A stretch of 64,000 nt of DNA. It comes from Mya arenaria. Its lineage: Eukaryota > Mollusca > Bivalvia > Myida > Myidae. Positions within the stretch are counted from its first letter, which is position 1. Every line of letters starts with the position of its first letter. The position numbers and the translations under genes are program-made. Positions 1-64,000 of the stretch are shown one piece after another. Location: assembly GCF_026914265.1 (NCBI RefSeq), contig NC_069138.1, positions 26,007,262-26,071,261 on the forward strand, in the 5' to 3' direction. The notes below the pieces were generated by a model. That model ran no database searches and had not been told where the DNA came from. It saw nothing but the letters and a program-made list of their open reading frames with translations.

Positions 1-923
1 TATCATATTGCTCGTCTTCTACTTCTCTTTATTCACTCGTTTGTCTCATATTTCATGTGTATAAGTTACCCGGTTAAGGACAATTGCTTATTTCACTTTT
101 ACGTTAGCCGTTCACTTATCGGTCTTAGACCTTGTACCCAAATCTTAAGGACCAATCTTTATTTGACTTAAACCTCTATATGTCCGTTGTTTTTTTTTCG
201 CCATAGTACTGATCTTGCTTGTCTTATTTTTATTGTATTATACACGTTTTACTATATTTTATTGGCATAGCTCATTACCATTTTGTTGTCTAACAATCTT
301 AATCGATAACCATGATTAGTTTGCTATCTAAGTTTAATTTCAGTTTAGAAACACTTTTAAGGTTCTCACCAATTTAGATTGCATCTATGTTTTTAATTTA
401 ATACATTATAATCATATACAAATGTTCATTTATGCTATGATATTTACAATTCGCACGTTTAAGTTTTAAAAGCAAAGTGATTTCAATCCTATGATACTAC
501 TCCATAAAAAGCGGACTTTGAAGGAGTCCGCCTCTGGATCACACTTGAAATCAAAAGTTAATTAGGTGCAAGAAAAAAAATCATTTCTAACCCTGACGAC
601 GATTTGGCTTATGGAAAAAAACGAAATGGGGAATAGAAATATTTTACCCGCAGGAAAAACATGTGTTCCATTGCAAAATTCTGAGTAATAAGCATTGGAT
701 TACCTTAATTTGTCTATCTTTACTTCTATAACTATGGGGCGATTTTTCAGCACAATGGAAAACTTAAGAACGTGGTGACACGGATCGTTGTTATCTTTTA
801 AATCGTTGTTACTCAGTTTCATGGCCAATGTGATCTGCGAAATGTCTCTCCAATATCGAGAGATTGATTTAGCTTTGTTTGTTTTACTTAAGTATATCAG
901 CACATCATAACATATTTCATCCT
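1..923. other. No gene seen
   Basis: AT-rich sequence with no exon of the local gene family, no recognisable coding similarity and no clear repeat. Short open frames here have no supporting feature. Confidence 0.5.
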
Positions 924-1476
<553 letters not shown>

Positions 1477-2640
1477 TTGTAATGTTGTCAGTTTAATGTA
1501 TATAACAGACCCAAAACGGAATGGTTTAATATAGCTTTATTACATTCATACTCATACGCACACGATATTGAAGCTAATCAATAACTGAACTATCAACATA
1601 CGTGCAACTGTTAGCCAGAGGCGGGCTTATCATACACTGATGCGGGTTTATCAATACTGGGCTCGGATTGGCCACTACACTACTACTACTTATAATAACA
1701 ACAAAAACATAACAACATCAAACAATATGTATAGACTTATGACTAAAGGTGAGGTAATAAAAAATAAAGTTTTATTTTATTAAAGGGCCAAAACACACTT
1801 GTGTTTACAAGACTAAAATTGCTCGTCAGAAAGTCGAAAATAATCACACAACAACAAACAATCAACCTGGTGATTTATTATGTTTAAATAACGAATTTGA
1901 AACTTTATATGCATATATTCGATCACGAGGGAAGTCGGTAAAGTAACCGTTTTAAACAATGTTTGTCAAGGTCAATGAATAATAATCAACTTCTTTTATA
2001 GAATAGAGTTGTAAAATATCTGCACGATATTTTATAGCATATTTAAGTTACGCCTCTGTGTTGCCTTTCTGAAATTGGAGTGAATAGATAGTCATAAAGA
2101 AAAATACAAAATTTTCTAACATGGTAAGCGCAAAGACATACTTTATTACTATGCCTTTAATCATCTATTTCTGAAAGGATTGTCAATACGCAAAGTACAT
2201 GTAAGCTAGTAAAGCGTTATCACTGACTGTGTAATCATTAAGACAAGGTTTTACAGATTGTAAAGGGCACACTGGCTTTAACTTTGTTTTTCAATAGTTG
2301 TGTTACCCACAAATGTAGAATGTAGTTATATAAATATAATGGCATGTACCATTAAAGAAACTCAAATAAATAATATAAAAACTGGCGTGATTTACCGCCA
2401 AAATACAAGTCAAATACAATGTTAACCTTCGAGAAATGAATGCTTTAAATATTTGGGTTTAAATAACATGTAACCAAAAATCATTCGATCCATAACAAAC
2501 CAAATTTAATCATTTAAATCCTCACATTTTTAGAACATGCATAAGGCTTTAAAGTTTGGACTACTTGTTTCTAAAGTTTTTTTAAATATGTATTATCATG
2601 ATATGATCTGACAATTCATTTAACATCCTTTTAATACGCA
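1477..2640. other. Intergenic upstream of gene A, partly shared with the region upstream of B
   Basis: No gene seen. The stretch around 2335-2440 is similar to 17690-17790 upstream of gene B (both contain an 'AACTGGCG...CAAAATACA' stretch followed by 'GTTAACCTT'), so the duplication that made A and B included more than 1 kb of 5' flank. Confidence 0.5.
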
Positions 2641-2820
2641 CACGTTCCCTTGCACAAAACTGACATTACAGAGCTACTATATACAGTTGATTATCATATG
2701 ATCACGTTACTTTATCATTGAATTATCGCATTTAGTGATAACGTTTTTAACTAAAATCATTTACTACTATAAATCATTAGAGATAATGAACTCAAGCAAA
2801 CCTAAACATTATTTACTGTG
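2641..2820 (+). promoter_or_regulatory. Proximal promoter/5' leader of gene A
   Basis: The 180 bp before the ATG align with the 180 bp before gene B (18560-18738), including a shared 'GAGCTACT' and 'TTATCGC' region and an AT-rich TATA-like sequence: 'ACTATAAATC' here, 'TTTATATAAAA' in B. The similarity is higher than in the surrounding introns, suggesting a core promoter and short 5' UTR. The transcription start cannot be seen from sequence alone. Confidence 0.45.
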
Positions 2821-5800
2821 ATGGAAAAAAACCTTAAGACACCTATTTACATTGGTGTAGGACAGGACAATGGGGAAAATAGACGACGCCGAGAGAATAT
2901 TGTGCAAGGTGAAGTACCGGGACAAATGTCTTCAGCTAATCATATTGCTCACGCGAAAAATGATAGTAACGCTACTTTGAATGGAGAAGTATCTGGACGA
3001 ATGCCTTCAGCTAATCACAATGTTCATGGGAGCAATACTGGTGCAGCTACTACGTTAGGAGAAGTTCCGGGACTAATGTTTTCAGTTAGTCCAATTGTTC
3101 ACTGGAGAAATAATAAAAAAGCAACAATGCAAGGCGAAGTACCGGGACGAATGTCTTCAGCTAATCATACTGTTCACGGGAAAAATGATAGTAAAGCTAC
3201 TTTAAATGGAGAAGTACCGGGACGAAAGCCTTCAGCTAATGATATCGTTCAAGGGAGAAAACATATTACATCTAAAGGTGGCGTCGTTTCCGGTACAATA
3301 ACCAGCAGTGATATTGGTATATATTTACTTTTATTTTTAATTGAAGGCTTATCAAATACATTTTAACTAAATATGTTGGGTGAAGTACATGTGATATGAA
3401 TCTAAACATGTAGCCCCGACCGAGGCGTGAAAAGGTTTCGATTCTGAGATGGAACCGATTATTATCAATAACATAATCATAGCAGGTGAATAACATATCA
3501 ACATAAAGTTAACCTCTGTTCGCAAGTTAAGTGTTTAAAACTTTAAATGACCGTAGCTCCACTACGCTTCAAATGAACTTTAAAACGAATGAAATGTATC
3601 TATAGCCTTTCGGTCGGTTTCACACATCCGAGATACTACCATCATCATTTATTTATTGAAGGCTTATCAAATGTATAACGTTTTTAAATTAAACGTGTTT
3701 GGTGTAGTACATGTTATATGCATGTAGAATTGAAAACGTGAAAAAGTTTCGATTCTGAGATGAAACCAATTATTATCAGTAACATAATGATTAAAAGAAA
3801 TGCCGAATAGCTTTGACATCCGTTTCAATTCAGGTTTTTTATAAAGGCCATCGGCCAAAAACAGTCATGATGAAAAAAATATAAATCAAAGAATTTATAG
3901 ATGAATGACATAACACACCATCATAACATAATACATCAGTTGGCAAATGTAGTGTTTAAAGCTTTTGATGCTCGTTGCTTTAAATCCGCTACGCTTTAAA
4001 TGAACTTAAAAAAAACAAGTGAACTATCTCTAAAAGCCTCTATCGGTTTCAAACATCCGAGATACTACCAACAACAGAGATTTGTTATGAACCTTGACAT
4101 GAAAGTAACTATAGCAGACACGGGCTCATACCCCTGAAGACAAATCGTATATGTACAGTTCGCATTGTTTTTTCTTAAAGATCGCTCTTACTCTCAGATA
4201 AGATCTACCATAATTAATAATACTGTTTAAATATTCCATAAAATGAATAAATGTCAAAAACAATGATTCATATGAAGGAAGCCGAGTCTAATTTGAAAGA
4301 AATGAGAATAAAACATGGTATTTCTACCCTATGAGACTATAGTAGACCACAGTAAATCTTTTAGCGTTCACCACCATTTAATAGTTTTGCGCTTTCTGCT
4401 TTTAAATACACGGTTACAATCTTGTTATCAGTAATTAATTTGTTTTCCAACAATAGATTATTTAGTAATTTTCACTTGTGCTCGCAAAAACAGCGCGTGG
4501 ACAAACAATTATTTTTGACAGATGGAAATTGACTGTTAGAAGCTTTGCATGTTTGGCCTACTCTTCGATGCAAAGAGCCATTGCGAGCGTGCTTTGTTTA
4601 AACTGATTGACGAACATGTTTGGCTAATTTTATTTTCAAAAGTTATTTTGAGGTATAATGATGTCACCAGTATATATTTATGTTTTCAGAAAGAGGTCCA
4701 CCTTCAAGTGACGCAGATAAATCATCGGAGGTAAATTTAACCATATCGAATTATATTAAAGAAAAAGGCTTCCATAACCAGGCAGGGAAACTTTGAACGA
4801 AAATTCTTCTTACTCGTAATAGTATATCGGCGCAGTCAGTCCGAATGAGGACTCTTCTTTAGAACTCTTCATATATTTACAATCTTGTTAAGTGGATGAA
4901 ATTATATGTCGCAGCGCGCGTCCGGGTCAATAACGCCTTGAAGACATTTTTGCCATTTTTGTCAGTAATAACGACGTACGCTACAGTAAATAACGTTTAA
5001 AACCGTTAGCCGAACCGGATTCAAAGTTCAATCTTACCAACTTTTGTCAACAATGTTTTTTGGTAATAATATTATAAAGAGTGTACTATGTCAGTTGATT
5101 TGTTTTACATAATCTTTTCAGTGACTAGCCGTTCTTTTGATTCAGGCAAAAGTGTTTGCATTTGTATACAAAAACTGTATTATGACCTTATAAAACTTAT
5201 AAACATATAAAATTTAAATTAAACATGTATTTGGGAATCGGATATTTTTCTTGTAAAACGTACAAATTTGAATTCCCTGAGAGTGTTCCCTACAACATTA
5301 TGCATATATAATTCAAGTAAATATATGAATAAAAATATATAATTGTGTTCTTCAGGTCGTGCTCGATACATCATCCGCACGTAAGTTTAAAATGAACAGT
5401 AAGGACAACACAATATGATGGGATATAAATCATATAATGTACGTCCGCCATTTTAGCCTTTTTCCTACTGAAAGATAGAAAGTATAGATAAAAATGAAGT
5501 GATCTCGAACTTACCATAGTATCTGAATTATTTAAAGATTATGATGACATCAATACATATTTATTTTTTCAGAGATTGGTAGATCTCCAAGCAACACGTA
5601 CAAATCATCGGAGGTAAATATAAAAAAAACGCTGCTTTAACTGCACGCACGAGAAAACTAGTGAAAAAAATGGTAAAAACTTTTAATTCTCGTTAGATCC
5701 CGAAGTGAGGACACACCCAACCCGATTGACGTCGCCATTCTATTTTAAAACGCTAAATATATTGACAATAATGTTAATTGGATGTAATTATTTGTCGCAT

Positions 5801-8800
5801 TGCCTTTCCTGTTCAAAAACGTCTAAAAGACCTTTAACTATTTCTTACACTAGATATTCGGGGTCGTTGAAGCCCGTTAGAGGTACCTGATGTTTCACTA
5901 TAGGTTTGTATCACACTAAGTTGTGTCAATAATATTTTCTAATCATATCATGAGAATCTGCTTTGTCTGTCACTCCGTTGTACATAACTTAAATACGGCT
6001 CGTAATAGGATATTTATTAAATTTAATGTAAGATCGTATTTTATTACAGTGCCACATTTTATGTGACCACTCGTGAAATAAACACGATCTTACACTGAAT
6101 TCATCAATTTTTCTCTTAATTTCAGGCATTTATCGTGTTTTTTTCAATATCTTTCCCCACTGGAATAAAGTTTGTTTGACGACAGCTCTTTCTGTGCGAA
6201 TGGAACCAACTATGGCCTAACCTCTATGTCAAGTTTACCTCCTTTTCGCACGAGCAGTCCGTCCACTAAAAAAGTTCCACATAATAATTATGGAAATGGA
6301 TCTAGAATTGAAATTATTTTTAGATTAAACCCGAGTTACATCAGCGAAACTTATCATTTTAACACTTATTGAGGCACAACAATATTAAATAAAAAAGCAT
6401 TTCGGAAATTGAACAATATATATCGCGTAAAAATACACTTATATGGAACTTGAGCATGTAGCATTTTTTGTACATTAAAGAACAATTTTAACAGATTTAA
6501 GTCAACAAAAATTGACTTATAAAAGATTGTATGCGTAAAGGTTACGGAAGTCTGTGTTAAGTGTTTGTTTCGTAGTGTATATCTATCTTTTCACTGACGC
6601 TCTCAGACGCTGGATCTTACGTTATGTTTTCGGGGTGAATTCATGCTCAGTGCAGTCGAAAAATGTCTGTTGATGAGACAGCGAATCTGTTACATATCTA
6701 TATAAAGTTGAATGTCACATTTCCGTTTAATTTTGGGTTTACGAAAATCCCGTATGAATTGTCGAGGATGTGCTCGAAGATGCTTTTGAAAAGGATGGAG
6801 CGCAGACTTTTAGAGTTAGAGTGTTCTCGACAAGATGTCAGAAAACACTATGGCCTTGAAAGGCTAATTCGTTTTCATTCTGATTTAATTGTTCATGTTT
6901 TTATGGCCAATGTTCTAAACTTTTTGATAAGGCGGGACTCCTTTATCGTTCAGCTTTTTGTCAAGCCTTTTCTGCGCATTATTTTTAAAATGAAAAATGA
7001 ACTGATGAAAGAAAACAATTAAAGGAAATCTTATAAAAGATGGAAACATGGTCCCGAGTTGTCTGAACAGAGTGAAAAATCATTGATCAAATATTATCAT
7101 TTCACTCTAGCCAGAGGGAAATGATCAAGTTATCATTCACCAATATTTTTCATTCTTTTACCGATATGCATGATATGAAGCCAGCGACTAAGCGTTCTAT
7201 TGGATATAAGCAGGCTTAGATACTCAGTTCGCATTGATTAAAAAAGTGTTTTAATTACCGAACTAAACAGTTCAAAGATCACTTAGTCGATTAGGATGCT
7301 TCTATGAATTTTCATTATAAAACGTACACACATACTGTACGTCTGTGTTCTCTGATTTATTGAACATAATAAGTTGCAAGTGCATTTAATTATATTTATT
7401 GAAATTATTAATATGATTGTGTTCTTCAGGTCATGATCGAGACGTCATCTGCACGTGAGTCTTAAAATAAACATATTTATTCCTAAAACATTTAAATCGT
7501 TGCAATACTATGAGGGCGAATGTATTCTTTCTTATTTTCGCTTATGAAAAATATAGACAATATGATATGTCGGAATGTAAACTATCAATATGAAGTCGCA
7601 TTCTTTTCTTATACGTCCTCCTATTTATCGGGAAAATTTCCTATTGAAATAAAAAAATATCAATCAATAACAAATTAACTTGACCTCACTCAAATATCTT
7701 GCTCCGCAAGCATGCTGTCAAAGCTTGATAAAGGCGTGCGGTAACGTGAAGACCAGAGGAAAAGTGTTATCGACATTCATTGGAAAGTCTTGTTCCGGAC
7801 TCTGTTCGTTTAAGGTTTGGTAGATTTTTCACCTCTTTGAACTACGAACATTAATTCGTTTAAGTTAAATATAGGTTCTGACTTATAACCCGATGCAATT
7901 AAATGTAGGAATAATATCAGTTTTAATACGATATTTTTGCATAACATATATACAGCCACATACACTTGTAATTGCAAGACTGCCAATCAAATGATTTACG
8001 AAGTCTTCTTTTAAATATTTTCAGTTGTTACTGCAACTCTGTCTTCCACTTTGTTCGCTAAGCATCGCAATACCCAGTGTTGTATTGCCAAATTGGGCTT
8101 GGAGTGAAACAGACAAAGTAGCGGTTGGTTTGTTCAAATGCTGCAATTTTACTGAGGAAAACCGAACTAACTGTTCACCATTGTCTGACTGTGTTCCATC
8201 AGATTCTAGTAAGTTTATGTTGTGAAATATTAAAGTATTAATTTTGCATTTGAGGATGTGTTGCAATGTCTATATTTTGTTATTATGTGCAAGAAAATGG
8301 TCAATTATCTGCGTATAAAGATTACTGGGCCGGAGTAAGTCTTTCTCCATTATTTTTCCTTTCATTTGCACATTTTAAAGTTTAACGAGTATATGCCTCG
8401 ATTGCAGGTTAAATCATGTTAAATGAGTTTCGTTAAATGCATGTAAATGCACTTAAAAATTATCTTAAAAAATGTCATTGAAAGAAACAGCGGTTAAAAT
8501 AGTAAAATAGTAAATAAAAGCATTTTTCAGAGATATTTCAAAAAGATATGCAATAAGCTGTGTAGTCCTAAGAATTACTAAATATGATTTATTTATGTTT
8601 ATTTTAGACTTTTTTCCGCTCAGGAAGGGAGCTGCCGCCCTTCTTATCACATACATAGCTTTCCACGGTGTAACCATATTTCTAGCAACACGAAGCCAAC
8701 AAAAACACAATGATGACACTGTAAATTATCACGGTTGGGATGCAATTATTAGTTTTTGTGCTGGTAATTATTTTATGTTTTTATTCTGCCATATTTATTA

Positions 8801-10121
8801 AGGATCAAACATGATCTGAAAGCTTGTCCAACTGCTAATCACTATATATTTGAATCCCAAGCAAGAATTTACCTAACGTCAACACTATTTAAAGGGTATG
8901 ATTAAGAGTCTCATTTGAATTCTTCATAGGTTGTACATAAAGATTATATTATAATGTTATTAATGAGGTGATTTCATATTGGCCTAGTTATTTGTCCGAG
9001 GTAAGGGATAAATACGGCTTCAATGTGAACTAAAGGAAAGTTATAAGAGCTCAGGAAAATACAGCTGACCGAGGACAAATACCTGGGCCAATATAAAATC
9101 ACCTAATTAATAAGTATTTTATTAATTAACTATTGCCAGTTTGGTTAAAAACATTCTTATAACTTACCTTTAGTTCACATTGAAGCCGTATTTATCCCTC
9201 AATATTATCAATTGATGGTTTCAGTCTTTTTGTAGACTTGACTTTGCTGATTTTAACATGCATCCTTAAAGTGATATTGCACATATTTATGAATAAAGCT
9301 CTGTACATTGTAAAGAAGCATTTCGTTTCGCCTAAAATTCGTAAATTGTTTGCTTAAATGTCAAAGGTTTTCATTCGTCGTCCATTTTGTTGGTGTACAA
9401 AATCATAATAGTCCTAAAATCCACCAACGGGTTAAATACAACTGTAATATCAAACCGTACAAAGTGGTTAAATCATTCAATTGGTTCAAGTATTCCAAAT
9501 AGAGTTATACGAAGCACGAAATTTTCAAAACAGTCGGAAAACGGAAAACAAAATAAGTTCCAGCATATTTCTTATATAAGGCGAGTCTCACATCTCAAAT
9601 CCTATATGAGGCGAGTTTTGTAGCCAATCAAAACGGAGGAAACTCATATTCGGCGAGTTTTGTTGATATTGGCCGAGTTTGGTTGATATTGAGCGAGTTC
9701 TGGCATTATTGTCTTCAATTGTCTGGTATTAGTACAGCAAGTGTCTCTATATCTCGTCTAAGACGTTGAAGTTGATTAATAATTATTCATAATTCTATAG
9801 AAAAAAAAAGTGAAACATGTGCAAATATGAATGATTAGTGACTTGAAAAAATTAAGACTTCTAAAATTATCATAAAACTCGTTTTAAATTTCAGCTGCTG
9901 TTGGCTACATCGGCATCTTCATATTTTTATTAGGTTTCCGCGAAACCGCAAGTATAAACGCATTCCCACCCCGAATGTCAATGAATCTGGCGATAATATC
10001 ATGTGTTATCTACCAAACTTATGCAGCCTTCTTGTTAAAAAGTCGTAAACCCTTGACGTCCGTACCAATTGCGGTTGTTGTGAGCTATGTTGTGGTATAT
10101 ATAATGACAGTAGTGCGATGA
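2821..10121 (+). CDS. Gene A: repeat-rich, claudin-like multipass membrane protein, 9 exons, 432 aa
   Basis: Exons: 2821-3316, 4690-4730, 5356-5380, 5573-5613, 7430-7454, 7711-7814, 8025-8208, 8608-8763, 9895-10121; they sum to 433 codons with all phases matching. Residues 1-165 carry five 25-aa GEVPGR repeats. Residues 166-209 come from two copies of a 41-nt plus 25-nt exon pair (Ser/Asn-rich, ending KSSE and TSSA). Residues 210-244 are a short Cys-rich exon. TM1 is about 245-266. The loop contains GLFKCC, an NFT glycosylation sequon and, nine residues after the second Cys, the partner Cys, as in the claudin/PMP22 signature. TM2 to TM5 follow. The TGA lies before what is TM6 in C and D, so this copy looks truncated. 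The family is unknown to me; membrane topology with a cytoplasmic N-terminus is inferred from claudins. Confidence 0.75.
2908..3282 (+). repeat. Five in-frame 75-bp repeats encoding GEVPGRMxSAN units (gene A exon 1)
   Basis: Units begin at 2908, 2983, 3058, 3133 and 3208, an exact 75-bp (25-residue) period. The core reads GEVPGRM(S/P)SANHxVHG, then a variable NDSxATL tail. The third unit is the most diverged (GEVPGLMFSVS). The last unit runs into GVVSGTITSSDI at the exon end. Gene B has two such units. Genes C to E carry the unit as separate exons. Confidence 0.9.
3335..4080. repeat. Tandem duplication inside intron 1 of gene A
   Basis: Two diverged copies, about 3335-3640 and 3655-4075, share 'AAAGGTTTCGATTCTGAGAT', 'ATTATTATCA' and 'CATCCGAGATACTACCA' blocks. 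A third copy lies in intron 1 of gene B (about 19020-19325). It is intronic sequence duplicated with the gene. The open frames within it are on the minus strand and are not conserved as protein. Confidence 0.7.
6020..6105. repeat. Small inverted-repeat element
   Basis: 'GTAAGATCGTATT' near 6030 is mirrored by 'AACACGATCTTAC' near 6081, with 'CACTCGTGAAA' between. Similar copies lie in gene B introns around 19515-19585 and 21015-21095 ('CAGTGTAAGATCGC', 'TTCACGATCGTA'). This is probably a MITE-like foldback that was duplicated together with the intron segment. Confidence 0.5.
6663..7022 (+). other. 119-codon open frame inside intron 4 of gene A
   Basis: ATG at 6663 opens a 119-residue frame rich in Leu, Phe, Arg and Lys, ending MKNELMKENN. 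I see no signal peptide or known motif, no splice signal joining it to gene A, and no counterpart in the matching intron of gene B. In sequence this AT-rich one frame of this length is expected about once per window by chance, so it may be meaningless or the remains of an element. Confidence 0.15.
8965..9205. mobile_element. Foldback element with interleaved inverted repeats (gene A last intron)
   Basis: Two pairs of inverted segments alternate: 'AGGTGATTTCATATTGGCC' (about 8968) pairs with 'GGCCAATATAAAATCACCT' (ending about 9104), and 'GGGATAAATACGGCTTCAAT' (about 9005) pairs with 'ATTGAAGCCGTATTTATCCC' (ending about 9199). The order X-Y-X'-Y' suggests a foldback/MITE that was itself rearranged. 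No transposase is present. Confidence 0.7.
9225..9830. repeat. Dispersed repeat, copy 1 (gene A last intron)
   Basis: This matches 11930-12480 downstream of the gene. Shared blocks include 'TTTGCTGA(T/C)TTTAACA', 'CACTGTACATT'-like text, 'GGTTAAATACAACTGT', and several copies of 'GGCGAGTTTTG'. The internal 'GCGAGTTTTG' motif is repeated at short intervals at the 3' end. No coding potential was seen. The family identity is unknown. Confidence 0.7.
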
Positions 10122-10229
10122 CTTTTCCCCAGTATTTTGCTCATGTCCTTTTGCGTTTTGATACATGTATATATCGATGTAAATTTCAAGTCCCAGATTT
10201 GTCGAAGAATGTTAAGCGTAACAACCTAA
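10119..10229 (+). other. In-frame continuation after the gene A TGA (relic TM6 and tail)
   Basis: Reading on in the same frame after TGA (10119-10121) gives 35 more residues to TAA at 10227-10229, beginning LFPSILLMSFCVLIHVYI, a hydrophobic stretch exactly where genes C and D encode TM6. The stop is followed by C (TGAC), a context known to be leaky in many eukaryotes. Either the stop is a fairly recent nonsense change in a host gene or some read-through occurs. I cannot tell which. Confidence 0.5.
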
Positions 10230-11690
10230 AGAAGCTTATTTCATCAAGCCCCTTTTCTAACTTAATCTTGATTGTATGAATTGAATTATCAGTATTCAGA
10301 TTATTATGATGATGTATTTAACTAATTTACGTTTACTTAATAAAACTGGGGCTATATAATATAGCGTTATTTAAAAACAGTGTTGAAGACGATCCATGTT
10401 TTCCAAACCGCATGAATTGAACGTACAGCCAGCACGTTACTTTTATTAAGAGTATTTGTTTTTAAATTTCAGTGGTGATATAGCGTAACCTTCTTTCAAA
10501 GCATTTTCATATAGACATTAATTAACCTTTATTTCTATTTCATAGGAATACCAGAAAATCATATTGCTCTGGAATAAACAAACATATTAAATAATAATGA
10601 TAAGGTCTTTGATATTTTTTAACATGAACACCTACGTTCAGTCAAAACGTTCTTTTTAGTGTGTAATCGTATATTCAAGCTTAACATTATTCAATTCGTA
10701 ATTTCAATTTGATGATTCGGTAAAACGCCATGTTAATGATTTTCTTCAATGAAAGGATTTTTATTTTAATTTGCTGATAATTTTACACATACTATGGATG
10801 AATTTACTGTGATTTTATTATCATAGATAATTTGTACGGATTAAAATGCTATATAAATAAAATTCGTTGTTTTAATCTATCGCGTGATGTAATAATCTAT
10901 AGACTCGCTCTGTGGTGTTCAGTCACAATTAACCAATTATTAGCTCACCTATACAAAACCGAACACGTTGCACGTTTTTTCAAGCACTACATTAGTCTTG
11001 GTTCAATATCGATTGGTTTGCATATTTGTATATCACAGTGTTATGACAAATGACATTAAATTTCAACCAATTATTTATTAATTCTTTTTTTTAATTGTCC
11101 GTCGACGCATTTTGACTTGACACCACCGTGACGCCATCACGACTTAAAATGTGCTTCAATGCAATAAGTGTCATGAGGAAGAAGTGACTGCAATACCCAG
11201 TGATATCTAGATGTAGGAAGTCTTTAAGACACATTAAGTGAAACAATAAATCAAGGTGCGAAACCTAAGCTATTTGCGATGAGACATCTCGGTTCTTTTA
11301 TGATAAACAGGATTTAACTTACGTGGTTTAAAGCAGTACTGTGTACACCATTTCCCCAGTACTACCCTTTGAATACCAAGCGCTAGGCAAGTGAGTCATA
11401 TGGCACCATTTTTAACGTCGTTCTGTTTAACGCGGCCGCGGTTTGAAGTCGCGACATTTCGCACCAAAAGGGAACGCTCTATCTATGAGCTATTAAAACC
11501 AGCTTCAAACCAGCTCTTGGGGTTCTTTATTTTCTTTGCATAGGTAGAAGTCCATATACTGTAGAAGGCTACATATTTTTTCGTCCGATCTTTGTGAATA
11601 CCCTCTTCTGTAAGGCACACATTTATCAAAGTTTAATATATAAAATGCTTTCCCGTGAAAAGGTGTACAATGGAGTCTTCAAATGAATGT
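10230..11690. other. 3' flank of gene A; no gene seen
   Basis: Candidate polyadenylation signals (AATAAA) occur near 10339 and 10572. Otherwise AT-rich sequence without recognisable content. A more mixed-composition stretch at 11090-11530 is not identified. Confidence 0.4.
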
Positions 11691-11694
11691 ATAG

Positions 11695-11770
11695 CCGTTT
11701 ACCCTGTGCCATTAAACGGGGTTTATGTTTTAACTTTTGGCTATTGAGCTTGTTTCTGTAGTTTTTCAAA
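11695..11770. repeat. Short dispersed repeat, copy 1 of 3
   Basis: The block 'CCTGTGCCATTAAACGGGGT', followed by 'TTATGTTTTAACTTTTGGCT' and 'GAGCTTGTTTCTGTAG', is repeated at 33427-33500 and 63451-63530. Three copies at unrelated gene positions (3' flank of A, intron 2 of C, TM1-TM2 intron of E) indicate an interspersed repeat, probably a conserved 3' end of a non-autonomous element. Confidence 0.75.
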
Positions 11771-11929
11771 TAGATAAAGTTCATTTCAGAACAGAACATA
11801 TTAATTTTGCAACATCTTGTTCGTAACTACATATTTATATCAAAATGCTATTTATTAATGATAATACATATTAGTCCTGTTATTTGCCAAGGTAAAAGGT
11901 ATTTGCCAAGATATAAGTGAAGCTGTTAT

Positions 11930-12480
11930 ACATTTTTCGTTCACGGATTCTCCTTTTTAAGAAATTACTTTGCTGACTTTAACAAGCATTCTTTAAAATG
12001 ACATTATGGATATAGCCGAATGCACTGTACATTCTAAGGAAGCATATCATTTCGTGATTATTTCGTTAATCGCTTGCCAAAAGTTCAGTATTGTTTTAAC
12101 CTTCGTTGTTCATTTTGTCGGTTTCCAAAAGCATAATGTTCATAAAAATCACCAACAGGTTAAATACAACTGTTATATCAAACATTACAAAGTAGTTAAA
12201 GTATTGTATAGGCTTGTTATTCCAAATGTGTTTTCAAACAAGGCATATAACTTTCAAAACAGTAGATTAAACTGAAAACAAAATGGTTGCTTTTTAAAAT
12301 AGTTTACACTATTCTCATATCAGGCTTTCGAGAGTAAGTGAAAATGGCCAACAGGACCTCGTATTGGCCAGGTCGATATAGGGCGAGTTTTGCAAATATT
12401 GTCGTCGATTGTCAAGTATAAGTATTACAATTGTCCCAGTATCGCGTCGAATACGTACAAGTTGGTAAATAATGTATAAT
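11930..12480. repeat. Dispersed repeat, copy 2
   Basis: Second copy of the repeat at 9225-9830, with the same order of blocks and the terminal 'GGGCGAGTTTTGCAAATATT' region. Divergence and small indels suggest an old insertion or an old duplication. Confidence 0.7.
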
Positions 12481-12499
12481 AACAAGCATGATGGATGCA

Positions 12500-15140
12500 C
12501 AGGAAAAACACAAAGTTCACCCATGCTATAGAAAATGACGTCTCCTCATTTATCTCCACTTTTACCATGATCGCAACACTACATATGTACATAAATCAAA
12601 CATCTTGCACTTCAATTTCTACTTTACATCTTCCATTTTATTACAATCCAAGTCTTTGTGAATGACCAAACATACATCAATACCAGAACAATAATCATTT
12701 TTTATCTTAAATATCAGAAATGTATCTGTTTCTTTTTTCAAACATTTGCCATTTCTCTTCATTCCAAAGTAAAGCGCACTGCACTATAAAGGCTGATCTA
12801 AGTAACATTACAAATTTTTACATAATTTGTTAAAATATAATACCAAATCAAAAACATTTCCACACTGAATCTATATCCTTTTTTTCCGCATGAATCTTAT
12901 AATTTCTGTGCGATTGAAATATCAGTATTTAAAAAGAAAAACCTGACCCTACTAACTGGGTCATAATGACCTCTTGCGTCATATCTCCCTCTCTTTTCTC
13001 TGTATTATATATTGTCTGTATCATCTGTTTTCCTCTCCTTATCTCCACTCCTACTGTTTCGTTACATTCGTCTGACCTTCTAAGTTTCTCATTTGACTCT
13101 CTTCATTATCACTACAAGGTCGTTTTACTATGGCACTCGGCTTTCTTTTTCGCCTGCTTCATGTCTATGTTTATAGCTGTTTTGTCGTTAACAACATCTG
13201 TATGTGTTCTACTAGTGTAACGTTTCTTCCTTAGCTAACACGCCCATGCTACCTTAAATTAAACTAGAAAACTATTCTCGGACTGAATTGTCCAAAAGCT
13301 AAGTATGAAATCATTAATATATACACGCGATTAACAATGATTGCTTTCAAAACCAAACACGACAGGGAATCCATGTGATCAAATGGTTGGTTTCAGTGCA
13401 AGATGGCGTCACCAAAACGCTCGACCGGAGCAAAACATCAAGGTCAAACATATAATTATAATAGTTTCTTGGAATTTAAAAATAGCCTGTCATATGCTCA
13501 CCTACCTAGTGTGTATTAGCATATCCATATTTTTCTCGAAACTTAAACCGTTTTCGACAACACATCTGCAATGTTTACAACACGTACGAAATCCGACTGG
13601 TAGATTACAGGCCCATTCATCATTTTGAAATGAGGTAATTATTTGGGAAAACACCATAAAAAACTTAAGTTTTGCTTAGATATAACAGGTACGTGCATTT
13701 GTGAACGCATATTTTAATGATTTTAAAAGATATGAGCACGAAAAGAAAATGATAGACTGCAGCTCGGATTTTAACAGAGATAGGTTGCAGTTCAATATAT
13801 AGGTCACTTAGATTCCCCGTCGTGCAAATGATTGGAAAAAAATTATAATGATTCAAGAATCAATGTATTATAACCCAAAAACCAAGAACGCACAAACAGA
13901 AACTCTACAACACCTATGCTTGATCTTTAAACAAGACCAGCATACAAAACGCTTATAAACTAATAATATATCAGTGAAACGGGCTTTTACGGGGATTCAA
14001 ACCATTGACCCTGTTCCGTCTGTATCGCAATGATCCAGACTTACAAAAAGGCCAAAGAAACCCCACGGAAGTCCAAACATGAAAAATAGAAGCTGAAGCG
14101 CAATGCTTTAATGATCCTAGTCTCCAATAGTTCAGAACCCGCCCTACACAGAACGGAAAGGTACTTCAAAGTTTCCCTACATATTTGTTCTTTCGTCGGC
14201 TTCCAGACACGAACTAACCATTTCAATGTCTTTCGCTGCTCATTTACCCTAACATCACGTGACCAAAACGGAAAAATCCATTTTAACAAACCCTTCAAAT
14301 TTAGACATTTTATACTAAAAGCATGACTTCACTATTAAACACACAAAATCATCCTAAAGAATTAATAAGAAAACAGCAGAACCCGTAAAATATCAAATAC
14401 TTTCCGGGCTCCGGACTACATGATTCCAGGAACATCACACTAGAATGTTCTTCTTTAGTGTTGTTGTTTCCTTTGTCGTCTGTAAACGTATATGTAATGG
14501 ATATCGTACTCACTGGACAATCTATACATATATACATCAGTTTCTCTTTTTACGTCATCATGCGGGAGTTAACCGTGCTCTCTCAGGACCAGGTCTTACA
14601 TCTTCGGCTATTTCTATATCCCCTGTAGCACTCCCTATGTTTCTACAAATATTTTCTTTAAACATATATGTATTTTCTTTTAAGTTACTTAGGGTAATGA
14701 GCGCCGCAATTGCTGTCTGTTGTGTCTACAAAATAGCATTAAAAGTCTTCTGAATCAACAGAATCTGACACATTGTCGTTCGTGACGTCAAGCTTCGCTT
14801 CTTTTTTTTCATATATTTGCCACTACCACGACAATATCAATGGCACATTCTTGTCTGTTGATGTCCCTCTAGGTTTAACGCGACGTATCAAATTTTTTAT
14901 GTAACTCTGCTGCTCTTGTTTTCTTTTTATAAAAAAACTTTCTGTTTGTTCAGTGTTTTTTTTTGCGAGTGCTGTTGTACGTCTATTTTTTCTTGGTAAT
15001 TCTTTTAGTTTATTTATTTATTTATTTATTACGCTGACGTGTAAGCGTTAACCTTAACCTATATACTATGTCTTCTATTGTTAATATTTATGAACACCAT
15101 GCAGAAAAAAAACTTTAATTTATCATTATATAAGAAACAT
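12500..15140. other. No gene seen
   Basis: AT-rich intergenic sequence. Open frames up to about 100 codons occur on both strands (for example 12966-13220, 14445-14753), but they overlap each other, lack domains, and have no splice or homology support. A short (TTTA)n run lies near 15010-15030. Confidence 0.45.
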
Positions 15141-15141
15141 G

Positions 15142-15509
15142 CAGGGCTTCCGTTAAAGGAAGTTTGGAAGTATAATACCCTCTTCAAGCTTGCCAACACT
15201 ACCAAACTATAGTCATTGGAAGTACAAATTCTTCAACTTTTTTGGAGAAAAATTCCAAAAGTGAATGATTCAGAATATTAAAATCTGTTGTCATTGTTAC
15301 TTTATGTCAACATTTTTAATAAGTCTTGAATTAAATGTATTCCTTAAATACAAATTTTGAAGTTTGAAAGCTATAGATATAAATTGTTTAATATTCTAAG
15401 TATCTAGTTGGGCCAAAGTGGAAAGTTCTTGAGTTTGATAGGCAAACACTTCCAAATTTCAGAGAAATCTTCAGACTTCTAGTTTTAAATTTTTTAATGG
15501 AAGCCCTGA
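15142..15509. mobile_element. MITE-like element with CAGGGCTTCC ends (hAT-like)
   Basis: The left end 'CAGGGCTTCCGTTAAA' is the inverse of the right end 'TTTAATGGAAGCCCTG' with one mismatch. About 368 bp, no coding capacity. CAGGG-type termini are typical of hAT elements. The flanks 'GAAACATG' and 'AAACACAT' are similar but not a perfect 8-bp target duplication, so the superfamily call is tentative. Confidence 0.65.
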
Positions 15510-16379
15510 AACACATATTATAAAAAAGTTACCAAAAGATATGAGAATATTGCTCATGAATTAAAAGTAGCCCTTCAACATGGAGCAATTGAGATCATTT
15601 TGTTCTGCTATTATACTAAAATCATAATGAAAAATATGTTGTTTACTTATAAACATTCCAAATAATAAGCTTTATGCTTTTTTTATATTGAATAAAATGT
15701 GTAAAGTCTAGTCAAATAGGAGTTAAATATAATATATTTGCTTATTTATCTGATAACATGTCATGTATGCTTTATTCAGAATGAATTGGCTGATGTGAAG
15801 ATGTAGACATCGAGACTTTTTTCAAAAAAGCGACTGGACAACAGCAAAGAACCGACACTGAGCCAGACTCTGCTTAACACGTTGGAGACATGGGTAGGAA
15901 TCCACACTAGGCACATTTATGTTAACGGCTAGCTTGTGGATGACAGCACATGCCACAATACCTCTTGATGCTTTTACTGGTATCAGACAGATCTAAACAT
16001 AGGTAAAATGCAAGAAATGCATTCATATGTAAATGAACTGTTTGATAAAATCTTTCATATATTCAAAAAGCATAAAAAGCATTTATAAACAAATAAAATA
16101 ATAAGGAGATCATAATATTATAATATAATCCTGTAATGATCAGTGCTCATAGTTTTATATCCTGTTTTGATAATATGAAGACAAGTCTGTCTTGAATTGT
16201 GAGAGCTACCATACGCATTCATGGTATCAATGACTGTGACAATTACTGGTCAATTTTCTGATATCTGCTGTCGTTTTATTTTGTTCACGACATAAATAAA
16301 ATGTAATCTTATCAATACCCGGTCGTGCATAGCTCAATCACTGTCGATAACAGTCATATAATTGTGAAAACTGCGACCT
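15510..16379. other. No gene seen
   Basis: AT-rich spacer between the hAT-like MITE and the Harbinger relic. It may include the 5' or non-coding part of the latter. Confidence 0.4.
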
Positions 16380-17350
16380 GATGATACCGGAATGGGGGCC
16401 GGGAAATGGTATTGCACAAATCATGTTACAGGTTTACGATATTCCGTTTTCACTTCATCTAATTGACCTTGACATTACCGAGTGACATCTTGGATTTTTT
16501 GCAGTGAACAAGAGAACATACATTTGCTGTCACAAACAGCCATGACGTTGATTGATGGAAAGTTTTTCCTATTGATAATTTTTTATGTCCGTCTTAAGGC
16601 ATTATGATGCGAACATGCGATCCATCAACAGCGCCTATCACGTGAGGGAAACCGGCAACTGAGTAAACATTCCTCATGATATCCATCTGCTGGTTTAGGC
16701 TGGGTCACTTAACAAATTTGTCTGCTCTGACCACAAACTGTTCGTGACATCGGCGATAACACAGCTCGCTGTTGTTTTGTCGCCTCCAATTGAATCGCCA
16801 ACTATATGAAAGAGTTTGTAAAAACAAGTCTATTAAATGAACACGATTGAAGACAAGTAAGTGATATTTCAAATAAGTTGATAAAATAACAATCAATCTT
16901 AAATAATATTGATATATATACCTGCATAAATGAGCAAGAAGCATAGTATCTCAGGGCAAGGAAAACTTAAGCGACTCGTTTTCCGCTCCAACTCATTTCC
17001 AATCGGTTGAGTAAGTGTTAAATACCCTTGGATCCAAATCTGTACCGCCTACGCATTTCTATATTATCAGTGTCCATGTTGATGGTAAAGTTTCTATAAA
17101 TCCGTTCTTTTTCTGCGATTGTTGACCACTGTTCCTATTATTGCGGCCATTTTTAACGTCACCAACTGTTTTAACGTCAATCTAACGCTGGTCCAGACCA
17201 AAGTTAGAAGAGTCGTTAAGCGTAAGTGTTAAGTTTGAACAACTCATTTTTATCAACGTTAAAGTAACCGTTAATTTTAACGTTGACAGCGTAACATTTA
17301 ACGATGATAGTTAACGTTAAATCCTTAATGAGTTTTGAACAACCGGGCCG
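16380..17350 (-). mobile_element. PIF/Harbinger DNA transposon relic (HARBI1-like transposase)
   Basis: On the minus strand, 16682-16603 reads MRNVYSVAGFPHVIGAVDGS followed by HVRI, the conserved 'AGFPNVVGAIDGTHI' block of HARBI1-type transposases, containing the first catalytic Asp. Further downstream on the same strand, about 16600-16515 reads NRKNFPSINVMAVCDSKCMF, matching the family's 'NRKxFHSINVQxVCD' block with the second Asp. The right end near 17335-17349 reads 'TTTGAACAACCGGGCC', a typical Harbinger-like terminus preceded by 'GTTAACGTTAA' motifs. The reading frame is broken in several places and the left end is not clear. Old, inactive copy. Confidence 0.85.
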
Positions 17351-18031
17351 TAAAGTACTATTGAACTGCTTATATCTGAACTGATGCATTGACAATTCTT
17401 GCTAGAATTGATATGGATAACAATATAAAAAGAAAAACACTTTCGAACACGGTACAAAAATGTGTATTGTTAAGCATATACTGATATAGTAAACCTTTAT
17501 AAATTTGCTTTTAATCATTTCTTTATTTAATGACTTTCACTATAAAACCTACATGCAAGCTTATTTCGCGTTAACAATAATTATGTTATCATACAGATAT
17601 GCGTAAATTTGCTAATTGTAAACGCATACTAGCTTAAACTTTATTTGATAATTGTATATTACAATAATGTTAAACTATAAACATATGGCATGCATGTTTT
17701 AAAGAAAATTATATAAATTACAAAAACAACTGGCGGTAACTTCCTCCAAAATACAGTTCAAATAAAACGTTAACCTTATAGCAACAGATGCTATGCTATA
17801 AATGGTAAAAGTTTTGTCATTAAATTGAGTTCCATAGTAAAAAAAACAATGAATTGTGTACATTTAAAAGATATGAGCCTTTGAATTGAGATTATGAATT
17901 AATAGCCACATGGTCACTAATTCCTCAGTTAATAAGCGCCAAAGTATCGGTTAAAGTCAAATGAGTAAAACATGAAATTGCCTTAAAATACTCAAATAAA
18001 ACATTTATGCATCAACCTATATTGTACGCCT
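17351..18031. other. 5' flank of gene B, no gene seen
   Basis: Partly homologous to the 5' flank of gene A (17690-17790 against 2335-2440). No exon seen. Confidence 0.45.
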
Positions 18032-18379
18032 TTAAAGCTGCACTCTCAAAAACTTACCGTTTTCCCAACTTTTTTATTTTTTGTCTTGTAATAAGATTTT
18101 TTTTTGCGTAAATACCTGCTTACAAGTGATGAAAGACTGCTGATCAGATAGCAGATTTTCATATTTCTATTACAAATTGAATGTTTTATGGCTTAAACGG
18201 TTTAAGAAAAATGCATAAAACATCAATTTTGGGACGGAAGTATAAAAAGCTGCGAGCTGATATTTTGTCAGCAGTCTTGTATCACTGGTTTGCAGATATT
18301 TACGAAAAATTTGCTCGTTCCAAGACAAAAAATAAAAAAAAGTTGTCAAACGTTCAATCTGTGAGAGTGCAGCTTTAAA
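18032..18379. mobile_element. Full-length foldback MITE, 'TTTAAAGCTGCACTCTCA' ends
   Basis: The ends 'TTTAAAGCTGCACTCTCA' and 'TGAGAGTGCAGCTTTAAA' are inverse, and almost the whole 348 bp folds back on itself ('GCTTAAACGGTTTAAG' lies at the middle). Both strands are open for over 60 codons, which reflects the palindrome. A half copy of the same family is at 52495-52697. Confidence 0.9.
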
Positions 18380-18559
18380 TGGCATGTATTGGGCTTTAAA
18401 GTATACACTGCTTTTTTTCTTTCACATCATTTAGATATTGCTTTCATGATCGCATTTTTAGTTCGTTGGCAAAATAGTGTTATGTATGCATATCTTCATT
18501 CTAAAGTATGTATAGGTTAATTAAACGTATTTAATAAACTTTGAAACACTTTGAAAACA

Positions 18560-18738
18560 CGTCCCCTTTAACAAACTTATACTACTGAGCTACTGTATGA
18601 AAACCGACGATTATCATTATCGCGTTACCTTTATCACCGAGTTATCACATTCAGTGGGAACGTTTTTATCTCAAATCATTCACAAACACTCATTTTTATA
18701 TAAAATAAACTCATGCACAATTAAAAGTTTAGTTTGTG
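18560..18738 (+). promoter_or_regulatory. Proximal promoter/5' leader of gene B
   Basis: Aligns with 2641-2820 before gene A. Contains 'TTTTTATATAAAATAAAC' around 18694-18711, a strong TATA-like sequence about 35-40 bp before the ATG, implying a very short 5' UTR if it is used. Confidence 0.5.
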
Positions 18739-21700
18739 ATGGAAAAAGACGTTGAGAAAAATATAAACACTGATGTACGACAGGACAATGAGGAAAATAG
18801 ACGATACCGAAAGACTAATGTGCAAGACGAAGTATCTGGGCGAATGTCTTCAGCTAATCGCGGGAGAGGTAATAGAACTGCAACTATGCACGGCGAAGTA
18901 CCGGGACGAATGGCTTTAGCTAATTATACTTGTCACGATAAAAATAATAGGAGAGCTAAAGGTAGCATCGTTTCCGGTACCATAACCAGCAGTGATATTG
19001 GTATGTATAAACTTTCTCTTTTTCATTAAAGGTTTTTCAAACGTTTAAACTAAATATGTTTGGTGTAGTACATGTGAAATGAATCTTAATTTGTAGCCGC
19101 AACCGAGGCGTGAAAAGGTTTCGATTCTGAGATGGAACCGATTATTATCAATCAATTAATCATAGCCGGTGAATAACACACCGCCACAAAGTTTACATCT
19201 GTTTGCAAGTTAAGTGTTTAAAACTTTAAATGACCGTAGCTTTAACTCCCCTACGCTTTAAATAAACTAATGAAATATCTATAGCCTTTCGGCCGGTTTC
19301 ACACATCCGAGGTACTTCCACCATAAGTCATGAACTTTTACGAATCACATGGATCGAACGTCTACAGACGCAGGCTAATACCGCTGAAAAAAGCCTTCAT
19401 AAATTTTCGCATTGACAAACGAATATTATTGAGATGTGGAAATTGACTGTTAGAAGCTCTGCATATTCGGTCTAGTCTTCGGTGAAAGTGTCAGTGTGAT
19501 GGTGCTTTGCTTCGCCACTCGTGAAATCTTTACTTTTGACGTTCACGAGGTTAATTTTTTCACGGGCGCACACTGAAACAAACATTTTTATCGTTTTATT
19601 TTATGTTTGAAAGGATATGAAATGACATTATATTGTAGTATTTCAGAAAAGTGGCTAAATTGTATGCGAAAAGAACGTCATTTCGTAAATGACGTCGATC
19701 AAATTGTGTCCCAGCCCTTTGCGCGCTGATGTTTGATATGGATGTAAGAATTGGCTAAAATGTAGAATCAGTGAATATATACAGGAAAGAAAATTATAAA
19801 TTGGTATATTAGCGATTAATATGAAGTCGCATTTAAACTACATCCATCCATTTCGCTGGAACCTTTCCCATTGAAAAAAGCAACAAAACATAGATAAAAT
19901 TAAAACGATCTTGACCTCACCATCATATCTTGCTCCACAAACATGCTGCCGAAGTTTTATAAATGCTCATACCCGATGATAAGCAATATACATGAACAGT
20001 TCGCATTGGTTTCACTTAACCGATCAAAAAATCGTAGCTTTTACTTGGTAAGCGTGGTGACAAACGAATATTTTGGAGATATGGAAATTGACTGTTATAA
20101 GCTCTGCATGATTGGTCTTCTCTTCGGTGCAAAGAGCCATTGCGATCGTGCTTTGTTTAAACTGACTGATGAGCATGTTTTGCAAAATGTTATATTAAGA
20201 TATTATGATGTCACCAATGCTTAAATATTTTTCAGAACGTGGTCCATCTCCAAGTGACGCGGATAAATCATCGGAGGTAAATATTACTTTTTTAATCATT
20301 TTTTTCTAACGGACAACGCTTGTATAAGTGACAGGCAGATAAAACTTGATGGGAAAATCGGCTAAAAGTTAAATGCTCGTAAGAGTATATACCGAAGTGA
20401 GGGCGCAGTCAGTCTGAATCGGGCCTTGTATTAAATGCAAAATATACTTTAAATCCTGTTTAGTGAATGTAAATATTTGTCAAGGCACGAGTCCGAGTCT
20501 ATAACACTTTTCAGTTATTTAACCATTTGTTTTCAATTATAAAGACCAATGATAGATAGCCCGATGCATTAAGGACCGTTAGCCGCACCGGATGTTTCGT
20601 TGTAGGTTTCAATCTCTCTAAGTTTACGAACCTTTGGCAACAAGATTCGCTAAAAAAATATCATGAAAAATCTATCTTTTTCAGTCAATTCGTTCAACAT
20701 TATATATATTCAGCAACTAAGCGTTCTAATAATATGAGCAGGTGAGAATTTGAACAGGTCGCAGCTCGCATGGGTTTACAAAAACGTATTTGCTTATCAT
20801 AATGAGCTGTAAGTGCATTGAATACTCTATTTATATGATTGTGTTCTTCAGGCCGTGCTCGAGCCATCCTCTTCACGTGAGTTTAAAATTAAATTCATTT
20901 ATATCTAGAACATAACCATCGTATAAATACCAAGGGGCTGATTCTTTTTTTTCAAATAGTTTTTTTTATCTTGTCTAAGGACAAACTAAGATGTAAAGGT
21001 AATTGTCTGTTTCAGTGTAAGATCGCAATATATTTCACCGAAAGTTATATTTCATGAGGTGACACTATTCACGATCGTATATTGACGCAAACACTATTTA
21101 TTTTTATTATGTGCTTGAAAGGGTATAACATGACATTATATTGTAGTTTCTAGAAAAGAGCGCCAAATTGTATACGAAGGAACGTCATTGAAAGTGTGTC
21201 CCAGCCCTGCGCTGATCTTTGATCCAGACGTAAGAATTGGCTAAAATGTGGAAACACTCAGAACATCAAGTTGATATTTTTACTGTTTGAAACAGGGAAA
21301 TGTCTTCTTAATTTCACTGATGTATCTATATCAGCTACAGGACAGCAAAAAATAAATCGGTATACTAACGATCAATATGAAGTCGCTTTTCTTATTACGT
21401 CCATTTATTTCGCTGGAACATGGATACATATAAAATGATATTGACCTAACCATATCTTGCTCAACAAGCATGCTGTCAAAGTTTTATAAATGCTCATTTC
21501 CCCGTGCAAAGCATTTAAACATGCACAGTTCGCTTAATTTCACTTAAACCGATCAAAAAAATCGTAGCTTTCACTTGTGCTCGCAAGAACGGCGTTTTGA
21601 CAAACAAATATCTTTTGGTAGATGAAATTGACTGTTTGAACCTCTGCATATTCGGTCTTCTCTTCGGTGAAAGTGTCAGTGTGACCGTGTTTCAACTGAT

Positions 21701-24700
21701 TGACGAGCATGTTTCGCAAAATTTTATATTAAGATATTTTGATGACATCAACACATATTTTGTTTTCAGAGTGTGGTCCACATTCAAGCAACGCGAATAA
21801 GTCATCGGAGGTAAATATTACCTTATCGAATTAAACTAACGAAACACGCTCGCATAAATAACAGACATGGAATACTTTGAGCCAAAACTGGGGTTAACAT
21901 TCTTAATATATGTTAAGTATGTATCGAAGTGAGGGCGCAACCAGTACGAATGAGGCCTTCTATTTTATTTTAGAACGCTAAACATATTTTAACTCATTTC
22001 AAGTCCATATAATTATTTGTCGCATCGCGGGTCTGCGTCAATGCCGTCTTAAAGACAATCAACCATTTCTATCCAATAGCGACTTACGCTAGATAGTATG
22101 GAGATTCAGGATTGTTAAACGCACCGGATGCTCATCAAGTTTACGAACTTTTGACTGTTATGTTTGCTTATAATATCATGAAAAAGTGCTATGGCAGTCA
22201 ATCCGTTCTACTAAATTTAGTCAGTGACTAAGCGTTCTATGGATTACAAGCTGAGGACAATTTGATCGACACTCAGTTCGCATTAGTTAACAAAATGTTG
22301 TTTTTATGAACTTATTTAACTGTGCAAACATAGTTTTAATTAGCCGTTTAAGATGTTTGTGTAGAATCAGTCGTACAAACATACTTTACAAGTGTGTTCT
22401 CTGAGTTACTTAACGTAATGAGTTGCACGTGTATTTCATACTTTTACATGGATATGTTCTTCAGGCCGTGCTCGAGACATCCTCTGCACGTGAGTTTAAA
22501 ATTTTCATTTATATCCAATATATTACCATCGTAAGAATACGTTAAGACGAATAAATATATTTTCACTTTTTTCTCACTTATGCCTATTAAGGACAATCTT
22601 AAAATGATTTCTGTATGTTAACGATCAATATGATTTCGCAGTTTTATTTACGTCTACCCATTTCGCTGGAGTTTTTCTATTGAAAAATAAAAAAATAAAG
22701 ATAAAAGTAAAATTATCTTGACCTTACCACCATATCTTGCTTCACAAGCATGCTGCCAAAGCTTGAAAAATGTGTGCAGAAACGTACAGTCCAAAGGTAA
22801 AATGTGTTTATCCAATGGTAGTCAATGTTGCTGTCTTTGCATAAACGGTTAAGGATATGTCGTTGCAGCATTATTTGGCGCGATTTGGACGATGGTCTGC
22901 CAATGTTCGAATGGTTTATGTACTGAATTGGCATTTATAGGACAGAGTTGTTTCAGAGTTTGTTCGTTTAAGGTTAAGTATACTTTTTGCAATCCCATTT
23001 GTAATTTGAACATTTGTTTGTTACAATTAAATGTTTTGTTTTACTTTTCTGATTCATTAACCAAGGAGTAAGAATGTTGGGATGCATAAGGTATTTGACA
23101 TACGCCATAACAACTGTTGACAAACAATATAATATAACTGCACATAATGTGAAATATAAAGTCGGCATTTAAATATTTTCAGTTGTTACTGCGTCTTTTT
23201 CTTCCACTTTGCTCGATGTGCATTGCAACATCCAGCATTGTTTTACCTAACTGGGCCAAGGGCGAAACAGACCAAGTAGCGGTTGGTTTGTTCAAATGTT
23301 GCAATTTTACCGATGAAAATCAAACTGACTGTTCACCACTGTCTGACTGTGTTCCATCAGATTCAAGTAAGTATGGGACCTTTTTGAATGTGGAAACAGG
23401 CGTATTCAAACCTAGTCAATCGTCTGCATATATTAGACTGAGATATTTCTTTTCCATTGTAATTTAATAATTATTATATTTGCATACATATTGAAAGAAG
23501 TATGCCTTTTTTCCCCTTCTCGTATATTTTGTTTAAGATAATGTTATGATTCTTACCGGATGTTCTCGGAATAAATTATATAAGAACAGTTCGAATAACG
23601 GTATAGCATGACTTAACTCATAATCGGCACTAACATATTTTATGGGTGATGATTTGATGTTTTTAAATTATAAGTATTCACTTTAGAGTAAACTACACGC
23701 ATTATATATTAAACAATACTCACATCAACATATTTTCTTAATGTTTTTCATGAATTTCAAATTTGTGGAGTTACATTTGTTTTTAATTGCAGATTTATTA
23801 ATATCAAATGAGTATCGTTAACTCCATGTTTGCTGAAAACCTTGTCTTCAATCATGATCAAACATATGTCTAAAATGCAAATTATTGTATAATCCAAAGA
23901 ACAACTATTGATAGTTTGTATTTCTTTTAGAATTCATTCCGCTAAGTAAGGCAGCTGCCGGTCTACAGATCACATACGTCCTTTTACACGTTGTAACTAT
24001 CGTACTGGCAACAATAAGCCAAAACAAAAAAGAATTGGATAAACGATTTAAATGGCAATTGGGCAATGCAGTAATTGTTTTCCTTGCAGGTAATATTTTA
24101 GTGCTCAATATTGTTATGTTCATTAAAAACAAGAGTTGCGAAAACTTGTACAATTGCTAATAACTGACAATTTTTATCACGTGGTATACACACACTGTGA
24201 AATAGTAAGGACATATTTGGTTTGTTTGACTCCTGATCTGTTGTTCCTAATTATATGTTTAAAATGTGATTTCTATCAAATATATGAATGTAGTACATTA
24301 AAATTAATGTAGGAATTTATAAAGCTAAAAGCTTGAATTATATTAATTTTCAGCAGCCATTTGCTACATCAGCATCGTCGTATATTTATCCGGTGTCATC
24401 CAAACCGACATCTTAATAGGATATCCAACCAACTTGTCAATCCATCTGACGCTGTCATCATGTGCTGTCTACCTCTCGTATGCTGCCGTCTGCTTTAAAA
24501 AACTCAAGTTTCTTATATGCGTACCCATTTTGACTGGTTATATGTATTTTGTGGTATCTTTTTTCCCGGATTTTATTGTGTATTTTACGATAATAATAGT
24601 TGTATTAGCCGCATTTGTATGTTTTACGGACAGGAAAGTTAACAACAGGAACAGGAATAGTTCAGACGACCCTACATGCTTCAAACGTAGCTTGCATGAA

Positions 24701-24706
24701 CTTTAA
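18739..24706 (+). CDS. Gene B: paralog of A, 9 exons; Cys-rich exon contains a stop
   Basis: Exons: 18739-19000, 20236-20276, 20852-20876, 21770-21810, 22465-22489, Cys exon ending 22972, 23183-23366, 23931-24089, 24354-24706. Same order as gene A, with two 41/25-nt exon pairs and only two GEVPGR units. The homologous start of the Cys exon is 22749, which gives a TAA at 22850. An internal acceptor at 22869 has the same phase and gives a 397-aa protein without stops. The loop carries GLFKCC, NFT and the nine-residue spacing to the next Cys. Unlike the other copies it has a 20-residue charged C-terminal tail after TM6 (ending KRSLHEL). Gene B is either functional through the internal acceptor or a young pseudogene; the intact downstream exons favour the former. 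Confidence 0.65.
19430..22490 (+). repeat. Tandem duplication of a small-exon cassette within gene B
   Basis: Blocks of about 1.5 kb recur, each with 'GAAATTGACTGTT' plus 'TCTTCGGTG', a region resembling the start of the Cys exon (about 19940 and 21465, 'CATGCTG(C/T)C(G/A)AAG'), one 41-nt exon and one 25-nt exon. Gene A has the same doubled arrangement, so the duplication predates the A/B split. The Cys-exon starts at 19940 and 21465 are decayed relics. Confidence 0.7.
22749..22972 (+). other. Cys-rich exon of gene B with in-frame TAA and alternative acceptor
   Basis: From the acceptor at 22747-22748 the frame reads CCQSLKNVCRNVQSKGKMC, then SNGSQCCCLCING, clearly homologous to the Cys-rich exons of C and D (NTCRNGxxRGQIC), and then TAA at 22850-22852. 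Past the stop the same frame continues to CQCSNGLCTELAF and the conserved CSFK end. A second AG at 22867-22868 leaves a 104-nt exon in correct phase, the same length as the gene A Cys exon. Confidence 0.7.
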
Positions 24707-25139
24707 GATGAAGAAATTATAATGACAATCGACCCACTCTCTGTTCACGGCATGCTATAACTCCAAATATCTGTTTATAAAACTATATTACCTTTTGAGC
24801 CATTTTCATTTGCAAAATTGCCATATATTCTCAAGTTAAACCCCATATACAAAATAGGTTACACTGATCTTTCATATTTTTGGTTATAAATATGCATTGC
24901 ATGTTAGTAAGAACATGTACTCCCAATTGAACGTGCGTAACCCCATGAGTGAACAGATTCGATTTATAAATATATATCGCCGCAATATACAGTAAATAAA
25001 TGTAATTTTGGTTTCAGATTTTTGTCAATGCTTACATGTTGAGTATTGTTAGCAATGAATTTAGAATACAATCTACATCTGGAGTGTTATAAGCTAAAAA
25101 TGCCTGATTAAAGATATTCACACGTGAATGGAATAGAAC
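24707..25139. other. 3' flank of gene B; no gene seen
   Basis: Contains an AATAAA near 24997. Nothing else recognised. Confidence 0.4.
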
Positions 25140-25860
25140 AGATCAACCGGACATTTTGGGTTGGTCAGAACCATCGTTACGTCAGACGTCAGTATAACGT
25201 TGACATACATTGATTTGCCGGATATGGCAAAGGTACCTGGTCACCGACTGTTTTGTAGTACGTCCCCGAACAGACTATTGTCCGAGGCAGACAACGGTCC
25301 ACGTTGAAAGCTGTATTTTGAATACTGCCTTAGGTTCCAATCCGCGAATGCACTGAGGCAGCCTGGGTTCGCATGTATGAGGAAATCAAATAGGAACAGA
25401 CCGTTTATGCCTCCTACATTCAAACCCGAAAATCAAAAATCACTGAAAACTTGAGTAAAACGTTTCGCGAGATCACCAAAATATTACGCTTCCAAGACTT
25501 CGGCCAATTTTCTGCAAAGATGAATCGAAATTCTTTGTCCATTTAAATGACGGTGGCGGCATGTGAAAAGGCAGAAACATGAGCGGTTTAAGGACAGATG
25601 TGTCATTGAACACCATGGGTTTGAAGGTCCATCTGTTATTGTCTGGGATGAGGTAATTATGATAGATCTATAGACCAGTATGTGACCCGTGACGGTTCTT
25701 TAACCGGTGTTCGTTATCGCGGCGAAAATCTCAGATGAACTTTTGAGGTCGGTTTCTGGTGCATTAAGTGCCGGTTTGTGCGTATGGGTGTTTACTCTTC
25801 CTCAAACCAAGCCCGGTTTGTCAACACGTACTTTGAACTCTAGGATATAACACGAAGATT
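25140..25860 (+). mobile_element. Tc1-like transposase relic
   Basis: Fragments in different frames match Tc1-family transposase blocks in order: FCKDESKFFVHLNDG (the 'LFTDESRFxLxxxDG' block with a catalytic Asp) near 25510-25555, GPSVIVWDEV (the 'GSVMVWGGI' block) near 25625-25655, and DRSIDQYVTRDGSLTGVRYR near 25663-25722. The coding frame is broken several times and the third catalytic residue is not seen. Old, inactive. Confidence 0.8.
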
Positions 25861-25979
25861 TATGCTGGCGATCCAAAACCTTTGTTTTCACTTATCCGAC
25901 CGAGCCGAAAAAAATATTTTTGGGAAATGAAATTTTCTTCCATGTTCTCATTTATTTTGAGAAACAAAATATTTATAAG

Positions 25980-26090
25980 ACTATATTTTTCACTCTCGTT
26001 GGCAACTTCTTTTCCCATTTTTTTTTACTGCAAACCAAACTCACATGCGTCCAGGCCGGGAATGGAACCTAGGTCGCAAAGTTAATAATC
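25980..26090 (-). mobile_element. Possible tRNA-derived SINE fragment
   Basis: On the minus strand, 'GACCTAGGTTCCATTCCCGG' resembles a tRNA B box (GGTTCRANNCC), followed by 'CCTGGACGCATGTGAGTTTG', a tail type seen in tRNA-derived SINEs. No convincing A box at the right distance was found. Weak call. Confidence 0.3.
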
Positions 26091-26292
26091 GAGTATAAGC
26101 CAAAACAACGATAGTAAAGTTTCTTGAATGTTATTTCAGTGAAAAAAAAAATTTAAAACTACTAGTGCAATATTATATTATTTTGTTGTTTGGTTAAATG
26201 CTTTTAAAAAGAAACACCGTAAATCTTTTTACAGCAACATAACATAGTTCAGAACTGCTATCTTTGTAGGAATTGTACAGTCCCATGGAAAC

Positions 26293-26420
26293 TACGCACA
26301 CGCACACGCACACACACACACGCACACACACATAAACACACACACGCACGCACGCACGCACACACACACACGCACGCACGCAGAAACATCCCCTCACATA
26401 TACACACACACACAGACATA
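26293..26420. repeat. (CA)n/(CGCA)n microsatellite
   Basis: About 125 bp of CA and ACGC tetramer units. Cys/Val-rich frames read on the minus strand are repeat by-products. Confidence 0.95.
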
Positions 26421-28924
26421 TACAAAAAAGCATGGTGGATGCATATGTAATACAAACAATGAAGTAGAATAGTTGGAAATGTATAAAAATATATTTTTAG
26501 TTAAGCATTTACAGTTGTTCGTCTTACGTGAATACATACCGTGTTTATTATACTGGCTTGAACATCAGCTTTTGAGTCCTTCTTATGTGCATGTGTTAAC
26601 GGACTACTTCCTTTGTTTGCCGGCATGATGGACTATTTGTGCAGCTAATGGAAACCAGAAATAAGGTGCGCACAGGCCGGTAAACAAATCGTACATCTTA
26701 ACATCTCGGCAGGGTTTGACTGACGTCAACCAATACCATTCTATACGAAAATACCCGTAGAGCAACTTGTAGGTTTCTAATTGATCCATTATTATAAAAT
26801 GTTTGGGAAATGGATAGCTATGTATACGAGTTTAAATAGTTCTGTTTTGTACCTCTGAAATTATAAAACGAAAAAACGTGTCGTTGTCATAACGACTAGC
26901 ATTTTTACCATTCTTCTTAGAAATTACCGTCAAAACTAATTATTAAATAAAACGATATAAAATGATGCACATTTCACGACATTTAACTAAACGTTCATCA
27001 TGATGCAAAAAACGAAAAGGGATTAATTCGTGGCAACTAAGAAAACTAAATCGTTCACTATTGTTTATCGGACCCTAACGATATTTCGCAACGGTTTTCG
27101 GCTCCAAACGAAGAAAAAAGGAGAATCTCAACGATCCATCGATGACAGTATTACACAAAATGTCAATGTAACAATGTAAAAAAATAATGTAACACAATTT
27201 TAACATTTGGTTTTAATTGAAAAGATTTTGTTTACAAAGCTAAAACTGTTGATTAAATTTTTGTTTTAAAGATGAGGATTCAGGATGCGGCTCCCCCTTC
27301 CAACAATCGAGATTAGACCAAATATCAAAATGGACAGCCCAAGGCATGTATCAAGTTTCAATTTCAACTTTAAATAACTATTTATTAAATCTTTGTGTAA
27401 AGGGGGGGGGGGGGTGGCGGAGGCTCCTTGTATAGAGTATGAATGGTTAAGAACAATGTGGCGCCAGTCAAGTAGAAGCCATGCTTTGCTAATGTTCAAG
27501 TTGAAGGATTGAGCCCGACAACAGGCGCTCTTTTTCTGCAAGAGTTACTTCGCTAGTGTCTGGAGTGAAGGGCAGTAGAATTTGGATTGACCTGAAAGGT
27601 TTATGGGTGAGGAGTGAAGTTTGTTTGGGTGAGAACCATACGCACGATTAGCTCAGTCTGTAACAGCACCGTCTTAGTTTTCGGCAGTCGTGGGTTTGAG
27701 CGTTACAACATATTTCCTCCATTATCATTCTAAACAGGAAAAGTTTCTGGGGTTATTAGACCATGTTTTGACAAGCATATCATGTGCATGTCTGCGTCAA
27801 ATCAATCAGACTAGACATCAGTTAATTTAATCAGCAATATAAACAGTTGTAAAAAGTCAACGTATATGTTTTCTTAATCAGTTTACAAGTTGTTTGTAAT
27901 TTTATACAGTCGTTTGGCTGCAGTTGAGAGCATGCTAGGGTCCTTGCAAGAAAGACGTTATCGAAGGGTTTACAACATAAAGTGGTATTAACGTACACTG
28001 TTTAGAACCAGGGCATGTCGTTGTTTCTGCCGTCAGTAAAATGTAAAATGAGGGTGGGTTTCGACTTGGATTTCCTCTTCTTGAAATGCAGTGGTTTATT
28101 TTGCCAGTATTGTTACACCACAGAAACGATGCGGCTCGAAAATTAAGTTATTTTATACAGTGAAATAAGATAATAACTTTTTCAATTATTTTGGTATTGC
28201 GTTTCAAAAACTTATATCCGTAGAAGTCCCACTTCCTCAGATCAAATACTACATATGTCAAGTATAACTGTTTAAAAATAAATGCCAACATATTCCAACT
28301 TGAATGATTCGTCCAAACAATATTATTTGAATACTGGGCGAATTCCAAAACACATTCGACGTTTTATAAATATCTTTCTCTATAATTCTAAACATATTTT
28401 GAAATCGTGACCAACTAATTTCTCGGAGTTGAACATTTCGGCAAACCACACGGCTTTATTACTAAAAATTGGATTAGCTGTAAGTAATTCATCTGATAAT
28501 AATGCTTTCAGCAATTTTTATGCATTTTGAAGGTTTTAGAGGCTTTGCTTTAATTTTTTATTGTTATTTCAAAGGGACAGATGAGCAAAACACAGTTGAT
28601 AAAGTACACGGGCATTTAAATTTGATCTAGTACAAGTTCATTTTCCAACTTTCTGTGCATATCCTTATTATTTCACTAACGGGTGCTTTAATGAGTTATT
28701 ACACGAGGAATGATCGCGAAGGTTGAGTAAATGTACTGTAATTTGTGTTCTATTGCTAATAAATAAATGAGAAATTTACCACAATAATGTTTAATGAATC
28801 ACACTACTCCGTGATGGATATTATACTATTCCATTAAAAAGTGTGATAGTTACATCAATTCATACATAGTCACTAGGCGTCAACTGACGTACGCAAAAAA
28901 ATAAACGACGTCAATTAGTGTCAC
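26421..28924. other. No gene seen
   Basis: AT-rich intergenic DNA. It holds only a homopolymer G run at about 27403-27414 and the tRNA-like stretch noted separately. Overlapping minus-strand frames at 28148-28449 have no support. Confidence 0.45.
27641..27710 (+). other. tRNA-like fragment (tRNA pseudogene or SINE head)
   Basis: 'ACGATTAGCTCAGTCTGTAA' resembles a tRNA D-arm/A box (TAGCTCAGTNGG). 'GTGGGTTTGAGCGTTAC', about 40 nt later, resembles a degenerate T-arm/B box. The acceptor stem does not pair convincingly, so it is not called as a functional tRNA. Confidence 0.35.
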
Positions 28925-29260
28925 ACGTCATCCATGTTCAATGAACAGCGCACTTTTTGTACGTAGTCACCGTGCCATGCTAAACATTTCTTATGTCTCG
29001 CAATCCATTTGGTTAATGTCTCCCGGTACGAGTTTGTGTCAAGTTGTGAAACTTTGCGACGGGTTGCCAATGTCAAATCAGCAACGTCCTGGAAGCGTTA
29101 AAAAACGGAAGGTCCTGCAATCCAATGGAGCTAAGTTGGGGCTGTAGGGGTGTGTGTGTGTAATACTTCAAATCCCAGTAATGTAATCTCTAACTGTGTA
29201 GAGATGGCCCTATGTGCAGGAGTATTATCTTGGTGCTGGATAACCCGATCAATGTCACAA
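28925..29260 (-). mobile_element. mariner transposase 3' relic
   Basis: On the minus strand from about 29240 downward: QDNTPAHRAISTQ (the 'QQDNAPAH' block with the second catalytic Asp), then SPNLAPLD (the 'YSPDLAPxDF' block with the third Asp), then WIARHKKCLAWHGDYVQK (the 'WxxRxxKCIxxxGxYVEK' C-terminal block). The blocks fall in more than one frame, so this is a decayed copy. The N-terminal part was not found. The spacing fits a D34D mariner rather than Tc1. Confidence 0.85.
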
Positions 29261-29439
29261 GACGGCCGTTTAGACCTTTAACGGGATCCCTTTTCAATAC
29301 CTGATAATCAACGTGTGTTAGTTCGCAGTGCTGGCGGTGATTTTTTGATGCAAGCAAGTATTGTTATATAAAATTAATCAATTGCTATATTTCTCTTTAT
29401 GAACATTTTAAGTTTATATCATTATAGTTTATTGATATA

Positions 29440-29871
29440 TTTATTAGTTACATCCCTGGGTTACCAAGAGATATAGAAGATGAATTTCATTTTATTTGTA
29501 TTTGTACACGTTTTGAAACTATAAGAAAGAAATACATAAAACGGTTTTATGATTTACGTCCGTCTGTTTTAAAGTTCATTGAACTGTTAAACACAAGAAA
29601 GAAACAAGAACTTATAAAACTATCCTTATTTGTCAAACAAGCTCTGAGTATTAGACGATTAACTTTAAATATTGATTTATAATTATAATAGTTTTGTTCA
29701 TCCTCACCTGATATGAAAATATTCTTTTTAAAGGTATTAATGATTCTATTTCATAGAATGTATAACCTATGTCATACCATGTGTTTGTTTATTTATTATT
29801 CTTTTGTGGTTAAGAAGATTATGTACTTTGTACAATCTTAATAAAATATCTGTTCTGTTCTGTTCTGTTCC
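29440..29871 (+). mobile_element. LINE 3' end with (TGTTC)n tail
   Basis: 29464-29682 is open for 72 codons to TAA and reads EDEFHFICICTRFETIRKKY followed by LRPSVLKFIELLNTRKKQEL, the zinc-finger-like C-terminus typical of molluscan non-LTR reverse transcriptase proteins ('xEDExHFLxxCPxYxxLRxxY'). A 190-bp 3' UTR follows, ending AATAAAA and then a short TGTTC repeat at 29850-29871, as LINE tails often do. It is a 5'-truncated copy. The open tail frame suggests it is younger than the other elements here. Confidence 0.85.
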
Positions 29872-31020
29872 TTTTCTTTGCAAACCCAAGTCGATAACGA
29901 AGTTCTGAACGTCTCAGAATTTCCTCGGAGCAAGGTTATATAAACGCAATGCTTCTTAAACCTTTGCGCTGCTACTATGACGCTGGATGTTTGCCCTACT
30001 TGGTCGTGTACTCCAACGGTAGATATCGAAGATTTAGTGTTTTTTTAATCTGTGCTTTTAGATTCTAACTTTTTAAGCCTTGCTTCTTTCTTAATTTTGT
30101 CCTGTGTCCTAAATCCATCCATTAAATTTACTTTCGAGCGTCCATTATTGAACACGGAGCCCAGACATATTTCGGCTTTACTAGTGTTCCAGTTCAAGTA
30201 CCCAGTTACTTTAACAATTACAGTGCTAATGTCTGGTAAAAAGAGATGGCGCCTGGAAACTGTAATGAGGCCTATTACTTGGTGAATGCGTTGTCCTCCG
30301 AGCATTGCGATCAGTCTTAAGACAAAGGTTCAGCTGTTTGGCATCGTCAGTATAAGCCCCCGTAAATAAGGCCATTTATTGAAGTTATTAAGTTTTTAAA
30401 CCAATGAACATAATGATAGTTGATTATTTGAATAGCCCTTGTGAAACATTAAACCATTTTCATTGGTTCTAATCATAAGATAAGGTAATTGAGGAGAAAT
30501 ATGTATTTGAGCGATAAATGAACGTACAGCCGGCACGCATTCAAATATTACATTTTGATGATATGACATATTCCCACATTAACTGCGAACAAAGGATTGC
30601 TTATCTTAGCTATTCGGTCTAGTATAACCTGTTTACATTCTTCATAAAGTATGATTCTTAAATCATTTGTACTGTTTGAAGTAAAATAAGGGTTTAAACT
30701 GTAACTCGATATAAACATTTTAGAAATAATTCATATCGATAATGCAGGGTTGGTCAATGAAGCTGAACGCGGGAAACATGACTTATGCATTTAATGTGTG
30801 GGGCCTAAATAAAATATTAAATGTTTCCCCTTCACGACCGCCCGACTAGGGTTATTTTAGTGATACAAGTGACATGATATTTCCATTTGGTTTTAAAGCT
30901 TCTGCAGAACCATGGCTATTTTTTTTGCTCTGACCTACTTCGGAATGGATTTTTCTGACTCAGTGTATATAAAACAATATTCACAAATAATCTTATAAAC
31001 CACGAATCTTTTCAGCGTTC
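29872..31020. other. Spacer before gene C, duplicated elsewhere
   Basis: No gene seen. 29877-30060 is similar to 37930-38190 after gene C ('ACGCAATGCTTCT(T/A)AAACCTTTGC'). 30320-30530 is similar to 41165-41375 before locus D ('AAACCAAT(G/A)AACATAAT', 'GATAGCCCTTG'). These define duplicated flanks of the C and D units. Confidence 0.6.
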
Positions 31021-31024
31021 TCGT

Positions 31025-31200
31025 ACCACACTCATTCTACCTCGGCTGTAGGAGGGAAACACAAACTAGATTAAGTCTGGCCTAGTGACGATTGGTTTCC
31101 CATTTTTAATTATAGCTGTATGTGCATAATAGAATATACTACGTGTTCATATCGACCATAAAAGGTTTACGATTGCAATGAAACAGATCAGTGTTTTGCA
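31025..31200 (+). promoter_or_regulatory. Conserved promoter block of gene C
   Basis: Two blocks recur before the MGGQGSKT exons. Block 1 is 'CTCATTCTACCTCGGCTGT', then GGAGGGAA...AGTCTGGCCTAGT (31031-31086; also 42141-42205 and 57033-57112). Block 2 is 'TTCATATCGACCATAAAAGG', then TTTACGA (31146-31175; also 42253-42282, 45588-45605, 57147-57175). The 'CCATAAAAGG' could be the TATA box, about 105 bp before the ATG. Confidence 0.55.
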
Positions 31201-31257
31201 TGCATGGATTTAATACTACAGTGGTTTAAAGCGTTGTTCTAAGGTTTAATTGGGATT

Positions 31258-34200
31258 ATGGGCGGACAAGGAAGCAAAACAGGTATGTAAAGATATTCGT
31301 AAACAGAACATAACAGAACATTTATTAAGAGGGTGTTCAATCCTCTTCGTTGAAACAGATATTAATATAATATGGATCATACACGCATGCTTATTCAGAC
31401 CATACTGGTAGTACAATGAGCACTACAGAGACCAGTTCAGTAGCCAGAATTTAAACGATAACCCTCTTTAAATGCACAATGTCAAGGCGCAAGAAGACAC
31501 TTAACGAGAAACAAGCAGAGTAATCACAGTATTATTCTAAAACGTAAGTGTAAAAAAGGCCTTCAGCATGACTAGGGTTATCTCAATAAATACTATTGGA
31601 CTTAGTCTACGAACTATGAGAATACTAACAACATCAAAAGCAAGTCAATATTTAATTCCCCTGTTTTAGATTTCTGTCTGGCCGATGCTGGTTGATATAT
31701 GTATATACACGTATTAGATGTATATTTTCTTAACAAAGATGTTTGTGATGGGGAGGTACCGGGGAGAATGCCGTCAACAGATCGAATTGTTGTTGATTGC
31801 AGAAACGATGACTGTGTGGCAGGTCGCATCATATCAGGTACTTCAAGAAGTAGCAAGGCTGCTTATGCTTTTATCTTAAGTAACTTAAATGTCAATCCCC
31901 GCAGTCGATTCAAGCCCATCGACCTAAATAAGGGTACAATGGTATTGTATGGCTCTTCATACATTGTCAATCCTGCCTACACGCGTCGTTTGAATATATA
32001 TTTCAAAAATAATTATACATTTTCAAAATTGCTCTTATTAAACGCCTGCTGTTGAGGGATCACTGACACCGCGTATAAAACTTGAATCATGTTTCTTAAC
32101 GCCTGCTGTGGAGGGATCGCTGACATCGCGTATAAAACTTGAATCATGTTTCTTAACGACTGTTGTGGAGGGCTCACTGACACAGCGTATACAACTTGAA
32201 TCATGTTTCTTAACGCCTGCTGTGGAGGGATCACAGCGTATAAAACTTCGTTTATTAATCATGTTTCTTAACATGCCCTGGTTTTCTTACACCTCATTTT
32301 ATCGTTCAACTATATCCTTATATAAATTGAATTGATCACATTACATGTTATCCTAACAGTAGCAAACTGTTTTAATAACCATGCATTTAAAGTAACATTA
32401 GACTGTTTATCTCTTAACGAATGAAGTTTAAATGTCCTTCTTTATTTGTTTCTCGTACCGTATATTTGTAAAGGTTAAGTTGCTCCTTCAGAACTGGTAT
32501 ACATACATTGTCTGACTAATATAACGTTTTGGATTTCTCGTGGGTAACTTCGCTGTGCATTTATTTTAACCTACTTTGGCTAAATATCATGTTTTGATTT
32601 CATTCTAGTTTAATACTTTACATTCATAGTAACGCCTAATAAAAGTTTCATTATTAACGCATGTGGTTAACATGCTTTGTTGATTACATGGGCGGTTAAG
32701 GATGTTTTATGTTAGATGGGGCGTAACTTGAGTGGGGATATGAGGGCGGCAAGCTTGAATGTGATCGAGGTTGTTTGAGGTTCCTGCAATAACAAATTAC
32801 TATAAATAGTCTTCAGTGTTGCATATTGTTGTATTATTTACTTATTCTTTATACCATATTGTTATGAATAGTTTACTTGCTAAGTATTTAATTAATTGCA
32901 TAGAACCTAATAATCTTTCTCCAAATTGATTCATGTTTTGCAGATGTTTGTGATCACACAGTTTTAAACTTTTTATTTTATAAAGCAGACTGTGTGTGAT
33001 GTTTTTAGTTTCTAACGATGGCTGCATTGTATCTTTGAAAAGTATTTGCATTAGGTGCTCTGAATTGCTTCCCTCCGTCTGCAGATAGAGTTCGGATCTC
33101 TAATCATAGAAGTACTTGGGGTTAACCTTTTCGTTTATTATTATTTGTTTTATTGATAAGTGTCCTTAAGTTAATGCATACTTTGATAAGATTTACCTTT
33201 TGCGTTTTATCTTTATTAAGGATTGTTAGGATAAGAGTGAGGGTTGTGCACATAAACTGGTTTAAAGCCCCAGTAAATTTACATTTTACTGACCGTTCCA
33301 AGGCGGTACCTAACAATTCTTGATAAAAATACCAAGTATTTTTTATATGTATAGTATTTATGCACTGTGCTGTTTGTAGAGTTTTGTGCTGTTCTAGGTT
33401 TCTTGTTTGTAATTTTGTGTTCTATGTCTTTGGCGTTTGCCCATTGCCACTAAACCGGGCTTATGTTTAAACTTTTTGTTACTGGGCATGTTTCTGTAGC
33501 TTTTTGCATAAATATTGAAGTAAGGGTGTTGGATGTAAACATATGCTTGTCATTTAATCGAGCCATTGTTAGTAACGTTACTTAAGTTATGCCTAGTGTC
33601 CTCATATAAATCTGTTACCATGTTGATAAGCCATCGCTTGCTATTTACTATTGTATACAATAAATTGCCGAAAATACTTATAGATAACGTTAATGCAGTT
33701 TGAAACGTTGTTCTTTTTTCAATGAAATTGTACTGAAGTGACCTATTTAACAGTCCTTTAACTTGTATCTTTTTCAATTAATTCTACCTATTCATTTTCA
33801 ATATTCAATACGTTTAATATGATTCGCAAATAGTTTGGTTTCACCAGGCATGCAGAATTGACATTTCTGTACAGTGGATCTATTAATTCAGAATTTTAAA
33901 CAATATTTCTTCGAGAATTAATCACCTGAAGTGTCCATTGTATTATTAACTTTGCCATTAGATTTCAGATCTGTGCCTGTAAATCTCGAAACAATAAATA
34001 TTTCAGGGCATAGTCAACAATCACACAGTTCGAATTATACATCAGAGGTAAATATGAATTAAATATAATTGAAATAAGTACGAAATAAGCAGATTTAATA
34101 AATAACATTTTTTTTTTTTTAAAGTGAACAGTGTTTTTCTTTAGATTTAACTTAACATGTATAACATATTGTACTGTATTGTGATCTTTGATTCGTGGAT

Positions 34201-37200
34201 TTACTGCAGAACTGTAAAATGTTTTCTTCAGACCACACCTCTGCTGCACCAAGACCCCTCTTTTGTTGCAAGTAAGTAAAGTTGTAGGGTTAAAACATAA
34301 TGCAATTTATTTCAATTGTAATGTTAGTGGAGAAAAGTAATTCAATTATCCAGGGGTCCAACGTGTTTTGTGTTTGCCGAATATTAAGTGAGGCGAATTG
34401 TGTGAAGCCGAATAAAATAGAGGCGTTGGAAGGAATTTTGGTGTTTCAGGAAGGTATTTTCACCTGGCAAGTACGTTATATCACCTTTTTCGCAAAATAA
34501 ATACCCTTGCCCGGAGACCACGCGTGTTAGCGTCTCTCGGCTTTTAGCCTATGTTTCTAGAGGCCTTAACAAAAAAGTTATTGAATGTATAAGCTGAACG
34601 ATTAATTGTTTACAAAGTGAAAATAGGAAATTGAGTGACTTGAAACTGTGTTTACAGTACAAGTTTACCATTCTTTTACCTATTTTAGCTATTTTTCATT
34701 GCTACATGGGTATTATACGGCCTATTATATCAGATTCTTACACGTGTGGTATCTTGGTAGGCGTATTTATATTGCGAAAAAGGTGATATAACGTAATTAC
34801 CAGGTGAAAATACCTTCCTGAAACACCAAAATTCCTTCCAACGCCGCCATTTTATTCGGCTTCACACAATTTCCCTCACTTAAAACTCGTCAAACACAAA
34901 ACACGTTGGACCCCCTGTTATCGAAAATTGTAATTCTCTTCTTACGTATTTTGTTGTTTATATGTTTATATTATATATAACATCTTTATGTTGATGAGAA
35001 ACTGTGTATGATATTATATAGTTCTAGTCTTAAAATTATTTTCGTCCGTTCTGTCCTATAATTATGTATGAAGGAAACACTTCAAATGATGTACAAACTC
35101 AAACATACGATAATCTGTGGTTACATATGCAATAGATTAATAACAATTTTAGACTGAGTACGATAAAAACAACACATTTACATTTATTTGTTTCCATACC
35201 GATTAAAATATTCATATGGCAAGCTTCCAGCCACAAACTCTTCATTTAAATGTTGATAGCGAACATCCATGTATCAACTTTATATAATTATTACATTACA
35301 TTTAACAAAAGTTTCCATATCTTGTTGATAAAAATTGTATTTTGTACAATATTTATACTTATAAGTAGTCTGTCACTATTCAATACATGCCGTATGTTCA
35401 ATTTAAAGGGTATTCCCCACATCCTATTTGCTAGACCCACCGTTTTGTCCAAAGATTTTATCGTAAATCAAAGCTTTATTTTTTTTAAATTAAAAGCGAT
35501 TTTTGGGATATACCTATGTGGGAAGGTGTCCACAAACATGTTGTCAATACAAAGGGACTTTGGATACAGTTATGCACAGCTAGATCAAAGGGATTGGATA
35601 CAACAGAGGGTATGCCTGTATGCGCAGCTAGATCAAAGGGGTTGGATACAACAGAGGGTAGGCCTTTATGCGCAGCTAGATCAAAGGGATGGGATACAAC
35701 AGAGGGTAGGCCTGTATGCGCAGCTAGATAGCTAGGGAAAATTGTCGCACGATCACACTTTGCTTATTACCTCACTTTCATAATTCATTGGCACAATATA
35801 CAACTCCTTTGCAATAAAAAACACGCAAAAATAACTTATTCATGTGCTAAAGCTGGGTATCAAACTTTTGTTGGTGCAGATAAGGAGCTGACTACGAATC
35901 CTGACGAAGAGAGAGAAATTTGCTATCTATGTTGTACACGAGCGGCAACCCACTATGATTTTGGAGCGTGTTGTTCAGCATGCTGTCTATGCATAGGGAA
36001 TACGTGCAGAAACGGATGCATCAGAGGACAAATTTGTATGGATGACTGCGCGCAAAGTTGCGGTATTTGCATGCACGATTGCGGAGATAAGGTCTCTTGT
36101 GATGGTGGAATTGGAGATGCTGTTTGTGAATGTGGAAAAGGAATAAATACAGGATTGTCATTTCTAGGGGCCGGAATATATACAGGGTTTGCATTACTAG
36201 GACAGTGTTGTTATGAAATATGTTCGGTGCAGGTTTGTCATATTTTTAACCTTCTTCAAAATACCTTTATATTTTGACGCACAAGTTTCTTGGTAAAGAT
36301 TTGATTTCTTACAGAACTACAAAATAAGCTTGATAAATGCTAATAACAAATAAAAATACGTGTAAGACTGCATTTAAAAGTATGTTCCAAGATTGCTTTG
36401 CAATGTTTTCAGTTGTTAATGCACCTCTCCCTTCCACTTTGTTCGATGAGCATCGCAATATCCAGTGTTGTACTGCCATATTGGGCCTGGGGTGAAACGA
36501 ATAAAATAGCGGTTGGTCTATTTAAATGCTGCAATTTTACTGAGGAGAATCGCAATTCCAACCAAAGCGAGTGTTTATTATTGTCTGACTGTCTTTCATC
36601 AGATTTCAGTAAGATTTTGGTGACAGATACCTTCATTAAAACTCTTTAGCACTTGTATGATTTTTTCTGTAGCGTAGAAACTCTTTAGTATTTAACATGT
36701 AGAAAAATCAAAGCCTTATAATTGCAATGATTTCGAGAAATATGTTAATAACGAATTCTAATTCATTTATATCCACTTTTATCCACTTGTTTCAGAATCA
36801 CATTTGGTCATCAAAGCGGCTTCCGGTCTACAGATCACATATATTGTCTTACACGGTATAACTATTTTACTGGTAACAATAAGCCAACAAAAAGATGACT
36901 ATTCGTATAAGCCAGCTGCACGTCAGTTATGCAATGGATTTGTTGTTTTACTTGCAGGTAATATACTTTAGTTTTCCAATTAGCTTTAAACAAACACCAG
37001 GCGAAAATATTTTCCAACTATAAATATATATTATCAGTGCAATACTTTTCAAACCTCAAACAGACAGTTTAACACTAGCCCATGTATAGGTATGGGCATA
37101 TTTTTCAGATGATCACGCGACTAGATCATTGTGTAAAATAATAAAGAGTTCGAAAATTTAGATATTATCAACATACTGTTTTGTTTTCATTTTCAGTTGC

Positions 37201-37501
37201 TATTTGCTACATCGGTGTCATCGTATTTTTATCCGGTGTTATCCAATCACAACACTTAAAAGGCGGTCCACCCCGCCTGTCAATCAATCTGGCGATGATA
37301 TCCTGTGTTGTTTACCTCTCTTATGCAGCCGTTTGCTTTGGACAACCTAAAGTGCTTATATGTGTACCCACTTCGACTGCTTTGGTCTATTTAGTGATAT
37401 TTATGATGACAAACAAAACTGTTTTGATTGTTGTACTAGTTTTGATTGGTCTGTTTATATTAGGTACGCTAATCGCTTTGCTCATGAAATGCAGAAAGTA
37501 A
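31258..37501 (+). CDS. Gene C: myristoylation-type, Cys-rich, six-pass claudin-like protein, 8 exons, 406 aa
   Basis: Exons: 31258-31282, 31739-31837, 34007-34047, 34232-34271, 35880-36232, 36413-36608, 36796-36957, 37197-37501; 407 codons, all phases match. The N-terminus MGGQGSKT fits the N-myristoylation rule (Gly2, Ser6, Lys7), and the ATG has A at -3 and G at +4. Residues 9-41 are one GEVPGRMPST unit. Residues 42-68 are two short exons. Residues 69-186 are Cys-rich with CC pairs and CxxC-like spacing. TM1 is about 187-212. The loop has GLFKCCNFT, then SEC and SDC. TM2 is about 257-280. The last exon has TM3, the segment GGPPR, TM4, TM5 and TM6, ending KCRK. Cytoplasmic N- and C-termini are inferred. 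This is the cleanest member, with no lesion seen. Confidence 0.8.
32041..32275 (+). repeat. 57-bp minisatellite in intron 2 of gene C
   Basis: Units start at 32041, 32098, 32155 and 32212 (exact 57-bp steps; the last is shortened). Each begins AACGCCTGCTGT and contains 'CGTATAAAACTTGAATCATG'. The period is 19 codons and a frame is open on each strand, but there is no splice site in phase. Taken as non-coding. Confidence 0.9.
33427..33500. repeat. Short dispersed repeat, copy 2 of 3
   Basis: 'TCTTTGGCGTTTGCCC', then 'TTATGTTTAAACTTTTTGTT' and 'GTTTCTGTAG'; same family as 11695-11770 and 63451-63530. Inserted in intron 2 of gene C. Confidence 0.75.
34331..34946. mobile_element. Foldback element with about 170-bp inverted repeats (intron 4 of gene C)
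   Basis: The left arm (about 34331-34500) and right arm (about 34770-34946) are inverse copies: 'CACCTGG' next to 'GAAGGTATTTTCACC', 'CCAACGTGTTTTGTGTTTG', 'GTGTGAAGCCGAATAAAAT', 'GGAAGGAATTTTGGTGTTTC'. The centre of about 270 bp is unrelated. No transposase, so non-autonomous. The arms differ at a few sites, so it is not very recent. It enlarges the intron but leaves the flanking exons intact. Confidence 0.9.
35560..35735 (+). repeat. 48-bp minisatellite upstream of the Cys exon of gene C
   Basis: About 3.5 units of 48 bp, each with 'GCGCAGCTAGATCAAAGG' and 'TGGATACAACAGAGGGTA'. The unit is 16 codons and two plus-strand frames are open (for example YAQLDQRDWIQQRV). A single diverged unit is present at the same place in gene D (about 48695-48745), so it is an intronic segment that expanded in C only. 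Confidence 0.85.
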
Positions 37502-40500
37502 TTAACTGCATGGATATAACGAAACAGAAGGAAAATGGTATGAGATAGACCTATTTAACCCATGTGTTCAATGACATTTCTAAAAGCGGTAACTACAACA
37601 TTAAGGTTATAAACCACAAAATAAGTTTCCTTTATATTCTAAGGTTACTTGGCCGATTTGAACGCGAAGAAACATTGATAACTAGTGTTTCACATCATTA
37701 ACACCGTTTGTGTACTAAACATATTAAAAACATTGGAACAATGTGAAAGGTTTGTTATTGTCAGTATCTATGGCTGGATCTATGCTGTAAAGCTGCCGAG
37801 TCCTATGGTCTTTGGGTATATATCGGGTCAGCCGTGCCCGTAACTTTAGTTTCAGCAGTTCACTGCGTTCAAAGCAAAATGTGCAGCTCAAAGATTCACG
37901 GGCCTGATCATCTATCAATCTATCCTAGACTCGGCAAACCAAGGTCGATGCCGATGCTCTGAGCGTCTCAGAACCTTATCGGAGCACGTATATACCGGTT
38001 GTCTTCCGTCAATGTTCAGAGCAACTCTGAATCCCGATAAATGGAATACGCACTACCTACGCGATGACCGAACGAAACGCAATGCTTCTAAAACCTTTGC
38101 ATTACTACTCTGTAGCTGGGTGTTCGCTCCACTAGATCGCGGTACTCAAGCGGTAGATAATGATAATGCAATATATACTAAATCTGTGCTGTTTGCTTTT
38201 CGGTTGACATTGTGTTAATCTGATTTAACTGTGAGACTATGGATACGAAAAAAAACTAGATCATTATATATATGAATCTACCTATGTTTCAATGCACACC
38301 TTTTCAAAAAATAAGCATTAATGTGTTTAGGAGCCTTTACCGGTGAAGGAATCGTTTTAAAACATCATTTCTTTGTTGTGTTCAGAGGTTCAATAATTAG
38401 TAAGCATAAAACATTCATTCGTTACAAATGATGATGTGTAGACTAGGAGTTTAGCAAATGATATGAAATAACATTTAAATAGATAAACAAACAAAAAGCG
38501 TTTGCATTTTCTTTGAAATATCTTTGTGGCAAAAAGTTAAAACTACTCTTTCAACAATGTCTTATTGTCTATTGTCTTGTGGCGCTCGGGTGATCGCAGC
38601 TTTTTTAAGAAAGCATTTGCATTTTTGAAATAAGGAAATAAATTTATTTCACTATTTTCACTATTTTATTGAATATCTTTCTCAATCGTAATATATAAAC
38701 CATTAAGAAACCACAAGAAATTGTTGATTGGGTTGTCTGGGATCTTTTTACACAAAAACTTACTTGATATTTGTTTAATAACAATTTCTTGTTAAAATAT
38801 CAGTTTTGATCACAATATTAATGCTTAAACGATAAAGTTAAGACATATTATCATTTGCATGACAAGATAACATGTCGTCTAGATAAAGACAACTAATGTG
38901 TGTTGTGCTCTAAAGAAGAAACTTACATCTCCACAAACATACATTATATGATCTGACAGTCGTTGTCACAATTTCTGTGGTTTTCGGCATAGTTTTATGT
39001 CTTTACCGCGACCATCGATGTTGGCATATGCGCTTACCGGTAACCTAGCACCGTAAGTCGGTAAGCACTGCAGACTTATTACAAGACAGATGCTGTTATA
39101 CTTTCTCGTATATTTTGCTGAATTAAATGATATGATTATAATCGGATGTTCTCGGAATTTAGGGAATTGTGAAATATCATAGAATATCAAATTAAAAAAA
39201 TGACATGACATCGCTCATTATCGGTAGTTTAAGGGGAGAGTATTTTATGTACTCAGATTATAACTATTATAAGTTTAAAACACCTTTTTAGGTCGTTACC
39301 ATCTGCAAAGACCCGCAAAATGTTTAACAGCCCGAGTGCGTAGCCTTTGCATATAGTAACGACCTAATAAAGGGTGTATTATCGCTATCTTTGCATAAAC
39401 TTACACACCATGAATAACTGTCGTGTTTAAAAAGCTGTTAAATGTCCCGAAAATGCAAAAGCATTAGTTCAAAATAACCTCAATAACAGGTACTTGTGTA
39501 ACGTCATGAGTGATGTCGTTGAAAAAGTTTTACATTAAGCTCAATTAGGGCCGAAACATTTCTCGAAGTTGAATTTTTGATTGGACGACATTTTTTCCAT
39601 GTTCAGTCTATTGGAAAGTGTTTATTTAGGAATTTACTGGATTACTTGGATTATTTACAGACAATACCTTTAGGGTAATTGAATTGTAACAAGGAGTCGT
39701 TACCATGAAAGAGGGAACTCTCTTAGGATTTATCTATATGGTTATTACCGGCCTCTATAACATCTAAGCCCTGAAATACATGATATAATCATTTAGTCTA
39801 TATAACATAATACAAGATATCAAGTGGCCGATACTGGAATAAATAAAAAGTGATAACTAATAACAATACAATCACATTAAAAAAATACACATATAAAACA
39901 CATACAGGGTACATAACATTCACAGGTACAAGTTCAAAACAGAACCTACCGATTGTGGATCGAACTCGTGCAAAAGGGCAAAAGGCTCACACCGCTATCA
40001 TTCGTCTCTGTGCTGCTACTGTTACTGTACTGCAAAGTTAATAATGGTGAAATAAATAGAGGTCGTGACTCTATTAAAGCATGCAATACTTCAGAAATAT
40101 GCCGCCATAATGAAATATAAAGGTACAGCCATGTACATGAAATATAATTTAAAACGACGTTAACAAACAAGGCATTGCCCATTTGCAAAATATAACAAAT
40201 GCAAATATGAACAGATACAAAAACTTACCTCAAAATCCACAAGTACCTGACAAGTTAAAAATAATCTTTGGTTTCATGAAGAGACACAGAATGGTGTCCT
40301 CTTCTTCCAAAACTTATGTAAAAGTGCACTATGTCACATGGCCAATTATAGGATTAAAACCACGAACATGCGGGAAATGATTTCACGCCTGACTTAATAT
40401 AAACACAAATCATAAAGCTAATGATCAAATGGAGACAATTGATAACTCTTGCCAAACCATAGGTTTACAGCTACCAAAATTGGAAATGCATGAAAATAAT

Positions 40501-41488
40501 GAATTTTCAAGCCGATTACAAAATAATTACCGATATAATCCTACTTTAAGATTTGTATGTTTTGGCAACTAATTTAAACCGGAAAAAAATGTTAAAATGG
40601 TCTTGATACAGGATCTTCAGCATCAGAGAAAAAAATATTTGAAAACTTTGTTCATTGCATACGAAGTAATGGGATAATGTCCGTATAAGTTGTTTGTTCT
40701 GAATAAAATCGACATAAATAACTATAGCCCGGGTTTTTTCGTTTTAACACACCACGATAACGGACCGAAAATACACATTTTATGCAATAATATCTATTAA
40801 TTAGAATACCAGCGAACTATTGAAAAACAACTCAATATATTTAGTTCATTTTCAAATGCTTGGTCTATTTTTTAAGGATTAAATCATGTAGTTATATATA
40901 AAATATATATTCCACAATATATTTTTATATTCTTTTTTTCTTTTAATCATGTATTGGAGTTAGTTCTCATCCTATATTCCCAGGGCACTGATATATCATT
41001 CAAGAATATGAAATACATTGTATGTAAAGAGTAAACACAAAAACAAACCATATATCAATATATGTACGAACCTGTAACCTATTACATAAACCATTGCGGT
41101 ATCATAGTCTGGTTAATGAGCCTGGTGGCTGAATATTGTAAGTAAGTCTAATTTTGTGATAAGTGAAATGAAAAAGGTTCAGTTGTTTTGAGTCGTCAGT
41201 GAAAGCTTCCTTAAAAGAAGGATACTATTATTAGAAGTATTTTAGTTTTAAACCAATAAACATAATACATGGTGATTATTTGGATAGCCCTTGCTAAACA
41301 TTAAATCATTTTCTAATTATTGGTTCCAATCATAAGGTAATTTAATTAAGGAGAAATGTAAAAAAGAGCGATCCATTAAGCTCTAAGACTCTATTTAAGC
41401 ATACTGCGTATTTCAATATCAATTTGCGTTTTGATGATTCGGCAGACTGCAAACTATTTGCGATCAAAGACATTTGTATCGAAGCTTT
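37502..41488. other. Intergenic C-D spacer
   Basis: No gene seen. 37930-38190 repeats the 5' flank of gene C. 39090-39260 is nearly the same as 55915-56090 ('TACTTTCTCGTATATTTTGC', 'GATATGATTATAATCGGATG'). 40795-41130 repeats at 56095-56590. So the D and E units share several kb of upstream sequence. A few short frames with Thr/Lys-rich content (39850-40380) have no support. Confidence 0.6.
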
Positions 41489-41767
41489 ATGCACCAGTCA
41501 ATTGTAACCACGGCTCCCCCAGGTCCGGGGAATAGCGGGGACTTTGACTTTCGGTCTAGGCAACCCCGGCTAAAGTCCCCACCCTGCGGGGATGAACTGA
41601 TGGTAAAATCCCCGCCAAATGCCCCCGCACCCACGGGACCTTAGGTTAGGCCCCTTTTGCGCGAAGACAAAACCACCGCATTCACCCGGCCCATTTCCCC
41701 GGCTATCCCCGGTATACCCCCGGACCTTGGGGGGGGGGAGGGGGCGTGGTTGCAATTGACTGGTGCA
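41489..41767. mobile_element. GC-rich foldback MITE
   Basis: The ends 'ATGCACCAGTCAATTG' and 'CAATTGACTGGTGCAT' are perfect inverses, and the inner 'GGTCCGGGG' pairs with a 'CCCCGGACC' region. About 279 bp, strongly C/G-rich against AT-rich surroundings, so it stands out by composition. Frames on both strands within it are by-products. Confidence 0.92.
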
Positions 41768-42140
41768 TTACTGACTAGTATTGCCCATTTTCATAATATA
41801 TACAATGTGTTTTTCAATCATGTATACTGCTTGAAAATTAGTAAGGTTTTAAACTTTAGCTCGATGTAAAACACTCCATTAAGTATTCGTATTCACAATG
41901 CAGTATCACGTCCTGCACATTTTTTTTGAACACAAACTATTTGATTTAGCAGCATTTCATTATTATTTTGCTGTAGTTACTTTGGCCGTATATTTTCCTC
42001 GTTGTGCGACTGATTCAGTTTTAAAATTTATGAACAAATAATTCAAAAACAACGCACCTGTTCAGCAAACACGCTGTTCGATATCTTATCTGGAAAATGA
42101 TATATAAAAATAATACTATTTATCAACCCACTGACCAACA

Positions 42141-42300
42141 CTCATTCTACCTCAGCTTTTGGAGGGAACACACAGAATATTTTAAATCTGGCCTAGTACC
42201 GATAGGTTTTCCAAAACTTGACTAAAAAGCTCTAACTGTATTTAAACTGCGTATTCATATCGACCATAAAAGGTTTACAATCGCGATCTCAATTTTGTCT
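42141..42300 (+). promoter_or_regulatory. Conserved promoter block before the upstream start of locus D
   Basis: Both conserved blocks are present (42141-42205 and 42253-42282, including 'TATCGACCATAAAAGG'), about 100-120 bp before the MGGQGSKT ATG at 42377. This suggests the upstream start is still served by a promoter. Confidence 0.5.
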
Positions 42301-42376
42301 TCAAACAGATTAGTTTCCTGTTTTCCTAAAACAGGCATTACATGCATGGATTACTTTAGTGTTGTAATGTTGGATT

Positions 42377-44797
42377 ATGGGCGGACAAGGAAGTAAAACA
42401 GGTATGTGAAGATATTCGTGACCAGCTCATACCATGTAATTTATTAAGACGTGTGCAGTGTACATCGTCTTTGTACTCGTAGATACATATACATACATAT
42501 ACATTGTTATTATACATATATAGGCAAAATATGGTATGAATTATGGATCATCATCTTCCGCACTGGATGATTTTCGCCCTGCTTTTTTAGTCTCTTCGAT
42601 AATTTGATTTCAAGACTCTTCGATCTGCACATCAAATACTGGTCAATCTTAAAGACATGCTGGTATTCAAAATCAATACATAAACATGTATAACGCACAT
42701 TAATTGTGAGTGATAAACCTTAAACTTCTTACTAAATAATGCATTTATGGAAAATATAAATTACTGATAAAAAAATACAAAACCGTGTATTTAATAGCTG
42801 AAAACGCACACATATTAAATGACTGGTGGTTCTTAAATTTTTACAGTGATCAACTATCGTCTCATAAGGTATAAACACCGTGTTCTCTGCACCCTTCTCG
42901 ATATTTATCCTTTTCGGTTAATTAAAACATTTTTCATTAATTGTGGTACTGCTTATTTGGGAGTATGAGTGCATCCATAACAACAATAGACTTCTGATCA
43001 AAATAAGGATATTCTGATATATATATTACCTTTGTAGTTCATACCTCATTGAAAAATATTTATTCACAAAAGCAAATGTGCGGTCGTTTAAAGCACCTTC
43101 AGGTCTACTTGTTTACGACCCTATTGCTTATTTACATGCTCTCGCATTAATGTACCTATAATGCATTTTCACAACATGCTTACAAGGTGTGGTTGTGACT
43201 ATTTGAATGTATTAGCCCAATTGCTAGGGGGTTCCAGAGCATGCTCCCTCGATATTTTTTATTCAAGTTGCAAATGATAAGTTTTGGCGTAAAAAAAACC
43301 TTTTCCAGTCATCAAACTTATCTTTTTTACGCTTATGACTACATTCGACTGTCTTCAAAATGTAGACACGCTACTTTTTTGAGAAAAATACGCTCAGGTA
43401 TCCAAAAAGAAAAAAAGATATCACTCCCCCCTCATTCATCAGTCTTGTATAGCAGATCTTGACGGTTCATTATATTTCTTTTTATTGTTGAAAACAAAGT
43501 GTAGGCCAAGCCTACGCATGGTGTGATATTTGAGCTACGCCAGTGGCCTATGTAAATTAAGGTCATAATAATAGCTGTTACCATAACAGTAGCTAATTTT
43601 TCCATTGCCAAGCATTCAAAGTATCATAACATTGTTTATCTCTTAACTCATGCAGTATGTATTTCCTGCTAGAATAGCGTGGATAGCCATATATGATATC
43701 GGTATTCATTGAAAGGGTTTGATTGCTGAATATAATTGATATATATACGTTCCACTTCCAACATATTTAAGGCTCGTTTGAGTTTGTTTGATTTGTACAT
43801 ATACTGAAATCTAACTTTGTTTTAACCTTTTATGGCCAAAAATCTAATTTATTTATTTTATTAAAAACTCTTTTTTTAAAACAAATTGCTTAATGATACC
43901 AACATAATAAAAGTTTGTGATTATCATACATGGGGCGTAACGTTGGCAGGTCGGGGAAGGAGAGGATCGCAAGTCGCAGTGCGCCCTCTCCCTATCAACA
44001 CTGAACTATCATCTTTAAATGCGATGAGGGAGTTTGAGGGTCCATCCCTCAAAAATGTTTGGGTAATTTTAGTATGTTTGTATTGTAGATGCCTATTCTT
44101 TATACCAAATTGACATAAAAAGTTCACTTAGTGAGCATTCAATTAATTGAACCTTGGATGAGTAATAATGCTTCTCCAGGTCGATGCCTTTTTATGGAGA
44201 AGATGTTTGTGCCTTGAAGTTTCGGTATCCGCTATTATTTAATCGAGCCGTTAACAATGACGTTATTATGCCTGTTGACCATATATGATATTGGTGCCAT
44301 GCAAAAGGCCAGTGCTTGCTGATTGCTAATATATAAGGTAAATGGCCGAAAAGGCACCACAACATAAGTGAATGCAGTTTCTAATTCTGATCTTTATTTC
44401 GGTAAAATTAATTCTGAAATAACCTATTTTACAATCTTCAAGGCCAAAAAAGCTTTGACAGTTTTCGTTAATATGTTTACTTCTATCTCAAATCATCAAA
44501 CACTGTTCATTGATATTATAGTGCGTGGTTCACAATCAAACAGCTCGAATGATACATCAGAGGTAAATATCATTTTAATTTTATTGAATTTTGCGAATGA
44601 ATTGGCAATTTGTAGAAACAGCTGTATTTGTTTTATATAAGATAAGTGAACATATGAAGTGAGATATTTACTAACAAATTGAACGTAATGTTTTACTATT
44701 TTGATATCTTTGATTTGTGGAGTGATTGCAACCTGTAAAACAATACGTTTTTTCCAGACCACACCTCTGCTACACCAAGACGCCTTTACTGCAGGAC
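42377..44797 (+). CDS. Locus D upstream N-terminal module (MGGQGSKT start plus two short exons)
   Basis: Exons 42377-42401 (MGGQGSKT, phase 1 out), 44522-44562 (VRGSQSNSSNDTSE) and 44758-44797 (TTPLLHQDAFTAG, phase 1 out). The GEVPGR exon expected between the first two is missing. Comparison with locus E shows that about 900 bp holding it is deleted here. No Cys or TM exon follows before the second start at 45719. The last exon ends in phase 1, so it can splice to 46759 and give a 460-codon product with the shared membrane module. Otherwise this is an orphan fragment. Confidence 0.5.
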
Positions 44798-44889
44798 GTA
44801 TGAAACTATGCTATTTAAGTCCATTAAATTTATAGTGTTAATTCAGTTTATTAAACAAATGTAATTCTGATATCAGATTATTTTAAATG

Positions 44890-44891
<2 letters not shown>

Positions 44892-44935
<44 letters not shown>
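44892..44935. repeat. (GA)n microsatellite
   Basis: Uninterrupted GA dinucleotide run of about 44 bp directly after the upstream module of locus D. Confidence 0.97.
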
Positions 44936-44938
<3 letters not shown>

Positions 44939-45584
44939 TCATAAATACCTAATTTGCATTCGTTTTTTTTATAATTTGTCTTATCTTGTTTAGGAATGCT
45001 AATTACTTCATTCAGCTGGTAATGTTGTCGTGTACTTTCATGACATAAAATAGTTTTAAATCCACTTGACAGTTCTGTGATACTTTTAGTCTCTTTTTAC
45101 AAACACGTGGGGTTGTGGTTACAGTTGGTAAAATGCATAGATAACATGGTAATCTCCATGAGAAAACGTGTGGGTGAAAAGTGTTTGATTCCTTAAATCG
45201 GCAAGCACGATAATGATGTTTTGTTTTAGGATAACCTGGTTGTCGTTGTTGCCATACATATAGATTTTGTTTTATATGTTTAGCCCTTTGCTTTAATCTG
45301 CCGTTGCACACGATACACTTTTAAAGAAAGCAGATTAGTTCCGATGTTAAGACAGATAAACTAATTATGAACGTGCTTATGATTAATTATCTTAAGATTA
45401 TTAGCATTTATTTCTTTCTGAACGCTCCGATCTAATGTATACGTCTATATAAGCGTACGATTGAATACAGAGGTAAAGACGAACATTGCTATTGCTGAAT
45501 GGTAAGCCGGAATTTATATGAACCGACCCTCACCTAGGGCAATTACATTCTGAAACACGGAAAAATAAACAGCACACACGGTAC

Positions 45585-45610
45585 ACATTCATATCGACCA
45601 TTATATGGTC
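45585..45610 (+). promoter_or_regulatory. Promoter block 2 before the downstream start of locus D
   Basis: 'TTCATATCGACCATTATATGGTCG' retains the first half of the conserved block, but the 'AAAAGG' part is replaced by a small palindrome (CGACCATTATATGGTCG). Block 1 is barely recognisable. It lies about 130 bp before ATG 45719. Confidence 0.45.
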
Positions 45611-45718
45611 GATGGATCAAGATCGTTAAAAGGACTGTTTTTAATAAACTTAAAGAGACTGTGCATGCATGGATTACTATATTTTGTTTATCTGTTGTGC
45701 TTAGGTTTTCTTGAGAAT

Positions 45719-46289
45719 ATGGCTGAACAAAGATATAAAACAGGTATGTGAAGTTTGTCGAGAACAGAACTTACATGACACAGCAGAATATTTTGTTGTC
45801 GTGAATTTCAAAGTGTCCATCGTTTCAGTAGATACATAATATTATATAATTTTAAGCACATAGTTGATACACAGGTAAAAACAAACATTGAAACAGAGTA
45901 GAATATACATAATCAACTTAGGTGGGGATGTATAAAAGTATCACAATAATTCAGCATTCAAAATTGTCAAAGACCAATCCAGTGGCTGGAAAGTGTAACG
46001 ATAACCTTGATAAAAGGCATATGGTTAAGGCACAACACACAGACACTAAACAAAAACAATCAGAGAAATGTTCTAAGCCTTAATTGCTTAATGTAAAAAG
46101 ACCTCTAACATGGCTAGGATGATGTAAAAAGATAACCGGACTATATAGGGCTGAAAAACAATAACAGCATAAAATGCAAATAAGAGGCGTTTCTTATGCC
46201 ATCCGCACGGCACAAAGACACACACACGCTCACAGACATACACACTTTAACACGCATACGTACACGTACGCGCACGCGCGCGCGCAAGC

Positions 46290-46322
<33 letters not shown>

Positions 46323-49300
46323 CACACGCACACACACAACACACGCACACGCACACACACACACACACACACACACCTGTTGTGTTTATTTAGATTTGTG
46401 GACCACATTAAAAGTACTTTAGATGTCGAATAAGTAGAATTTATTTATGATTAATGTATAAAACAACAACATCAAATGCCTGCATGTATAATAAAATATA
46501 TGTTTTGATCTGTACTTTATTTGAACCTATTTTTGTTTTCTTTATAAAACAAATACAACGGACGCCTGGTTTAAAAACATAATTAGACTTTTTTTCGTAC
46601 TATTTTGTTTTGGAGCATGTAAAACTTACTAGATTTATTCACTAATTGCCAATGGGTAACCGCAATATTTATCACAAACACCAGATAGTTAAATTTTAAC
46701 TCCCCTGTTTTCGATTGCTTTACATATTTTCAGTACTATGATGCATTTTTTATAACAGATGTCTGTCATGGGGAGGTTCCGGGGCGAATGCCTTCAGCGG
46801 AAAGAATGATTTATGGAATAAACGATGACTGTGTGGCAGGTCACATCATATCAGGTACAGTGAGTAGCAGCGATTCTTCTATTGTTTTTATCTGAAGTTA
46901 CTTAAATTTCAATCTCCACAGTAATTTCAAACCCTCTCTGAATATCTTTTTCGATTATATATAAATTACTAAATATATTAACAAATAACTGATATATGAA
47001 ACACAGAAATAATTTGTTTTAACTTATCTGTTTTCGTTTCTTTTTTATATATATAACCCATACAATTACGAATATTTTTATATTACAGATGTCTGTGATG
47101 GGGAAGTACTGGGGCAATTGCTGTCTCCAGAAAGAATGGTTCATGGCAAAAGTGATGACTGTGTGGCAGGTCGCATTCTTTCAGGTTCTATAAGAAACAG
47201 CGATTATTCTATTTTACCCTAATTTCAATCTTTATGGTTATTTCAAGCCCTCTGACCAAATTAAGGGTCTGTTGATACCGGAGGGTACAATGACACATTG
47301 GAAGACCCTATAAAACAGCGCTTTAAAGCATGCTTATGCCTAAGTTTAAAAAAATTAATCTCGACATTCCCTGGCTTTCATTTAACTCATACTATCTTTC
47401 AGCCACATGCTTATATGAATTACGTTTATCACATTTCTTGTTAACCTTACATTAGCTAACTCTTTTCAATTACCATACATTTAGTGTAACATTATACTGT
47501 TTATCGCTTAACTTATGCAGTATAAATTTCCTGCTAGATTTGCGTGGGTAACCATAGAGTTAAAAGGGTTTGGACGCAGCTGAAGAATTCATATACTAGA
47601 TACATTAAATTACCAATGTAACGTTCTAGATTTACTGGGTAACTTTGATTTGTATTTAACTTTTTATTGCAAGCTTTTATGGCTAAAGATCTAGTTTATA
47701 TCATTTTAGTTAAAAGAAGACACGCTTCGTGGTACAAACATAATCACCAAGTATTTGGTTATTATACTTAGTTGAATCGGTAGCGGTTTAACGCTTGCTG
47801 AGATGGGTGTAACTTAGAAGAGGGCGTGGGTCTATGACGCAAGTCACTGTGCACCCTTTCACCGTCGATACTAATTTATAAGATTCAATTTAATAAGGCT
47901 GTTTGAGGGTCCTCGTCTCAGAAATGTTTTACTATTATTAACCTTAAAGTATGTAATGGGGTGAAATATTTGATTATTCTTTCTACCATATTGTAAACAA
48001 AACAACACTTACTGAGCTTTTATTCATTGCATTGATCCTTGCAGGAGTAGAAATGTTTCTCCAATTGATACCAATGCTTTTAAATGCTTTTATTCTTTTC
48101 TGTCTTTATATTATGTATGACGAAGCACTATAAATAATATACAAACAGATCAAAAACACGTAGTTACGTATCAAAGAGTTGGTTAGCATTTTTTAATTGA
48201 GTAAATATAAAAGCACATTAGCATTTATAAAATTATATTTTTTATGGACCGATTAGTTGCAAGCTCCATGCCATAAACTCGTTATTTAAACGATGTTAGC
48301 GAGTACTCTAGTATTAGTATTCTATTGTATTTAACAAAATGTTCATTTATTTGTTTGTAAAAAATGTTTTCACTCACTATAAATACTAATAATTATAACA
48401 TGATTAAATGCATATCATATATTTCAATTGTCGTTCCCACAAACCCATCTGTGTCCAAATTAGTTGAACACCGAAAAAACAAACAGCAGGTATTCATGAT
48501 AGAGTTTGTTTCGTAATATGAAACCTTTAATCATTAAGCATTACAAGCGCTTTTAGGAAAATGGAGCATTTTCTGTCAATTGCTTTCTATGAGAGGGAAG
48601 TCGTTATCTATATCGTTAACGGAGGCCAAGACACTACTACGCCAAAGGCGTGTTTTTCCACAAAAATGCTGTCAACACATAGGGAGTTTGGGCAGAATCG
48701 GACAATACAGAGGACAACTTTGTATGCATATCTAGATCAAAAGGAAATATGTCGCACGATCGCAATGTGCTTATTATCTCTCTATCATATTTTATTGGCG
48801 CGTGAATAAGCTCCTTTGCAACATGTGTATAAAGCATACACTTCTTATTGATGTGATATGGCTTGGTATCAAACTTTTGTTGATGCAGATAAGGAGCTGA
48901 CCTCGAATTCTGACTACGTGAGACCATGTTGTTGTCCATGTTGTAAATGGGGGACATTCAACATTAATGTAAAAAAGATTTGTTCATCATGCTATCAGGG
49001 CTTAGGGAATACGTGCAGAAACGGATACTTAAGAGGACAAATTTGTATTGGTGACTGTCGATGCGAGGTTAATACAGGCAGAACCGAATACAGAAGTGGA
49101 AACATTTGTACGGATGACTGTGTGAAAAGTTGCGGTAGATGCCTGCGTGATTTAGGAGAAGGTGTTACAGCCTCTTGTAGTGGAAATGGAGACGCTGTGT
49201 CCCAATGTGCAAATGGAATATGTACAGGATTGTCATTTGTAGCGACTGGAACATGTTCAGCACTGTCATTTCTAGGACAGTGTTGTTATGAAATCTGTTC

Positions 49301-50820
49301 GGTGCAGGTTTGTCATATTTCATAACCTTCTATAAAATCCATTTTTTTCTTTTCAAAGTAAGTTCGTTTACATTATAATGTTACTTTTAAAAGGTTACTT
49401 TAATTAACTAGTGTAAGCGAAAAGTAGTATTGCAAAAACAATAATATATAAATATCATCAACACTATTGAAACTTAATTCAACGAGAGTCGATTTATCAA
49501 ATTGAAACAAGTCTGCTTTGCAATAATTTATAGTTGTTTATGCACCTCACATCATATACACAACCTTCTTCTTTCGATGTTTTCAATTGTTTCTGCATCT
49601 CATATAATGTACCAATCTTGCATTATATTGTTTTCAATTGTTTCTGCATCTCATATAGTGTCCCAGACTTGCATTTTATTGTTTTCAATTGTTTCTGCAT
49701 CTCATATAATGTACCAAACTTGCATTATAATGTTTTCAGTTGTTACTGCACTTATTCCTTCCACTTTGTTCGATGAGCATCTCAATATCTAGTGTTGTCT
49801 TGCCATATTGGGCATGGGGTGAAACAAACGTTATAGCGGTTGGTCTGTTTGAATACTGCAATTTTACTGAGGAGAACCGCATTTCAAACCAAAGCGAGTG
49901 TTCATCATTGTTTGTCTGTTTTCAATCAGATTTCAGTAAGTTTTTTATAACAGATATCTTGAATAAAACTCTTTAAAATGTTTTCTCTGCAGCGTTAATG
50001 CTACCATAAAGAAACTCTTAAGTCTTAATGATTGCAATGATTTCAAAAATATTTTCTTACCCTAATACTTTAATACTACATATAAATACTAATGCATTTA
50101 TTTCTCTTTGTTTCAGAAATACATTTGCTCATAAAGGCAGCTTCCGGTCTACAGATCACATATATTGTCTTACACGTTATAACTATCTTACTGGCAACAA
50201 TAAGCCAACAAAAAGAAGACGATTCGTACGATCAGCCGGATACATGTCAATACTGCAATGGGGTTGTTGTTTTGATTGCGGGTAATATAATATATCATTT
50301 TTATTATCAATCAGCTTTTTAACAAAACCGGCTGAAAACTCGTCTAATATTATCAATGCAATACTTTTTAAACCGCAAAAATGCCAGCTTTTACGCTTGC
50401 TTATGTCTAAGCCTGAGCACAATTTTCAGACGTGATCATTTCATCATTATGAACAACGAACAAAGGTACGAAAGCTAGTAAAATTATGATCAGAATACTG
50501 TTTTTCCATTTTTAGCTGCAATTTGCTACATCGGCATCATCGTATTTTTATCCGGTGTTATCCAATCACACAGTTTTAAAGGCGGTCCACCGCGCCTGTC
50601 AATCAATCTGGCGATGATATCATGTGTTTTGTACCTCACTTATGCAGCCGTTTGCTTTGGACAGCCTAAAGTGCACATATGTGTACCAACGTCGACTGCT
50701 GTGGTCTATTTACTGATATTTATGATGACAAACAAAACTGTTTTGATCGTTGTATTAGTTTTGATTGGTCTGTTTATATCAGGTACGCTTATCGTTTTGC
50801 TCAAGAAATGCAGAAAGTAA
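45719..50820 (+). CDS. Gene D: Cys-rich six-pass claudin-like protein with MAEQRYKT start, 7 exons, 433 aa
   Basis: Exons: 45719-45743, 46759-46854, 47089-47184, 48889-49307, 49740-49935, 50117-50281, 50516-50820; 434 codons, all phases match. Two tandem GEVPGR-type exons of 96 nt each (DVCHGEVPGRMPSAERM, DVCDGEVLGQLLSPERM). The Ser-rich short exons are absent, so the second 96-nt exon joins the Cys exon directly. The Cys exon is the longest in the window (139 codons), with an internal near-repeat (RGQICIGDC and SGNICTDDC). The loop reads GLFEYCNFT, so one of the paired Cys found in the other copies is Tyr. Last exon as in gene C, ending LLKKCRK. Gly2 is absent, so N-myristoylation is not possible from this start. 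Confidence 0.78.
46213..46376. repeat. (CA)n microsatellite in intron 1 of gene D
   Basis: CA repeats with ACGC and CACGTACG variants over about 160 bp. Overlapping His/Thr-rich frames are by-products. Confidence 0.95.
49579..49739 (+). repeat. 51-bp tandem array of 3' splice-site copies before the TM1 exon of gene D
   Basis: Units start at 49579, 49630, 49681 and 49732 with exact 51-bp spacing. Each begins GTTTTCA(A/G)TTGTT followed by (T/A)CTGCA, i.e. the acceptor and first codons of the TM1 exon. Only the last has TTTTCAG and is the usable site; the three upstream copies have TTTTCAA. The array was therefore created by duplicating the acceptor. Confidence 0.85.
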
Positions 50821-50973
50821 TTAACTGCATGGCTATAACAAAAAACGCAGGAAAGTGGTATGCTTACCATTGCACTGTGCAGGAAATTCAGACAGTAAAT
50901 AACTGCATAAATAGAGAGAAACTTAAGAGAAGTAACACTCATTTCTAGTGTTTCACGACCAACGCCACACTTT

Positions 50974-50999
50974 AATAAAAGAATTACTTGTGTAATAAA
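50974..50999 (+). other. Polyadenylation signals of gene D
   Basis: Two AATAAA hexamers, at 50974 and 50994, about 155-175 bp after the stop codon. Position and sequence fit a normal cleavage signal. Not confirmed. Confidence 0.45.
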
Positions 51000-52494
51000 C
51001 TTAAAACAACATTATAAAAAGTGACATATGTTATGAGAAAATTATAATTGCTGGAATGTCACCATCATGTAAAGGATGACGTTTACACAATCCCACGTAT
51101 AAGTACAAACAGTGCGGTGAAAATGTAAGCAGCAAGTAGATCAAGTACATCCAGCATGTTAACAAGTTGTTGTTTTTTAATCACAAATCATTCAGCTTCA
51201 AAACCTATACTAATGAAAAGAAGTCAATGGTCTGAAATGGTTTAACTTTGTTTTGATTCAATGTCATGTGTTAATAAAAAGTGGAAAAAAACCCATCTAA
51301 TACTTCGGAAAAGATGTAATTGTGTTTAATAGACAACGGTTTTATTTTTTGGGATTAAATCTGTGCTGTTTTTTGGCGACATTGCGTGTATCTGATTTGT
51401 CTGTAAAGTTTATTATAATAAGATAAATTCAATGTTTGATTCAGGTAGAAATAATTTAATGTCTAAACTTTAAAATAATTAATTTCTAAATAACATCGAA
51501 ATTTTGTTTCAGTAGAAAGGCTATTGTAAACCTCAAATTTATGAAAACAAAACATGTATTAATTTACTTTACGAAAGTCAATTTATTGTTGACGTTTGTT
51601 TAGATCAAATTGATTCTGCTGTTTTTCTTCCTTTCTCCATTAAAAATCACCTTTTATACAAGTTTAATGAATTAATATTATTAATATAACTACTGTACAA
51701 TAATATTTCCCTCAATGAATTAATATCCATATTAAATGAAATGCGAAACTGTTCCTACAAGGAACATACATGTAGGAGTTAAAAGTGATCATAGTCATTA
51801 TAAATGCATAGGTTTATACACTGATTTGCGTAATTTACGATTGCAGATGATTTTTTTATCTATACGTATTTACGTTTTGTGACCTTTAGATTTATGATAT
51901 TTGATATTTTATCTAAATTTAATAAAAAGAAATGTAACTCAAATTAACTGGATTGTCTTTTTCACTAACAGTTTGTAAAACAAACTTAAAAGCAAATGTA
52001 TATGCTTTGGATTTAAAACTTTACGCACAAGAAGGAGAAAATAAATCAAAATCAAAATAAATCGGAAGATGTCGTCAATATTACGCACTAATACTCAATC
52101 ATATTTTTCTTGTTTTACGACTAACGAAACAGATACGTATATTATGTACGGTCACATTAAGAATTTGGAGGGTTGAAATTGTCTACCGAAAGGTCACTTA
52201 TTATCAAACAAATTCCAAAAAATGCCTAATTGGAATAATTTGAGCAGCATAAGGGAAAATGTCAGCATTATGGGTTTCCTTGTCTTTACTATATCTCAGT
52301 TATATAAAAACAACATATTTTGTGTTTAATATATAGAAAACAGAGTAATTACACTACTGTTGATAAGTGCAGATTGTCGGAGGTCATGGCGGATAGCAAT
52401 GGGCAACTAATAAGCCCCGCTTAATCTGGACGCTGATTGGTCAGTCGGGTATAATCCGGCCAGTTTGACAGGCCGCGTCATGTTAATTGATGTT
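51000..52494. other. No gene seen
   Basis: AT-rich D-E spacer. About 51345-51410 is similar to the end of the 38.2-kb block ('AAATCTGTGCTGTTT', 'GACATTG'), so it is a remnant of the duplicated 3' flank. A less AT-rich patch at 52375-52490 is unidentified. Confidence 0.45.
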
Positions 52495-52697
52495 TAATGC
52501 ATGTTTCTTAGACCGTTGGTAACGGTTTAAGCCATAAAACATTACTTTTGGAGCGGAAATATGAAAATCTACGATTTGATTTTTGTCAACAATCTTATAT
52601 CGTTGGTTTGCAGATATTTACGCAAAAAAATGCCCTTTCCAAGACAACAATTAAAAAAGTTGTAAAAATGGTATATCTGTGAGAGTGCAGCTTTAAA
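52495..52697. mobile_element. Half copy of the 'GCTGCACTCTCA' foldback MITE
   Basis: Same family as 18032-18379: 'GGTTTAAGCCATAAAACAT', 'TTGGTTTGCAGATATTTACG', 'CCAAGACAACAATTAAAAAA' and the end 'GTGAGAGTGCAGCTTTAAA'. Only one arm plus the centre is kept. Confidence 0.85.
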
Positions 52698-52889
52698 CAC
52701 ACCACTTAACTGACAAACTGATATAACCCACCAAACGTCTTGTCAACATGTTGAATTCATTAAATCTTCGAAACGAATCAAAATAAACTATAATAGTGAG
52801 GGTGATTTAATATCCATGTATCAAGAAACAAACCTTTAAACTTGGAAAACTATATTAAATCTAATTAATGTTAACCCATATGATTTTGT

Positions 52890-53430
52890 ATACTGGAATG
52901 TGGGTCACGCGACCATCTTCTTAATGTACCAAGCCTTTGTGCCAAGAAGTTTTTAAACCTCCTCGTGCATGACAAGGTTACAACCCATAACGACCAAATA
53001 ATATTATCTAGTGTATATATGTAGCATTTCATAATGATTCTACTCTAAGTGTGACCTTGGACTTTGAAGTAAAGACGTGTTTTTTTTACTCGACACGTTG
53101 TCTTAGCGAACACTTGTGCCAAAGCCCCTTCAGAGTATTACAGAATTACAGCACGCCCGACCAGCTATACTCTATTTATGTTCGTATATGCAGCATTCCA
53201 TAAACACTAAACTCTTAAGAGTGACCTTGAACTTTTAGGTAGGGTCGCAGGTCAAATATGCGATACATCGTTTTTATGTACCAAACGCTTGCTTGAATTT
53301 AATTTAAATTTGCATAAATGCAGCATTCCATAATGATTAAACTAAAATCTTAAACCTTAAAGGAGGGTCGTGTGTCTTACACGCGAAAATTTGTCTTCAT
53401 GTATCAATTTTTTGATAATTTACCAAATTT
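52890..53430. repeat. Degenerate tandem repeat, about 150-bp units
   Basis: Three diverged units contain 'GCATT(T/C)CATAA', then 'GTGACCTTG(G/A)ACTTT' and 'GGGTCG(C/T)', at about 53023, 53191 and 53323. Interspersed 'ATGTACCAA' blocks occur at similar spacing. No coding content. Confidence 0.6.
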
Positions 53431-53898
53431 TGTATACAATAAAGTTGTGTTTTTGAACAGATACTGTTACATATAATTAGTGTTATTCTGCGTATCATCG
53501 GTTAACCCCGACTGACCTATTCCATTCCTATCCATTTATCAGCGTTGGGTAACCATGCACATGCATTGTCGTTTGACAATGTAAATGAACCCAAAGCGGC
53601 TGCAAAGAATTCGGATACTCTGTGACTCAGAAGACGTTAAAATAAATATGTTTTTCGGGCCATGCAAACAATTGTTTACAAGAAACAGAGAGTACAATCT
53701 AAAACAAATATTACAAAATAACATTTAACAGGATTTTATTTGTGATTTTTTTAATCAACAAATGCTAAATTCTCAATAATAAATCAATTTCCAGAACATA
53801 AGAGTGACGTGAATCTGCCAATTTTAGAGAGACGCCCGATATTGCGTGAAAATGTAGAAAGACGCGGCTCGTAGTTAAGCGAAAAAACGTTTCCGTAT

Positions 53899-54460
53899 TT
53901 AATTGTGTAAGCTACGACGTTCAAAATGAATTGTCTTATTTGCAAAGTTTACGTGTTTAAGTAAATTGAAGAAAAAATAATATAAATACATACGGTATAT
54001 CTCATTTTCAAACTCAATTGATGGTACCCTAAATTGCAAATAATACTGGTCAGCGGTATATGTTATGGTTAGCGATGGGTCGTCGACAAAGATTTTGAAG
54101 GTAGTGAAGTCTTTGAAAAGACGTATTGGTGATTTTGTTTCATGAACAAGGTCATTGAAGTAGTATATTATAGGTAAGAACCCAGTAGATTTTGTAACCG
54201 TATCTGACAAAGTACCGAAAACACAACGCACTGTATTCTGTTAATGAGATAATCAGTAAGCCATTTGAATAGGGAATTGAAAAAGCCACTATCCGCGAAA
54301 GCTTAAAAAGAAGACATTCTTGTCAGCCGCGACCTAATGCTTTCGATATATCACAGAATACTGCTTTTACTTCCATTCATTCATCTAGAGCAAGGCAGAA
54401 CGAGTGGTAAATATGAACAAGCTTTATGACCTTGTGTAGTCATTGTGGGTAAAGTTTGAC
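53899..54460 (-). mobile_element. LINE reverse transcriptase relic
   Basis: On the minus strand from about 54420 downward, AVFCDISKAL and later LLFKLS resemble the RT block 'AVFCDISKAFDRVWHEGLLFKL'. Then VFGTLSDTVTKSTGFLPIIY, YFNDLVHETKSPIRLFKDFT and FVDD follow, matching 'VPQGSVLGPLLFLIYINDL...IRLFADDT'. The conserved ADD active site is altered to KDF, and frames are broken elsewhere. Old 5'- and 3'-truncated copy, in the opposite orientation to the host genes. Confidence 0.8.
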
Positions 54461-54469
54461 TAAAATGGA

Positions 54470-55030
54470 GCTAAGTAATTATTATGAGGTAAGATGATGT
54501 ACATGTATTAGTACAAAATTCTATATAAAACCTTACTTAAATACTCAACAAGGATATTGGACAGTAATTAACAACACTTATGGGATCGGACTTTCAAAAA
54601 GCACTGACTTAAGCCTGCTTTAACTGATTTTGAATTTTACTGGAGCGAAGAGAGTAATTAAACTGATCTTAGCTACGGAATTGCAATTTGTATTATGTGT
54701 ACTACAGTTCGCTATCGAATTTCAATATCGTCCTTGGATGACTTTATCTTGACCTTTTGTACTTCTTTTTTACCTTTTGAAGCCACAGCAATGCAATTCG
54801 GACCATCAGTACAGTTTTGCAAACCGATATCAATATTGACTATGCATAACGTTGATAATAACCTTTCGATTGACTACCTTATGTTTGAATCTACCAAATT
54901 AAAAGTCGAATCATATGTACGTATTGCAAACTAATATCAATGCACTTTCAAGGGCTTGCCTTCTAAAGCTACTTTCACAAAATTTTAAGCACAATTTTGG
55001 AAAATAATGCAACAAATTGCACGGTATACT
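54470..55030. other. No gene seen
   Basis: AT-rich spacer between the LINE relic and the 145-bp tandem repeat. One 79-codon frame (54695-54934) has no features. Confidence 0.4.
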
Positions 55031-55034
55031 CTGT

Positions 55035-55430
55035 GTTAGTCATGGTCAAGAACAAGGTCACTGTTACTAAAAATAGAAAAACGGCTGGCTAAGAAAAACA
55101 TTACTCACGATTGACATATTACAACCAAACTTGGTATATAGGAAGAGTTTATGAATACCTTTCATGGGATTGCGTTAGGTGCCCCTAGGATCAGGGTCAA
55201 GGTCACTGTTACTAAAAATAGATAACCGTTTTTTACTGAATAACTTTAGTTAGTGTTGACATATTGCAACCAAACTTGGTATATAGGAAGAGTTTATTAA
55301 GACCTTTCATGGGATTGCGTTAGGTCCTCCTAGGATCAGGGTTAAGGTCACTGTTACTAAAATAGATAACCGTTTTTTACTGAATAACTTTAATTAGGGT
55401 TGACATATTGTAACCATTTTTTTATTTTTA
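55035..55430. repeat. 145-bp tandem repeat
   Basis: Units start with 'AAGGTCACTGTTACTAAAA' at 55054, 55199 and 55344 (exact 145-bp steps) and contain 'CAAACTTGGTATATAGGAAG' and 'TTTCATGGGATTGCGTTAGG'. Related degenerate text continues to about 55660 ('GTCGAAGTCACTGTTAT'). A typical non-coding tandem satellite. Confidence 0.88.
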
Positions 55431-55879
55431 ACCAGGTCTTCACAAAGAGAAACCTGATTATCGGAATGACGTATGGTGTTGTTCGGGCGTGCTAGCGGGA
55501 GGTCGGCGTCAAACTCACCTATGGTATGAATACATTTAGTTTGCTATGACATATAGTGACCAATCTATGAAGGAACAGTATATGGAGGACTTCCATGACA
55601 TTTCATTTGCAGTCCCTTGGGTCGATGTCGAAGTCACTGTTATTATATATAGAATTTTTTTTTATAAGTGAATCTCACAACAATGGCTGAAGTTCTTCTG
55701 TCTTTGAAAACCTTGTTTCCACGCATTGTGGCTTTTTGTTTGCTCTTTAATGTGTCTTTTCTATTGCTTTGGACAATCACAAATAACATCATTATTTCAT
55801 TTATTTCTTAGACAAAGTGGAGTATAGTCGAGCAGCCTGTCCAGCGACAGCTCTTGTTGCCTGAGAGAACTTCTCTAGC

Positions 55880-56217
55880 ACAAGTCGGTAAGCATTGCGC
55901 AGATTCACAGATGCTGTGGTACTTTCTCGTATATTTTGCTGAATTAAATGATATGATTATAATCGGATGTTAATGGAATTAAGGATGGTGTGAAATATCA
56001 TAGAAATTTAAATAAAAGTATGACATGACATCGCTTATTTGCGCTCATCTATTTAAGGGGAGTGTATTTAATGTGCTGAAATTATAACTATTATCTATTA
56101 ATTAGAATACCAGCGAACTATTGAAAAACAACTCGTGTTAAATACATGTATACTAAAACGTTCCCTTTATTCATGATAAATCAGCAATTTAATATCGAAA
56201 CACACACATGCACGCAT

Positions 56218-56248
<31 letters not shown>

Positions 56249-57032
56249 CACACGCACACACACACACTCAAGCACGCACGCACGCACACACGCACACACG
56301 CACACACACACACACACACTTATATATTATATATGCATATAAATTACCAGCTTATGGAGGCGTCAAAATGTAAAAAGATCAATTCCACATATATATTTAT
56401 TCTGTTTTTTTTAATCATGTATTGGATCAAGTTCTCATCCTATATTCCTAGGGCACTGACATATCATTCAAGTATATGAAATACATGCAAAAAAGAGTAA
56501 ACATAAGAACAAACCATATATCAATATATTGAAGAACCTGTAACCTGACACATAGACCATTGCGGTTTCATAGTCTGGTTAATAAGCCTTGTTGCTGGAT
56601 ACTGTAAGAATGTGTTTTTCAATCAGTTGTACTGCTTGAAAAATGAGTAAGGTTTTAAACTTTAGCTCGATGCAAAACAGTCCATAACCTATTCATTCTC
56701 ACAATGCAGTATCACGTCCTGCACATTCCTATGAAAGGCCTAAATAAAAGATTTAATGTTTCCCCTCCCATGACCGACCTGAAACATGGGCCGACTTAAT
56801 TTTTTAGTGCAAAATGTAAGGTGATATTTCTGTTCAGCTATTTGTTTTTGAAGCATTAAAGGTCTAAGTTACTCTGGCCTTATTTTTTCTCGTTATGCGA
56901 CTGATCCAGTTTTTTATAAAGATATTCTCAAATAGTTCCACAAACCACGGACATTTCAGCATACTCGAATAAGTTATATAACTGTTCTTGAAAATGATAT
57001 TAAGAAGCCTATTTATCGACCGACCGACCTTC
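55880..57032. repeat. Segmental duplication: 5' flank of E shared with 5' flank of D
   Basis: 55915-56100 matches 39090-39260. 56095-56140 and 56395-56610 match 40795-41130 ('AGAATACCAGCGAACTATTG', 'GTTCTCATCCTATATTCC'). 56615-56740 matches 41805-41920. Together with the shared introns this shows that the D and E units derive from one duplication of many kilobases. No gene lies inside. Confidence 0.8.
56199..56320. repeat. (CA)n/(CGCA)n microsatellite
   Basis: About 120 bp of ACGC and AC units inserted into the D/E shared flank. Absent from the D copy. Confidence 0.95.
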
Positions 57033-57200
57033 ACTCATTCTTCCTCGGCTGTGGGGGAGTGGGGGGGGGGGGGAGAAAATACAGAATATTTTAAGTCTGG
57101 CCTAGTACCGAAAGTTTTCCCCAAATATAACTGAAGCTCTAATTGTATTCATATCGACCATGAAAGGTTTGCGAACGCGATCTCCATTTTGTCTTAAAAT
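57033..57200 (+). promoter_or_regulatory. Conserved promoter block of locus E
   Basis: Block 1 (57033-57112, interrupted by a G run at 57060-57073) and block 2 ('TTCATATCGACCATGAAAGG', 57147-57166) are both present. Unlike C and D, the distance to the ATG is about 230 bp, because the leader segment ending 'TTCTAAGGTTTAA' is tandemly repeated (about 57240 and 57355). Confidence 0.5.
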
Positions 57201-57379
57201 AATCAGTGTGATGCTGCATTCATAGATGACTACAGTGTTGTAAAATGTTGAGCTAAGGTTTAAGTCTATTTACAGCTATATGTGAATCATCTAAATTTAT
57301 CTTGAAAAGTATCACTGGATATTACATGCATGAACTATTACATTGTTGTAATGTGTTGTTCTAAGGTTTAACTGGGATA

Positions 57380-58812
57380 ATGGGCGGACAAGGAAGTAAA
57401 ACAGGTATGTAAAGATATTCGTCACCAGAACATTACAAAATTATACTTTATTAAGACGTGTGCAGTGTACATCATCTTTGTACTCGTAGATACATATATA
57501 TTATTATTATACATATATGGGCAAAATATGAACTTAAATATGGTATAAAGTCATATCAGTGTTCGTCTTTAACTAGTTTCCATTATAAAACAACAATGAA
57601 AACTACAGGGACCAGTCCAGATGCCAGGAATTTAACAGTAACCACGTTAAAAGCACAATGTCACGGCACAACAGACACTACACGAGAAGTTATCAGAGTA
57701 ATATTCTTAACCTTAAGTGTAAAAAGGCCTTTAATATGTGTATGATGATGTCAATAAAGACTACCGGACTCAGTTTATGTCACAAATGAGAATACAAATA
57801 AAATATAATGCAAGAAAGGGGCGCTTTTTTGTAGCATTCAAAGGGCATTCACCAAAAATGTGAATAATAGTTTTACTGTATCACAGTGACCTTGCTGTAT
57901 ATGACTAAAACGGAGAATTCGGTGATAATTATAACATACAGAAAACGAACGCCTCCTTTAAAGAACTTATTTTTAGTACACTTTCCTTTTTTATTATGTT
58001 TAACTTTCTAGCTTAAATTATTAATAACTGAGTGATAACGACAATTTTGAACTTCGTTTTGACCGATGCTAGCTATTAACGACCGGTGGTGGTTTATCCA
58101 CATATATACCCCGTACTATCATTCATATTTTCTTACAACAGATGTCTCAGATGGAGAAGTACAGTGACGGTTGCAGTCATGACAAATACGAGGACAGTGT
58201 GGCTGGTCGCATCGTTGCAGGTACGGTGAGAAGCAGCGACACTACTATTTTTTTCTACATTATAACGGTAATATTATCTTCCACAATGGATGATATATTA
58301 TGTTTTTCAGCATTTAATACTATGAAGGCAGACAGGTACCCATGTTTGTCTTCATGAGGACATAAGGGACCAAAATGTTTGTCATAATCTGTTGGTTAAG
58401 TAGAAATATGTGTTTTAATATCATAGTTTAAAAAGTTTTATACTGAAAAAATAACATACTTTTTTCTCTTGGATCATTCGATTTCAAGTCTTTTTGATCA
58501 TTACATCAAATACCGGTCAATTTTAAAGTGATACTGGTATTCAAAATCGATACATACACATGTATAACACACATTAATTGTAAGTAATAAACCTTTAACT
58601 ACTTACTAAATAATGCATTTATAGAAAAAAATTACAGTGATCAACTGTCGTCGCATAAGGTAGAAATACCATGTTTTCTGCATCTTCCTTGACATTTATC
58701 CTTTTCGGTCAATGTAAACATTTTTCATTGATTTTGATACTGCTTATTTGTGAGTATGGGTGCGTCCTAAACAACAAGTCGTCTGCTCAGGGTATTTAAG
58801 GGTATAAATAAG

Positions 58813-58863
<51 letters not shown>

Positions 58864-61800
58864 CTGTATTTGTTATTCATACATTAGTGTAATATATTTA
58901 TTCACAAAAGCAAGCGTGCGGTCGCGTGAAGCACTTTCAGACCTACTTGTTGACGAACCTATTTCTTATTCACATGCTCTGGCATTAATGTACCTATAAT
59001 GTATTTTCACAACATGCTAACAAGGGGCATGGTTGTGACTATTTAAATGTGTTAGCCCGATTGCTAGGATATTAGAGCTACGCCAGTGGCCTATATTAGC
59101 TGTGACCCTAACAGTTGCTAACCTTTCATTGCCAAGCATTCAAAGTATCATAACATTGTTTATCTCTTAACTCATGCAGCATACATTTCCTGCTAGAATA
59201 GCGTGGATAACCATGTATGATATCGATATTCTTTGAAAGGGTTTAATTGCTGAATAGAATTGACATATATACATTACACTTCCAGTATATTATTTAAGGT
59301 TCATTTGTTGTGAGTATGGTTGCTTTGTATTAAACCGAAATCTAACTTGTTTAACCTTTCTTAACATCTAGTTTATTTATTTTAGTAACATAAAACTTTT
59401 AAAAATTAGATTGCTTAATGATACTTACATAATAAAAGTATGTTACATGAGGCGTAACGTTGGCAGGTCGTGGGAGGAGAGGATCGCAAGTCACAGTGCG
59501 TCCTTTCCCCATCGACACTCAACTATCGGCTTTAAATGTGATGAGGGTGTTTGTAAGTCCATCCCTAAGAAATGTTTGGGTAATATTAGTATGTTGGTAT
59601 TGGATATCCTATTCTTTCTACCATATTGTTATAAAAGGTTCACGTACTGAGCATTCAATTAATTGCATTGAACCTTGGAGGAGTCATATTGTTTCTCCAG
59701 TTGGATTCCATTTTATGGAGAAGATGTTTGTGTCTTGAAGTACGGTATCCGCTAGTTTTTGATCGAGTCAATAACAATGCTGTTATTATGCCTGTTTACC
59801 CTAAACCATATTGGTGCCATTCAAAATGTCAGTGCTTGCTGATTGCTAATATTTATGGTAAATGGACGAAAAGGCACCACAACTAAAGTAAATGCATTTT
59901 CTAATTGTGATCTTTATTTTGGTAAATCGATTCTGAAATAACCTATTTTTGCAATTTTCAAGGCCAAAAAAGTTTGTTTGTAATATAGTTTTCGTTAATA
60001 TGTTTACTTATATCTCCACTCATCAAACACGTTCATGATACTATAGTGCGTGGTCCACATTCAAACAGCTCGAATGATACATCAGAGGTAAATATCAATT
60101 GATTTTATTGTATTTTGTGAATAAATTGGCAATTTGTAGAAACTGCTTTATTTGTTTTATATAAGATAAAGTAAACATATGAAGTGAGATTTTTCCTAAT
60201 TTTTCAAATATTGTTTTACTCCTTTTAAAAGAGCATTCTCTAATAGAATATATTGATTATAAACTTCAATTGGTCAATATTCCAAAGAAAACATATTTAA
60301 CAGTGAAATATGTTATTGAGAACAATTCATTGTTTTTAAGATATTTTTACTCAGGTACAGTATTGGTCGTATATTAAGTAGTCTCTTGAACATAAACAAA
60401 AGGTTTTTATCAACACGTTGTTGAAAAATACGTTTTTTTTTTAAAAAAAGGATAAAAACATACAATATTTTGAACCTTGCCAAGCTCTTATGTGACAAAA
60501 TGAGTTAAAATTTGGATTGAGGTTAAATGAAGTATTTTTGTAATATATGGGCTTGTTATTTTCTTAGATTCAATACGAACAAACACTATAAACAATATAA
60601 AACACTTTATTGCGTATCAAGTCGATAGTAACAATTTTGAAATTAAGTGAGATATAAAAAAAAACACATTTTCATTCATATGTTTATGGGCTGATTACAA
60701 ATGTTTCAACTATGAAATCATCATTTAAATATTTATATATCTTTGTAACAAGTGATTTATAGTATTCTAAAAAAAACTTATTTTGACGGGCTTTCAGTAC
60801 GTATGAACAGGCAGTCAGGATTCAATGCATGTCACACAGATCCACAGATTTCATGTCAGAGACAAATATTTGTCCAAACTAGTTCCATCACCAAAATGCA
60901 ACTTACATGTAATCTTGACCTCTTACACGAATATGGGCAAACGTATGGTTAAGAAATTAACATGATAATAGAAAAGTGTTGTGTTTAGAAAAAGACGCCC
61001 TGTTTAAATTGCTTCGAAATTGTTTTATGGAGATAAACCTCTAGAAGTTGAAAATATATTTTATTAATTACTAGGTACTACAAAGGTCGTTTTGTACCCA
61101 ATCAAAGCACTTTAGCTGGTATAGTTAAAAGGCATCAAATACTATGTCAGTGAACGTCAAACCTTTTATATTAGTGCCAGGGACAGTATGTGAACGATTC
61201 GATTCTTTTGTTGTTTCAATACAATATAATTAGTATTAGATTTGGGGACTAAGTTAGAATAAATAGAACGTATACATTTGAAATTCTGCAAAGATTTTAA
61301 CATGTTAAATCATCAAAATGTACAACAGCTGTGTAAGGTGAGCTAGGTATATATATATATGCCGCTTTAAGGGCAAAGAATATTCGAAACTACATCTAAC
61401 AAGTATACAAGTGTGAGTCCAAACAGTAGCGTAAAGTCACCAAAACACTCACAAAGACAGCTAAAACGCTATTACACGCTTATTTTTGACAACAATATGT
61501 TTTTAAAAAATAGAACCAATATTAACGCTAAACCTGTAATACAATTAAAACTGCAAAGAACAGGCCAGAAGCTACCAAAGAAATGATAATACTGTGTAAA
61601 GGCACAAGGGCATAAGGTCAAGGCACAACAGGGATATGTTTTAAAACTTACGAATAAAAGAGGACCCTCAGCATGGCTAGGATGATATATATAAAACAGG
61701 GCTCAGTCTAGGTAGGGCTGAGAATAAGAAAAACATAAAAAGGCAATAATGTTTTCGATTTATTTCTAACCAATGCTGGATAATGTGAATGTCCATGTTT

Positions 61801-63903
61801 ACCGGTATATATCCCGTTCTATGATGCATAATTTTCTTACAACAGGTGTTTGTGATGGGGAGGTACCGGGGCGATTGCCGTCAACAGATGGATTTATTTT
61901 TGGCAGAAGCGATGACTGTGTGGCAGGTCGCATCATTTCAGGTATAATGAGAAGCAACGACGCTGCTATTGAATTTAACCTTAGTTACTTAAATGTCCAC
62001 CTTGGAGGAGTAATGTTATTTTCCCAGTTAAACAAAATAAATGTAAGAAATCCATTTTTGTCCAAATTTGTTCAAGATTTACACCAAAATGCAACACAAG
62101 GTTTTTCGCAAATGGAAGCCTTTAATTATGCAATATAAGCGCATTACGAAAAAATAAAGCAGTTTTTGTCAAATGCTGATAACGAGAATAAAAGTTGTTG
62201 CTTATGTAATAAACGGAGGACAAGCCAATCCGTTGATAAGGAGCATGGTTTTCCACAACAATGTTGACAAGATATAGCATATGCAAAATTGGACACACCG
62301 GAGGACAAGCCCGTATGCGAAACTGTGTGCAGGTTTTGCATGCGCGGTTTCGGGTATGAAGAAGAAATATCTGTATTCATTTTATTTAATACATATAACA
62401 TTTATGTTTTAACTAGACCAGTATGTGGGGGCAGCATTTTGTGGTGTCTTAACGACAAGGATCTGTCGATGTACGAATGGAATACGTGCAGGATTGTTAT
62501 TGCTAGGAGACGGTTGTTACAGTCTTTGTACGATTCAGGTTTGTTGCAAACGTTTTCCATTTCAGTCTATTTGTATTTTTTTTAAACCATTTCGGCTCAG
62601 ATTGTATTACTTATAAAATATTTATTAAAGGAATGAATAAATCCGATTATGAACGGAATGCATCACTACAACAAAAAAAACAAAACAAATGTAACTACAC
62701 ATCGAACTAAATATTAATCCTCCTTTCAATGTTTTCAGTTTTTACTGCGCCTCGTATTCCCACTATGCTCGATGAGCATTGCAATATCCAGTGTTGTATT
62801 GCCATACTGGGCCTGGGGTGAAACAGACGACGTAGCAGTTGGTCTCTTTAAATGCTGCAATTTTACTGAGGAAAATAGCAATTCTAACATCAGCGAGTGT
62901 TCACCATTGTCTGATTGTTTTCCATCAGAATCTAGTAAGTTTTTGACGATAGATCTCTCGAGAAAAAGATTTTTCATGCGAATCTAGTAATTGTGCATTG
63001 TTTATTATTACAATACATAAACGAATGAATAGCCTGGAAATATCCTTTCTGTAAGAAAACAGAAGAAGGATTTTGATATAGGTTCCTGAATGTATGACAA
63101 AGGCATATGAATTTATTCCTTAATATAATGTTTCATTCAAAATTGAATTTTTATGACAGCTCTTCTCATGAATTTAAGACATGGTAACTAATACGTTACT
63201 GGGATGTTATTTATTCATGTTTAATGACATGTACATACTAAGTGGTATTTCTATCAACACATTCTATGAGTAAATGCATTTTTTAAAAATTGCAATCTTA
63301 TGCATACTTGATTAACAAATTATTTTATGTGGTAAAATGAGTTTAGATTGAGACCGAGAATTGGCTTGAGTATTTGGGCTTGGCCCTTATTTTTTCGAAA
63401 TATCTGAACTTAATGTTTCTGGTTTATGATTGTTTGTTTTGTGTTATATTTCTTTGGCGTTTACCCTGTGCCATTAAACGGGGTTTATGTTTAAAATTTC
63501 GGCTACTGAGCTTGTTTCCGTAGATTTATTTTATAAATATTAAGCGTAACAAGCAAGTATGACATGTCATTCAGCCAAGTACCTTACCTAAACAAAATAG
63601 TGCATCATGACTATAATAATTAAACTTCTAAAATGTGAATTGTACAGAACACTTACCGATGTCCGATGACAAAAAGACGAAAAAACGTTACACGACTAGA
63701 AACATACTTTTAGATGTTAACTAATTTGTGTCTACTTGTTTTAGATGTTTATTCGCTCATCAAGGCAGCTGCCGGTCTACAAATCACATACATTGTTGTC
63801 CACGGTATAACTATCTTACTTACAACAATAAGCCAGCTAATAAGAGATTCGGATGAAAGAAAAAGATGTCAATTTTACAATGGAATGGTTGTATTTTTTG
63901 CAG
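57380..63903 (+). CDS. Gene E: fifth paralog, incomplete at the window end
   Basis: Exons that join in phase: 57380-57404 (MGGQGSKT), 61846-61941 (VCDGEVPGRLPSTDG), 62417-62538 (short Cys exon, CGVLTTRICRCTNG...GDGCYSLCTIQ), 62739-62934 (TM1 and loop, GLFKCCNFTEEN), 63745-63903 (TM2). The TM3-TM6 exon must lie beyond 64000. Two more homologous exons lie between: 58142-58220 (damaged GEVPGR exon) and 60047-60087 (VRGPHSNSSNDTSE), but the partner of the latter (the TTPLLHQD exon) is missing, so it cannot be used in frame with the Cys exon. The layout repeats that of locus D, with its second start exon not found. Confidence 0.6.
58142..58220 (+). pseudogene. Damaged GEVPGR exon of gene E (or new start exon)
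   Basis: Homologous to the 96-nt exons of C and D but only 79 nt. Read in the family phase it gives DVSDGEVQ and then TGA. In another frame an ATG at the exon's first base gives MSQMEKYSDGCSHDKYEDSV then AGRIVAG, recovering the conserved end (normally DDCVAGRIISG) with phase 1 out. It is thus broken as an internal exon, but would work as an initiating exon if transcription began nearby. Confidence 0.6.
58815..58861. repeat. (TA)n microsatellite
   Basis: Uninterrupted TA run of about 46 bp inside the first intron of gene E. Confidence 0.95.
60047..60087 (+). CDS. Orphan 41-nt Ser/Asn-rich exon of locus E
   Basis: Flanked by AG and GTAAAT, phase 1 to 0, encoding VRGPHSNSSNDTSE, almost identical to the 44522 exon of locus D. 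Homology to D ends shortly after, and the expected phase 0-to-1 partner exon is lost. Including it would shift the frame at every later phase-1 exon. Splicing straight to the phase-0 TM1 exon (62739) would be in frame. Confidence 0.55.
63451..63530. repeat. Short dispersed repeat, copy 3 of 3
   Basis: 'TCTTTGGCGTTTACCCTGTG', then 'CCATTAAACGGGGTTTATG' and 'GAGCTTGTTTCCGTAG'; same family as 11695-11770 and 33427-33500. In the intron between the TM1 and TM2 exons of gene E. Confidence 0.75.
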
Positions 63904-64000
63904 GTAATATATTTTTCTTCCTTCTGATATTTGTCCAATCAATAAATGCAACAACTCGACCTCCAACTATAATGTTGTATTTTACTTACATAAATCTTCT

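Follow-up and report, generated by a model that had tools for sequence, protein, structure and literature searches.

What kind of protein is encoded by the repeated, Cys-rich membrane protein genes of this Mya arenaria locus, and is it a relative of the claudins, which are known for sealing gaps between cells? The question was raised by a reading of the 64,000-nucleotide stretch analysed here (the window; positions below are relative to it), which had described five paralogs. That array turned out to be too small, as 11 TM1 exons are found across the Mya arenaria genome, 10 of which cluster within ~113 kb (C17:25.957-26.070 Mb), the eleventh lying 1.07 Mb away. The TM1 exons of the plus-strand modules A-E start at 8025, 23183, 36413, 49740 and 62739, and thus five TM modules are indeed present, but the copies are less alike than was thought: exon order differs among C, D and E, and A and B are damaged. 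Scanning 1.2 Gb with a degenerate DNA pattern for GLFKCCNFT gave 7 hits, always on the chromosome of the array, whereas a backwards-read control pattern gave 0. Four of the seven are inside the window; copy D was missed because it has GLFEYC there.

The N-terminal and TM exons were expected to be joined, and gene C bears this out:

31258..31282, plus strand, exon 1, MGGQGSKT, N-myristoylation-type start, identical to P0001
31739..31837, plus strand, exon 2, N1, DVCDGEVPGRMPS...VAGRIIS, phase 1-1
34007..34047, plus strand, exon 3, link1, Ser-rich, phase 1-0
34232..34271, plus strand, exon 4, link2, TTPLLHQD, phase 0-1
35880..36232, plus strand, exon 5, Cys-rich juxtamembrane domain
36413..36608, plus strand, exon 6, TM1 and first loop (W..GLFKCC..C..C)
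36796..36957, plus strand, exon 7, TM2 and first half of TM3, phase 1-1
37197..37501, plus strand, exon 8, second half of TM3, TM4, TM5, TM6 and stop

Since gene C rebuilt from these exons equals isoform X2 of RefSeq LOC128224402 (P0001) exactly in all eight, the two sets of exons belong to one annotated gene. Its order is MGG-N1-link1-link2-Cys-TM and its N-terminal tail comprises 186 residues. Together with the preceding E, link2 reads ETTPLL, a putative sorting motif of the acidic-dileucine type.

Gene D is open across nine exons with GT-AG ends, in the order MGG-link1-link2-N1a-N1b-Cys-TM:

42377..42401, plus strand, exon 1, MGGQGSK
44522-44562 and 44758-44797, plus strand, link1 and link2 (TTPLLHQD)
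46759-46854 and 47089-47184, plus strand, two N1 exons, both phase 1-1
48889..49307, plus strand, Cys-rich exon
49740-49935, 50117-50281 and 50516-50820, plus strand, TM exons (GenBank MAR_033507; P0002, partial)

In gene E the tail order is frameshifted N1a, link1, N1b; no link2 was found at the locus, the RefSeq model (P0005) starts translation within the degenerate N1a exon, and the gene runs past the window, with its final exon near window-relative 65260:

57380..57404, plus strand, exon 1, MGGQGSK
58129..58237 (approximate), plus strand, degenerate N1a exon, frameshifted relative to the MGG start
60047..60087, plus strand, link1-like exon
61846..61941, plus strand, N1b exon
62417..62538, plus strand, short Cys-rich exon (P0005)
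62739-62934 and 63745-63903, plus strand, TM exons

Genes C-E begin in a separate MGGQGSK exon; copies A and B begin in the N1 exon itself:

2821..3318, plus strand, N1 exon of copy A, which has an ATG of its own and ~5 GEVPGR-type units
2906-3261, plus strand, tandem repeat in that exon, period 75 bp, 4.7 copies
7710..7814 (start approximate), plus strand, copy A Cys-rich exon, a shortened remnant
8025..8208, plus strand, copy A TM1 and first loop exon (GLFKCCNFT), acceptor tcag, donor gtaa
8608..8763 (limits by eye), plus strand, copy A TM2 and first half of TM3
9895..10121, plus strand, final exon of copy A, in which TM5 is followed by a stop codon and TM6 is missing (5 hydrophobic segments)
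18739..19002, plus strand, N1 exon of copy B, which has an ATG of its own and two GEVPGR-type units
22748..22972 (start approximate), plus strand, Cys-rich exon of copy B, interrupted by an in-frame stop
23183-23366, 23931-24089 and 24354-24706, plus strand, copy B TM exons, matching RefSeq P0009 (LOC128224828), which begins downstream of that stop

The GEVPGR repeats noted earlier are thus a true tandem repeat in A only (75 bp x 4.7); by eye, two units can be made out in B, and D carries a pair of complete N1 exons and C one. Nor do all five copies end in TM3-6 as had been described, as A stops after TM5 and the end of E falls outside the window. In a search of 264 kb, three copies were found to have a separate MGG exon and two to have ETTPLL. 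Outside the window, four upstream copies have a Cys exon followed by TM1, one has N1 and Cys with TM1 not found, one has TM2 and TM3 only, and there is one orphan TM3 exon.

Such damage could mean that one or two genes work (C, perhaps D) and that the rest are decaying duplicates, in which case the exon rearrangements would be debris and not functional diversification. The missing TM6 and short Cys exon of A, the stop of B, the frameshift and missing link2 of E and the broken upstream copies are all consistent with decay, and the protein searches returned no record matching copy A. Against this, dN/dS is 0.30-0.66 in 21/21 pairs (seven copies, A left out), B and E among them, 7/8 copies have open TM modules with six hydrophobic segments (A has five), gene D is open over its nine exons, and the RefSeq models returned for the family carry seven LOC names. 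We regard general decay as somewhat unlikely.

The TM module reads TM1, a W..GLF..C..C loop, TM2, TM3, a short loop, TM4 and then TM5-6. As the controls TARP gamma-2 and PMP22 give four hydrophobic segments each, the two further C-terminal segments proposed from the sequence are supported as hydrophobic segments, and the family departs from the four-TM count of the claudin/PMP22/EMP/TARP superfamily. W..GLF..C..C is present in 8/8 copies examined, with F replacing the classical second W in every one, and W24, G35, L36, F37, C40, C54 and C60 are invariant in 9/9 aligned rows.

The profile search against claudins, suggested as a check by the sequence-only reading, came out negative: PF00822 and PF13903 are absent from the rows of 12/12 members at E <= 5, under HMMER filters that drop most rows above 0.1, and the best Pfam row is Ninjurin, at E 0.015 in 2/12. 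A PDB profile search returned no claudin at E <= 10. When TM1-4 were compared by hhalign with six claudin/PMP22/TARP/LIM2 sequences (TARP-led), the score was 29.8 (P 5.8e-4, probability 29%) in a register that aligned W, GLF, C, TM2 and TM3; 2/300 within-segment column shuffles did as well or better, and the reversed alignment scored 20.8. A PMP22-led set gave 25.6 (P 0.0024, probability 12%). The AF2 models were both poor (pLDDT 38 and 47); in that of P0008 (pLDDT 46.8) the first loop contains strands, and Foldseek ranked claudin-4 first for it, at a non-significant E of 0.63 (claudin rows, E 0.63-1.3).

The TM3 intron splits a codon in phase 1 that aligns to PMP22 Gly107 in the PMP22-led hhalign set. 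PMP22 itself has an intron at the Gly107 codon (c.319+1; PMC5681590), and its exon 4 comprises TM2 and half of TM3 (PMC9552464). Of the four genes that PF00822 matches in Mya arenaria itself (L028-L031), L028 and L029 have the TM3 intron in the same codon and phase as the array family at both splice sites and L030 agrees at the acceptor side, while in L031 no stretch with such an intron was found. A second intron, just before TM2, is in phase 1 in all; hhalign places it ~3 codons off PMP22 codon 60, and L028 has it at yet another position. The TM3 intron, the motif and the register support a core that would belong to the claudin superfamily, and the claudin-like core proposed before holds to this extent, but not as a Pfam profile match. 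If the core does belong there, the TM3 intron further suggests a way to spot members of the superfamily that are missed by profiles.

Could an unrelated six-pass family have acquired W..GLF..C..C after TM1 by chance? The absent profile match, the hhalign probability of 29% and the shuffles that reach its score point that way, as does the genome search, in which 39/39 matches to the family at E <= 10 lie on C17, in the array or at the satellite locus, with no intermediate sequence elsewhere in the clam genome. The TM3 intron argues against it, as its codon and phase are those of PMP22 and of claudin-superfamily genes in the clam itself, and the phase-1 intron before TM2 may do so too, although it is displaced. 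We consider convergence improbable. Word-based searches across 5.8 billion proteins gave matches from Mya arenaria alone, with no relative in the other species searched. The assertion that the combination belongs to no recognised family is upheld, as no described family matching it was found in the searches made.

The tail is built of short exons whose ends match (phase 1) or match pairwise (1-0, 0-1), in arrangements that differ among C, D and E. C and D share the MGGQGSK start, the ETTPLL motif and a 17-20% Cys stretch adjoining TM1. MGxxxS is the rule for processing by N-myristoyltransferase, and MGGQGSK of C, D and E presumably is such a start. Gene C has four sequons, one in the tail (NYT 51) and two in the first loop; of the family's sequons, NFT is in the first loop and NKT is located between TM5 and TM6. 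Because no signal peptide is seen by eye, the start is of the myristoylation type, the C-tail is basic and the first loop carries sequons, the N-terminus is probably cytosolic, as it is in claudin relatives. In the inverted topology the Cys-rich stretch would be an extracellular disulphide domain, part of a ligand, antimicrobial or matrix protein: such a Cys content (~20% in C), along with pairs of the CxxC and CC types, is common in secreted domains, and NYT 51 lies in the tail. That orientation, which would leave both first-loop sequons in the cytosol and is at odds with the missing signal peptide, the MGGQGSK start and the claudin relatives, appears quite improbable. It is very improbable that annotation misjoined separate genes, one with the GEVPGR, link and Cys-rich exons and one with the TM exons: public models disagree, some GenBank MAR models being partial or skipping exons (P0002, P0004, P0010) and RefSeq P0006 having TM exons without the Cys exon, but Cys precedes TM1 in copies B-E as well as in the four upstream copies, phase 0 is shared by the end of the Cys exon and the start of the TM1 exon in C and D, and the eight exons of gene C are all joined in P0001.

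We propose, with confidence evenly balanced, that the family is a six-pass branch of the claudin superfamily specific to this clam, and that its members differ from one another chiefly in a sorting tail held by a lipid anchor. The cytosolic N-terminus would be anchored by myristate, perhaps with acylation of juxtamembrane cysteines; as the spacing of Cys shows no significant helical periodicity (p 0.065, 0.38, 0.55), claims of an acylated helix are weak. The acidic dileucine may sort the protein to endosomes or lysosomes, and the disulphide-stabilised first loop could form a claudin-type extracellular sheet for side-by-side or cell-to-cell contact. Mean segment identity across seven copies is high in TM1 (0.78), the first loop (0.67) and TM4 (0.78) and low in the TM2-3 loop (0.25), second loop (0.39) and TM6 (0.28). 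With such a core apparently conserved, and the tail varying along with these segments, the paralogs would differ mainly in destination and intracellular partners. A bolder version, which we hold to be unlikely, is that an exon-shuffled, lipid-anchored 'address tag' (myristoyl start, GEVPGR units, dileucine and Cys-rich stretch) is dealt out afresh among adjacent genes, and that a single extracellular claudin face would thereby reach different compartments by paralog. If our proposal is right, the four-pass plan of claudins, which is common and conserved across animal membranes, is able to acquire two passes together with a modular sorting tail within a restricted lineage, in an array that still shows exon duplication, movement and loss.

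How, then, does the family compare with known systems? Tetraspanins are likewise small multi-pass proteins with Cys in loops. Their large loop lies between TM3 and TM4 and contains CCG; the TM3-TM4 loop here is only ~10-11 residues and lacks CCG (C, D and G5, from alignments), unlike that of tetraspanins. Like the family, claudins (PF00822) show the order W-GL[W/F]-C-C and a QAARALM-like entry into TM2, whereas the array family has a W to G spacing of 11 (~19 in claudins), a third invariant loop Cys (C60) and six passes. Among TARP/CACNG proteins (stargazin), GLWRTCC..C of TARP gamma-2 resembles GLFKCC..C, the TARP-led set scored above the PMP22-led one (29.8 vs 25.6), and the clam genes L028-L030, TARP-like by eye, have the family's TM3 intron (L030 at the acceptor side); TARPs, however, have a longer first loop and a long C-tail, whereas the family's long tail is N-terminal and it has two more TM segments. 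With PMP22/EMP it shares TM1, a first loop with W, [GD]L[WF]xxC and further Cys, TM2, TM3, a short second loop and TM4, as well as one exon holding TM2 and half of TM3, with the phase-1 TM3 intron at the Gly107 codon. It differs from them in its two more TM segments, the 186-residue tail of C, GLF in place of LW, the absent profile match, and TM1 and the first loop in a single exon, where PMP22/EMP have two.

Gene C reads over eight exons, namely the MGGQGSK start exon (MGG), the GEVPGR exon N1, the Ser-rich/TTPLLHQD exons link1 and link2, the Cys-rich juxtamembrane exon (Cys) and three transmembrane exons carrying TM1 and loop 1, TM2 and half of TM3, and the rest of TM3 to TM6. Its internal exon ends are all GT-AG, the phases of the introns after exons 1-7 are 1,1,0,1,0,1,1, and its translation is identical to RefSeq LOC128224402 isoform X2 (P0001). 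The public model of gene D (P0002, GenBank MAR_033507) is partial; the model that we built reads in frame with GT-AG ends over nine exons in an order unlike that of C (MGG, link1, link2, N1a, N1b, Cys, TM exons), and a model of D lacking both link exons is likewise in frame. Gene E has MGG, a frameshifted N1a in which RefSeq model P0005 starts, a link1-like exon, N1b and a short Cys exon. In copies A and B the start codon lies inside N1. Copy A terminates after TM5, and a stop interrupts the Cys exon of copy B. As N1 is phase 1-1 and link1 and link2 combined are also 1-1, these modules can move with the frame kept, and the copies differ in exactly such moves. A tandem repeat of a ~1.5 kb segment within copy B (window 19412-22670) carries duplicate link2-like exons, one near 20846 and the other near 22459; copy A shows similar link2-like stretches near 5350 and 7424.

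As to whether the copies are coding, dN/dS across seven of them (A excluded) was 0.30-0.66 in 21 of 21 pairs at dS of 0.24-0.69. Mean identity was high in TM1 (0.78), loop 1 (0.67), TM2 (0.64), TM3 (0.67) and TM4 (0.78), lower in TM5 (0.55), and conservation was absent from the TM2-3 loop (0.25), loop 2 (0.39) and TM6 plus tail (0.28).

The window corresponds to C17:26007262-26071261 of a genome of 1.216 Gb in 18 contigs; for a published Mya arenaria assembly, excerpts of the paper give 17 scaffolds, 1.22 Gb and a MAKER annotation guided by RNA-seq (PMC10663159). Exon searches covering 264 kb around the array and then the whole genome found at least 11 TM1 exons, at least 10 of them within C17:25.957-26.070 Mb and another at 27.141 Mb; these counts are lower bounds, since the flank is partly N and the best candidates alone were scored. 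All 39 TM-module matches genome-wide at E up to 10 lie on C17, and the ten N1 matches on that contig map to the two locations that hold the TM1 exons. Upstream of the window (C17 ~25.993-26.002 Mb) two copies form a head-on inverted repeat (4,550 bp, 99.2% identity, spacer ~0.27 kb), which reflects either recent palindromic duplication or an artefact of the assembly. The array also holds two partial duplicates: an orphan TM3-6 exon close behind an intact copy (window-relative -48523 to -48239) and a TM2+TM3 fragment that lacks TM1 (-29895 to -29199). The GEVPGR query also matched tandem repeats with ~30% identity and many stop codons (C6:36.12-36.14 Mb, C3:44.25-44.27 and 45.96-45.98 Mb, C10:32.75-34.10 Mb), probably by chance periodicity. 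A long imperfect trinucleotide-like repeat at window 911-1534, with poly-Leu/Thr/Ser/Val open frames on both strands, is a simple repeat and not a gene.

Genes C, D and E start with MGGQGSK, a candidate start under the myristoylation rule, and C and D carry ETTPLL, a candidate motif under the acidic-dileucine rule. The Cys-rich exon of gene C holds 21 Cys in 105 residues; as their helical spacing was not significant, putative acylation of these cysteines is a guess. A cytosolic N-terminus would place loop 1 and its sequons NFT and NQS outside, and with six passes the chain would end inside with a basic tail; the further sequon NYT, in the N-terminal tail, would remain unused. Judged from sequence, the most likely role is that of a putative claudin-type contact or membrane-organising protein, whose paralogs would differ in sorting.

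Searches among 5.8 billion proteins, which detect relatives with common short exact words only, returned no relatives outside Mya arenaria; all returned proteins were from this clam (12 among 3,426 candidates, 11 among 36, and 12 among the 7,997 candidates listed). A Pfam search gave no family at its cut-off and no claudin family among its rows. We found no paper on GEVPGR, nothing besides a review in the records retrieved on bivalve claudin gene family expansion, and, for Mya arenaria and claudin, four papers that are unrelated by their titles; a term search of the main text of a clam cancer expression paper (PMC11978232) found neither family gene names nor claudin.

Four results argue for a claudin-superfamily origin: invariant motif residues, hhalign, gene structure and, weakly, structure prediction. 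In the family alignment, W24, G35, L36, F37, C40 and C54 are among the positions that are invariant across all 9 rows. Against pieces of TARP gamma-2, PMP22, claudin-15, -18 and -19 and LIM2, the first four passes scored 29.8 in hhalign (probability 29%; P 5.8e-4 for a single comparison), with the register kept for the motif, TM2 and TM3. Of 300 within-segment column shuffles, 2 reached the real score, at 33.3 and 32.4; reversing the alignment gave 20.8. TM2 and half of TM3 share one exon, as they do in PMP22 according to a passage of PMC9552464. This exon ends in phase 1 at a codon placed on PMP22 Gly107 (hhalign score 25.6, probability 12%), the codon at which PMP22 has an intron (c.319+1; PMC5681590, in extract). 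As a control we took the TM3 intron of two of the clam's own PF00822 (claudin-superfamily) genes, L028 and L029, and both splice sites, read by eye, split the same TM3 codon in the same phase; a third match, L030, has an acceptor matching the family's TM3 intron, and the fourth, L031, was uninformative. L028 (C2:69.87 Mb) and L029 (68.33 Mb) are TARP/CACNG-like, ~1.5 Mb apart and identical over the stretches compared. The intron before TM2 is phase 1 in the family, as in L028 and in PMP22 (c.178+2; PMC12652021, in extract), but the codon differs. The AF2 model of the family protein P0008 has strands in loop 1 (pLDDT 46.8), and its top Foldseek row, claudin-4, was not significant (E 0.63).

Counting against this origin are the lack of a profile match, the low hhalign probabilities, GLF where claudins have GLW, and hydrophobic segments that number six in 7 of 8 copies and five in A, rather than the four of the superfamily. 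Weighing the supporting results against these points, we call the family a putative derived relative of the claudin superfamily and not a claudin.
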